A stretch of DNA of 45,200 bases, from positions 1 through 45,200 of the forward strand of contig JAKQCM010000058.1 of assembly GCA_029559155.1 (NCBI GenBank), written 5' to 3'. The stretch is from Chloroflexota bacterium. GTDB lineage: Bacteria; Chloroflexota; Anaerolineae; Promineifilales; Promineifilaceae. Made by a program: the position numbers and the translations under genes. The notes beneath the pieces are model-generated. The model worked only from the letters and a program-made list of their open reading frames with translations. It did not search any database and was not told where the DNA came from. Positions 1 to 45,200 of this stretch are shown here, piece by piece (positions within the stretch are counted from its first letter, which is position 1; each line of letters begins with the position of its first letter).

Positions 1-746
1 ACCACATGCCGCTGCGATAGGTTCAACTCGGCGGCGTCTTCAATGGTGACAATGCGGTCGCCATCGGGAATAAAGCTGGAAAGCACGTTGAGCAGCGTGG
101 TTTTACCGGAGCCGGTGCCGCCCGAGACGACAATGTTCAACTTGGAAACGACGCAGGCGCGCAGAAATTCGGCCATGTCGTCACTGAGGCTGCCAAAATT
201 GATGAGGTCCTGAATGCCAAAAGGCGTTTTGGAAAATTTGCGGATGGTGATGTTGGGGCCGTCGATGGCGCAGGGCGCAACGACAGCATTGACGCGGGAT
301 CCATCGGGTAAACGGGCATCTACCAGCGGGTTTTCGCGGTTGGCCACGCGGCCAAGGGGTTTGATAATTTTGTTGATGACGCGTTCGATGTGCCCATCGT
401 TGACAAAGAAGGCGTCGGTTTCCACCATTTTGCCTTTGCGCTCGATGTAGACCAGATCTGCCCGATTCACCATCACTTCGGTGACGGTTTCGTCTTTGAG
501 CAGCGGCTCCAAAGGCCCAAAGCCGACGATTTCGTCGACAAGGCAGTTAAAAAAGTCTTCTTCCTGGTCCGGGGGAATGTTGAGGCGGGTGTGTTTACGG
601 GCCATTTCAAAGCGGTCACGGATGAGTTGGATGGTTTGGGGGTCGCGGTTTACGGCCGTTTTCTCGGCCAGCGAGGCTTCTATTTTTTCGGCCAACCACA
701 ATTTTGCTTTGGCCAGTTCACGGTTGCTTTCCAAATTAGCCGACAT
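1..746 (-). CDS. cpaF: CpaF/TadA-type secretion ATPase, C-terminus outside window
   Basis: Hexameric ATPase of the Tad/Flp type IV pilus (type II/IV secretion ATPase superfamily), which powers pilin export at the inner membrane. The frame from ATG at 746 gives 248 codons and then leaves the window. The N-terminal domain is followed by the Walker A motif GGTGSGKTT near residue 210 and the Asp-box-like IPDGDRIVTIED segment. The start is supported by GAGGA about 9 bases upstream. A TATAAT box lies at 800-805 on the minus strand with no good -35. Walker B and the His box would lie beyond base 1. No other pilus genes are visible. Family assignment is firm; the exact paralogue (CpaF rather than another Tad ATPase) is inferred. 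Confidence 0.92.
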   Translation of the reverse strand, partial: MSANLESNRELAKAKLWLAEKIEASLAEKTAVNRDPQTIQLIRDRFEMARKHTRLNIPPDQEEDFFNCLVDEIVGFGPLEPLLKDETVTEVMVNRADLVYIERKGKMVETDAFFVNDGHIERVINKIIKPLGRVANRENPLVDARLPDGSRVNAVVAPCAIDGPNITIRKFSKTPFGIQDLINFGSLSDDMAEFLRACVVSKLNIVVSGGTGSGKTTLLNVLSSFIPDGDRIVTIEDAAELNLSQRHV

Positions 747-841
747 GGTTTTTTCCTCGGTTGCGTTACTGCTGGGTTATGACCAAGTAATACCACTCAA
801 TTATAGGCGTGTTAGAGCGGTTTTCGTATAGGTTATGTTGC

Positions 842-2443
842 CTATTGTGCGTCTGTGACGGCCGAAGGGCTGCCCCAGCCGCCGCCGCCGGGTGTTTCCA
901 GACGCAAGATGTCGCCGGCGGCCAGTTGCAGGGCGGCTTTGCCCGGCAGGATGGTTTCCTGATGGTTGTGGATGAGGCTGTTGCGGCCGGGTTGCCCCGG
1001 TTCGCCGCCGAGTAGGCCGTAACACGGCCGTTCCCGCCGTTCGCTGATCACGCTGATGGTTACTGGCGTAAGAAATTCGATGGCGCGAATCAGGCCATCT
1101 CCGCCGCGATGACGGCCGTTTCCCCCCGATCCCTGCCGCAGCGCATACGCGCCCACACGCAGCGGGAAGGCGTATTCCAGCGCCTCGATGGGTGTGTTGC
1201 GCGTATTGCTCATGTGGACATGCACCCCCGACGCGCCATTTCCTTGCGGGCCGGCGCCCGCGCCGCCGCCAATGGTTTCATAATAGGCAAAGGGCTTGCC
1301 GCTGCTCGTTTTCCCGCCGAAGGTGAGGTTGTTCATGGTTCCCTGGCTGGCGGCCGGGATGAGATCGGGCAGCGCCTGGGCCAGCGCGCCAAAGACCACG
1401 TCCACGAGCCGCTGCGAGGTTTCCACGTTGCCGGCGGCTACGGCGTGCGGTGGGCGTGGGTCTAGCAAGCTGCCGGGCGGGATGCGCAGCGTCAGCGGCG
1501 CGAAGGCTCCTTCGTTCATGGGCAAGTCGGTTTGCAGCAAGGCCAGGGCTACGCAGCGCAGGCAGTAGGCCACGGCCGACTGCACGATGGCCGGCACGGC
1601 ATTGAGATTGCCCGCCACGGCCGTTCCCGTGCCGCTAAAGTCTACAGTCATCTCGTCGGCGTGGATGGTGATGGCCGCGCAAATGGGCACGGCCGTTTGC
1701 CCATCGTTGTCCAGGTAATCGGTGAAGGTGAAACGGCCGTTGGGTATCTGGGCCACGGCGGCGTGGGTCATGCGGGCGGCATAGGCAATGAGGGCGTCGG
1801 CGTGGGTCACGGTTTCGGGCAATCCATACCGGGCCACAATTTCTTGCAGCCGCTGTGCGCCGATGGTATGAGCGGCCGTTTGCGCCGCCAGATCGCCATT
1901 TCGCTCATCGGGCGTACGCACGTTGCGTAAAATCAACTGCCAGACCGCTTCGTTTCGCTGCCCGCGGTCTATCAGTTTGATGGGCGGGATGATGATGCCT
2001 TCCTGGAAAAGCTCGCTGGATAGAGGCATGGAGCCAGGCGACATGCCGCCCACGTCGGCGTGATGGGCGCGGCTGGCGACGAAAAAGTCGGGCGACTGGG
2101 GATTGGCGCTTGGCGATTGGACGAAGACGGGCGAGACAAGGGTGATGTCCGGCAGGTGATTGCCGCCCTGGTAAGGATCGTTGAGGATGACGACGTCGCC
2201 GGGATGGAAGGGCGCGCAGCGGTTGATGGCGGCGCGCACAGAAGCAGGCATGGCTCCCAGATGAACGGGAATGTGGGCAGCCTGGGCCAGGAGACGGCCG
2301 TCGCCTAAAAATAGGGCGCAGCTAAAATCCAGGCGCTCTTTAATGTTTGGGCTGTATGCCGCCCGGCCAAGCGTCACCCCCATTTCCTCGGCCACAGAGG
2401 AAAATAGATGACGAAAGATCGAAAGTGAAGCGGCGTCAGTCAT
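842..2443 (-). CDS. hyuB: Hydantoinase B / 5-oxoprolinase beta-type subunit
   Basis: 533-aa protein of the HyuB (hydantoinase B/oxoprolinase) family, the partner subunit of ATP-dependent N-methylhydantoinase, 5-oxoprolinase or acetophenone-carboxylase-like enzymes that open cyclic amides. Length is typical. Recognisable family segments are LGAMPASV near residue 80, the NDPYQGGNHLPDI motif near residue 110, and the C-terminal GGGGWGSP. Its ATG overlaps the stop of the upstream phosphoribosyltransferase gene by 8 bp (ATGACTGA), so translation is probably coupled. The usual HyuA ATPase partner is not adjacent: upstream is the phosphoribosyltransferase and downstream, 95 bp on, is the CpaF-type ATPase. 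The substrate cannot be read from sequence. Confidence 0.9.
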   Translation of the reverse strand: MTDAASLSIFRHLFSSVAEEMGVTLGRAAYSPNIKERLDFSCALFLGDGRLLAQAAHIPVHLGAMPASVRAAINRCAPFHPGDVVILNDPYQGGNHLPDITLVSPVFVQSPSANPQSPDFFVASRAHHADVGGMSPGSMPLSSELFQEGIIIPPIKLIDRGQRNEAVWQLILRNVRTPDERNGDLAAQTAAHTIGAQRLQEIVARYGLPETVTHADALIAYAARMTHAAVAQIPNGRFTFTDYLDNDGQTAVPICAAITIHADEMTVDFSGTGTAVAGNLNAVPAIVQSAVAYCLRCVALALLQTDLPMNEGAFAPLTLRIPPGSLLDPRPPHAVAAGNVETSQRLVDVVFGALAQALPDLIPAASQGTMNNLTFGGKTSSGKPFAYYETIGGGAGAGPQGNGASGVHVHMSNTRNTPIEALEYAFPLRVGAYALRQGSGGNGRHRGGDGLIRAIEFLTPVTISVISERRERPCYGLLGGEPGQPGRNSLIHNHQETILPGKAALQLAAGDILRLETPGGGGWGSPSAVTDAQ

Positions 2444-2984
2444 TAAAAACGGGCAAATTGCCTAAGGCCACAATATGCGACCAGTCAGAATCCCCTTCGG
2501 TGAAGACGGCCGCGACCCGGCTGACTTTGGCCTGAGCCTGGTCACAAATAATTTCCATGCCTTCCAACGTGCTGCCGGTGCTAACGACATCATCGATGAG
2601 AATGACACGTTTGCCGGTGATGAGCGCCTGATCTTTTTCATCCAGATAAAGCCGCTGGGGTTTGCCGGTGGTGATGGAAATGGTTTCTGCTTCGAGAGCG
2701 CTGCCCATGTAGGATTTGTATGATTTGCGCAGGACGATGTAGGGCATGCCCATCAGAGCGCTCATTTCGTAAATCAGCGGGATGCTTTTGGCTTCGGCGG
2801 TGACCAAAACCTGAGCGTCTGTGTTTTTGAGGCGTTCGGCTAAAGCCGCGGCGGCGGCTTTGACGACGTTGGTATCGCCTAGCATATTGAAAATGGCGAT
2901 GCGCACGCCCGGCGCGACCTCGAACAGCGGCAAATGACGGACGATGCCAGCGATCTGGACCATGTAGGTTTCACGTTGCGACAT
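2436..2984 (-). CDS. Phosphoribosyltransferase, APRT-like
   Basis: 182-aa type I phosphoribosyltransferase. The PRPP-binding loop VILIDDVVSTGSTL sits at about residues 122-135, and the fold resembles adenine phosphoribosyltransferase (purine salvage: base plus PRPP gives nucleotide plus PPi). The ATG at 2984 is chosen because GGAG lies 8 bases upstream; an in-frame ATG at 3041 would add a basic stretch unlike the family. The 3' end overlaps hyuB by 8 bp. Specificity (adenine, hypoxanthine/guanine or a regulatory role) is not resolved by sequence alone. Confidence 0.85.
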   Translation of the reverse strand: MSQRETYMVQIAGIVRHLPLFEVAPGVRIAIFNMLGDTNVVKAAAAALAERLKNTDAQVLVTAEAKSIPLIYEMSALMGMPYIVLRKSYKSYMGSALEAETISITTGKPQRLYLDEKDQALITGKRVILIDDVVSTGSTLEGMEIICDQAQAKVSRVAAVFTEGDSDWSHIVALGNLPVFND

Positions 2985-3018
2985 GGGTGAATGTCTCCTT
3001 TTTGGTTTGTTGGGTAGA

Positions 3019-3034
3019 ATACTTTTGAAAGTAT
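3019..3034. promoter_or_regulatory. Hyphenated palindrome in divergent intergenic region
   Basis: Perfect 7-bp arms ATACTTT and AAAGTAT separated by TG, lying 35 bp upstream of the phosphoribosyltransferase start and about 95 bp upstream of the divergent oxidoreductase start. Its symmetry suits a dimeric repressor operator. No regulator is encoded next to it, so the role is inferred. Confidence 0.3.
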
Positions 3035-3128
3035 CCTGCATATTTTTTGAGATGATGACCCAATTAGTGTACCCAATGGTCGGCGGAATGGCACGTGAGT
3101 TCCATGTTTGTCGGCAGGAGCGAGCAAT

Positions 3129-4112
3129 ATGAAAGCAATTATCGTGGAAGGAAGTGAGGAAAAGCCTGTGTTGGTCTGGCGCGACACCGATGACGTGGTT
3201 TATGGGACGGATGAAGTGTTGGTTGCGGTGCGGGCCACGGCCGTTAACCGCGCCGATCTCTCGCAGGCCAGAGGCAATTACCCGCCGCCGCCCGGAGCCA
3301 GTGAGATTTTAGGGCTGGAAATGGCCGGCGTGATCGAAGCCCTGGGCGCAGAGGTCACCGGCTGGCAGGTGGGCGACCGGGTATGCGCGCTGCTGCCGGG
3401 CGGCGGTTATGCCGAGAAGGTAGCCGTTCCCGCCGGAATGCTGATGCGACTGCCGGATGCGTGGACATTTGTCCAGGGCACGGCCGTTCCCGAAGTGTGG
3501 TTTACCGCTTACATCAACCTCTTCCTGGAAGGGGATCTAAAGAAGGGGGAAACGGCGCTTATTCACGCCGGGGCGAGCGGGGTTGGCACGGCCGCCATTC
3601 AGTTGGCGCGGGTGGCCGGGGCGCGGGTGTTGGTGACGGCCGGATCGCCGGAAAAGCTGGCCCGCTGCCGGGAGTTGGGCGCGGAGCTGGCCATCAACTA
3701 CAAGGAGGAGGATTTTGTAACGGCCGTACACGAAGCCACCGGCGGCGAGGGCGTGGATGTGATTTTGGACCCGGTGGGCGGGGCTTATCTGGACCGTAAC
3801 GTGCGCAGCCTGCGCCGCTTTGGGCGGCTGGTGAATATTGGCACGCTGGGCGGGGTGCAGGGGGAGATGAACACAGGTTTGCTGCTGGGTAAGCGGTTGA
3901 AGATTGTGGGATCGACGTTAAGGACACGGCCGTTGGCCGAAAAAATCGCCATAACCCGCCAGTTTACCGACCGCTTCTGGCCGCTGCTGCGCTCCGGCGA
4001 TTTGCAGCCCATCATCGATGTAACGTACCCCATCACCCAGGCGCAGCAGGCCCACGAATACGTGGCTGAGGACAAGAATGTGGGCAAGGTGATTTTAGTG
4101 GTGGGCGATTAA
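3129..4112 (+). CDS. Zinc-independent quinone oxidoreductase (zeta-crystallin/PIG3 type)
   Basis: 327-aa medium-chain dehydrogenase/reductase of the quinone oxidoreductase branch, an NADPH-dependent soluble enzyme that reduces quinones or enones. The N-terminal GroES-like domain includes VNRADLSQ and GLEMAGVIEALG. The Rossmann segment HAGASGVGTAAIQLA is at about residues 145-160. No catalytic zinc ligands are seen, as expected for this branch. Closest in style to PIG3/TP53I3. The ATG at 3129 has GGAG 9 bases upstream. It is divergent from the phosphoribosyltransferase-hyuB pair and appears to be transcribed alone. Confidence 0.9.
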   Translation: MKAIIVEGSEEKPVLVWRDTDDVVYGTDEVLVAVRATAVNRADLSQARGNYPPPPGASEILGLEMAGVIEALGAEVTGWQVGDRVCALLPGGGYAEKVAVPAGMLMRLPDAWTFVQGTAVPEVWFTAYINLFLEGDLKKGETALIHAGASGVGTAAIQLARVAGARVLVTAGSPEKLARCRELGAELAINYKEEDFVTAVHEATGGEGVDVILDPVGGAYLDRNVRSLRRFGRLVNIGTLGGVQGEMNTGLLLGKRLKIVGSTLRTRPLAEKIAITRQFTDRFWPLLRSGDLQPIIDVTYPITQAQQAHEYVAEDKNVGKVILVVGD

Positions 4113-4113
4113 A

Positions 4114-4473
4114 TCATAGCCCCAGAGTATGCCGCAGGGCGTTATCTACATTATCCATCGGCAGTGAGCCAATGACGCGATCGATTTCTGATTCAGCCAC
4201 TGTCGCCAAATTGTCAGTCATCACAACCGAATCTGTGAGTAAACCTGATTGCAGCCCGTTAGGCGAAGAAAGCTGTATCGTTACGCGGCAGGGGTTATTC
4301 GCACGAAACATCCGGCTGGTAATCATGGCCACGATGAGTTGGGATAAATCTGTTTGAAGATCATCTGCCTGAATGACCAAAGTCGGGCGAACTTATGCTG
4401 TTTTTAAATTGGAGTGAGGAAAAAAAACGAGGATAACGTCTCCCCGCTTATAAGTTGGTTTTGGCTGCGTCAT
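4114..4473 (-). pseudogene. MazF/PemK-family toxin interrupted by in-frame TAA
   Basis: From ATG at 4473 the frame reads a normal MazF-type N-terminus (TYKRGDVILVFFPHSNLKTA), then a TAA at 4393-4395 (codon 27), then continues without frameshift through RPTLVIQADD and the SGLLTDSVVM segment to TGL at 4114. The full 119-codon length fits an mRNA interferase. The nonsense codon sits in the first loop, just before the conserved R-P. Restart at TTG 4380 would lack the first strands. The 26-bp overlap with the antitoxin gene is normal for such pairs. Either the toxin is dead or the base is a sequencing error; a functional truncated form is unlikely. Confidence 0.85.
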
Positions 4474-4699
4474 AATTGTCATAGATGTCCATCTCAGAAC
4501 TATCCCACTCTTCGGCAAAAGTTGTCAGGCGGGCGCGTAAGTCTGCCGCCTGCGTTTCATCAATGCCTCGTGCAGATAAATCAACAGCCCCAGACGTGAG
4601 AAAGGTGACAATTACTGCTGTGTTGTCACTGATGTTGCGCGGCGTTTCTGTGAGGTGAATTTTACCATCACGGTATATTCCTTGAATCGCTGTTAACAT
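4448..4699 (-). CDS. Antitoxin partner of MazF-type toxin
   Basis: 83-aa acidic protein. An N-terminal beta-rich segment (IQGIYRDGKIHLTE) is followed by a helical acidic tail (AEEWDSSEMDIYDNYDAAK). It matches the style of small antitoxins that precede MazF genes in cyanobacteria and Chloroflexota. GGAG lies 7 bases upstream of ATG 4699. It would bind DNA or its own operator with one end and block the toxin with the tail. Because the toxin downstream carries a stop codon, this gene may now be an orphan antitoxin. Family recognised by style and gene order. Confidence 0.8.
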   Translation of the reverse strand: MLTAIQGIYRDGKIHLTETPRNISDNTAVIVTFLTSGAVDLSARGIDETQAADLRARLTTFAEEWDSSEMDIYDNYDAAKTNL

Positions 4700-4786
4700 G
4701 ATTTACTCCTTGACAACCGTATAGCATAAAGTGATTTTGCTGATTGGTCCATGCGTTTAAGTAAACCGCAAAAGGTTTTGGGAATT

Positions 4787-4847
4787 AGACCCGAAGGGTT
4801 TTGCATCAATTTAGTCGAGTATCTCAGGTTTCAATCCCTTCGGGTCT
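4787..4847. repeat. 12-bp inverted repeat with 37-bp loop
   Basis: Arms AGACCCGAAGGG (4787-4798) and CCCTTCGGGTCT (4836-4847) are perfect complements in the gap between the antitoxin promoter region and the end of the glyoxalase-fold gene. Each arm is itself CCC-N3-GGG. There is no T tract of note after either arm, so a terminator is not clear; it may be a small palindromic intergenic element. Confidence 0.45.
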
Positions 4848-4907
4848 TCTGAAAACTTTCTATTGATTACTTATCTTTGGTAATGGGGAAAGTTTCCAGA
4901 CGTTTGA

Positions 4908-5315
4908 TTAATGCCCGTTATTTTTGTCAGTCTCCAGCAAATCCCACAGATTGCCATATAAATCGGCAAAGACGGCGACCGTGCCGTAGGGCGCTTCTTT
5001 TGGCTCGCGTACAAAGCGGATGCCGGCCGCGACCATCTCGTGGTAATCGCGCCAGAAGTCGTCGGTTTGCAGAAAGAGGAAGACGCGCCCGCCGGTCTGG
5101 TGGCCGATCACGGCCGTCTGCTCCGCCGTCGTCGCCCGGGCCAGCAGCAAGGTCGTGCCGCTGGAACCAGGCGGGGCCACCACCACCCAACGCTTGTCTT
5201 GCTCCGGCTGGTAAGTATCTTCGACCAGGGTAAAGTGCAGCTTGCCGGTATAAAACGCAATCGCTTCGTCGTAGTCGCGGACAACCAGGGCGACGTGGAT
5301 AATTGATTGGTTCAT
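4908..5315 (-). CDS. VOC/glyoxalase-fold protein
   Basis: 135-aa single-module vicinal-oxygen-chelate protein (glyoxalase/bleomycin resistance/dioxygenase superfamily). The opening IIHVALVVRDYDEAIAFYTG is the standard first beta-alpha module, and FADLYGNLWDLLE is the second metal-side strand with its terminal glutamate. Possible metal ligands are His7 and the terminal Glu. Members act as lyases, isomerases or drug-binding proteins, and the substrate is unknown. ATG 5315 lies 22 bp after the stop of the permease gene, so the two are probably cotranscribed. Upstream SD is weak. Confidence 0.85.
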   Translation of the reverse strand: MNQSIIHVALVVRDYDEAIAFYTGKLHFTLVEDTYQPEQDKRWVVVAPPGSSGTTLLLARATTAEQTAVIGHQTGGRVFLFLQTDDFWRDYHEMVAAGIRFVREPKEAPYGTVAVFADLYGNLWDLLETDKNNGH

Positions 5316-5337
5316 GGGTGACCGTGTGCGGAGGACC

Positions 5338-6555
5338 TTATTTTTCCGCTTCGCTTTTGTCCGGTTCGGGTGGCGGTTGTTCGACCGGGACCAAGGGCGG
5401 TGGTATCTCTTCAGTAAAGGGCGGCAGGTCGAACATTTTGCGCCAGACGTAATTGCCGATGAGTTTGATGGAGGCCAGCAGCGGCGCAGCCAGCACAGCG
5501 CCCAAAATTCCGGCCAGTGACGCGCCCATCAAAACGCCCAGCAGCACCATCAATGGGTGCAAATTCAAGGCGTTGCCCACAATGCGCGGCACAAGTAAGT
5601 TGTTCTCCAACTGTTGGATGACGATCATGACGCCCAGGGTGATGAGGGCTAACTGCACGCTGGTGAGACCCCAGTAGTTTTCCGGCTGAAACAAGGCGAC
5701 GATGATGGCGACAACGGCCGTGACAATCGGCCCTACGTTGGGGATAAACTCCAGCAGCCCGGCCATCACCCCCAAAGCCAGCGAATACTGCACCCCTAAA
5801 ATTGCCAGACTGATGCCCGTCACAAAACCGATGATCAGCCCCAAAATGACCTGACCGCGTAAATACGAACTCCAAATCAGGCTGCTGTACGCCATCAGCC
5901 GTTCAGCGTCGTGCTGATAGCCGGGCCTTTGGGTGAGGCGCGCCACATAACCGCCTAAATTGGGGATTTCGGCCGTCAGGTAAATGGAAATAATGAAAAT
6001 AAAAAACAACTGGCCTACCACGTTGATGGTTGTCGTGGCAAAAGAGGTCAGAAGGCTGCCGCTGCGGCTGACGGTTGGCTCCACATACCCCATCAACTGG
6101 TTGACCACAGCGTCCCATTCGACTGAGGCTGGGGCAAACGCAAAGGAGCCCAGGCGAATCGGCTCGGTGCGCTGGCTTAATTCGCGCAGCAAATCGACGA
6201 AATCGGCCACCAGTGAGGGAACCTGATTGATAAAGCCGCCAACCTGATCATAAACCGAAACGCCCACCAGGATACTGCCGCCAACGATGAGGACCACCAG
6301 TGTCAGGTAAACCATGGCAATGGCCGTGGCGCGGTTTAAGCGGGTGCGATCGTTGATGAAGACGACAATCGGGTTGATGAGATATGCCAGAATCGCCGCA
6401 ATTGTCATCAGGCGAATGATGGAGGTGAAGCGAAAAATAAGCGCAATGACCAGGATCAGGGTGCTGACGGCGACGATGATTTTGGTATTGGCGCTCCATT
6501 TGGGAGACTGGTAATCGGGTTCGTTTGGGCTGGTCATTGGTGCATCCGCGGTCAT
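5338..6555 (-). CDS. AI-2E/PerM-family permease
   Basis: 405-aa polytopic membrane protein of the AI-2 exporter family (TqsA/PerM/YdiK). About seven to eight hydrophobic segments are seen. The paired N-terminal helices contain LAYLINPIVVFI, and the C-terminal block IPNVGPIVTAVVAII and LVPRIVGNALNLHPLMVLL is diagnostic. Some members export autoinducer-2, and others act as Na+/H+ antiporters or are unassigned. The tail is rich in Pro and Glu. The start has AGGAGG 5 bases upstream. A hexamer tandem array lies just upstream of that SD. Confidence 0.93.
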   Translation of the reverse strand: MTADAPMTSPNEPDYQSPKWSANTKIIVAVSTLILVIALIFRFTSIIRLMTIAAILAYLINPIVVFINDRTRLNRATAIAMVYLTLVVLIVGGSILVGVSVYDQVGGFINQVPSLVADFVDLLRELSQRTEPIRLGSFAFAPASVEWDAVVNQLMGYVEPTVSRSGSLLTSFATTTINVVGQLFFIFIISIYLTAEIPNLGGYVARLTQRPGYQHDAERLMAYSSLIWSSYLRGQVILGLIIGFVTGISLAILGVQYSLALGVMAGLLEFIPNVGPIVTAVVAIIVALFQPENYWGLTSVQLALITLGVMIVIQQLENNLLVPRIVGNALNLHPLMVLLGVLMGASLAGILGAVLAAPLLASIKLIGNYVWRKMFDLPPFTEEIPPPLVPVEQPPPEPDKSEAEK

Positions 6556-6570
6556 AAGGTCCTCCTATCA

Positions 6571-6604
6571 GCTAAAGCTAGCTAGAGCTAGAGCTAGAGC
6601 TAGA
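6571..6604. repeat. GCTAGA hexamer array
   Basis: Starts GCTAAA-GCTA, then four consecutive GCTAGA units at 6581-6604, 16 bp upstream of the permease gene's start codon region on the minus strand. It belongs with the larger CTCTCG-type array at 6636-6737, since CTAGAG and CTCTAG are reverse complements. Confidence 0.85.
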
Positions 6605-6635
6605 GTGGTCTTTGTGCCATCGTCTCTCATTCTTC

Positions 6636-6737
6636 CTCTACCTCTCGCTTTCGCTCTACCTCTCGCTCTCGCTCTACCTCTCGCTTTCGCTCTTCCTCTC
6701 GCTCTCGCTCTCGCTCTTCCTCTTCCTCTCGCTCTAG
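6636..6737. repeat. Pyrimidine-rich hexamer array with 18-bp higher-order unit
   Basis: Seventeen hexamers stay in register from 6636 to 6737. Four 18-bp units (6636-6653, 6654-6671, 6672-6689, 6690-6707) have the form CTCT(A/T)C-CTCTCG-CT(T/C)TCG, followed by CTCTCG, CTCTTC, CTCTTC, CTCTCG and CTCTAG. The last hexamer contains the stop codon of the upstream fusion gene (TAG, minus strand 6736-6734). The array fills the intercistronic gap ahead of the permease gene. Replication slippage is the likely origin. Confidence 0.9.
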
Positions 6738-9700
6738 CTGCCTAATTCTACCTCGTAGATATAGAAAAGTGGATCGGCGTGGTGGCCGGGGAGGGAATAG
6801 GCACGGCCGTTCGGATACATCGCTTCCACGGCATCCATTTCGCCCGCTCGTTCCGGCAGAAAGATAAAACTCACATGTTGGCTGGATGGCGTAGGGCTAT
6901 CGGCGGACTCGGCTACATCGAACAGGTTTTGGTTCGCCTGGAATTCGGTCGCCAGGAACGGAATGGTGGGGAAATTGATGTACATGACCGGCGGGCCGTA
7001 AAAATAAGCCGACGCGTTTGCGCCGTCCAGGCTGTTCAGATAATCGGCCACACCCTGAGCAATTTCGGTGTTACGGTCGCCAAAGCTGTAAGATTGGCGG
7101 TAACGGCCGTAATAAAAAAACATCTCATTCAGCGATACCAGGGTCGCCAAAACCAGCAGGGCGGGCAGCAGCCAATCGGCACGGCCGTTGCCGGGACGTA
7201 CCGCCAGCGCCCAACGCCCGATCTCCACCAGCGCCAAAGCCGCCAATAAGCTCAACAGCGGCGCAGCCAGCACCAACCGGTGGCTGCTTGGGGTTTCAAT
7301 CAGCAGCGCCCCGCCAAAAAACAAGGTGATCGCCAGAGCCGATACCAGCAGCGCATGGCGCGCCTGCCGCAGCCGCAAAAGCGCGATCATCACGCCGACC
7401 ACCAGCAAAATGGCCGGAATGGTGCTCAACAGCGAGACTCCCGGGCGATAAGCCGGGCTGACATCGGCGGCGGCGTTGAAGGCCAGTAAGGCGCGTTGGA
7501 TTTGCTCGCCAAAGATCGCCATCTGGCTGCGCCCTGTGCGCAGGGCTTCTTGCGCCAGCCAGCCCGTCTGCCCGGCCAAAATTCCGTTCGATTGAAAACG
7601 ATCCATAAACACGCCGGGATTGGCGCGATAAAAAAGCATTTGGGGCAGGGCGACCAGAAAAGCCAGCAGCGAGGCCGCTAACAAATTCCCGGCCTGCCGG
7701 AAAACAGTGGGGCGGTCTGCCAGCAGGGCAAAAAGAAGCAAAGCCAGCAGCATGAGCGGCAGCAAGTGCGACGTAGTGAAGAGGTAGGCGTTCAGGCCAA
7801 CGGCGAATCCGGCCCATAACCAGGTGTGGCGGGCGGCACGGCCGTTCTTCCCATCTGTCCAGGCCGCGCCCAGCAGCCCTAAAGCCAGCAGCAAGAACAG
7901 CCCATCCCACACGTTGGTAAGGCCCAGGCGGCTGTAGTGCAGGTGAAAGTGGGAACCGGTCAGCAAGACGGCCGCAATCAGGCCCACTTCCAAACGCCAC
8001 AAGCGCATTCCCACCCAGAACACCGCCACAACCGTCAGCGCGCCAATCAGCGGCGAGAAAAAGCGAATGGATAATACAGAAGGGCCGAGCAGTTTGACGG
8101 GCACAGCCATCAGAAAATAGGGCAGCGTGGGGTTGGTTAGCCAGCCGGTGGAAAAAGGATTGTGGGCCAGCCCGTCGGCGACGGCGCGCACGTCCAGGCC
8201 AACTCCGGCTTCCAGCCCATTGAGGATGAAGGGGTGATTGCTGAGGGCGGCGGCGCGGATGATGAAGGCGGTGAAAAAGAGGGTAAGACTGCCCAGCCAC
8301 ACAAACCGGCGGTTAGCGGGCGGGCCACGGCCGTCAGTCGTTTCGGGCGTGGTTGTGGATGGTTGGTAAAGGGCGTAAAAGCCAATGAGGATGCCAATGA
8401 GCCACAAACTTAGCGTGAGCAGGGGCGGCCAGGGAGCGATGCCGTTGGCTGCCTGTCGGTAGGCGATGAGCACCAGGAATAATCCGGCAAAAAAACCCCA
8501 GCGCCGCCGGGGGATGGCTAGATGGCGCAGGGTGGGCCACGGCCGTTTGTTTGCCTGCGTTTGCCCCATCACACCCAAGCGCCATAAAAACAGCAGCAGG
8601 GCGATGAAACTGTAGACGAACCAGCGCAGGCCGCCGGGCGGATTGTTTTCCGCGCCGCCAACGATACTCTGGCCGATGAAGGCCAGCGCCAATGTTAGCA
8701 GCAGCAGCCCGGCAGCCAGGACGTCAAAAGGGCGACGGCCGTTTTCCTCCTCCTGCTCCTCTAATTCCGGGAGCACCAGTACCTGGCTTGTTACGGTGGC
8801 CGGCGTTTCGTCGGCTGGCCGGGTGGGTATGTTGTGGCTGGGTTCGGTGGGTTGGCGGCGCTGCACGGCCGTTTCCAATTCGGCAATCGTAAACGGGCGG
8901 GCAGGCGGCAGGTGCATCTCGATGGGGCCGTCGGCCACTTTGCGGGCGACGATCAGGATGTATGCGCCCTGTGCCTGGGCTTCTTCGTCGTAAAACGGCC
9001 GTAACCAACGCTCAGTCATGGCCAGACTGTTTTCCCAGGGGGCCAAAATCCAGTGACCGGTGAGAAAGTGCATAGCTGCCGCCGGCAGCCCTTGCGCGTG
9101 GCCGAGTTCCAGCGCGTGCAGCGCCTGGGGTGAAAAATAATATTGCCAGCGCTCAATGGCCATCCCGGCTTCCGCCAGACGCGCCGCCCAAACTTCCGGG
9201 CTGTCTGTGTGGACGTGGCGAGAGATGTAGTTGAACCCGCTGCGGTACCTATCGGCCAGACCGGTCAGGTTGAGCTTCTCGAAGAACTGCGCGCCGCCCA
9301 GCCATTTGGTGAAGTATTGGCTGGGCATGGTGATGAGGAAACGGCCGTCTGGTTTTAACACCCGGCTCGTATCATTCAGCACCGCCTGCACATCGGGGAT
9401 ATGTTCCAGCACGGAATTGGAGAAGGCGCTGGCGAAGGTGTGGTCGGGGAAGGGCAGGCGGTCGCCCATGCCCTGCATCACCTGGTCGTATTGGTCGGAG
9501 CGGTACGCTTTGTTAAGCGGTCCCCACCAGGGATCGATGCCCACTTCAATGCGGCGGTCGAAAGTCATCTGGGCGAAGTGGCCGTCGCCGCAGCCGACAT
9601 CCAGTGTGGGGCCGGGTAGATCGACGGCATAATAAAAGCGCGATTCCACCGCCCGCAGAATGGCGCGAAAGGCGGGAATGGTTTTAAGCTGCCGCCAGAG

Positions 9701-9757
9701 AAGATCGTCTGCGGCGAAAGGGGAGGGAGGTTTGTTGGTTTGTTGGTTGGTGGTCAC
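6734..9757 (-). CDS. SAM methyltransferase fused to GT39-like membrane glycosyltransferase
   Basis: About 1007 aa, two modules. Residues 50-270 form a class I SAM methyltransferase (motif I LDVGCGDGHFAQ near 52, then SNSVLEHIPDVQAVL and RVLKPDGRFLITMP). After a Pro/Glu-rich linker, residues 345-1007 hold a dozen or so hydrophobic helices. The first lumenal loop carries the acidic motif NGLEAGVGLDVR of PMT/ArnT-like GT39 enzymes, which use polyprenyl-phosphate sugars. The GTG at 9757 is preferred because the in-frame ATG at 9850 lies inside an intergenic palindromic repeat and adds a low-complexity N-terminus; neither has a good SD. The neighbours (GT4 and flippase-like gene) point to envelope glycolipid or glycan assembly. 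Confidence 0.85.
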   Translation of the reverse strand: MTTNQQTNKPPSPFAADDLLWRQLKTIPAFRAILRAVESRFYYAVDLPGPTLDVGCGDGHFAQMTFDRRIEVGIDPWWGPLNKAYRSDQYDQVMQGMGDRLPFPDHTFASAFSNSVLEHIPDVQAVLNDTSRVLKPDGRFLITMPSQYFTKWLGGAQFFEKLNLTGLADRYRSGFNYISRHVHTDSPEVWAARLAEAGMAIERWQYYFSPQALHALELGHAQGLPAAAMHFLTGHWILAPWENSLAMTERWLRPFYDEEAQAQGAYILIVARKVADGPIEMHLPPARPFTIAELETAVQRRQPTEPSHNIPTRPADETPATVTSQVLVLPELEEQEEENGRRPFDVLAAGLLLLTLALAFIGQSIVGGAENNPPGGLRWFVYSFIALLLFLWRLGVMGQTQANKRPWPTLRHLAIPRRRWGFFAGLFLVLIAYRQAANGIAPWPPLLTLSLWLIGILIGFYALYQPSTTTPETTDGRGPPANRRFVWLGSLTLFFTAFIIRAAALSNHPFILNGLEAGVGLDVRAVADGLAHNPFSTGWLTNPTLPYFLMAVPVKLLGPSVLSIRFFSPLIGALTVVAVFWVGMRLWRLEVGLIAAVLLTGSHFHLHYSRLGLTNVWDGLFLLLALGLLGAAWTDGKNGRAARHTWLWAGFAVGLNAYLFTTSHLLPLMLLALLLFALLADRPTVFRQAGNLLAASLLAFLVALPQMLFYRANPGVFMDRFQSNGILAGQTGWLAQEALRTGRSQMAIFGEQIQRALLAFNAAADVSPAYRPGVSLLSTIPAILLVVGVMIALLRLRQARHALLVSALAITLFFGGALLIETPSSHRLVLAAPLLSLLAALALVEIGRWALAVRPGNGRADWLLPALLVLATLVSLNEMFFYYGRYRQSYSFGDRNTEIAQGVADYLNSLDGANASAYFYGPPVMYINFPTIPFLATEFQANQNLFDVAESADSPTPSSQHVSFIFLPERAGEMDAVEAMYPNGRAYSLPGHHADPLFYIYEVELGS

Positions 9758-9783
9758 GTTTGGGTCCGTTTGGGGAGGTGTAC

Positions 9784-9854
9784 ACGGATGACACGGATTG
9801 GACGGATTGTCACAGATTCTTTTTGATGAATCCGTGAAAATCCGTGTCATCCGT
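9784..9854. repeat. Palindromic ATCCGTG-type intergenic repeat
   Basis: Perfect 16-bp arms ACGGATGACACGGATT (9784-9799) and AATCCGTGTCATCCGT (9839-9854), with further degenerate copies between them (GACGGATT, AATCCGTGAAAATCC). It fills the gap between the GT4 gene and the fusion gene. Such ATCCGTG-rich palindromes are familiar as interspersed extragenic elements in diverse bacterial genomes. No coding role is seen. Confidence 0.75.
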
Positions 9855-9872
9855 TAAATCCGTGTGCCCCTC

Positions 9873-11096
9873 CTAACTCTTCGCCTCGTCGCGCATGGCG
9901 CGGAGGCGTTCGTAGGCGGGCGGTTCGGCGGCGGCGTTGTTGGTTGTGCCGGTTTGTAAGGCTTTGAAGAGGCGCAGGTATTCGACGGCCGTTTGCGTCG
10001 GGCTAAAACTGTTGGCAATGAGGTCGGGCGGGCGCAGGTAAGCTTCTTTTTGGTTCAGAATGTTGATCACGGCCTGGGCCAGGGCGTGGGGGTCGCCAAC
10101 GGCCGTGATCTCGCCCATGCCCGTCATTGCCACCGGCTGGCGAACGCCGGGCAGGGCGCAGGCCGCTACCGGCACATTGTTGGTCATGGCTTCAATCTGC
10201 ACCAGGCCAAAACTTTCTGTGCTGTTCAGGCTGGTTACGCACAGCACGTCCAGATTTTTGTAAAAAGCGGTCAATTCGGCGCCGTGCAGCGTGCCCAGGC
10301 GGAAATAGCGGTCTTTGTATCGCTCAAAAAGCGGGGCCAGACGCGCGGCGTAGGCCTCTTCCCCCAGGATGTTTTCATAGGGGCCGGCGTGTAGCACAAG
10401 AGCCTGCGGGTGTTTGGCGAAAATTTCGGGCAGGGCGTTTAACAGCACTTCTACCCCTTTTTCCGCTGCCAGCCGGGCGGAGATGCCGATGACGAGACGG
10501 CCGTCCAGCGCATATTTTTGCCGGAATTGTTCCGCGTCGGCGTCTGTGCAGGGGGTTAATTCTACGGGCGGCGGGATGATGTGCAGTTTGCGGCCCAAAT
10601 AATGCGAGAGAAAGGGGGAATGCGTGCCATAATCGCGGGTATATGTGACGATGGCGTCGGCCAGTTCCCCGGCGAAGCGATTTTGCGTCTGGACAACTTT
10701 ATCAACCATGCGGTTGAAGCTGCCTTCGGGCAGTTGTAAATCGCAGTGGTAGGTCAGGACGACCGGTTTGCCGAGCAGTCGGCCGCGTGTGGCCACGCCC
10801 GGCGCGTCGAACTGCGGCAGATGCAGGTGAATCACATCGGTGCGATGGGCCAGTTTCCAGGCCATCGGCCCAAATTCAGGCATGATCACCCCTTTGCTGA
10901 CGCGCAGCAAGACGGGGATGCGCACGATTTTTACGCCGTCCATCACTTCGTAACGCGGCAGGTCCGGATCATATTGGGCTGTCAGGACGGTGACGTCGTG
11001 GCCCAATTCGACCAGAGCGCGGCTGAGTCGTTCGACGTAAATGGTCAGGCCGCTGACCCATGGCCGATAGTAGGTTAAGACTTCAAGGATTTTCAT
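9873..11096 (-). CDS. GT4-family glycosyltransferase
   Basis: 407-aa GT-B retaining glycosyltransferase (family 4). The N-terminal acceptor domain starts MKILEVLTYYRPWVSG with the usual glycine-rich turn. The donor-side C-terminal domain has GISARLAAEKGVEVLL near residue 200, and the E-x7-E region ESFGLVQIEAMTNNVPV near residues 300-316. Transfers an activated sugar to a lipid or glycan at the cytoplasmic face. Only about 60 bp separate it from the upstream flippase-like gene, and the repeat separates it from the fusion gene. The ATG at 11096 follows a weak GGAA. Confidence 0.92.
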   Translation of the reverse strand: MKILEVLTYYRPWVSGLTIYVERLSRALVELGHDVTVLTAQYDPDLPRYEVMDGVKIVRIPVLLRVSKGVIMPEFGPMAWKLAHRTDVIHLHLPQFDAPGVATRGRLLGKPVVLTYHCDLQLPEGSFNRMVDKVVQTQNRFAGELADAIVTYTRDYGTHSPFLSHYLGRKLHIIPPPVELTPCTDADAEQFRQKYALDGRLVIGISARLAAEKGVEVLLNALPEIFAKHPQALVLHAGPYENILGEEAYAARLAPLFERYKDRYFRLGTLHGAELTAFYKNLDVLCVTSLNSTESFGLVQIEAMTNNVPVAACALPGVRQPVAMTGMGEITAVGDPHALAQAVINILNQKEAYLRPPDLIANSFSPTQTAVEYLRLFKALQTGTTNNAAAEPPAYERLRAMRDEAKS

Positions 11097-11156
11097 AAGG
11101 GTTCCAGTTCGGATTTGGTTTTTGGCGTTTCGGCCTGCTGTTTATACACGGCCGTT

Positions 11157-12260
11157 TCACGAAAGACTTTCCGGTTTATTTTCTGTGCGATTGGCAAATT
11201 GGCGCGTGGCGTCGATGACGTGGCGGAAGGTTGCGCCGGTTGCCAGCAGACCCACGATACCCAAAAGGGTCGTGGTGGTGAGATTGATGGCATGGTATAG
11301 GAAGGCAAAACTGGCCGCCTGTCCTTCCGGTTGGCCTAGAATGGTGGTCAGGGCAAAGATGACGCCGGCGTGAAAGACGCCAATCTGGCCGGGGGATGAA
11401 GGCGCGGCGACGCTCAGGGCGGCGGCGCAAACGACGAATCCGGCCATAGCTGGCGTGGGAGTCAGGTTCACGGCCAGCAGGCCAAAGTAGTAAGCGGCAA
11501 TGATGGGCATCCAGGTGAGGATGGTGGTGAGCAGCAGGATAAAGCCGCTTTTGAGGCTGGTCAGGCTGCTGAGTCCGACAAGTAAATCGTCGACGCGGTT
11601 GACCCAGGCGGCGACGTTGAGGCGGCCAACGGCCGTAAATACGCGGCTGAGCCAGGCAATACGGGCCGTGCGGGCGGCCAGCCATTGGTTGAGGCGGGCG
11701 ATCCATGAGAAGACGGCCGTGGCCCATTTGCGGGCTAACGGCCGTTGGTTGGCGGCGATCACCAGCACGACCACGACGGCCGTGGTTAGAATGCCAATGA
11801 CCAGGGCGGTGGATTGTACCTGTTCGGGCAATGTGTCCACAGAGGCCAGTGTAAACGGCAGCAAGATGACCATGAACAGCATGTCTAAAATGCGTGTGAC
11901 CACAACGGTCGATAACCCGCGCGCGATCGTCACCGGCGGCACGCTGCCAATTAAAACGGCCTGGGCCACGTCGCCCAGACGCAGCGGCAGGAAATTGTTA
12001 ACCAGATAGCCGATGTTTTGGATATGGAAGGTGTTAGCCAGACTGATGTCGTTGTTGAGCATGAAACGCCAGCGCACGGCGCGGATGAGCAGGAAGAGGA
12101 TGATGCCGACGGCCGTTAACCCCAAATATCCCCAACGCGCAGTCTCCAGAGCCGCTAGAATTTCTGCCGGCTCAATAAAAAAGAAGATGGCAACCAGACA
12201 GATAAGGCTTACCATCATACCCACCCAAAATTGACTTTTTTGCTTCTGATTCGTATCCAT
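11157..12260 (-). CDS. Lysylphosphatidylglycerol-synthase-TM / UPF0104 flippase-like membrane protein
   Basis: 367-aa integral membrane protein with about eight hydrophobic segments of the UPF0104 family (the transmembrane part of MprF-type lysyl-PG synthases). Diagnostic segments are NNFLPLRLGDVAQAVLIG, TVVVTRILDMLFMV and the C-terminal APSSPGQIGVFHAGVIFAL. Stand-alone members are linked to lipid or glycolipid translocation, which fits the downstream glycosyltransferases. ATG 12260 is preferred over ATG 12293. No SD precedes it, but TATAAT at 12270-12275 is placed to start the transcript only about 3 bases before the ATG. Confidence 0.88.
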   Translation of the reverse strand: MDTNQKQKSQFWVGMMVSLICLVAIFFFIEPAEILAALETARWGYLGLTAVGIILFLLIRAVRWRFMLNNDISLANTFHIQNIGYLVNNFLPLRLGDVAQAVLIGSVPPVTIARGLSTVVVTRILDMLFMVILLPFTLASVDTLPEQVQSTALVIGILTTAVVVVLVIAANQRPLARKWATAVFSWIARLNQWLAARTARIAWLSRVFTAVGRLNVAAWVNRVDDLLVGLSSLTSLKSGFILLLTTILTWMPIIAAYYFGLLAVNLTPTPAMAGFVVCAAALSVAAPSSPGQIGVFHAGVIFALTTILGQPEGQAASFAFLYHAINLTTTTLLGIVGLLATGATFRHVIDATRQFANRTENKPESLS

Positions 12261-12422
12261 ATCGGCGGGATTATAACAATAAGCGTGCTGCATGGCACTT
12301 TAGGACTGTGGAGGATAATGCGATTCTCCCGGCAACCCCTCTTGCTCTAACTTGCAAGGACTTGCTTAAGGGTTTGTAACGCCACAAAAAAATCCCGCAA
12401 CGCCGGATTCACTCCAATTTGT

Positions 12423-12452
12423 TTGCTCAGGCAATCAAGCAGGCGTTATAAT
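12423..12452 (+). promoter_or_regulatory. Promoter for cupin gene
   Basis: TTGCTC at 12423-12428, an 18-base spacer and TATAAT at 12447-12452, about 50 bases upstream of the cupin ATG. The -10 is perfect and the -35 partial. The rest of the 12294-12503 gap shows no gene. Confidence 0.6.
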
Positions 12453-12503
12453 GCACTGCATTGACGGACAGAAGTTTTATGGGGTTCCGAAGAGGCAGAA
12501 AAC

Positions 12504-12821
12504 ATGTTGGACAATATCATTCACATAGCAAAATGGCCCTACCAATATCCACCAACCGAGGAAGAACTTCGTCAACTTTTGTTGGAAGAACAGCTAGTCC
12601 CTTATCGTTGGTCGAACGAGCCGGGCGATTATTACGATGCCCATGTTCACGACTACCACAAAGTTATCTACGTCGTTGCCGGGTCTATTACCTTTGGCTT
12701 TCCTGTCGTAGATGAGCCGACGATCTTGCGACCAGGTGATCGTCTGGATTTACCGGCTGGTGTGCGGCACAACGCGGCCGTTGGCCCCGATGGCGTGGTC
12801 TGCCTGGAAGCCCATCGCTAG
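12504..12821 (+). CDS. Cupin-domain protein
   Basis: 105-aa single-domain cupin. Cupin motif 1 is DAHVHDYHKVIYVVAGSITF (two His and one downstream), and motif 2 is PGDRLDLPAGVRHNA. The His pattern suggests a metal-binding beta barrel. Such small cupins act as isomerases, dioxygenases or ligand-binding proteins; no specific role can be read here. GAGG lies about 9 bases upstream of ATG 12504. The promoter at 12423-12452 serves it. The aldo/keto reductase follows 85 bp later on the same strand. Confidence 0.85.
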   Translation: MLDNIIHIAKWPYQYPPTEEELRQLLLEEQLVPYRWSNEPGDYYDAHVHDYHKVIYVVAGSITFGFPVVDEPTILRPGDRLDLPAGVRHNAAVGPDGVVCLEAHR

Positions 12822-12906
12822 TTCGATCCACCTCTCGCACGATTCGTCAAACCGTTTCCCACTATCTTGATGTCTGGGAAGTAAGCTTCATAGGAGAAGG
12901 CATGCA

Positions 12907-13887
12907 ATGGAATATGTACATTTAGGCCGTACAGGGTTGAAGGTTTCGCGCATCTGTTTAGGCATGATGACTTATGGCACACCGGAGTGGCGCGATTGGG
13001 TGCTGCCAGAGGCAGAGAGCCGGCCGTTTGTCCGGCGCGCACTTGAAGCGGGCATCACCTTTTTCGATACCGCCGATATGTATTCTCTGGGCGTGAGCGA
13101 GGAAGTTACCGGTCGATTGTTAAAAGAGATGATCCCGCGTGATGAAGTTGTTGTGGCGACAAAGGTCTTTTTCCCCATCGGCAAAGGTCCAAATGGCGGT
13201 GGATTGTCGCGCAAGCACATTCTGGAAGCTATTGACAATTCGCTGCGTCGCCTGGGTATGGATTATGTCGACCTGTATCAGATTCACCGTTGGGATTACG
13301 ATACACCCATCGAAGAGACGATGGAAGCGCTGCATGATGTGGTGCGGGCAGGCAAAGCGCGGTATATCGGAGCGTCCAGCATGTTTGCCTGGCAGTTTGC
13401 CAAAGCTCAATATACGGCCGATTTGCAGGGCTGGACGCGCTTCGTTTCCATGCAAAACCATTACAATCTGGTCTACCGCGAGGAAGAGCGGGAAATGATT
13501 CCCTTCTGCAAAGATCAGGGCGTGGGGTTGATTCCCTGGAGTCCTTTGGCGCGCGGCTTTTTGGCTGGCAATAGACAGGTGAAAGGGCAGGGACCGACTG
13601 CTCGCGCTCACAGCGATGAATACGCTCATGGCATGTATTACGAAACAGGTGATTTTGCCGTGCTGGACCGGGTGATAGCCATGGCTGACGCACATGGCGT
13701 TAAGCCGGCGCAAATTGCCTTGGCCTGGATGCTCCACAAACCGGGGATCACGGCGCCGATTATCGGTGCGAGCAAGATGTATCAGTTAGAAGAGGCTTTG
13801 GCGGCGACTCAGATTCAGCTTTCCGCTGACGAGATCGCGCAATTGGAGGAGCCATATCAACCGCACCCGGTACTGGGCCACGGTTAA
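12907..13887 (+). CDS. Aldo/keto reductase
   Basis: 326-aa TIM-barrel NADPH-dependent oxidoreductase of the aldo/keto reductase family (YajO-like subgroup in style). The catalytic tetrad is visible as Asp54 and Tyr59 (FFDTADMYS), Lys86 (VATKVFF) and His127 (YQIHRWD). Segment IIGASKMYQLEEAL near the C-terminus forms part of the nicotinamide adenine dinucleotide phosphate pocket. GGAGAAGG precedes the ATG. It ends 15 bp before a strong bidirectional hairpin. Physiological substrate unknown. Confidence 0.93.
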   Translation: MEYVHLGRTGLKVSRICLGMMTYGTPEWRDWVLPEAESRPFVRRALEAGITFFDTADMYSLGVSEEVTGRLLKEMIPRDEVVVATKVFFPIGKGPNGGGLSRKHILEAIDNSLRRLGMDYVDLYQIHRWDYDTPIEETMEALHDVVRAGKARYIGASSMFAWQFAKAQYTADLQGWTRFVSMQNHYNLVYREEEREMIPFCKDQGVGLIPWSPLARGFLAGNRQVKGQGPTARAHSDEYAHGMYYETGDFAVLDRVIAMADAHGVKPAQIALAWMLHKPGITAPIIGASKMYQLEEALAATQIQLSADEIAQLEEPYQPHPVLGHG

Positions 13888-13902
13888 GCATTCGGTGGTT
13901 TA

Positions 13903-13945
13903 ACTTGAGACCCCAGGCAGCAATAAAATGCCCGGGGTCTCAAGT
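13903..13945. terminator. Bidirectional terminator hairpin between convergent genes
   Basis: 17-base arms at 13903-13919 and 13929-13945 pair with a single mismatch around a 9-base loop; the stem core is TTGAGACCCC / GGGGTCTCAA. A short T-rich run follows on the plus strand. It sits between the stop of the aldo/keto reductase and the stop of the convergent membrane protein. Confidence 0.8.
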
Positions 13946-14614
13946 TTATTCGAAGAAATCGGGCGGGAAAATTTCGGGTAGGGCTGGTTCGGCGGATATG
14001 ACTGGCGCGGCAACTCGCAGCAGGCGCAGGTAATCGGCATATTGGACGACAACGCCGATAAGGCAAAGGCTGAGAATGATAACGGCCGTAAAACTACTGC
14101 TGCTATCCAGACTGAGCGCCTGATAAATTATCTCAACCCCAATCACCACCGTAATAATGATGAGCACTTCTTCGCCAAAACGGCGCGTTAGCCACAACCC
14201 CAGCAGCCCACCAACCAGAATGATCACGATATTGAACCAATCCGCGATCGGTTCCGAAAGATTTGCATCGTTCGTCAAAATATAAAATGAAATCTCGTGC
14301 AGCCACAGCGCAATATCCGCTCCGGCGGCAAACCCCACTAACGTGATGGCCCAGCGGGGCCACGTGCGCCCCACATGAAGCCCCAAGGCCGCTACGGCTA
14401 CAGCGATGAGCAAAAACAGCCATCGACGTTGATCGGCTAATTCCCAGCCAGAATTGAGCGAGGCTACCACGATGGCTAGCAGATTAGCCGTAACCGTAAA
14501 GCCAATAACCCCTAACGAAATCCATAATGCGCGGCGTCCGGCCAATAAAATATACCCTCCCAGGACCAATCCCAGGATAGACAGAGCAGCATTTACAAGA
14601 AAAGGAACCAGCAT
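13946..14614 (-). CDS. Membrane protein of unknown function
   Basis: 222-aa protein with about seven hydrophobic helices (for example LGLVLGGYILLAG, WLFLLIAVAVAALGLHVG, VIILVGGLLGLWL) and a short acidic, proline-rich tail ending PPDFFE. It resembles the DUF4203-like group of small polytopic proteins, but no firm family is recognised. GAGGT lies 6 bases upstream of ATG 14614. It begins 16 bp after the UbiB-fusion gene stops, so the two probably form an operon. Confidence 0.75.
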   Translation of the reverse strand: MLVPFLVNAALSILGLVLGGYILLAGRRALWISLGVIGFTVTANLLAIVVASLNSGWELADQRRWLFLLIAVAVAALGLHVGRTWPRWAITLVGFAAGADIALWLHEISFYILTNDANLSEPIADWFNIVIILVGGLLGLWLTRRFGEEVLIIITVVIGVEIIYQALSLDSSSSFTAVIILSLCLIGVVVQYADYLRLLRVAAPVISAEPALPEIFPPDFFE

Positions 14615-14630
14615 GTTTCACCTCGGCAGC

Positions 14631-16787
14631 TTAATATTCATTCTCATCTTCGGAGCGGGATTGCCATAATGCCTTCAGAACCACATATGCGCCAACCAAA
14701 GCTCCGCTCACAAACATGTAAAATGCCAGATCAGACAGGCGAAAACCCAGCAGCTCAGTATCAATGGTGCTGGCAATTGCGGAGCCAACGATCCAGCCAG
14801 CAAGTACTAACCCGATCACCAGTCTATCCAGGCTTTTGTTTAATGCTTTGTCCAGTTTCGTCACTTCTTTGGAGAGATCGCTTGTGTCGATATGGACGCT
14901 AACTTTCCCTTTTTCGTATTGATCGAGCCATTTTGTGGTAGCTTCTACCAGTGACGGGATGCGATAAATCACCTCGCGCGAACTGCGAGAAATTTGGGTG
15001 CGCACAGTTTTTGCCAGCGCTTCCGTGGTTATCTGATCCCGAGCCAGACCAAGACTGCTTTCGACGGCCGCACTAGAGAGAGCAATATTCGGGTCCAGCC
15101 TGCGGATGATTTCATCCGCCTGCATTAAGGTCTTAAAGACAAGCGTAAAGTTAGGGTCCAGCCGCAAACCGGTCCGGCGCAGAACGTCTTGCAGAGCTGT
15201 GAAGCTGTATGAGATGTCGGCTTCTTGAATGCCCAGGAACCGCTGCCCAAAGCGTTCCATTTCTTCCAGAAATTCCCCCTCGTCGATTACGCGGCCTGGT
15301 AGCGGGCGGCTGAGTCGGAGCGCGGCTTTTCCCATGCTGTAGCCGTCCATCTCTTGCATCGATACCAGCAGATCGGCCAGGGCCATGCGCTGGCTGCGAT
15401 TCATCTCGCCCATCAACCCCATGTCCAGAAAACCAATCTCGCCTGTCTCCAGGTTCACCAGGACATTGCCGGGATGGGGATCGGCGTGAAAGAAGCCATC
15501 GAAAAGCGCTTGTTTGGTCATGGCGCGGACAAAGTCGCGGGCCAATGTTTGCGGATCGATACCTGCCTCGGCAATGCGGGCGACATCGCTAATTTTTACG
15601 CCGGCCAAAAATTCCATGGTCAGCACTTTGTCTGTGGAATATTCGGGGTAGATGACGGGGACATGGATAGAAGGCAGCCCATCCATGTTGTGCGCCAACA
15701 ATCTCACGTTGGAGGCTTCATTACGATAGTCTAGTTCATAAAGAATGCCGTTGGCGAATTCATCCACCAGCCCGCGCAGGTCGATTTCTTTGGCCCAACT
15801 TTGGCGTTTTTGGATGCGTTTGGTGAGGTCGCGCATGACATTGAGGTCAGCTTTGACGGTAACGTCGATATTGGGGCGTTGGATTTTGACGACAACGGCC
15901 GTGCCGTCTAATAAAGTCGCCCGATGGACCTGTGCTGTAGACGCAGCCGCGAAAGGCTCGTTTTCAAAAGCGGCAAATAATTTTTCCGGCTCATCGCCCA
16001 ATTCGCGGACAATTATTTTGTGGGCAATTTCATAGGGGAACGGCGGCACGTTGCTCTGTAATCGTTCCAATTCATGCAGCCATTCAGGCGGCAATTGGGC
16101 CGCTCGGCTGCTGACAATCTGGCCAAACTTGACAAACGTTGGCCCTAATTCTTGCAGCATATAGCGCACTTTTTCCGGCAGCGACAGCTTTTCTACGGGA
16201 TCCACGTTTCGGAAGAGCAGTTCTTGCATAAAAATTCGGAAACGGGCCAGCGGCGTCAGATCAACCGCTATGTCTTTGGTGTATCGGCCGATAATGTTCG
16301 AAATCTGAGCGACGCGCAGGTTTTCCGCGATGGCGTTGCGGCGGCCTGAAGATAGCAGCCTTACCCATCGCCAGTAAAACTGACTTTCGGTCTTGTTTTG
16401 AAACTCTGGCATATCGAGACCGAAAAAGGCCTCCATCACCAACACTGTCAGAGCCATGAAGGTACCCCCAAGGACAATCCAAAGTAATTTAGGGCTGCTT
16501 ATCTCGATGCTATTGGGGGTGATCCAGATTAGAACATAGAAGAGAAAGGCGTTGATTACAATGGCAAACAAGCCCATTGTCCGGGCCAGGAGCCGCGCTG
16601 TGAGCAGCAGCACTAATGGTCGGATCAGCGCGTTGATGATGCCGAATAAAATGCCAAACAGGAGGTAAGTTGGACTGATATTGACGACCCCGGGCAGCAA
16701 GGGTTGCATGGCGATGCCGGGAAGGAAAATGACGGTTATAGCTAACGCCAGGGCGTTGACAATAACCCGGATGATGAAATAAATCAT
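14631..16787 (-). CDS. UbiB/ABC1 kinase fused to N-terminal holin-4-like membrane domain
   Basis: 718 aa. Residues 1-120 form four transmembrane helices in the pattern of the phage-holin-4 (YvlD-like) family (IFLPGI, GIINALIRPLVLLLT). Residues 195-500 are a UbiB/ADCK atypical kinase: KFGQ at 220-223, the Ala-rich AAAS loop at 280-283, HADPHPGN at 434-441 and DMG at 455-457. Two more helices close the C-terminus (residues 650-700). UbiB proteins are ATPases supporting quinone or lipid metabolism and transport. AGGAGG lies 6 bases before the ATG. The fusion is unusual; membrane tethering is the simplest reading. Confidence 0.9.
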   Translation of the reverse strand: MIYFIIRVIVNALALAITVIFLPGIAMQPLLPGVVNISPTYLLFGILFGIINALIRPLVLLLTARLLARTMGLFAIVINAFLFYVLIWITPNSIEISSPKLLWIVLGGTFMALTVLVMEAFFGLDMPEFQNKTESQFYWRWVRLLSSGRRNAIAENLRVAQISNIIGRYTKDIAVDLTPLARFRIFMQELLFRNVDPVEKLSLPEKVRYMLQELGPTFVKFGQIVSSRAAQLPPEWLHELERLQSNVPPFPYEIAHKIIVRELGDEPEKLFAAFENEPFAAASTAQVHRATLLDGTAVVVKIQRPNIDVTVKADLNVMRDLTKRIQKRQSWAKEIDLRGLVDEFANGILYELDYRNEASNVRLLAHNMDGLPSIHVPVIYPEYSTDKVLTMEFLAGVKISDVARIAEAGIDPQTLARDFVRAMTKQALFDGFFHADPHPGNVLVNLETGEIGFLDMGLMGEMNRSQRMALADLLVSMQEMDGYSMGKAALRLSRPLPGRVIDEGEFLEEMERFGQRFLGIQEADISYSFTALQDVLRRTGLRLDPNFTLVFKTLMQADEIIRRLDPNIALSSAAVESSLGLARDQITTEALAKTVRTQISRSSREVIYRIPSLVEATTKWLDQYEKGKVSVHIDTSDLSKEVTKLDKALNKSLDRLVIGLVLAGWIVGSAIASTIDTELLGFRLSDLAFYMFVSGALVGAYVVLKALWQSRSEDENEY

Positions 16788-16914
16788 GCTTTCCTCCTAA
16801 AAGATCCGATCTCTGTTTGAGGGTTTGCCACAGACTAGGGGCTTCTGTGGTGAATGAACAGGACTGACTCATAGCATATCCTTAACCGATAAAAAAGGCT
16901 AAGAAGGAGAATAA

Positions 16915-16945
16915 AAAAGCCTGCTGTGAATGGCAGCAGGCTTTT
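16915..16945 (-). terminator. Rho-independent terminator of rny
   Basis: 12-bp perfect stem AAAAGCCTGCTG / CAGCAGGCTTTT with a 7-base loop, followed on the minus strand by a T run (16911-16918 complement). It lies 25 bases past the rny stop. Confidence 0.85.
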
Positions 16946-16969
16946 GTTTGGCGTGGCAAGTTGTTCTGG

Positions 16970-18505
16970 TTATTTGGCGAAACCAACCGCCCGAGTTTCG
17001 CGGATGACTGTGACCTGAATTTGACCCGGATATTGCATACTGTCTTCGATGGTACGGGCGATGTCTTTGGACAGACGCATGGCGCCCAAATCGTCGATAG
17101 CGCCGGGTTTGACCAAGATTCGGATTTCTCGTCCGGCTTGCAGGGCATAGGCGCTTTCCACGCCCTCATAGGAAGTGGCAATGTCTTCCAGAGTGCGCAC
17201 GCGCTTGATGTAGTTTTCCAGGCTTTCGCGACGCGCGCCGGGGCGTGCGCCGGAAATGGCGTCGGCTGTTTCCACGATGATGGCTTCGACCGATTCCTGC
17301 TCAACTTCGTGGTGATGGGAGGCGATGGCGTTGATCACAATGGGCGGCACGCGGAAGCGTTTGGCGAATTCTGCGCCGAGCATGGCGTGGGTGCCCTCTT
17401 GTTCGTGGTCCATCGCTTTGCCCAAATCGTGGAGGAGAGCGCCCATTTTGGCCATTTCTACGTTTGCGCCCAGTTCAGAAGCCAACACAGAGGCGATTTT
17501 GGCGGCTTCTACGGAGTGGTGGAGCTGATTTTGGCCGTAGGAGGTACGATATTTGAGGCGGCCCAACATGCGCAAGATTTGTGGATTGAGGCCGTGGACG
17601 TTGGCTTCGTAAGCGGCTTGCTCGCCAGCTTCTTTGATGACTTGTTCGACTTCTTTGCCGGCGTCTTTGATGAGTTTTTCGATGCGCGCGGGATGGATAC
17701 GGCCGTCTGTAATCAATTTCTCCAACGCCCGGCGGGCGATTTCGCGGCGTACGGGGTCGAAGCTGGAAACGGTAACGGCTTCAGGGGTATCATCGACGAC
17801 AATATCGACGCCAGCCGCTTGTTCAAAGGCACGGATGTTACGGCCGTTCCGCCCAATGATGCGCCCTTTCATCTCTTCCGAAGGCAGCGGAACCACCGAA
17901 ACCGTCATCTCGGCGACCTGATCACTGGCAATGCGCTGCATGGCCATGGCGATCAGGTTTCTTGCTTTGGCATCGGCCGTTTCCCGCGTTTCATCTTCGA
18001 TCTCGCGCATGACTCGCGCCATATCCTGTCTGGACTCTTTTTCAACTTCAGCCAAAAGCACGCCGCGCGCTTCTTCAACCGTCATATTGGCAATTTCTTG
18101 CAACTTCTGTTGTTGTTCTTCCTCTTGCTGCGTCAACTCGTTGAAGCTTTTGTCCAGACGACTTTGACGCTTGTTTAATTTTTGCTCTCTTTGCTCCAGC
18201 TTGGCTGCCTGCCGATCTTGGGCCGCGCTGCGGTTGTCTACACGTTCTTCAGCCTTTGCCAGGTCATCGTAACGCTTTTCGATAACTTTTTCAGCTTCCA
18301 GACGAATTTGTTTGGCTTCGTTGGCCGCCGTGTTCAAAATTTGTTCAGATTCTTTCTCGGCCGTTTCCCGGCGGCGGGCTAATTCTTCGTTAAATTGTTG
18401 TAGGGCCTCTTCGTTCCGGGGCTTTAGGAAGTACCAGGTGGCGGCTGCGGCTGCCGCAGCGCCAATGATTAGTCCCACGAAGATGCCTATCCATAATCCA
18501 GGCAT
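16970..18505 (-). CDS. rny: Ribonuclease Y
   Basis: 511-aa membrane-anchored endoribonuclease that starts bulk mRNA decay. An N-terminal transmembrane helix (residues 5-27) is followed by a long Glu/Gln-rich coiled coil (about 30-200), a KH domain (GRIIGRNGRNIRAFEQAAG near 215) and an HD domain (HHSVEAAKIA, ALLHDLGKAMDHE) with metal ligands. Length matches the family. AAGGAG lies just before the ATG. It ends at a strong terminator. Upstream neighbours on the same strand are recX and recA. Confidence 0.96.
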   Translation of the reverse strand: MPGLWIGIFVGLIIGAAAAAAATWYFLKPRNEEALQQFNEELARRRETAEKESEQILNTAANEAKQIRLEAEKVIEKRYDDLAKAEERVDNRSAAQDRQAAKLEQREQKLNKRQSRLDKSFNELTQQEEEQQQKLQEIANMTVEEARGVLLAEVEKESRQDMARVMREIEDETRETADAKARNLIAMAMQRIASDQVAEMTVSVVPLPSEEMKGRIIGRNGRNIRAFEQAAGVDIVVDDTPEAVTVSSFDPVRREIARRALEKLITDGRIHPARIEKLIKDAGKEVEQVIKEAGEQAAYEANVHGLNPQILRMLGRLKYRTSYGQNQLHHSVEAAKIASVLASELGANVEMAKMGALLHDLGKAMDHEQEGTHAMLGAEFAKRFRVPPIVINAIASHHHEVEQESVEAIIVETADAISGARPGARRESLENYIKRVRTLEDIATSYEGVESAYALQAGREIRILVKPGAIDDLGAMRLSKDIARTIEDSMQYPGQIQVTVIRETRAVGFAK

Positions 18506-18576
18506 GTTTGTTCTCCTTAAAAAGTAGCTGGAGGTCGGTCCTTTTCCCTTGAGGAAGGCCGTGCCTGCCAGGTGTT

Positions 18577-19227
18577 TTAATCAAAAAAATCTTGCGCGGT
18601 GGTCGAGGCGTCGCCTAAGGAACCCCATAAATCGTCGACCGTGGCGCGGATAATATCGTATGGAAACCCACGACGTTGCAGGTATTGGCTAAGTTTTTGT
18701 TTAAAGATCGCTTCCGGTTGGCCGGCCAATTGGCGGGCTTTTTTATCGGCGGCTTGTTGAGCCGCGGCCGTTTCGTCGAGTTCAGATAAGACCCGGTTGA
18801 TAATTTGTGGGTGTATGCCTTTTTGTTGCAGTTCTTGCATTAAGGCAAACTGGCCGCGAGGTTTAAATGTTTCGCGCTGCTCTACCCAGTAACGGGCAAA
18901 GCTTTCATCATTTAACAGGTCAACGGCCGTCAGGCGTTCGATAACGTCGTGAATGGCTGTCTCGGAATATCCTTTTTTCTGAAGATGTTGCTGGACTTCG
19001 GCCTGACTGCGAGGGCGATAGCTGAGAAACCGCATGGCGTTTTCCTTTGCTTTTTCCACCGCATCTAATTCTTGCAGCGCCGCAATATCGGCGGCAGAAA
19101 GGATCTGTCCCAGGTGAAGGCGAGCCGCGGCCACATATGCCAGGCCAAAAGCAAATTCGCCATCGATGTAAACATTTACTCGATCTGGGCTGCGTTTTTG
19201 TGCACTTAGTGCGGTGATAGTACCCAT
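18577..19227 (-). CDS. recX: RecX regulatory protein
   Basis: 216-aa RecX family protein, a modulator that caps or destabilises RecA filaments. Three-helix repeats are visible: AMRFLSYRPRSQAEVQQHL (about 65-85), LLNDESFARYWVEQR and the C-terminal LSQYLQRRGFPYDIIRATV. The N-terminal portion (residues 1-60) is of the longer type seen in gram-positives and Chloroflexota. It lies downstream of recA with a 347-bp gap, the normal order. No SD stands out before ATG 19227. Confidence 0.93.
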   Translation of the reverse strand: MGTITALSAQKRSPDRVNVYIDGEFAFGLAYVAAARLHLGQILSAADIAALQELDAVEKAKENAMRFLSYRPRSQAEVQQHLQKKGYSETAIHDVIERLTAVDLLNDESFARYWVEQRETFKPRGQFALMQELQQKGIHPQIINRVLSELDETAAAQQAADKKARQLAGQPEAIFKQKLSQYLQRRGFPYDIIRATVDDLWGSLGDASTTAQDFFD

Positions 19228-19574
19228 TTTAACGAAAAACGACCGTGGTCCTCGTTTACCACGGCCGTTACTGATAACGTAGTCTGTATAGCCTCACGGC
19301 TACACAATCGTGTCTGTTATCGACGAATATGAGCTTGTTAGCCGAATTCCCGCCTGGGTCATGTCATCGATTCATGCCAAACGGCTGCTGATTTACATTT
19401 CACCATACTAAAAAAGTTGCTAGCTTGCTCAATTGTCTGATGCTGTCTCAAACCTGGAGAGAAATTACCCGACTCTCAGGAAATTGATTGTATTTTTAAC
19501 AGAATAACCCACGTTCAGTTTTGGCCTGTGGCCCTGTCAACCTGATTCGTCGACAGAATTTCAATATCAGTTAT
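19228..19574. other. recA-recX intergenic gap, no gene seen
   Basis: 347 bp without a credible reading frame. It holds a 7-bp-stem hairpin CCGTGGT...ACCACGG at 19243-19264, just upstream of recX on the minus strand, and a small TAGCC/GGCTA hairpin near 19289-19302. A copy of ACGGCCGT is at about 19260. No clear promoter or terminator was found. The length could accommodate partial termination of recA transcripts before recX. Confidence 0.5.
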
Positions 19575-20606
19575 TTAATCAATCAGCGGGCTGGCGCTGG
19601 CCGGCCGCTTTAAGGCTGGTAATCCGGCTGCTTCGCGAACTAAATCTTCCAATTTTGCCAAGATTTCGGGGTTCTCAGACAGGAAAACCTTTGCGTTTTC
19701 GCGCCCCTGGCCCAGCAAGGTTTCTTCGAAACGAAAATACGCGCCGCGTTTGTTGACAATGTCATACGTAACGGCCAAGTCCAAAACATCGCCTGTTTTG
19801 GAGATCCCTTCATTATACATGATATCAAATTCGCATTCGGTGAATGGCGCGGCTACTTTATTCTTCTTAATTTTTACTTTGGTTCGGTTGCCCACCACGT
19901 CATTGCCGGCTTTAATGGCCTGTGTGCGGCGAATGTCGATGCGTACGGACGCATAAAACTTGAGGGCATTCCCGCCGCTTGTCGTTTCCGGATTGCCAAA
20001 CATTACGCCAATTTTGGAGCGTAATTGGTTGGTGAAAACGACAATGGTGTTGGTTTGTTTGATGGCGCCAGATAATTTACGAAGGGCTTGCGACATGAGA
20101 CGGGCTTGCAGACCTACGTGGGCGTCGCCCATTTCACCTTCAATCTCCGCTCTGGGAACCAGAGCGGCGACAGAATCGACAACCACGACGTCCATTGTGC
20201 CGGAGCGAATAAGCGCGTCGGCGATTTCTAGCGCCTGTTCGCCTGTGTCCGGCTGCGATACGTAGAGGTTTTGCACATCCACGCCGCACTTTTCTGCGTA
20301 GCCAGGATCCAAGGCGTGTTCCATATCGATGTAGGCGCAGATGCCGCCTTGTCTTTGCGCTTCAGCGACGATGTGTTGGCAAAGTGTTGTTTTACCAGAT
20401 GACTCCGGGCCGTAGATTTCGATGACACGTCCCTTGGGAACTCCGCCAACACCCAACGCTATGTCCAGCGAGAGAGAGCCGGTGGGGATGACGTCTACCT
20501 GTAAGTGGTAGGCATCCCCAAGCCGCATGATGACACCCTCGCCAAAACGTTTGTTGAGGGTCGCCAAAGTATTTTCTAATGTGCGGTCGCGATCCTGTTT
20601 GTTCAT
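19575..20606 (-). CDS. recA: DNA recombinase RecA
   Basis: 343-aa recombinase that forms the strand-exchange filament and triggers SOS. The Walker A motif GPESSGKTT is at 66-74, with [11 protein letters not shown] as the Walker B region, the L1/L2 neighbourhood [25 protein letters not shown], and the C-terminal domain ending in a short basic/neutral tail rather than an acidic one. ATG 20606 is chosen because it gives the standard RecA N-terminus and length; longer readings run into the divergent gene. A candidate promoter lies at 20648-20676. No SOS box of a known type was recognised. Confidence 0.97.
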
Positions 20607-20647
20607 GCTTTTTTCAGCCGAATGGTTATGTCGAATTTTGACCGTGT

Positions 20648-20676
20648 AGTGTACAATAGCGTCATGGAATTCGCAA
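20648..20676 (-). promoter_or_regulatory. Candidate recA promoter
   Basis: On the minus strand TTGCGA (20676-20671), a 17-base spacer and TACACT (20653-20648), about 40 bases upstream of the recA ATG. The -35 and -10 are each partial matches. It overlaps the start of the divergent acetyltransferase gene, so the two promoters interlock. Confidence 0.4.
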
Positions 20677-21599
20677 ACCATTGGCGTGCTCAAGAATCCA
20701 CCAGGGACCAGTCTGAAATTGAGGTCCGAGTCGCGGTTGACGCTGATTCCGGGGCCATTTCCCGGCTGCTGCGGTCGGCGGGAAGCAGCCATGTGCATGT
20801 GGATTGGCGGCTGCCGATCGAGTGGTTGGGTTCGCCCCATTTTGTGGTTGTCCCCCAAAGTTTGGAAGAAACCGGTACGCGGTTTTCTAAGTTTTTTGCG
20901 CTGCCGGAGCGCTTGGCTGCTTGTCTGGCGGCGACGGCTGATCCATTGCCGGCGGCCTGGGTGCGCGTAGCGGCTGTGGCCCAAGAGGCGGAGAGTTTGC
21001 CGTTGTTGGGGGCTATGCTGGATCGGGTGGTGGGTTCTTTGCGGGATACGGCCGTTACCCAATTAGCCTGGCTCGTCGCTCAGGAATGGCCGAATCGCCA
21101 TTTACCTGCGTTGGGTTTTGAGCAAATTAACCAGATTGAAACGTATGTCAAATACGATCTGGATGTGCCGCACTTTCATCAAGCCCTCGATTTAATCATC
21201 CGTCCCGTCCAACCGGGCGATTTTGCCTCTTTGGCGGAGATTGAGACGATTGCTTTTGAGCCGTTGTGGCGCATGAGCAGCGACACGTTGGCACTGGCCC
21301 AGCGCGATGCGTTGTGTTTTGATGTGGCGGAGTGGAACGGCCGTATCGTCGGTTACCAGCTTTGTTCTTATGGAGCCAACAGCGCCCATCTGGTGCGCCT
21401 GACCATTGCTCCACAGGTGCAAGGTCAGGGTGTAGGCAGCGCGCTCCTGGCGCAAGCCATTCGCACGGCTGCGCATGATGGCTTACGATATATTTCGTTA
21501 AACACCCAGGTCGATAATTCAACTTCTCGGCATTTATACAAAAAATTTGGCTTTCTCCCGACCGGCGAGCGGCTCCCGGTTTGGTCGAAAACCATCTAG
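20664..21599 (+). CDS. GNAT-family acetyltransferase
   Basis: 311-aa protein. Its C-terminal half is a GNAT N-acetyltransferase: [20 protein letters not shown] is motif A with the acetyl-CoA loop (Q-G-Q-G-V-G), followed by [19 protein letters not shown] (motif B). The N-terminal half (1-150) looks like a degenerate second GNAT-like domain. ATG 20664 is preferred, since ATG 20622 would begin inside the recA leader. TACAAT at 20652-20657 would place the transcript start at the ATG itself. Substrate unknown. Confidence 0.85.
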
Positions 21600-21662
21600 C
21601 CTGACATTTTGGCCTTTGTTGATGTGTCAATGTGTTGCGGTTGATAGGTGAATGGAGGATAG

Positions 21663-22307
21663 ATGATGGCAGACCTTCACAAAGTTCAATTAGCCGAAGA
21701 CACGCCGTATGTCAATGCCATGCTCCTGCAAATGATCAAGGGGGTTGAAGAGGTGATGGGCGTGAACGGCCTGAACGCGGTGCTGCGTCTGAGCGGCCTG
21801 GAACGGTACATTGACAATCCGCCACCGAATAACCTTGAATTTGGCGTTACGGCGAAAGAATACGCCGGTCTGAATGAGGCGATCGAGAAATTTACCGGGC
21901 GCGCCGGTAAAGGGATGTTGCAGCGCATCGGCCGTTCTTCGTTTCGGTGGGGGGTGAAGGAACAATCGGCCGTTATGGGTCTGGCCGGCATTGCTTTGAA
22001 GGTGCTGCCGCAACAACTGCGCAAACGAGCTGTTCTTTTGGGGGTGCGCAAGGGCATCATGGACACCGTGGCGTATGCCTCTATTGACGTGAAAGAAGAA
22101 AATGGCGTCCTCATTTTTACGGATTACGCTTGCGTAAGCTGCCATCTGCGCCACAGCGAGCGGCCTGTGTGCCATCTTTACGTAGGCTCTTTACAAGAGG
22201 CCATGACGTACGCTACCGGCAAATCGTTTCAGGAATTTGAGGTGGTAGAGACCCACTGCATCGCGCAGGGGGACGATTTTTGCCGTTTCGAGATTCGTGA
22301 TCGTTAG
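21663..22307 (+). CDS. V4R-domain protein
   Basis: 214-aa protein. Its C-terminal half is a V4R (4-vinyl reductase) domain, a small-molecule-binding domain named from bacteriochlorophyll enzyme BchJ. The Cys-rich CVSCHLRHSERPVCHLY segment (about 158-174) and ETHCIAQGDDFCRFEI near the C-terminus are the signature. The N-terminal region is helical with a heme-NO-binding-like flavour. A GGAGG lies 4-8 bases upstream of the ATG pair (21663/21666). A hydrophobic membrane protein follows 40-100 bp later, and a functional link is possible. No photosynthesis genes are near, so a sensor role is likelier than pigment synthesis. Confidence 0.85.
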   Translation: MMADLHKVQLAEDTPYVNAMLLQMIKGVEEVMGVNGLNAVLRLSGLERYIDNPPPNNLEFGVTAKEYAGLNEAIEKFTGRAGKGMLQRIGRSSFRWGVKEQSAVMGLAGIALKVLPQQLRKRAVLLGVRKGIMDTVAYASIDVKEENGVLIFTDYACVSCHLRHSERPVCHLYVGSLQEAMTYATGKSFQEFEVVETHCIAQGDDFCRFEIRDR

Positions 22308-22348
22308 GCTGAGATAGAAAGCGCTGGCTGATCTCAAAGGAATTTTTC

Positions 22349-23476
22349 ATCCTTACTTCCTGGCTTGATCGGGCAAAGTATCTGGTTGATGTACTGTTTC
22401 TGGTCGCGGTGGGAGCTTTTTGGGGGCTTCTGGGCGGCGCTGTTCACGCGCCGTTTGGCGCATTGGCAGCCGTGTTGTTGTTGAGCATTTTTAATATCTA
22501 TCATCAACTGCTTCCCCGGCATCTAGGATTAGACCGGGGTTTGTTTTTGGGTTCCATGTTAGGGGTAATCGTCGGGACGGCAGGCGTATTCTTGGGAGAA
22601 TCAATCACGAATTTGTGGAGCGGCGCACAATTTGGTGTGACGCTGGGCTTTTTTCTGGGCGCATTGGTGGGGTTGATTACACGGGCGCGGTATGACGAAG
22701 GAGATTCGTTGGTCGCCAGGTTGTTTTTGCTTGTGGGATCCATTTTTCTTGGCGCTTTGTTGGCTGCCAGTGTGGGCTTGATAACCGGATTGGTATTAGG
22801 CGGCGTGGCTGAGGGCATTTGGGGCATGGTTTTGGCTGTTGTGGTGGGAGGGATTGTTTGCGGGTATCTCGGTTCTTATTTTCAGTCTAAGCGGGCGCTT
22901 TGGATGGGAGTTGGGCTGGGGGTATTGGGCACGGCCGTTTCCCTGTTTTTCCGGGGTCCTGTCGCCGGATTGGTCGTAGGGGGCATGGCTGGTTCTGCTT
23001 CGCCAATGCTGCTTGTGGCGGCGATTGGCGCGGCCGGTGGTTTGTTGGGCCGTGGCCCAAAGGCCATGATTTTGGAGGCGTTGGAAGCGCCGCGTGATAT
23101 GCTTTTACAAGGTCTGGTGCCGTATTTGCTGCCCGCCGTCGTAACCGGGGCGATTATCGGCGCGCTGGCGGCTGGCCCTGGTGGGTTACTTTTGATAACG
23201 ATGCTTGCGGCATTTCTGAGTATGTTGTTTGGGGCGTTGGGGGATGTGGACGGCCGTTCCGGCGTCCTGATCACCATGCGCTCCTTGGTAGAAACGGTGA
23301 TGATGGGCGCGGATGATTGGCCCATGGGTCACCTGCTGCAGGCGCTGAAGGGGCACACTCGTGGCGTAATTCTAAAAACGGCCGTGGCCGGCGCTGCTTT
23401 TGGCGCGGTTGGTGTGTTTTTCGGTTTATATTCATCTGCTCACATCATCGCGTTTTGTCAACAGTGGGGCGGTTAG
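22349..23476 (+). CDS. Glycine-rich polytopic membrane protein; start codon unclear
   Basis: Hydrophobic protein with about nine helices rich in Gly/Ala/Leu (for example GAFWGLLGGAVHAPFGALAAVLLL, FLGALVGL, GGIVCGYLGSYFQ). Repeated Gly-x3-Gly patterns suggest tight helix packing. No recognised family. The frame is open from 22313 but has no ATG or TTG before the first helix. ATC at 22349 follows AAAGGA by 7 bases and would give WLDRAKYLVDVLFL ahead of the first helix; GTG at 22409 has no SD and cuts into that helix. Position 22349 is given as a best guess. It follows the V4R gene on the same strand. Confidence 0.6.
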   Translation: MLTSWLDRAKYLVDVLFLVAVGAFWGLLGGAVHAPFGALAAVLLLSIFNIYHQLLPRHLGLDRGLFLGSMLGVIVGTAGVFLGESITNLWSGAQFGVTLGFFLGALVGLITRARYDEGDSLVARLFLLVGSIFLGALLAASVGLITGLVLGGVAEGIWGMVLAVVVGGIVCGYLGSYFQSKRALWMGVGLGVLGTAVSLFFRGPVAGLVVGGMAGSASPMLLVAAIGAAGGLLGRGPKAMILEALEAPRDMLLQGLVPYLLPAVVTGAIIGALAAGPGGLLLITMLAAFLSMLFGALGDVDGRSGVLITMRSLVETVMMGADDWPMGHLLQALKGHTRGVILKTAVAGAAFGAVGVFFGLYSSAHIIAFCQQWGG

Positions 23477-23613
23477 CTCCCGGTAAACCAATATCCGTCA
23501 TTCGTGATCCGTGAGCAAAAGGTCCAAACTCTGGAATAATTATCAGACAGCAATAGACCGGCTTCGGATTTTGGGTGAGGAATATCAGTAAATACGGGAA
23601 AGGATAAACAGGT

Positions 23614-23901
23614 ATGGCTAGGCACAAATTAACTGAAGATGAGTTAGCAGAAGCATTAGCAAACTTGCCCGGTTGGGCCGTGCAAGATGGCAAATTGCAT
23701 AAAGAATACAAATTCGCCTCGTTTGCGGAGGCGATGGGTTGGCTGATGACCGTGGCCATTGCCGCCGATAAGATGGACCATCACCCGGAGTGGTGCAACG
23801 TTTATAATCGGGTGCGTGTTGATCTGGTGACGCACGATTTGGGCAATGCTATCAGCAATTTGGACGTAGCTTTGGCGCAAAAAATGGACGCGGCGGCATA
23901 A
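23614..23901 (+). CDS. phhB: Pterin-4a-carbinolamine dehydratase
   Basis: 95-aa PCD/DCoH family enzyme, which dehydrates 4a-hydroxytetrahydrobiopterin or acts in molybdopterin-type metabolism. The active-site motif DKMDHHPEWCNVYNRV is at about residues 52-67, and THDLGNAISNLD supplies the conserved C-terminal Asp/His environment. Length is normal. No aromatic amino acid hydroxylase is in the window. It is convergent with the initiator tRNA, sharing a terminator hairpin right after its stop. Confidence 0.93.
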   Translation: MARHKLTEDELAEALANLPGWAVQDGKLHKEYKFASFAEAMGWLMTVAIAADKMDHHPEWCNVYNRVRVDLVTHDLGNAISNLDVALAQKMDAAA

Positions 23902-23903
23902 AA

Positions 23904-23928
23904 AAAGCACTCCCTGGTGGAGTGCTTT
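23904..23928. terminator. Bidirectional terminator between phhB and tRNA-fMet
   Basis: 10-bp stem AAAGCACTCC / GGAGTGCTTT with a 5-base loop. On the minus strand a run of seven T (complement of 23900-23906) follows, making a strong terminator for the tRNA; on the plus strand it ends the phhB transcript. Confidence 0.88.
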
Positions 23929-23932
23929 GGAA

Positions 23933-24004
23933 TAGCGGGGACAGGATTCGAACCTGCGACCTCCGGGTTATGAGCCCGACGAGCTGCCTCTGCTCTACCC
24001 CGCA
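23933..24004 (-). tRNA. Initiator tRNA-Met (CAT)
   Basis: 72-nt cloverleaf without encoded CCA. The acceptor stem GCGGGG/CCCCGC leaves U1 and U72 unpaired. The anticodon stem has GGG/CCC around CTCATAA. The D stem has A11:U24 rather than Y11:R24. These three features identify the formylatable initiator rather than elongator Met. Discriminator base is A. Confidence 0.95.
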
Positions 24005-24017
24005 TCAACGAGTCGGG

Positions 24018-24045
24018 ATTATAACAAGGCGCGGGTATTTGTCAA
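24018..24045 (-). promoter_or_regulatory. Consensus promoter of initiator tRNA
   Basis: TTGACA (24045-24040), a 16-base spacer and TATAAT (24023-24018) on the minus strand. The predicted start is about 7 bases before the tRNA 5' end. Both hexamers are perfect. Confidence 0.9.
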
Positions 24046-24137
24046 GGGAAATTTTACATAAAAGGGCGACGGCCGTTCTTGCTCCCCCACCCCTGGTCGA
24101 GTATGCTTAACCGCAAAAGACCACCTTAGAGGATGAA

Positions 24138-24701
24138 ATGCCAAGATTAACCAAAATTTATACCCGCAAAGGGGATACCGGCATGACTGCCCTGGCCGGC
24201 GGACAGCAGGTGCCAAAAGAATCGCTGCGAATTGAAGCCTATGGAACGGTGGATGAACTAAATTCCCAATTAGGCGTAGCTTTGGCCTGTAACTTAAGTG
24301 ACCGGCTGACGCTAGAACTCCTGGCTATCCAGAACGAATTGTTTCATTTAGGTTCGGATCTGGCTTTTTTGGAGGAGGACAAAGCCAAGTTTGCTATCCC
24401 GCAGATTGAAGAACGCCATGTACAAAAATTAGAAGCGCTTATTGATGAGTTAACGGCCGTTGTCGGCCCCTTAGAGAACTTTATTTTACCCGGCGGCTCA
24501 GTCGGCGCAGGACACCTGCATGTCGCCCGCACGGTTTGCCGGCGCGCCGAGCGCCACGTCATCGCCTTATCGCGGCAAGATTCTGTCGGCGCACAAGTCA
24601 TCCCCTATCTAAACCGTCTATCCGACGCCCTCTTTGTTATGGCCCGGTATGAAAACCACGCCCAGGGCATCCCAGAACCCTTGTGGGATTCCAGAGCTTA
24701 A
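24138..24701 (+). CDS. PduO-type cob(I)alamin adenosyltransferase
   Basis: 187-aa PduO/MMAB-type ATR, which transfers adenosyl from ATP to cob(I)alamin to make coenzyme B12. The N-terminal [14 protein letters not shown] is the ATP loop, [12 protein letters not shown] follows, and [15 protein letters not shown] is the conserved Arg helix. Length fits. GAGGAT lies 6 bases before the ATG. It heads a plus-strand run of small genes; no B12-dependent enzyme is nearby. Confidence 0.94.
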
Positions 24702-24769
24702 GGCGAGATGCCGGTTTTCTACTTTTTAGGTACACTTTTCACCATCAAAACGATTGATTGGAGTTAGGC

Positions 24770-24931
24770 ATGTTTACAAATTTGCTTGTTATTACCATTT
24801 TAATTATCGCTTCCTGGTTGGGCGCGACGATCTATTATTTGTACACTTCGCGGCAGCAAGAAACATTAAAAGACGACATTCAAACTTTACAAACCCTGTT
24901 GGATAAAACCGAAAAAGACGCGTCGCAATAG
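24770..24931 (+). CDS. 53-aa single-pass membrane peptide (CcmD-like style)
   Basis: Short frame MFTNLLVITI... with one transmembrane helix (residues 4-24), then a charged, Gln-rich amphipathic tail (SRQQETLKDDIQTLQTLL) likely to form a coiled coil. GGAG lies 5-9 bases before ATG 24770, which supports translation. The layout resembles CcmD, the small haem-exporter subunit, but no other ccm gene is near, so the role is unassigned. Confidence 0.7.
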   Translation: MFTNLLVITILIIASWLGATIYYLYTSRQQETLKDDIQTLQTLLDKTEKDASQ

Positions 24932-24966
24932 GCGCGGCCAATCATTTGGTCTTTTGGGAGGGAACG

Positions 24967-25629
24967 GTGCGGAAAATAGTTGCCATTTTCATACTGGTTT
25001 TTAGCGGCACGGTATTTTTAGCTGCCTGCAATCTTGGCGGCAGCAGCATCGATGAGTGTAACGCTGGCGGCGTTTTGTTTGCTGATGATTTTAGCGGTGA
25101 ACAAACCTGCGGTTGGGCGCTTTACAATCGCGGCGGCGCGATTACCGAGATTGATGCGGGCGTTCTGCGCATCAGCACCAGCCAGCCGGGGCAGGTTCGG
25201 TGGACGAATCCGGGACGCAGTTTTGATGATGCGATCATCACTGTCCAGGCAAGGCAGGTGAGTGGTCCAGACAACAATGCTTATGGCGTCATTTGCCGTT
25301 ACCAGAACGAAGAGAATTTTTACATCTTTCTGATCGGCGGTGACGGGTATTACGCGATTGGAAAATATACGAGTGACTCACCGACGGTGACTTATCTGAC
25401 GGCAAATGGCGAATACCAATACTCCGACGCGATTAATCAGGGTCTGGCTACCAATCAGATCCGCGCCAGCTGCATTGGCAACGAGTTGAGTCTGGCGGCG
25501 AATGGCATTCCATTGGTGACAGTGACTGATCCTACGTTTGTCATTGGCGATGTGGGGTTGGGTGTTAGTACGTTGGAGCCGGGCACGGCCGTTGTCGAAT
25601 TTTCAGATTTTCGCGTGGTTGCGCCCTAG
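24967..25629 (+). CDS. Secreted lipoprotein with concanavalin-like domain
   Basis: 220-aa lipoprotein. A basic start (VRKIVAIF), a hydrophobic core and the lipobox LAAC at about residues 17-20 are cleaved to anchor a beta-rich domain outside the membrane. The body (FADDFSG... WTNPGRSFDDAIITVQARQ... YGVICRYQNEENFYIFLI) has the pattern of DUF1080/LamG-like jelly-roll domains. GTG 24967 is preferred because GGGAGGG precedes it closely. The next gene encodes a paralogue with the same order of segments. Ligand unknown. Confidence 0.8.
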   Translation: MRKIVAIFILVFSGTVFLAACNLGGSSIDECNAGGVLFADDFSGEQTCGWALYNRGGAITEIDAGVLRISTSQPGQVRWTNPGRSFDDAIITVQARQVSGPDNNAYGVICRYQNEENFYIFLIGGDGYYAIGKYTSDSPTVTYLTANGEYQYSDAINQGLATNQIRASCIGNELSLAANGIPLVTVTDPTFVIGDVGLGVSTLEPGTAVVEFSDFRVVAP

Positions 25630-25685
25630 AACCTATTCAGTACCGGTCCAAAAATTCGCCTTGTTAGGTGATTGGAGATTCGATT

Positions 25686-26342
25686 TTGCGGCAAAAGCGC
25701 CTGATTATTAGTTTGTTGTTCCTTGTTGTTGGCGGACTGACGGCCTGCAGTGGCGGCGCGGAAACCCCCAACCCAGGCGGCAAAGACGCACTCTTTGCCG
25801 ACACCTTTTCCCCGGATTCTACCGGCCCGTGGTTGTTGGAAGGGGATGATGTGGGCAGAACGGCCGTTATCAACCAGGAGCTTGTCATCGCCATCGATCA
25901 GCCCAATACCTTTCAGTTTTCCACCCTATCAGAGCCGTTGTTTAACGATTTTATGTTGGAAGTCGATGCGCGCCAGCTAGCCGGGAATCCCGAAAGCAGC
26001 TTTGGCGTGCTGGTTCGGATGCAAAATAACGATCAGTTTTACCGTTTCGACATCACCGGCAGCGGCCTCTACATGGTTCAGTGGCGCAATGCCAATGGCA
26101 GTTGGAACCAGGCCTTACCGGATTGGACTGCCTCTGACGCCATTAACCAGGGCCTGAACGTCCCCAATCGCTTAAAAGTGGTCGCCCAAGGCTCCAATCT
26201 GTCGTTTTATGTCAACGACGTTCTCCTGCAGCAAATCAATGACGCTCTATTCCTTTCTGGCGCAATTGGTTTGGCTGCCGGTACCTTTGGCCAACCGGGT
26301 TTGCAGGTCGCTTTCGACAACGTCGTTGTGCGGGAACCGTAA
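25686..26342 (+). CDS. Paralogous secreted lipoprotein, concanavalin-like
   Basis: 218-aa lipoprotein paralogous to its upstream neighbour. Lipobox LTAC follows a hydrophobic signal. The body repeats the segments LFADTFSPDS, VDARQLAGNPESSFGVLVRMQNNDQFYRFDI and SDAINQGLNVPNRLKVVAQGSNLSFYVND that match the first copy in order. TTG 25686 is chosen since GGAG lies 8 bases upstream. It ends with TAATG shared with the fructosamine-kinase-like gene, so the genes are cotranscribed. Confidence 0.8.
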   Translation: MRQKRLIISLLFLVVGGLTACSGGAETPNPGGKDALFADTFSPDSTGPWLLEGDDVGRTAVINQELVIAIDQPNTFQFSTLSEPLFNDFMLEVDARQLAGNPESSFGVLVRMQNNDQFYRFDITGSGLYMVQWRNANGSWNQALPDWTASDAINQGLNVPNRLKVVAQGSNLSFYVNDVLLQQINDALFLSGAIGLAAGTFGQPGLQVAFDNVVVREP

Positions 26343-27190
26343 TGAACCGCCAACAAATTGAAGCGGCATTCGGCACGGCCGTACGCGATGTGGCTCCACT
26401 CAGCGGCGGCTGTGTTGGGCAGGTATACCTGCTTACCCTTGCCGATAAGCGGCAAGTTGTCGCTAAGGTTGATGATCATCCCCATTCCTCATTAGCCCGT
26501 GAAGGGTTTATGCTTCGATTTCTGGCCCAGCACAGCAGTTTGCCGGTTCCTGAGGTTTTGTATGAGGCCGATGGGCTGCTGGTCATGGCATATTTGCCGG
26601 GAGAGAGCCATTTTACAGCGGGCAGCCAGGAACATGCGGCGGAATTATTGGCGTCGCTGCATCAGCTTACGGCTGCGTCTTATGGTTTGGAGCAAGATAC
26701 TTTGATTGGCGGGCTGCACCAGCCGAATTTGTGGATGCCCACCTGGCTTGATTTTTTTCGCGAGCGGCGATTGTTGTATATGGCGGAAGAGGGGGTGCGT
26801 TCTGGCCGCCTGCCGGCTCCTGTCTTGCGGCGGTTGGGACGATTTTGTGAACGTTTGGACAAATGGCTCGTGGAACCGGAACGGCCGTCTCTGATTCATG
26901 GCGACGTCTGGACAACCAACGTCCTGGCCGTTGGCGATCGGATTACCGGGTTTGTCGACCCGGCCATTTATTACGCCCATGCGGAAATGGAGCTGGCGTT
27001 TATTACGTTATTTGGCACATTTTCACGGCCGTTCTTCGCTCGCTATGACGAAATCAGGCCGATAAGCCCTGGTTTTTTTGCCGAAAGGCGCGATATTTAT
27101 AATTTGTATCCGTTATTGGTTCATGTGCGGCTATTTGGCGGAAGTTATGTCAATCAGGTCGATCGAACATTGCGCCAATTTGGATTTTGA
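26342..27190 (+). CDS. Fructosamine-kinase-like phosphotransferase
   Basis: 282-aa kinase-fold protein of the fructosamine 3-kinase / aminoglycoside phosphotransferase group. Opening motif LSGGCVGQVYLL with VVAKVDD lysine, catalytic SLIHGDVWTTNVL (near residue 185) and metal-binding GFVDPAIYYAHAEMELAF. FN3K-type enzymes phosphorylate glycated lysines so that the adduct falls off (protein deglycation). The gene overlaps the lipoprotein stop by one base. Best reading is deglycation or small-molecule phosphorylation. Confidence 0.87.
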   Translation: MNRQQIEAAFGTAVRDVAPLSGGCVGQVYLLTLADKRQVVAKVDDHPHSSLAREGFMLRFLAQHSSLPVPEVLYEADGLLVMAYLPGESHFTAGSQEHAAELLASLHQLTAASYGLEQDTLIGGLHQPNLWMPTWLDFFRERRLLYMAEEGVRSGRLPAPVLRRLGRFCERLDKWLVEPERPSLIHGDVWTTNVLAVGDRITGFVDPAIYYAHAEMELAFITLFGTFSRPFFARYDEIRPISPGFFAERRDIYNLYPLLVHVRLFGGSYVNQVDRTLRQFGF

Positions 27191-27234
27191 ACATTCGGCT
27201 GTAGGCGCCTAGATTAGCTTTATTTATGGTTTGA

Positions 27235-27426
27235 ATGGTAAAACGACTGGTTGAGAGTTATCAGGTGACGGAACGTGTGGAAATATGTTTTGGTGAGAAT
27301 GTGTGGCTGCCGGCGACGGTGCGAGAATTACAGCACCCGGGAATATGGGCACAAACCGCGGACGGCCGTCTCTGGTTTGTCACCAATATCAGGCATATTC
27401 GCCGCCAGAGTGGTACAGAACAGTGA
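27235..27426 (+). CDS. 63-aa protein of unknown function
   Basis: Small basic protein (MVKRLVESYQVTERVEICFGENVWLPATVREL...) with the look of a short all-beta (SH3-like) domain: alternating hydrophobics, a central PG turn and a basic C-terminus. It ends 2 bp before the methyltransferase ATG. No SD is seen before its ATG at 27235, so translation may be weak. The tight spacing to the next gene supports it being real. Confidence 0.55.
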   Translation: MVKRLVESYQVTERVEICFGENVWLPATVRELQHPGIWAQTADGRLWFVTNIRHIRRQSGTEQ

Positions 27427-27428
27427 AC

Positions 27429-28136
27429 ATGCACGAAGAAACTGTCCGTAAATTATTGGCGTTGAACCAAGACTTTTATAACGATTTGGCTGTGCCTTTT
27501 GCTGAAAGCCGGGCAAGACCGCAGCCGGGTTTTCAGCAATTACTGGCGGAACTGCCAAATCCTTGTGATTATCTGCTGGATGTGGGGTGTGGCGACGGCC
27601 GTTTGGGCCGGTACCTCCAGGCGCGGCGCGCAGTCAAATGGTACACTGGCGTTGATTTTAGCGCCGAATTATTGGCCAGAGCCGAATCGATTACCATGGG
27701 TGATTTTCACCAACGCGACATCAGCCAGCCCGGTTCGCTGTATGGGTTGGGGCAATATCAGGCCATTGCCTGCCTGGCGGTGTTGCAGCACATCCCCGGC
27801 GCGCAAAACAGGCAGGTGTTGGTCAATGAAATGGCGCGGTCGCTAATGCCCAACGGCCGTATCTTCATCTCCACCTGGCAATTTTTAAGCAGCGAACGCC
27901 AGCAGCGAAAAATTATCGATTGGGCCGCTGTCGGGCTGACCGAATCTGATGTGGACCCAAACGATTTCTTGTTGACCTGGCAGCGCGACGAATTTGGTCT
28001 GCGCTATGTCCGCATGATTGATGAAACCGAGATTGCGTCGTTGGCCGCCGCGGCCGGCCTGCAGGTGGTGGGGCAGTTTAGGGCAGACGGCCGTGAAGGA
28101 AACCTGAGCCTCTACAGCATTCTTGAATTTGTGTAG
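27429..28136 (+). CDS. Trm9/ALKBH8-like SAM methyltransferase
   Basis: 235-aa class I methyltransferase. LLDVGCGDGRLGRYL is motif I, VDFSAELLARAE motif II, and LAVLQHIPGAQNRQ a motif-IV region. The N-terminal ETVRKLLALNQDFYNDLAVPFAESR resembles Trm9/ALKBH8-type enzymes that methylate the wobble-uridine side chain of tRNA, so an RNA substrate is plausible but unproven. ATG 27429 begins 2 bp after the 63-aa gene stops. Confidence 0.8.
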   Translation: MHEETVRKLLALNQDFYNDLAVPFAESRARPQPGFQQLLAELPNPCDYLLDVGCGDGRLGRYLQARRAVKWYTGVDFSAELLARAESITMGDFHQRDISQPGSLYGLGQYQAIACLAVLQHIPGAQNRQVLVNEMARSLMPNGRIFISTWQFLSSERQQRKIIDWAAVGLTESDVDPNDFLLTWQRDEFGLRYVRMIDETEIASLAAAAGLQVVGQFRADGREGNLSLYSILEFV

Positions 28137-28381
28137 GGATCATGGACGGGTGGCAACCGCAAAGAGCGCGGAGAACGCAAAGGGGAAACATGGAAAACTT
28201 TGCGCACGCTGCCTCGTTTGTGGTAAAAGTTGTTTAAAGAACTCCTCGCCGTCATAAATTTTTACCTTTGCGCCAGACCCCACATGCCCAATTTGCCGGA
28301 TTTCTACCAAGTCATGGTGAACGGCCGTCACTTGCCGCCGTACAATCGCCAGTGTTACAATCGTTTTTTGGAGGATTTCTC
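28137..28381. promoter_or_regulatory. Intergenic region with promoter for the GatB/YqeY operon
   Basis: A promoter fits at 28332-28361: TTGCCG, 18-base spacer, TACAAT, 20 bases before the ATG. Upstream lie CGCAAAG copies (near 28158 and 28176) and inverted CTTTGCG (28198-28204), a weak hairpin. No gene was found in the 245 bp. Confidence 0.55.
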
Positions 28382-28828
28382 ATGACGCTTAGCGAAAAAT
28401 TACGCACCGACATGGCCAACGCCATGAAACAATCAGATAATGAAACCAGAGATGTGCTGCGTATGTTGTTGGCCGCCATTAAACAGGTGGAAGTAGACGA
28501 CCAAGTCACCCTGGACGACAGTGGCGTGGCCGCTGTGCTGGCCAAACAAGCCAAGCAGCGCCGCGAAAGCATCGCCGATTATGAAAAAGCGGGTCGCCAT
28601 GAATTGGTAGCCCAGGAACAGGCCGAATTGGCGATCATCGAATCCTATTTGCCCCAGTTGATGGATCGTGAAGCGGTGAAAGCCGTGGCCGCACAGGTTA
28701 TCGCCGATTTGGGCGTTAGCGATATGAAGGGCATGGGGCAGGTGATGGGAAAATTGATGCCCCAACTAAAAGGCCAGGCAGACGGCTGTATCGTCAATGA
28801 GGTTGTGCGCGAGCTGCTCGCCAACTGA
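28382..28828 (+). CDS. GatB/YqeY-domain protein
   Basis: 148-aa protein of the GatB/YqeY family, stand-alone relatives of the tail of the Glu-tRNA(Gln) amidotransferase B subunit, possibly tRNA-binding. Typical segments are LRTDMANAMKQSDNETRDVLRMLLAAIKQ and LPQLMDREAVKAV, ending GQADGCIVNEVVRELL. GGAGG lies 7 bases before ATG 28382. It heads the operon with the 7TM-HD, ybeY and dgkA genes. Confidence 0.93.
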   Translation: MTLSEKLRTDMANAMKQSDNETRDVLRMLLAAIKQVEVDDQVTLDDSGVAAVLAKQAKQRRESIADYEKAGRHELVAQEQAELAIIESYLPQLMDREAVKAVAAQVIADLGVSDMKGMGQVMGKLMPQLKGQADGCIVNEVVRELLAN

Positions 28829-28855
28829 TTGGCAAGGACATTATCACCCGAAACA

Positions 28856-31027
28856 ATGGAATCTAATCTGGACTTGTGGCAGCGAGGGCGGCACGCTTTT
28901 CGCCAGTCTATTCTGTGGGTATATGCCCTCATTATAGCCCTGGGTCTCACGCTCATTCTCTCTTTCCAACTCTTCCAGCCCTCTGATGTCATTGTCACCC
29001 TTAATGAGCCTGCCACAGCGGAAATTGTCGCCCCTTATACACATTCATTTACCAGCGAAGTATTAACCGAGCAGGCTCGTCAGGATGCCGCCAAAGCGGT
29101 TGCCGATCAATACACTGCGCTTGATCTGAACATTGGCCGCACCCAACTCAACCTGGCCAGCCAGATGTTTAACTACATCGACACCATCCGCGCCGACAGC
29201 CAGGCCAACCAGGCGCGAAAAATCCAATACTTGCAGGCCATTCAAACGGCCGTTATCGACGAATTAGTCGCTGCCGATTTGTTGGCCATGAACGAGGCCG
29301 AGTACACAGTCGCCCGCCAGGAAGTGCTGGACATCATCGACACCGTGATGCGCCAGGAAATTAAAGAAAGCCAACTGCGTGATGCACAGCGGGCCGCGCG
29401 GCTGCAGGCGAGCCTGAATCTGACCCGCGCGCAGGAAAATGTCGTTACCAATTTAGCCCCGCAGTTTATTGTGCCCAACGTGTTCCTGGACGAGGTAGCC
29501 ACCCAGGCAAAACGCGCGGAAGCGGCTACGGCCGTTCAGCCCATTTCCCGAACCGTCTACAAAGGGCAAGTAATCATTCAGGCCGGTAAAATTGTAGACG
29601 CAGCCGATTTAGAGCTGCTCACCGAATTAGGTTTGCTGCAAGTAAAAACCAACTGGCGCACCGTTATCAGCACCTTTTTGTCATCGCTGCTGGCTGTGGT
29701 GATTATTTCCTTGTTCTGGCAGCAGTTCGAGCCAATAATTCGCCAAAACACCCGTTATCTGTCTGCTTTGGGTAGTATCATCTGGATTTTTGCCTTGCTG
29801 GCCAAGCTGCTGCCGACGGGCACGACCTATATTTTGTATTGGTATCCTCTGGCGGCCATGGCGATGCTGCTGGCCGTGATTTATGATGAAGCCATGTCGA
29901 TTGTCGTCACTGTTGTCATGGCCGGTCTGATTGGCTTCAACGTTGCCAATTCGCTGGAACTCACGATCTACTATGCCGCTGGCGGGCTGCTGGCGGCTCT
30001 CACCCTGCGAGACGCACAGCGCGTTAACGCGTTCTTTCGCGCCGGAGTGGTGGCGGCCGTTGGTTATATAACGGTCATTGTCATTTTTCGTCTGACGCAA
30101 GATATTGGCACATTGGAGCTTCTCCAGCTTTTGCTGTATGGGTTGGCAAACGGCGTGTTGTCTGCGGCGCTGACGTTGGTAGGCTTTTTTGCTTTGGGCA
30201 GCATATTTAAGATGACCACTACGCTGCAATTGCAAGAATTATCGCGCTTAGACCATCCGCTCCTGCAAGAACTGCTGCGCCGCGCACCGGGAACGTATCA
30301 CCACAGCATTATGGTGGCCAATCTGGCCGAACAGGCCGCCGATCGTATCAAAGCGCAGAGTACATTGGTGCGGGTAGGCGCGTTTTACCATGACATCGGC
30401 AAGATGAACAACCCGTCTTTCTTTACGGAGAATCAGGAGGGGCATAATCCTCATGATTCCATCGGCCCGGAGCGCAGCGCGGAAATTATTGTGAGCCATG
30501 TGACCGACGGCCTGGAATTGGCCCGCCGGTATAAACTGCCGGATCGTATTCGTGATTTTATTGCAGAGCATCACGGCCGTCGGCTGGTGCGTGGGTTTTA
30601 CCTAAAGGCTGTCGAACAGGCTGGCGGCGATGAAACACAGGTGGACGAAAGCCGTTACCGTTATCCGGGGCCGCGCCCGCAGTCGCGGGAATCGGGCATT
30701 GTCATGCTGGCCGATGCGGTTGAGGCTACTTCCAGCGCCTTGCGCCCAAATACGGAAAAGGCAATCGAGAAGTTGGTGACAACCATCATTCAAGAGGATT
30801 TGCGCGAAGGACAACTGAACAACTCCGGTCTAACTCTGGGCGATATTCAGATGATTCGGGAATCGTTTATTGAAGCGTTGAAGGGGCGGTTCCATGTTCG
30901 CGTGCGGTATCCGGGCAATGAAGAGATGGAAGATAAGGATACACCGTTGGTAGAAGGTCCCAAAGCGCCGTTGACGCTGCCGCCGCCGGAACAAATTGGC
31001 GAGCGAGTATTAACCGATAAATCGTGA
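28856..31027 (+). CDS. 7TM-HD membrane phosphodiesterase (PgpH-like)
   Basis: About 723-aa protein of the 7TMR-HD (PgpH) type, which degrades cyclic di-AMP. One N-terminal helix (VYALIIALGLTLIL), an extracellular 7TMR-HDED domain (about 45-270), seven helices (about 275-465) and a cytoplasmic HD domain with YHHSIMVANLAEQAADRI, FYHDIGKM and AEHHG metal motifs. ATG 28856 is chosen over TTG 28829; neither has a strong SD, and coupling to the gene just upstream is likely. Next to ybeY and dgkA, as in many Gram-positives and Chloroflexota. Confidence 0.93.
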   Translation: MESNLDLWQRGRHAFRQSILWVYALIIALGLTLILSFQLFQPSDVIVTLNEPATAEIVAPYTHSFTSEVLTEQARQDAAKAVADQYTALDLNIGRTQLNLASQMFNYIDTIRADSQANQARKIQYLQAIQTAVIDELVAADLLAMNEAEYTVARQEVLDIIDTVMRQEIKESQLRDAQRAARLQASLNLTRAQENVVTNLAPQFIVPNVFLDEVATQAKRAEAATAVQPISRTVYKGQVIIQAGKIVDAADLELLTELGLLQVKTNWRTVISTFLSSLLAVVIISLFWQQFEPIIRQNTRYLSALGSIIWIFALLAKLLPTGTTYILYWYPLAAMAMLLAVIYDEAMSIVVTVVMAGLIGFNVANSLELTIYYAAGGLLAALTLRDAQRVNAFFRAGVVAAVGYITVIVIFRLTQDIGTLELLQLLLYGLANGVLSAALTLVGFFALGSIFKMTTTLQLQELSRLDHPLLQELLRRAPGTYHHSIMVANLAEQAADRIKAQSTLVRVGAFYHDIGKMNNPSFFTENQEGHNPHDSIGPERSAEIIVSHVTDGLELARRYKLPDRIRDFIAEHHGRRLVRGFYLKAVEQAGGDETQVDESRYRYPGPRPQSRESGIVMLADAVEATSSALRPNTEKAIEKLVTTIIQEDLREGQLNNSGLTLGDIQMIRESFIEALKGRFHVRVRYPGNEEMEDKDTPLVEGPKAPLTLPPPEQIGERVLTDKS

Positions 31028-31038
31028 GGATGTGGGGC

Positions 31039-31521
31039 ATGGATTCTTTTGTGATTGATGTGATGGTGGAAGTGGAGATGGCTTCGGCGCCTGAAGATGT
31101 GGCGGCATTGTTGGAAACGGCCGTGCGCGCCACCTTAACCCACGAGGAACAACAACCTCCCCTGGAACTGTCTGTCTTGCTGACCGATGACGCAGAAATA
31201 CAGCAAATGAATCGTGACTTTCGCGGCGTCGATAAGCCGACCGATGTATTGAGCTTTCCGGCGGGCGAGGCGCTGCCCGGCATGGAAGACGCCGATCCGT
31301 ATCTGGGCGACATTGCCATTTCCGCGCCATATGCGGCGCGGCAAGCAGCCCAGGCCGGACATGACCTGGCCGGGGAATTGCAGTTGCTGGTTATTCATGG
31401 CGTGCTGCATTTGCTCGGATACGATCATGACGATCCGGAAGAGAAGGCGGCGATGTGGGCAGCGCAAACGGCCGTGCTCGCCGAACTCCACTTGCAGCAT
31501 GTTACCCCAACCGAAGTCTGA
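31039..31521 (+). CDS. ybeY: Endoribonuclease YbeY
   Basis: 160-aa single-strand-specific metal endoribonuclease needed for rRNA maturation. The zinc site HGVLHLLGYDH (H-x3-H-x5-H) is near residues 122-132, after the conserved NRDFRGVDKPTDVLSFP segment. ATG 31039 is preferred with GAGG 10 bases upstream. Follows the 7TM-HD gene directly. Confidence 0.95.
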   Translation: MDSFVIDVMVEVEMASAPEDVAALLETAVRATLTHEEQQPPLELSVLLTDDAEIQQMNRDFRGVDKPTDVLSFPAGEALPGMEDADPYLGDIAISAPYAARQAAQAGHDLAGELQLLVIHGVLHLLGYDHDDPEEKAAMWAAQTAVLAELHLQHVTPTEV

Positions 31522-31522
31522 A

Positions 31523-31918
31523 ATGTCTGAACCACGCCGCGGCGAACTTTACAGCCGGGTAAAAAGTTTTCGTTATGCCTTTGAAGGGTGGTGGCATGTA
31601 TTATCCACGCAGCACAATGCCTGGATTCATGCCCTGGTGAGTGTGGCGGTTTTGGGGTTGGGTTTGTGGTTGGGCATTTCGCGGCAAGAATGGGCGATTA
31701 TTATCTTGGCGGTAACGGCCGTGTGGACAGCCGAATTCATGAACACAGCCCTGGAAGCCCTCGTCGATCTGGTCGCCCCCGATTACCATCCCCTGGCAAA
31801 AATTGCCAAAGACGTTGCCGCAGCGGCCGTGCTGATCGGCGCGCTGGGGTCCATCCTCATTGGCCTGCTTATCTTAGGTCCGCCGCTCTGGCAAAAAATC
31901 GCATCCATCACATTTTAG
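31523..31918 (+). CDS. dgkA: Diacylglycerol/undecaprenol kinase
   Basis: 131-aa small membrane kinase of the DgkA family (Gram-positive type, often undecaprenol kinase). Three helices and the signature FMNTALEALVDLVAPDYHPLAKIAKDVAAAAV with the E-x7-D and K residues. The ATG lies 1 bp after the ybeY stop. It recycles lipid carrier or diacylglycerol at the inner membrane. Confidence 0.94.
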   Translation: MSEPRRGELYSRVKSFRYAFEGWWHVLSTQHNAWIHALVSVAVLGLGLWLGISRQEWAIIILAVTAVWTAEFMNTALEALVDLVAPDYHPLAKIAKDVAAAAVLIGALGSILIGLLILGPPLWQKIASITF

Positions 31919-31955
31919 AACTTGCCGGCCAATCACTTCCGCGTCAGATTGCCAT

Positions 31956-33239
31956 TTATCTTGTTAACGGACCGGTCCCCGTGTTCAGGCGCGTGGTCCA
32001 TTTTTCTGCTTTGTCCACCAGCATATTCCAGGCCACGGTAAAAATTGGTTTGCGCTTGTCAGGGTCTACGTAAATGCCTGCTTGCTTGTCCTCGATAGCT
32101 TGTTCATAAACTGAAATCATTTTTTTGGTCACATTCAGCGTTTCAAAGGAATTGGCTTTGGCAATGGCGCCGGCGCGCAGGCGTTTAGCCAGCGCGTCGT
32201 CTTGTAATATGCGGTTCAGGCCGGCCGCCAGCGCTTGGCTGTTGTTTTGGGTTAATAACCCATCTTTTTCATGCTCCACGATGTCCGACGTGCCGCTGGC
32301 CTCCACGGCAACCACCGGCAAATCGGCGGCCATGGCTTCCATTGTCACCAATCCTTGTGTTTCGGTGATTGAGGCAAAACCAAAAAAGTCGGCCGCTTTT
32401 AAATAATTCGGTACCTCATCAAAGGAAATGCGCCCGATAAAATCGACGCGATTGCCGATGTTGAGTTTGCCGGCCAATTTTTCCAGGGCAGATTTATCCG
32501 GGCCGTCGCCGATGAGGGCGAGGCGCACATTTTTGTGGGTTTGCATCACAATCGCCATGGCTTCGATGAGGGTGGCGAAGTTTTTCTCGGCGGCAAGACG
32601 GCCGATGGAGACCACAATTTTCTGATCATCGCGCCAGCCATGTTTGAGGCGGATGGGACGGCCGTTTGCCTGCTGATATGGCTGCAAATCAATCCCTGTC
32701 GGAATCACGGTGACTCGCGTACGAATGCCATAAGTATCTTCAATCATCTTTTTGATGCTGGGACTGGGCACAATGATGTGTTGGCACTTTTGCATGTAGT
32801 CGGCCAACTGCCGCTCGATCAACTCGCGTACCATATCTTCCGGCAGCCCCATCGACTGAGCGTATTCCTGGTAGCGCGTGTGGTGGGTAAACACCAGCGG
32901 GATGCCCAGTTTTTCCGCTTTGTCGCTGGCGGCCGCGCCCATGGGCGATGGGTGGTGGGCATGAATAATGTCCAGCTTCAAAATGGGCAGTACCCAATCG
33001 ATGTAAGGCGACACCGGAATGGTTGCCGGGTAATTGCGAATGGGGATATTTAACGAAGGGTAGCGAAACACGAACGGCTCAGTGTCCACATGCCCAGGCG
33101 CATCCTGGCCGAACACAAATACGGTATGCCCCAATTCTTCCTGAGCCTGCCGGAATGTGCTGATAGAGCGCACAACGCCGCTCATCACCGGGAAATAGGT
33201 GTTTGTGAAGTGGGCGATGTGTAGATTATCTTTGGTCAT
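31956..33239 (-). CDS. GT4-family glycosyltransferase (diglucosyl-diacylglycerol synthase style)
   Basis: 427-aa GT-B enzyme. The N-terminal domain starts with IAHFTNTYFPVMSGVVRSI and includes HAHHPSPMG and THHTRY, a pattern of lipid glycosyltransferases (1,2-diacylglycerol 3-glucosyltransferases). The donor domain has VSIGRLAAEKNF, the family-typical GDGPDK and E-x7-E in ETQGLVTMEAMAADLPV. AGGAGA lies 5 bases before the ATG. Overlaps the glycosidase gene by 14 bp. Likely builds membrane glycolipids. Confidence 0.9.
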   Translation of the reverse strand: MTKDNLHIAHFTNTYFPVMSGVVRSISTFRQAQEELGHTVFVFGQDAPGHVDTEPFVFRYPSLNIPIRNYPATIPVSPYIDWVLPILKLDIIHAHHPSPMGAAASDKAEKLGIPLVFTHHTRYQEYAQSMGLPEDMVRELIERQLADYMQKCQHIIVPSPSIKKMIEDTYGIRTRVTVIPTGIDLQPYQQANGRPIRLKHGWRDDQKIVVSIGRLAAEKNFATLIEAMAIVMQTHKNVRLALIGDGPDKSALEKLAGKLNIGNRVDFIGRISFDEVPNYLKAADFFGFASITETQGLVTMEAMAADLPVVAVEASGTSDIVEHEKDGLLTQNNSQALAAGLNRILQDDALAKRLRAGAIAKANSFETLNVTKKMISVYEQAIEDKQAGIYVDPDKRKPIFTVAWNMLVDKAEKWTTRLNTGTGPLTR

Positions 33240-34620
33240 TCTTTTTCTCCTCGCGGATTCGTTCTATTTCATGGTAGGCAAAGACGAGCATTCCGGCATT
33301 CCAGGTGAGTGGCGCTTCAGAAGTGTACCAGAAGGTTGACAGATAGTGGCCATCACGGCCGTACACTTCATGCACCACGCCATCCCTCACGATGAGATTG
33401 GCAGCCTTTTGCCACAATTGGTCGGCTTCTTCCAGGCGGTCCATGCGCGCCAGAGCGACCATATGCCAGGCGCCAAGCCACATCCAGGCGGCGTGAGTAT
33501 GGTATTCCGGTATGCCGGCAAAGCGATTTTCAAAGGCGATCAGCTTATCCGGATATTCCTGGTGGGTGACTTTTGTGGGAACCGGATCGGCCATGCCGAA
33601 CTCGTTCATTTTATCCAGAATGCTGTGGGCCTGAGCGGGGGTTGCCAGCTCCCAAACAATCGACAACAGATTCCCGCTGCTGCTGAGCATGTCGTATTGG
33701 TCGCTGGTGACGAAATAGCCGAGATCAGCGCGCCAGAATTGTTTTTGGATGGCCTGGCAGACGGCCGTGGCTTTTTCCTGGCAGCAGTGCATTTCTTCCG
33801 GCAAAAGGCCCAGGTCGGCAAAAGCAGACATTTCCTGGAGCGCTTTCCAATAGAGAACGTTGGTGTATAACACCCGCCCCGTGCGGCCCACGCTGTCGGC
33901 CCAATCGGTGAAGGCAGCTTGCTGTAACAAACCATCCGGTTGAACATGGCTGTCCAGCCATTCCAACGCTTTGCGTAAAGATGTCCAATGAGACTTTACA
34001 AATTCGTAATCTTCGGTTTGGCGGGCGTAGCGCAGGGTGGCGATCACCAACAGACAATTGCCATCCAGCGAGATGGTGTTGTGGGCGGTGACATATTTGG
34101 GGCGCAGCGGTTTGTAGATGGGTTGTTCGCGGCGAAATAGAGAGTGGATGTACCGATCGACGACGGTAGTCGAGTGTATTTTCACCGGAAATTGACCGGT
34201 GATTTGTTGGAAATGGAGGAAAAGTTCCAGGCAATCGCGCACGACATGGTATTCCTCTATAGCCAGCAGGCCATAACTGGCGAAGCCAAAATCGCGCGCC
34301 CAGGGTTCGCGGAAATTGCGCTGTCCGGCGCACAGGACAAGCTTTTGTGTGCCATCGGAAAGATGGCGAATTTCAATGCCGGCGCGCAAGTTGTTGACGG
34401 CGATTTCGTAGCCAAGATTGCGCCTGTCGTTGTCGTCGGCGGCATTGATGAGGATGTGGTTGGCTCGAAACGAGGGTTGTTTGAAGACACGGCGGATATA
34501 GCGCTGCACGCGCCAAAAGGCGTAGACAACCAGACTGGTTAGCCCAACGACCAGGGCGCTCAGTAAACTGGTTTGTTTACGCGAGGCGTGTTTTTGGGTG
34601 GAGGGCGGTTTTTCTGGCAT
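33226..34620 (-). CDS. Six-hairpin glycosidase with N-terminal membrane anchor
   Basis: 464-aa protein. An N-terminal transmembrane helix (about 20-37) precedes an (alpha/alpha)6-barrel glycosidase domain related to amylo-alpha-1,6-glucosidases and GH100-type enzymes: REPWARDFGFASYGLLA, AAFTDWADSVGRTGRVLYTNV (likely catalytic Asp) and EYHTHAAWMWLGAWHMVA. Substrate is uncertain (invertase-like, debranching or glycan trimming). Its 3' end overlaps the GT4 gene by 14 bp. rfbC lies upstream. No SD is obvious. Confidence 0.8.
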   Translation of the reverse strand: MPEKPPSTQKHASRKQTSLLSALVVGLTSLVVYAFWRVQRYIRRVFKQPSFRANHILINAADDNDRRNLGYEIAVNNLRAGIEIRHLSDGTQKLVLCAGQRNFREPWARDFGFASYGLLAIEEYHVVRDCLELFLHFQQITGQFPVKIHSTTVVDRYIHSLFRREQPIYKPLRPKYVTAHNTISLDGNCLLVIATLRYARQTEDYEFVKSHWTSLRKALEWLDSHVQPDGLLQQAAFTDWADSVGRTGRVLYTNVLYWKALQEMSAFADLGLLPEEMHCCQEKATAVCQAIQKQFWRADLGYFVTSDQYDMLSSSGNLLSIVWELATPAQAHSILDKMNEFGMADPVPTKVTHQEYPDKLIAFENRFAGIPEYHTHAAWMWLGAWHMVALARMDRLEEADQLWQKAANLIVRDGVVHEVYGRDGHYLSTFWYTSEAPLTWNAGMLVFAYHEIERIREEKKNDQR

Positions 34621-34697
34621 GGGTTAGTGGGGGGTGTCTGGTTTATGATGGGAGAGGAACGGCCGTTTTCCATTGCGCCATTCTCCCTATTCCCACT

Positions 34698-35240
34698 TTA
34701 TTTGGGCCGGACTTCTGGGGGGATGTCGCGCAGGAAAGCATTTTCCGCGTCCCGTTTGGACAAGATAGGCTGAGAGATACCCCAATCGATGGCAATGTCG
34801 GGATCGTTCCAGGCGACGCCGTTTTCGTCACGGCCGTTATCATAATAATTGTCCACAATGTACGTCAGGGTAACGTCGCTCAACGCCAAAAAGCCGTGGG
34901 CCACGCCGATGGGTATAAACAAACCCAGCTCATTGAAATCGCCGATTTCGATGGTTTGGGTGTGGAGATAGGTGGGGGAAGACGGCCGTAAATCCACCAT
35001 GCCCGCGCGAATCATCCCCTTCGCCACACACCAATAATCAACCTGGTGGTGGTGGAAATGCAAGCCGCGCAGCACCCCGGCCTGTGAATCCGACCGGTTC
35101 ATCTGCAAGATATCCCAATTGCGCTGCGGAAACCAATCTTTGCGAAACGTTTCCATAAAACGACCACGTTCATCGCCAAAGGGGCGTAGTTTAACCGTAA
35201 AAACTCCTTTAATTATGTTTGATTCTTCGATGCGATCCAT
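34698..35240 (-). CDS. rfbC: dTDP-4-dehydrorhamnose 3,5-epimerase
   Basis: 180-aa cupin-fold epimerase of the dTDP-rhamnose pathway. FGDERGRFMETFRKDWF and GVLRGLHFHHHQVDYWCVAKG carry the conserved Arg and His ligands of the active site, and GVAHGFLALSDVTLTYIVDNYYD follows. GGAT lies 6 bases before ATG 35240. Other rfb genes (A, B, D) are not in the window. It fits the glycolipid/glycan operon. Confidence 0.92.
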   Translation of the reverse strand: MDRIEESNIIKGVFTVKLRPFGDERGRFMETFRKDWFPQRNWDILQMNRSDSQAGVLRGLHFHHHQVDYWCVAKGMIRAGMVDLRPSSPTYLHTQTIEIGDFNELGLFIPIGVAHGFLALSDVTLTYIVDNYYDNGRDENGVAWNDPDIAIDWGISQPILSKRDAENAFLRDIPPEVRPK

Positions 35241-35373
35241 GATTATCCTTTTCGTTTAGTTTCGTTGCGCCGGGCTGACCCATTTTCCCTGGCAAGAAGA
35301 AATTGAAGAACGGCAATGTTCAGCCTCCTTTTTCAAATTCTCGGTTGATGGCCTGACGCGGTTTTGACCGTAA

Positions 35374-36399
35374 TTAGCTGCGTAGAAAATTGCTGATGAA
35401 AAACCACAAATTCGCCGGCCGTTCTGCCAGCCGCCGCATGAAATAAGGATACCAGGCCGTGCCATAAGGCACATACACGCGCACCTGATACCCATCAGCG
35501 ACTAATTTTTCCTGCAATTCTCGTCGAATGCCATAGAGCATTTGGAATTCAAATTCTTGAGGGCTGATCCCATTGGCTTTTACGTAGTCCAATGTTGCCT
35601 GAATCATTTTTTCATCATGCGTGGCAACGCCCAGATAGACGCCCTTCTGCCGCGCAGTTTCGCTCAACATCAATTCCGTTAATTTAACATAATTCCTATC
35701 GGTGTCTGCTTTGGCGGCAAAGGCCACGTCCGCCGGTTCTGCGTATGCGCCTTTGCACAGGCGCACCCAGGCGCCGTTTTCTACCAGCTCGGCTACATCT
35801 TCTTCGCTGCGGTAGAGGTAAGATTGGATCACAATGCCTACGCGGTGACCAAATCCCAATTCATCTCGCAAGCGGCGATAGACGCCTAGAGTCACATCGG
35901 TAACGGCGCTTTCTTCCATGTCGATGCGCACTTTGTTGTTGTAGATTTGGGCGCGTTCCAGCAGGCTGCGCACGTTGTCCAGCGCCAGGGACTCATCTAC
36001 CCGCAGGCCGAGCTGTGTAAGCTTTACGGAGACGTTGCCGTTGATGCCGTTGGCCTCGATGGCGTCTAGTATGGCCAAAATTTCGTCGCGCGCGGCGCGG
36101 GCTTCGGCGGGGTTATTAACACTTTCACCCAAGAAATCGAGTGTGACCTTCATGCCTTTGGCGTTGAGATCTTTTGCGGCCGTCATGGCTTCGGCAATCG
36201 TGGCGCCGGCCACAAAGCGCATGGCGACCATCTGCGCCACGCTCAGCTTGCTGACAATTTGCCGCGCCCAATTGGCTTTGGACAGATAGAGCAGCACTAA
36301 GTGCAGCCACCGCTCGCTGAAGCGGTAAAAGATTAAGACAAATAGGGCAAAAAGAAGGAGAAAGGGAAGAAATGGGGATCGTTTTGTTGTGGTAGTCAT
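35374..36399 (-). CDS. Proline dehydrogenase
   Basis: 341-aa monofunctional flavin-dependent proline dehydrogenase (PutA PRODH domain), oxidising proline to pyrroline-5-carboxylate. Key segments: MKVTLDFLGESV, NVSVKLTQLGLR, RIDMEESAV, KGAYAEP and YVPYGTAWYPYFMRRLAERPAN. Unlike typical soluble bacterial versions, it has a hydrophobic N-terminal helix FLPFLLLFALFVLIFYRF (8-26). No P5C dehydrogenase lies beside it. The start is uncertain; AAGG is 13 bases before the ATG. Confidence 0.9.
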   Translation of the reverse strand: MTTTTKRSPFLPFLLLFALFVLIFYRFSERWLHLVLLYLSKANWARQIVSKLSVAQMVAMRFVAGATIAEAMTAAKDLNAKGMKVTLDFLGESVNNPAEARAARDEILAILDAIEANGINGNVSVKLTQLGLRVDESLALDNVRSLLERAQIYNNKVRIDMEESAVTDVTLGVYRRLRDELGFGHRVGIVIQSYLYRSEEDVAELVENGAWVRLCKGAYAEPADVAFAAKADTDRNYVKLTELMLSETARQKGVYLGVATHDEKMIQATLDYVKANGISPQEFEFQMLYGIRRELQEKLVADGYQVRVYVPYGTAWYPYFMRRLAERPANLWFFISNFLRS

Positions 36400-36420
36400 G
36401 GAATTATTTTACCTTAAATT

Positions 36421-37197
36421 TTAGCGAACCAACAGGGAGTAGCCGCCGTCTAAAATGATGGTTTGGCCACAGATCATTTTGGCTGCGGGGCTGCACAAGA
36501 AGCAGGCGAGGTCAGCGACATCGCTCGGGGTGCAGAGCCGGCCGGTTGGCGTGTTGGCTTCGATGGTCTGAATCAGGTTTTGGCCCTTGTCTTGAAAGAC
36601 CTCAAAATAATCCAGAGCTTCGGTGCGGACAACGCCGGGCGAAATTGCGTTGACGCTGATATGAAGCGGCGCGAGTTCGACGCCGAGGTAACGGACCAGG
36701 GATTCGATGGCCGCTTTGGATGCGCCGACGACGGCGTATTCGGGTAAGACGCGGGTGGAACCCTGGCTGGAAATAGCCACGATGGCGCCGCCGCCGCGAG
36801 CCGCCATGAGCGGCGCGGCGTGCTGCGCCCCAAAGAGGAGGGATCGGGCGTTGATGTTCATGGTCCAATCCCAGCCACGGGGTTTTTGTTGTAATGCGGG
36901 GCGGTTGTAGCCGGAGGCGGCGTTGTGAATGAGGATATCCAGTCCGCCGAAGGTTTCCTGGATTTGCTGGTAGAGGTGTGCCAGGTCATCGAGGTCGCCG
37001 ACGTTGGCTTTGACGACCAGGGAGTGACGGCCGTATCCCCGAATTTCTTCGGCCGTTTCTTCGGCCGGTTCGCGGTTGCGGAAAAAATTAACCACAACAT
37101 GCGCGCCTTCTCTGGCAAAACGAAGCGCAACTTCGCGCCCGATTCCCCGTCCTGATCCGGTGACCAGGACAATTTTGTCTTGAAAATGAGACATCAT
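36421..37197 (-). CDS. fabL: Enoyl-ACP reductase III (FabL type)
   Basis: 258-aa short-chain dehydrogenase with the FabL pattern known from Bacillus: TGSGRGIG nucleotide loop, HNAASGYNRPAL, WDWTMNINARSLLF, and catalytic Tyr154-x6-Lys161 (YAVVGASK), ending GQTIILDGGYSLLV. Reduces trans-2-enoyl-ACP in fatty acid synthesis. AGGA lies 6 bases upstream of the double ATG. A TACAAT-like -10 lies at 37222-37227. It is the second enoyl reductase gene in this window. Confidence 0.85.
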   Translation of the reverse strand: MMSHFQDKIVLVTGSGRGIGREVALRFAREGAHVVVNFFRNREPAEETAEEIRGYGRHSLVVKANVGDLDDLAHLYQQIQETFGGLDILIHNAASGYNRPALQQKPRGWDWTMNINARSLLFGAQHAAPLMAARGGGAIVAISSQGSTRVLPEYAVVGASKAAIESLVRYLGVELAPLHISVNAISPGVVRTEALDYFEVFQDKGQNLIQTIEANTPTGRLCTPSDVADLACFLCSPAAKMICGQTIILDGGYSLLVR

Positions 37198-37268
37198 CGT
37201 TTTCCTCTGTGGGTTAAAATGATTGTAGCCTGTTCTGCTGATCTGCGTATAGGAAACGGCCGTTAAAG

Positions 37269-37296
37269 TTGGCTTTTATCTGGCGTTTGTTATGAT
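37269..37296 (+). promoter_or_regulatory. Candidate promoter of sensor kinase operon
   Basis: TTGGCT (37269-37274), a 16-base spacer and TATGAT (37291-37296), about 98 bases before the kinase ATG. The leader in between shows no ORF or riboswitch that I recognise. Confidence 0.5.
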
Positions 37297-37393
37297 TTAA
37301 GTTACCGATTTGGCAGTTTGCGGTGGCTTTGGGATATTTTGGCAGATTCATTTTGCTCATTACGTTTCAATGTGACCTTTGTCGGGGATAAAG

Positions 37394-40300
37394 ATGGATC
37401 GACAGTTAGAGATTTTGCGTACGATAGCTTTGAACAGCCAATACCTATCCGACGTGCGCAACCTGGAAAGACGATTGCCAGATGTGATTGCCGGATTGGG
37501 TAAGGCGGCCGGCGTTCGGCGGGTATATCTGTATGAAAATAGCACGCTGCCAGACGGCCGTATCTTAGGCAGTCATCGCCTGGGTTGGTCAGCATTTCGC
37601 CAGTTCATGTTACGCAACTGCCAGAAATACCAAAACCTGGATTACTTGGGCATAGGCTTTGGCGGCTGGATCAAAAAATTATTAGTCGGCAGACCCGTCT
37701 ATGGCCATATTGATGATTATTCAGCCCCCGAAGTTGAATTTCTCCGAAATGAACACATCAAATCCTTTGCTATCATCCCCATTCTTAGCGGCGAACGCTG
37801 CTGGGGATTTGTGGGGTTCGATGATTACCAGCGAGAGCGGGTTTGGACCGCCGGTGAAATTGAATCGCTCATGTACGTCGGGCGAGCTGTAGGCACAGCG
37901 TTTGAAAACATGCGCCTATTTCATGCAGAGGGCTTGCGCCGCCGCGAAGCTGAAATTCTCAATGAAGTAAGCGGTTTTCTAACCCAATCTTTGGACTTGC
38001 ATGACGCCTTGTCTCGGGCTTTGGATACGTTGATTTGCCATCTTACCGGTGAATTGACCATTTCGCTGACCTTGCTGGATGAAAAACAAAAGGCGCTGAT
38101 TGTCTTGCTGCAAAAATCGAACCATCCATATCATCCAGACCATGAGGTAGGGGCGTACCTGGATTTGGCAGATGTATCGGTTTCGCAGATAGTGATGAAG
38201 ACGAAACGGCCGTATACCATCCCCATCCTCACAGAAACCGACGCCTCCCAGGAAAGAGCCAGGCTCGCCGTGGAAGCTGGTTTGTCCGCCATCCTTTATC
38301 TGCCTCTCCTTGTTCGGTCTGAAGCAGTGGGTGTCTTGCATATTGATGTGTACCTCCGGCCGCGCAGCTTCTCCACCGAGGAAATCACCATTTGCCAGGG
38401 CATCGCCAATCTGATGGCGGTCGCCATCGAAAGAGATCGCCTGCAAACAACAGAACGCCAACAGCTCCAATTAGCCCGCACCCTGCAACAAGTTGGCGCG
38501 CTGCAAACCACCCGGCTTGGCCTGGAAGTTGTCTACCAAACAATTTTCTCCCTCTTGTCTCAGGTCATTACATTTGATAGCGTGTCTATTCAATTGTTCG
38601 ATGAAGAAAATGACCAGCTCAATTTGGTGGCCAGCTCCGGCTTCACCAACGAAATCATAGTCAAAAACTTCATTCACTCCATTGCCAGCCACTGCCTGAG
38701 CAAATTCTCCGAAGGTCAATTTGTCAATATCATCGACGACACCTACAACGACCCACGCTGGGTCATCAGCGATGAATTAAGTTATATCCATTCTTGGGTT
38801 GGCGCGTTGCTGCGCATCAACGATCGCAGCATCGGCATATTAAACGTCGACAGCAAGGAAAAAAATGCCTTCACGGAACAAGACGCCGCCACTATCGCGA
38901 CTTTTGCCAATCAGGCGGCTATCGCCATTGAGAACGCGCGCCTTTATGAAAACGCCCGCAAGCAGGCCAATGAACTGGCCATTCTAAACGAAGTTGCCGT
39001 CGTCACAGCGGCTATCATGAACATCGACGAATTGTTAACTCAAACAACCAAATTATTGACGACGCGTTTGTATCACGACAGTTTCGGCTTTGTCTTGATT
39101 GACGAAGCCAACGAAACAGCCTGGCTTCATTGGTCATTTTTTGGCGCGGAAGATGGCGTTCTGATGCACCCATTCCCCATGGAAAACAGCGTGACCGGCG
39201 TTGTGGTAAAGACCGGTTTCCCAATTATTGTGCCCGACGTGTCACAAGAGCCACGATATTGGCCCATTGGCAATAATTACCAATCGGCCGTTGCCGTGCC
39301 TTTGCAAGTAGACAATCGGGTGATTGGGGTGATAAAGGTTGAAAGCACCCGGTTAAATGCCTTTTCCGAAGACGATATAAAATTTCTCATGACCCTGGCC
39401 GGGTTAATTGGCATCGCCATTGTGCGGATACGCCTTTATAAACGCCTGCAAGAGCAATCCGAATCCCTGGCTGAAGAAGTGGCAGCGCGAACCCTGGAAC
39501 TGCAATCTGAACGAGACCGCACCCTCACTATTTTAGAAAGCGTTGGCGAGAGCATTCTGGTAATGGATCGGAACGCAGTTATTTTGTATGCCAACCAGGC
39601 CGCTGAGCTGCAAAGTGGATATTCGCGGCTTGAATTGGTTGGGCGGATGTTGAATATGTTGGAAAGCGGACTGACGCCAGAAACCACGTATGCAGAAATG
39701 CTTAAAACAATTTTCCAGGGCAGCACCTGGTCGGGCGAACTGGTGAACAGGCGAAAGAGCGGTTCCATTTATGATGTCTCGACGACGGTCACGCCGATTA
39801 TGAATGCGCGCCAGGAAATCGTCAATTTTGTGAGCGTTCAGGCTGATATTACGCGGTTAAAAGAAGTTGATAGGTTGAAAACAAAGTTTGTAACCAACGT
39901 GTCCCATGAACTGAGAACGCCGCTGACCAATATCAAAACGTATGTGACTCTGTTGGAAATGGGGCGAAATGAAAATTGGCAGCGTTATCTGAAGGTTGTG
40001 CAACATGAAACCGATCGGTTGACGCAGTTGATTCAGGATTTGTTGGATTTGTCGCGGTTAGAGATTGAAGCTGTGCCGATTCGGCCTACGGCCGTTGACC
40101 TGCCCCAGATCATTCGTGAATACATAGACATTTTTGCGGCTAAAGCTGAGATTCGCCAAATCAGTCTGCATGTAAACGTAGCCCCTAAATTACCCGTGGC
40201 CCATATCGAGGCGCGTCATTTGGGGCAATTGTTGACCAATTTGCTGGGAAACGCCCTCAATTACACTCCGCCAGGAGGCCAAATTTGGGTTAGCGCCGGC

Positions 40301-40588
40301 GCAAAAATAGATGCGCAGGAAACGCAACTATGGCTGAAAGTTGCCGATAACGGTATGGGCATTGATGACGCCGACATCCCCTTTTTGTTCGATCGGTTTT
40401 TCCGCAGCGATTTGGTGGAAGCTCAGGGTATTCCGGGGACCGGGCTGGGTCTGGCAATTTGTCAGGAAATTGTTAAGCGGTATAACGGCCGTATCGAAGT
40501 CCACAGCACGCTGGGCCAGGGCGCTGCCTTCACCGTCTGGCTGCCCATCAATCTGGAAAACAAAGTCGCCGATGCCAGCCTGGCCTGA
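37394..40588 (+). CDS. Multi-GAF/PAS sensor histidine kinase
   Basis: 1064-aa soluble-looking kinase. Four GAF-type domains are suggested at about 15-180, 190-345, 365-520 and 530-685, with a coiled segment (690-715), a PAS domain (715-830) and then HisKA with phospho-acceptor His838 in FVTNVSHELRTPL. The HATPase domain has the N box LLGNALNYTPPGG, G1 VADNGMGID, and G2 IPGTGLGLAICQEIV. No transmembrane helix, so cytoplasmic ligands are likely sensed. No response regulator adjoins it. ATG 37394 has GGGGAT upstream. The glycosylase gene starts 8 bp after its stop. Confidence 0.9.
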   Translation: MDRQLEILRTIALNSQYLSDVRNLERRLPDVIAGLGKAAGVRRVYLYENSTLPDGRILGSHRLGWSAFRQFMLRNCQKYQNLDYLGIGFGGWIKKLLVGRPVYGHIDDYSAPEVEFLRNEHIKSFAIIPILSGERCWGFVGFDDYQRERVWTAGEIESLMYVGRAVGTAFENMRLFHAEGLRRREAEILNEVSGFLTQSLDLHDALSRALDTLICHLTGELTISLTLLDEKQKALIVLLQKSNHPYHPDHEVGAYLDLADVSVSQIVMKTKRPYTIPILTETDASQERARLAVEAGLSAILYLPLLVRSEAVGVLHIDVYLRPRSFSTEEITICQGIANLMAVAIERDRLQTTERQQLQLARTLQQVGALQTTRLGLEVVYQTIFSLLSQVITFDSVSIQLFDEENDQLNLVASSGFTNEIIVKNFIHSIASHCLSKFSEGQFVNIIDDTYNDPRWVISDELSYIHSWVGALLRINDRSIGILNVDSKEKNAFTEQDAATIATFANQAAIAIENARLYENARKQANELAILNEVAVVTAAIMNIDELLTQTTKLLTTRLYHDSFGFVLIDEANETAWLHWSFFGAEDGVLMHPFPMENSVTGVVVKTGFPIIVPDVSQEPRYWPIGNNYQSAVAVPLQVDNRVIGVIKVESTRLNAFSEDDIKFLMTLAGLIGIAIVRIRLYKRLQEQSESLAEEVAARTLELQSERDRTLTILESVGESILVMDRNAVILYANQAAELQSGYSRLELVGRMLNMLESGLTPETTYAEMLKTIFQGSTWSGELVNRRKSGSIYDVSTTVTPIMNARQEIVNFVSVQADITRLKEVDRLKTKFVTNVSHELRTPLTNIKTYVTLLEMGRNENWQRYLKVVQHETDRLTQLIQDLLDLSRLEIEAVPIRPTAVDLPQIIREYIDIFAAKAEIRQISLHVNVAPKLPVAHIEARHLGQLLTNLLGNALNYTPPGGQIWVSAGAKIDAQETQLWLKVADNGMGIDDADIPFLFDRFFRSDLVEAQGIPGTGLGLAICQEIVKRYNGRIEVHSTLGQGAAFTVWLPINLENKVADASLA

Positions 40589-40595
40589 TGACCCG

Positions 40596-41210
40596 ATGAC
40601 CAACCGCCTGCCCCAATCCTTTTACGCCCGAACCGCCTGTGAAGTGGCCGTAGCCCTGTTGGGCAAGCCGCTGGTCAGGCTTGTCGGTGGGCATATCCTC
40701 AGCGGGCGCATCGTGGAAACGGAAGCCTATTGTGACACCGACGAGCCAGACCTGGCCTGCCACGGCGATCGAGCCAATCACGGCCGTCCTACGGCGCGCA
40801 CGGCCGTGATGTTTGGTCCCGCCGGTGTGGCCTACGTCTATTTCACCTACGGCATGCACTGGATGTTTAACGTGGTTACCGGCCAGGAAGGGCAGGCGAA
40901 TGCGGTCCTCATCCGCGCTCTGGAGCCGTTGACTGGCGAGGAATGGCTGGCGAAGAATCGGAACGGCCGTGCCCGCGCTCAATGGACCAACGGACCGGCG
41001 CGCCTGACCCAGGCTCTGGCCATCGACAAATCCCTCAACGGGGCGAATCTTTGCGCCCCTAATGGGGTTATTTGGATAGAAGACGCGCCCCCCGCGCCCA
41101 CAGAGCAAATCGCCGCCGGACCGCGCATCGGCCTCGGCAAAACGCCGGAACCCTGGCTGTCTATGCCCTGGCGTTATTGGCTAAAAGACAATCCCTTTGT
41201 GTCAAAATAG
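40596..41210 (+). CDS. 3-methyladenine DNA glycosylase (AAG/Mpg family)
   Basis: 204-aa base-excision-repair glycosylase of the mammalian AAG/Mpg family, removing alkylated purines. Recognisable segments: LSGRIVETEAYCDTDEPDLACHG (catalytic Glu), MFGPAGVAYVYFTYGMHWMFNVV and AVLIRALEPL. Located 8 bp after the sensor kinase stop, with no SD, implying coupled translation. fabI begins about 107 bp after it. Confidence 0.93.
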   Translation: MTNRLPQSFYARTACEVAVALLGKPLVRLVGGHILSGRIVETEAYCDTDEPDLACHGDRANHGRPTARTAVMFGPAGVAYVYFTYGMHWMFNVVTGQEGQANAVLIRALEPLTGEEWLAKNRNGRARAQWTNGPARLTQALAIDKSLNGANLCAPNGVIWIEDAPPAPTEQIAAGPRIGLGKTPEPWLSMPWRYWLKDNPFVSK

Positions 41211-41317
41211 GGGACGAGATCGAGACTGGAAATAGGAAATCTTTCCTTACGCTTCTGAATGGCTGTTTGCCAGACAAACTTGCTCAATAACAAACCTAAC
41301 TTCTGGAGAAAAATTGC

Positions 41318-42109
41318 ATGAAATTACTCGAAGGCAAAAAAGCGCTCATTTTTGGCATTGCCAACCAACGGTCCATCGCCTGGGGCATCGCCCAAACCCT
41401 GCACGAGCATGGCGCGGAAATTGGCTTCAGCTACGGCATCCCGCAGCTGGAAAAACGGGTCCGTCCCCTGGCTGATGAGCTTGGCGTTACATTTGTAGAA
41501 ATGTGCGATGTGTCGTCTGATGCGGACATTACGGCCGTTTTCGCCAAAGCCGCCGACCATTTCGGCCAGATCGATATCCTCGTCCACGCCATTGGTTATG
41601 CCCTGAAAGAAGACCTGGAAGGCCGATTTGTGAGTACGTCACGAGAAGGCTTTCGCATAGCAATGGACATCAGCGCTTACAGCCTCGTCGCCTTGGCGCG
41701 AGAAGCCGTGCCCCTCATGCCGGCCGGCAGCGCTATCCTTACCCTGACCTATTACGGCGCGGAAAAAGTTGTCCCGCATTACAATGTGATGGGCGTAGCC
41801 AAAGCGGCCCTGGAAGCCAGCACACGTTACCTGGCCGCCGATTTAGGCCCGCAAGGCATTCGCGTCAATGCCATTTCCGCCGGTCCGATCAAAACGTTGG
41901 CTGCCGCGGGCATTGCCGGCTTCCGCAAAATGCTCGGCTATGTGGGCGAACGCGCCCCGCTGCGCCGCAATATTGACCAGGAGGAAGTCGGGAAAACGGC
42001 CCTCTGGTTGTGCAGCGATCTGGCCAGCGGCGTGACCGGCGAAGTGGTGTATGTGGACGCCGGGTATCATATTTTGGGCATGTCGGAACCACCGGAAAAA
42101 TGGGAATAA
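41318..42109 (+). CDS. fabI: Enoyl-ACP reductase I
   Basis: 263-aa NADH-dependent enoyl-ACP reductase completing fatty acid elongation. [16 protein letters not shown] nucleotide loop, catalytic Tyr145, Tyr155 and Lys162 in [19 protein letters not shown], and [30 protein letters not shown] precedes the ATG. Triclosan-type inhibitors bind this class. FabL, a different family with the same role, lies 4.1 kb upstream. Confidence 0.95.
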
Positions 42110-42192
42110 CGGCCGTGTCGTTAGCTTAATCCTCGTTGTAAGCCCAAAATACTAATCTAAGATGAGTGGTGGTTGAATCCATCCAAATGGGT

Positions 42193-42220
42193 TTGACAAT
42201 CTTAATCGATTGGCTATACT
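42193..42220 (+). promoter_or_regulatory. Promoter of metK riboswitch leader
   Basis: TTGACA (42193-42198), a 16-base spacer and TATACT (42215-42220), giving a start roughly 22 bases before the riboswitch P1 stem. Confidence 0.85.
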
Positions 42221-42248
42221 CAAAAATTATTAACACAACAAATTAACA

Positions 42249-42347
42249 CTCTTATCAGGAGCAGTGGAGGGATCGGCCCGTAGAAACTGCAGCAACCCCC
42301 GTCTAGGGAAGGTGCTAATTCCGACAGCAAGCGCTGGCAGATAAGAG
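42249..42347 (+). promoter_or_regulatory. SAM-I (S-box) riboswitch
   Basis: P1 stem CTCTTATC (42249-42256) pairs with GATAAGAG (42340-42347). Conserved core AGTGGAGGGATCGGCCC, then GCAACC and AGGTGCTAATTCC are the S-box signature. Senses S-adenosylmethionine and lies in front of metK, the SAM synthetase gene. Confidence 0.95.
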
Positions 42348-42365
42348 GTGAGCCTGAAATAAAGC

Positions 42366-42398
42366 AAGCCTCTTAACACCGGTTAAGAGGCTTTTTTG
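42366..42398 (+). terminator. Riboswitch-controlled terminator
   Basis: 12-bp perfect stem AAGCCTCTTAAC / GTTAAGAGGCTT with a 4-base loop and following T run. The 5' arm CCTCTTA (42369-42375) can instead pair with TAAGAGG (42343-42349) of the aptamer P1 strand, a classical antiterminator switch. Confidence 0.9.
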
Positions 42399-42475
42399 TT
42401 GTAAATACAGATGGGTGCGACCCATTTTCTTGGTAATTGGAAGACTATTTACAAATTTTGGAGGTTTTTAAAGAC

Positions 42476-43705
42476 ATGACAACAACATTTATGACGGCTC
42501 CCAGCCTGCTGTTTACATCGGAATCCGTAACTGAAGGGCATCCCGATAAAATGTGCGACCAGATCAGCGATGCTGTTTTGGACGCGATTATGGAACAAGA
42601 CCCAAACGGCCGTGTCGCCTGTGAAACGGCCATCAAAACAGGCTTTGTTCTCTTGTTAGGTGAGATCACCACCACCGCTTTCGTCAACTTCGACGAACTC
42701 GTGCGTAACGTAATCGTCGAAATCGGTTTCGACGACAGCAGCAAAGGCTTCGATGGCCACACCTGTGGCGTGATGTCGGCCATCGCCAGCCAAAGCCCGG
42801 ACATTGCCCAAGGCGTCGACCGCGCTCTGGAATATCGCAACAACGGCAACAGCGAAGCTGAAATCAACGCCATTGGCGCCGGCGACCAGGGCATGATGTT
42901 TGGTTACGCCTGTAACGAAACTGAAGAGCTGATGCCTTTGCCCATTCACCTGGCCCACAACCTGACCCGCCGTCTCTCTGAGGTACGTCGCAACGGTACG
43001 CTGCCCTGGGTGCGCCCGGACGGCAAAGCCCAGGTTACCATCGAATACAGCTATGGCCAGCCCAAGCGCGTTCACACCGTTCTCGTCAGCACCCAGCACG
43101 CCCCGGAAATCGACGCCGACGCCCTGCGTCAGGGCATTATCGAACACGTTATCAAGCCCGTTTTACCGGCCGAATTGGTTGACGATCAACTGCGAATTTT
43201 TGTAAACCCCACCGGCCGTTTCGTGGTTGGCGGCCCGATGGGCGATGCCGGCGTAACCGGTCGCAAAATCATCGTCGACACCTATGGCGGCATGGGACGG
43301 CATGGCGGCGGCGCTTTCAGCGGCAAAGATTGCACCAAAGTTGACCGCAGCGCGGCGTACGCAGCCCGTTGGGTCGCCAAAAACATCGTTGCTGCCGGTT
43401 TGGCCGACCGCTGCGAGGTACAGGTCGCCTATGCTATCGGCGTCGCCGAGCCCCTAAGCGTCAACGTGGAAACCTTTGGCACTGGCAAATTATCCCCGGA
43501 CCACCTGGTTCAGCTGATCAACGAACATTTTGATTTGCGTCCGGGGGCAATCATCCGTGACTTGAATTTGCGCCGGCCGATTTACCGCGCGACGGCGGCC
43601 TTTGGCCACTTTGGGCGCACGGACATTGACCTGCCATGGGAAAGCACAGAAAAGGCTGAACTTTTGCGCGAGTCGGCACTGGTTATGGAGCCGGCCCTGG
43701 CTTAG
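42476..43705 (+). CDS. metK: S-adenosylmethionine synthetase
   Basis: 409-aa enzyme making SAM from methionine and [19 protein letters not shown] (20-35), [12 protein letters not shown] and [19 protein letters not shown] are the family signatures. ATG 42476 has GGAGG 11 bases upstream. Regulation by the SAM-I riboswitch and terminator upstream lowers transcription when SAM is plentiful. Length normal. Confidence 0.97.
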
Positions 43706-43722
43706 TCTGGCTTGACAGGCAT

Positions 43723-43751
43723 TTGACGCAGTTTCCCGCCTGCGTTAGAAT
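43723..43751 (+). promoter_or_regulatory. ffh promoter
   Basis: TTGACG (43723-43728), a 17-base spacer and TAGAAT (43746-43751). CTTGACAGGC occurs at 43711-43720 and again at 43771-43780, flanking the promoter as a direct repeat. Confidence 0.75.
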
Positions 43752-43831
43752 TGCCTGCCTTGTAGGCACCCTTGACAGGCGTAAGCAATATCGCCTTCAG
43801 GTTGCTCCTGAATTCTTAATGATGCACATTT

Positions 43832-43891
43832 TCCTCCCGCAGGTGGGAGTCGACAGTGGGTTTCCACCAAGACTGCCCGCCTGCGGGAGGA
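43832..43891 (+). promoter_or_regulatory. Long leader hairpin before ffh
   Basis: Arms TCCTCCCGCAGGTGGG (43832-43847) and CCCGCCTGCGGGAGGA (43876-43891) pair over 16 positions with one G-U pair. The loop can add an AGTC/GACT inner stem and a GTGG/CCAC tip. The structure ends 9 bases before the SD-like AGGTGATC of ffh. No known riboswitch or SRP RNA was recognised. Confidence 0.6.
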
Positions 43892-43909
43892 TGATTGTCA
43901 GGTGATCTT

Positions 43910-45200
43910 GTGTTTGAGTCTTTAGGCTCTCGGCTACAATCTGTTTTCGACAATTTACAGCGCCGTGGCAAGTTGACGGAAGAAGACGTCGATCTGGCCA
44001 TGCGTGAAGTGCGTCTGGCTTTGTTGGAAGCAGATGTCAACTTCAAAGTGGTCAAGAACTTTGTGACGCGTGTGCGGGAGCGTTCTGTTGGGCAAGAGGT
44101 TATGCGCAGCCTGACGCCGGGTCAGCAAGTCGTGAAAATTGTTCATGACGAGCTGGTGGCGACGTTGGGCGAGCCTGGTCGGTTAAACCTGGGCATGCAG
44201 TCGCCGGCGGTCGTTATGCTGGTGGGGCTGCAAGGCGCTGGTAAAACAACGATGGCGGGTAAGTTGGCGCTCCACTTGCGTAAACAGGGGCGACGGCCGT
44301 TGCTGGTAGCCTGTGACGTCTATCGTCCGGCGGCTGTGGAGCAGTTGCAAACACTAGGGAAACAGCTGGACATTCCGGTTTATACGGAAGGCACAGCCGC
44401 GAATCCGGTAAACATCGCGCGGAATGGCGTGAAACAAGGCGCTTCTTCAGGCGCGACAGTGGTGATTCTGGACACGGCCGGGCGTTTGACCATCAATGAA
44501 ATGATGATGGATGAGATTAAGGCGATTAAAACGGCCGTCTCCCCCATCGAAACCTTGCTTGTCGCCGACGCCATGACCGGACAAGAAGCGGTGCGCGTTG
44601 CTACAGACTTTAACAATGCGGTCAACCTGACCGGCCTGATCATGACCAAGATTGATGGGGATGCTCGCGGCGGCGCGTCTATTTCCATGCGCGAAGTGAC
44701 CAATGTGCCCATCAAATTCCTGGGAACCGGCGAGAAACTAAGCGCGATTGAGGTGTTCCATCCGGACCGCCTGGCAAACCGCATTTTGGGCATGGGGGAC
44801 GTGATGACCCTCATCGAAAAAGCCCAGTCGGAAATGGATCAGGAAGAGGCCCAGAAAGCGGGCGCTCGCATGATGGAAGGCAAATTCGACCTGGAAGATT
44901 TTCTGAGCCAGATGCAGCAAATTAAGCGTCTTGGCCCCATTGGGCAGTTAATGGAAATGATTCCGGGTATGAATAAGATGGCCAAAGACGTGGATATGTC
45001 TGGCGCCGAAAAAGATTTGGCCCGCATTGAAGCGATTATTCGTTCGATGACTGTGGGCGAGCGCCGCAATCCTAAGATTATCAAAGCCAGCCGTAAGCGG
45101 CGTATTGCCCTTGGGTCTGGTACAACTGTTCAGGATGTGAATATGCTCCTGAAACAATTCCGAGAAATGCAGACAATGATGAAACAATTGCGTTCTGGCC
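43910..45200 (+). CDS. ffh: Signal recognition particle protein Ffh, C-terminus outside window
   Basis: GTPase that targets ribosomes with nascent membrane proteins. GTG 43910 starts VFESLGSRLQSVFDNL and is preceded by AGGTGATC, a match to the anti-SD. The NG domain has GLQGAGKTTMAGK (G1), DVYRPAAVEQL, DTAGRL and TKIDGDARGGA. The Met-rich M domain begins near residue 310, and RRIALGSGTTVQDVNMLLKQF is its RNA-binding helix region. About 430 codons are present; only a short tail is lost. Confidence 0.96.
   Translation, partial: MFESLGSRLQSVFDNLQRRGKLTEEDVDLAMREVRLALLEADVNFKVVKNFVTRVRERSVGQEVMRSLTPGQQVVKIVHDELVATLGEPGRLNLGMQSPAVVMLVGLQGAGKTTMAGKLALHLRKQGRRPLLVACDVYRPAAVEQLQTLGKQLDIPVYTEGTAANPVNIARNGVKQGASSGATVVILDTAGRLTINEMMMDEIKAIKTAVSPIETLLVADAMTGQEAVRVATDFNNAVNLTGLIMTKIDGDARGGASISMREVTNVPIKFLGTGEKLSAIEVFHPDRLANRILGMGDVMTLIEKAQSEMDQEEAQKAGARMMEGKFDLEDFLSQMQQIKRLGPIGQLMEMIPGMNKMAKDVDMSGAEKDLARIEAIIRSMTVGERRNPKIIKASRKRRIALGSGTTVQDVNMLLKQFREMQTMMKQLRSG

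What the first reader, a model, noticed from the sequence alone, without database searches (positions are those of the whole stretch)
1..45200. Massively over-represented octamer ACGGCCGT, HIP1-like
By eye about 80 exact copies occur, on average every 560 bp (dense at 600-3930, 5100-12120 and 21000-35000). A random sequence of this composition would have about one. It is palindromic, often extended to ACGGCCGTT, and appears in genes of every class and in gaps (e.g. about 11147, 19260, 28321, 37258, 42110). In genes it is read in all three frames and yields recurring tripeptides: T-A-V, (N/D)-G-R and R-P-(F/Y/L). The near misses GCGGCCGT and TCGGCCGT also recur. This parallels cyanobacterial HIP1 (GCGATCGC) in being palindromic and genome-wide, and suggests a host-specific selective or mutational force such as a methylase target, repair bias or nucleoid signal.
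Basis: partly seen in the sequence, partly recalled or inferred. Interest (0 to 1): 0.75.

Follow-up and report, generated by a model that had tools for sequence, protein, structure and literature searches.

The report
A palindrome that saturates whole genomes
An eight-letter DNA palindrome occurs 11,524 times in this bacterium's genome, fills nearly every sampled spot where one silent letter change could complete it, and is replaced in some relatives by another, similarly saturated palindrome, likely because a DNA repair process that prefers the word keeps rewriting the genome towards it.

Summary
Confirmed. ACGGCCGT occurs 81 times in the window (1-3 expected) and 11,524 times in the 5.81 Mb genome. 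It is a highly iterated palindrome of the cyanobacterial HIP1 kind, in an Anaerolineae (Chloroflexota) family. Wherever seven letters are in place and the eighth is a free synonymous position, the word's letter is used 190 of 190 times in the window and 2,011 of 2,035 times in 445 kb of this genus (background 17-59%). The bias is local: near-misses are not closer to existing copies, spacing is roughly random, coding and non-coding DNA agree. It reshapes proteins: Thr-Ala-Val is 7.5 times more frequent than expected. Sites hold: 78 of 80 aligned copies are identical in a congener, against 61% of same-composition octamers. Relatives speak dialects: TCGGCCGA, GCGGCCGC, bare CGGCCG or TGCCGGCA saturate instead. 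Some predicted viral contigs, picked for density, carry the word saturated too; HIP1 in one Leptolyngbya stretch behaves alike. No single methyltransferase found is shared by all carriers; the best candidate (P0007) is in 25 of 27 high-count genomes, but also in relatives and other phyla without a saturated word. I favour a word-directed repair or conversion bias (driver not found); per-copy selection is the main rival.

The parts
652..44538 (.). Set of 81 copies of the 8-bp palindrome ACGGCCGT
   Evidence: starts: 652,1024,1112,1617,1689,1733,2294,3237,3480,3720,3926,5110,5714,6803,7103,7181,7838,8327,8539,8735,8865,8995,9341,9985,10099,10497,11148,11629,11713,11738,11776,12109,14082,15895,17699,17840,18923,19261,21048,21337,22931,23250,23378,24069,24453,25585,25860,26375,26881,27025,27362,27595,27853,28087,28321,29246,29528,30573,31117,31468,31715,32658,33355,33761,34659,34830,34982,37027,37256,37554,38206,40088,40485,40780,40800,40963,41531,42109,42606,44293,44531
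11148..11155 (.). copy outside the predicted ORFs
19261..19268 (.). copy outside the predicted ORFs
24069..24076 (.). copy outside the predicted ORFs; the congener G001 has GCGGCCGT here (one of two aligned sites not kept)
11776..11783 (.). copy in a divergent stretch; not kept in G001
11629..11636 (.). the one copy that did not align to G001 and was left out of the 78 of 80
28782..28789 (.). near miss ACGGCTGT where G001 has the full word
34659..34666 (.). copy outside the predicted ORFs
37256..37263 (.). copy outside the predicted ORFs
42109..42116 (.). copy that shares only its first base with the ORF 41318-42109
44293..44300 (.). copy outside the predicted ORFs

Best explanation
ACGGCCGT is the saturated genome-wide word of this Anaerolineae lineage, and it is likely kept saturated by a word-directed DNA repair or conversion process that restores the word when a copy mutates and keeps it when a near-match mutates into it. 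Shown here: copies are conserved, synonymous near-misses are almost gone, the bias takes no account of neighbouring copies or of coding status, it changes proteins, relatives use other words with similar saturation, and some predicted viral contigs carry the word saturated too. P0007, a solitary ~670-aa two-part amino-methyltransferase-like protein, is the best candidate for the octamer form, but it is neither always found nor sufficient.
For: Synonymous saturation: 0 misses of 190 free positions in the window, 24 of 2,035 in G000+G001. Against a synonymous shuffle the word has 816 copies for 75 expected, ACGGCGGT/ACCGCCGT 7 for 157, ACGGCTGT/ACAGCCGT 4 for 57. Odds multiplier over background codon use: 191 (132-293) for this genus, 238 for TCGGCCGA in G007, 77 in G045, 134 for GCGGCCGC in G014, 72 for TGCCGGCA in G011, 54 for CGGCCG in G017, 96 for six viral-collection stretches. 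In strict non-coding DNA the word exceeds the mean one-off type 99-fold here, 280-fold in G007, 156-fold in G014 and 19-fold in G017. Locality: 24 near-misses lie a median 149 bp from the nearest copy, against 166 bp between copies, p 0.53; spacing near-exponential (CV 1.18). Conservation 78 of 80 against 637 of 1,043, p 1e-13; third codon positions differ at 2 of 189 inside and 1,839 of 12,967 outside. A fold of about 100 is in the range by which mismatch repair lowers error rates (recalled).
Against: No repair protein or word reader was identified, and no mutS, mutL or nuclease search was made. Per-copy selection with a scaled strength of about 5 would give the same site frequencies. The multiplier is not one constant: G005 9, G065 33, g3 genomes 2-3 for the hexamer. 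Near-misses in less saturated G005 are not transition-rich (40 of 131, 34.4 expected), so I could not show decay after loss of a driver. High multipliers may be floors set by wrong gene calls, so their likeness across lineages is weak evidence for a fixed biochemical ratio. The viral stretches were picked for density from a capped list.
Confidence: 0.45

Rival explanations
1. Per-copy selection: each copy gives a small additive benefit, for example as a binding site for an abundant chromosome or self-recognition protein, so that selection with 2Nes near 5 fills every available place.
For: Gives the same saturation and conservation. Some predicted viral contigs also carry the word, as a self-marker or packaging role would need. 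Dialects fit a protein that changes specificity.
Against: Needs benefits that do not diminish with neighbouring copies and that outweigh protein sequence (TAV 446 for 59 expected). No spacing rule.
Confidence: 0.3
2. Methylation-directed repair (the model of Elhai 2015): an orphan methyltransferase of the word's specificity, P0007 or P0001 here or a different one in each lineage, marks the word, and mismatch repair spares the marked strand.
For: P0007 orthologue, fragments counted, in 25 of 27 genomes with at least 900 copies per Mb and in G014 (GCGGCCGC), G007 and G045 (TCGGCCGA). In genus g17, G045 has P0007 and an octamer word; G017 lacks it and has the bare hexamer. P0001 orthologue in 12 of those 27 (this genome and 11 others at 69-92%) and at 65% in G064; a match in G023 is only 57%. 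PF01555 matches all 14 high-count genomes of one set of 40, and none is found in G005, G009 and G021, which are less or not saturated.
Against: P0007 is not found in G012 (95% complete, 159 of 161 saturated) or G002 (78% complete), even with a profile; it is in all 8 g3 genomes and 2 of 3 g20 genomes, which lack a saturated word where sampled, and in other phyla; its variable region does not follow the dialect. P0001 is absent from saturated G043, G053, G055. G002's only PF01555 match is weak (5e-4). PF00145 absent from G000 and G001.
Confidence: 0.2
3. DNA uptake word: the palindrome is preferred by the competence machinery and accumulates by biased transformation.
For: Dialects with a shared core recall uptake-sequence dialects (recalled). 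Acts like a conversion bias.
Against: One word per fragment should suffice, so near-misses beside a copy should be tolerated; they are not. The word is a short perfect palindrome.
Confidence: 0.04
4. By-product of composition, codon use or tripeptides.
Against: A synonymous shuffle gives 75 copies for 816 seen; non-coding density is 1.65 per kb against 2.09 in genes; tripeptide excess follows the word in each dialect.
Confidence: 0.01

Closest known systems
Cyanobacterial HIP1 (GCGATCGC) and alternate HIPs (Elhai 2015, PMC4390886: abstract, sections 7 and 12, first part of section 18, and passages read)
   Same: GC-rich palindromic word, around 500-2500 per Mb in the paper and 1,983 per Mb here; one-off forms biased to the outer letters; lineage replacement by other palindromes; HIP1 in a 22-kb Leptolyngbya stretch is saturated too (54 of 55; 3 misses of 69, multiplier 43).
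   Different: Another word and phylum; in most of this family the core CGGCCG stays while the outer pair changes; no single methyltransferase common to all carriers found. Saturation, locality and proteome change are measured here; I did not see them in the parts of the paper that I read.
DNA uptake sequences (Neisseriaceae DUS, Pasteurellaceae USS; recalled; PMC1939737 seen in search listings only)
   Same: Thousands of copies, dialects, conserved copies.
   Different: Those are non-palindromic and, as I recall, tolerate many near-misses; here near-misses are removed and neighbouring copies do not matter.
DNA phosphorothioation (Dnd) at a GGCC core (recalled)
   Same: A GGCC core within the word.
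   Different: DndC over its cut-off in 5 of 52 family genomes (10 with any match) and not in G000 or G001.

Membership tests
HIP (highly iterated palindromes) | a palindromic word far above expectation over the whole genome | tested here: met
   11,524 copies, word read backwards 218; 915 against 10-13 (Markov orders 1-3) in 445 kb
HIP (highly iterated palindromes) | one-off forms deviate mostly at the first or last letter | tested here: met
   outer forms 1.1-3.6 times expected, inner forms 0.15-0.92
HIP (highly iterated palindromes) | sites conserved between related genomes (Xu et al. 2018, recalled; paper not held) | tested here: met
   78 of 80 against 637 of 1,043 controls
HIP (highly iterated palindromes) | a methyltransferase able to modify the word is present (Elhai 2015) | tested here: inconclusive
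   candidates P0007 and P0001 present here, specificity unknown; neither is found in all carriers
HIP1 in the strict sense | sequence GCGATCGC in Cyanobacteria | tested here: not met
   word is ACGGCCGT, relatives are Chloroflexota
DNA uptake sequence | preferential uptake of DNA bearing the word | not testable with these tools
   needs a cultured competent strain
DNA uptake sequence | near-misses tolerated; one copy per fragment enough (recalled) | tested here: not met
   near-misses 4-7% of shuffle at two synonymous types; no effect of distance
Type II restriction site | recognition site avoided in the host genome | tested here: not met
   the word is over-represented at least 70-fold

The most novel reading that the evidence does not exclude
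Bacterial genomes can be rewritten towards a palindromic word by a word-directed repair ratchet that needs no dedicated methyltransferase, acts on every replicon in the cell, changes the proteome, and moves to a new word when its reader changes; cyanobacterial HIP1 is one instance of this general process.
Probability: 0.3. Interest if true: 0.92.

Novelty: new variant of a known kind. Interest (0 to 1): 0.8.

Why it matters
As far as I know the cause of HIP1 is still open. This family gives a second system, in another phylum, with natural replicates: one core, several outer pairs, saturated and unsaturated sisters. Synonymous saturation, absence of a distance effect and presence on predicted viral contigs separate local conversion-like processes from spacing-dependent functions, and turn the question into a gene-presence comparison plus one heteroduplex experiment. 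It also shows a DNA-level bias strong enough to change proteins: in the sampled DNA 437 of 446 Thr-Ala-Val tripeptides are written as the word (32 of 32 in the window).

Tried and rejected
Methyltransferase hunt: PF00145 is in 14 of 40 relatives and not in G000 or G001. PF01555 is in 37 of 40, among them all 14 high-count genomes of that set, but through different proteins, and also in unsaturated ones; the three without a match are G005, G009 and G021. PF02086 (Dam-like P0004) is in 27 of 40, including genomes without the word and missing from G004 and G006. P0001 looked good until G043, G053 and G055 proved saturated without it. P0007 looked better until it turned up in Desulfobacterales, Planctomycetota, Dehalococcoidia and others. 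In stretches of up to 22 kb, most of those show no CGGCCG excess; L385 (9 copies, 5.1-fold), L415 (4 copies, 4.9-fold) and L407 (3 copies, 3.1-fold) do by composition, and L385, the only one of the three long enough, does not have CGGCCG among its two leading hexamers. P0007 also stayed missing from G012. DndC was rejected. Ordinary restriction-site avoidance was rejected (over-representation). A CCGGCCGG dialect in g9 and L391 looked likely, but its multiplier is only 4-7; dropped. A decay signature in G005 was not found. In one search the G053+G055 row counted an overlap twice (L387 with L513); corrected (0 misses of 161).

Literature: PMC4390886 read in part. Searches showed in their listings (titles and abstract starts) no report of this word or of HIPs in Chloroflexota; open-licence library only. 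Xu et al. 2018 is recalled, not held.
Full report
1. Observation. The window holds 81 exact ACGGCCGT and the genome 11,524 in 5.81 Mb, one per 504 bp, against 218 of the word read backwards. Markov models (orders 1-3) built after masking the word expect 10-13 copies in 445 kb (this window of G000 plus 400 kb of congener G001); 915 are there.

2. Who carries it. In the family (52 genomes), 27 have at least 900 copies per Mb; the next is at 514 per Mb (threshold mine). In 400 genomes drawn from the phylum, the 397 outside the family reach at most 471 copies. Named contigs whose lengths match unnamed ones (CALEAD010000007.1 = G018:C7, JAGNBF010000074.1 = G014:C49, JAHDWL010000031.1 = G060:C43) are labelled Anaerolineae or Chloroflexi; Ardenticatenales and Promineifilum MAGs are among the hits. 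Kinship of this family to those two is my inference.

3. Saturation. When seven letters are present and the eighth is a free third codon position, the word's letter is used 190 of 190 times in the window, 1,821 of 1,845 in the G001 sample. By position in the pool: 127/131, 252/253, 437/440, 127/127, 252/253, 437/442, 127/129, 252/260, where background codon use predicts 17-59%. A synonymous shuffle that keeps every protein gives 75 copies for 816 observed; the near-misses ACGGCGGT/ACCGCCGT fall to 7 of 157 expected and ACGGCTGT/ACAGCCGT to 4 of 57, while the three outer-letter forms do not fall (1.1-2.6). The outer pair matters: inner-letter use is 1,632 of 1,644 with A..T outside and 0.29-0.76 with the 15 other pairs. 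Genes were called as long ORFs, so some misses may be wrong frames, and the multipliers are best read as lower limits.

4. Locality. Distances between copies are near-exponential (CV 1.18; counts per 1-10 kb have 1.2-1.8 times Poisson variance); gaps under 20 bp are scarce (9 for 22) and gaps over 3 kb in excess (7 for 2). The 24 remaining synonymous near-misses are no closer to a copy than copies are to each other (median 149 and 166 bp, p 0.53). Density is 2.09 per kb in genes and 1.65 outside. In strict non-coding DNA the word outnumbers the mean one-off type 99-fold (62 copies, 15 one-offs of all 24 types), 280-fold in G007, 156-fold in G014 and 19-fold in G017; G023 has no ACGGCCGT there. 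A function that needs one copy per so many bases predicts relaxed near-misses beside existing copies; that is not seen.

5. Conservation. Over 44.1 kb aligned to G001 at 93.6% identity, 78 of 80 aligned copies are identical (a further copy, 11629, did not align); same-composition octamers keep 637 of 1,043 (p 1e-13), NCGGCCGN without the A..T pair 25 of 44. Third codon positions differ at 2 of 189 inside copies and 1,839 of 12,967 outside. Between genera sites turn over: summed over ten A..T genomes, 25 of 70 aligned copies are kept against 96 of 911 controls; these comparisons reuse the same window sites. In G014, with another word, 0 of 8 are kept.

6. Dialects. G007 uses TCGGCCGA (412 copies in 260 kb, 97-100% saturated by position), G045 the same (85-100%), G014 GCGGCCGC (437 in 280 kb, 97-100%), G017 the bare hexamer CGGCCG (507 in 102 kb, 93-99%), G011 TGCCGGCA (41 in 38 kb, 87-100%; 3,665 in its genome) while avoiding CGGCCG. 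Old words are gone: ACGGCCGT has 5 copies in the G007 sample and 1 in the G014 sample. Less saturated: G005 (hexamer 79-86%) and g3 genomes (hexamer 57-73%). No saturated word in the small samples of G009, G021, G048, G020 and G063 (G020 has TCGGCCGA 6 of 7). Of the 27 high-count genomes, G050 was not sampled and G004 gave only 2 of 2; the other 25 (G000 and G001 pooled) score 0.92 or more, several on few positions.

7. Proteins follow the word. Thr-Ala-Val occurs 446 times for 59 expected in G000+G001, (N/D/H/Y)-G-R 284 for 86, R-P-(F/S/Y/C/W/L) 200 for 113; in G007 Ser-Ala-(D/E) 222 for 49; in G014 Ala-Ala-(A/R) 306 for 102. Reversed tripeptides lie at 0.6-1.2. Other dialects' tripeptides lie mostly at 0.6-1.5, but Ala-Ala-(A/R) reaches 1.5-1.6 in G000+G001 and G023, so the 3.0 of G014 is about a doubling. 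Of the 446 Thr-Ala-Val, 437 are written as the word.

8. Other replicons. A capped viral-collection scan for two copies within 30 bp matched at least 120 stretches, 80 listed; five of those exceed 2.8 copies per kb. I took these five and one more from a denser pattern: six stretches of four contigs, 68 kb, 229 copies, 10 misses of 424, multiplier 96. They were picked for density, so density itself proves little; the missing near-misses are the point. Of 20 proteins scanned, 12 match a PHROG, among them ParA, an anti-repressor, endolysin-like, FtsK-like and DnaC-like proteins; no capsid or portal was seen. They may be phages or plasmid-like, and their hosts are unknown.

9. Positive control. 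A 22-kb Leptolyngbya stretch shows GCGATCGC at 54 of 55, or 3 misses of 69 and multiplier 43 (16-178) with all positions counted. So HIP1 behaves alike in the one place that I looked.

10. G000 and G001 have no PF00145 enzyme. P0001, an amino-methyltransferase (closest solved relatives 8urk and MboIIA) next to HprK-like and thioredoxin-like genes, has orthologues in 12 of 27 high-count genomes and in G064; the G001 match holds one TAG. P0007, ~670 aa with DPMMGGGTT and TDPPYFDSVQYSDL motifs and CxxC pairs, weakly like DUF1156 anti-phage methylases, is in 40 of 52 family genomes, fragments counted: 25 of 27 with high counts, all three with other outer pairs, none of the hexamer genomes G017 and g5. 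No neighbour is shared by more than 4 of 12 loci compared. But G012 and G002 are saturated without a detected copy, all 8 g3 and 2 of 3 g20 genomes have it without a saturated word where sampled, and orthologues at about 46-57% lie in other phyla, most without CGGCCG excess in the stretch seen. It is a lead for the octamer form, not a proven cause. G005, with a partly saturated hexamer, has no match to PF00145, PF01555 or PF02086. Incomplete MAGs limit every absence call.

11. Reading. In saturated genomes the data fit a bias of very roughly 50- to 250-fold towards the word at each site, whatever the surroundings. A bias fixed in the repair machinery gives that directly: errors that destroy the word are corrected from the parental strand, errors that create it are kept. 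Selection can give it too if every copy has the same small benefit (scaled strength near 5) even beside another copy and at the expense of protein sequence. I put the repair reading first, at 0.45, and say plainly that no repair gene was tested. Novelty: the kind (HIP) is known from Cyanobacteria; the phylum, the dialect series on one core, and the measurement of saturation, locality and proteome change are what I saw no report of in the listings of seven searches of an open-licence library.

Noticed in passing
G014 and G017 samples: GCCGGC is almost absent (2 in 280 kb and 2 in 102 kb) where its sibling CGGCCG is saturated; looks like restriction-site avoidance or a word conflict.
   Followed up: no
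G011 (loci L174, L376, L509, L510): The word is TGCCGGCA, and CGGCCG is avoided (4 in 38 kb), the mirror image of its relatives.
   Followed up: partly
P0007 gene in G004, G047, G048, G053: Several assemblies break inside this methyltransferase-like gene at contig ends, as if it lay in strain-variable DNA.
   Followed up: no
L375 (G007:C1:577107-579030): The P0007 orthologue is open only in two overlapping frames, while TCGGCCGA remains saturated; pseudogene or sequencing error, not resolved.
   Followed up: partly
L449, Burkholderiaceae MAG: TGCCGGCA occurs 9 times in 21.8 kb (21 times expectation), synonymous use 18 of 22; a possible independent HIP in another phylum.
   Followed up: no
G023: CGGCCG inner-letter use is 0.78-0.84 with A or T on both sides (0.65 for T..T) but only 40 of 193 inside GCGGCCGC, which looks avoided.
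   Followed up: no
flanks of the word, 445 kb of G000+G001: A weak outward extension AACGGCCGTT: T follows at 116 of 198 non-coding ends.
   Followed up: partly
genus g5 (G064 against G005, G065-G067): Only G064 has P0001, and only G064 shows a clear rise of ACGGCCGT (2,982 against 657-1,189 copies).
   Followed up: no
G005, G009, G021: The only three of 40 relatives without a PF01555 match are a partly saturated and two unsaturated genomes; may be chance.
   Followed up: no
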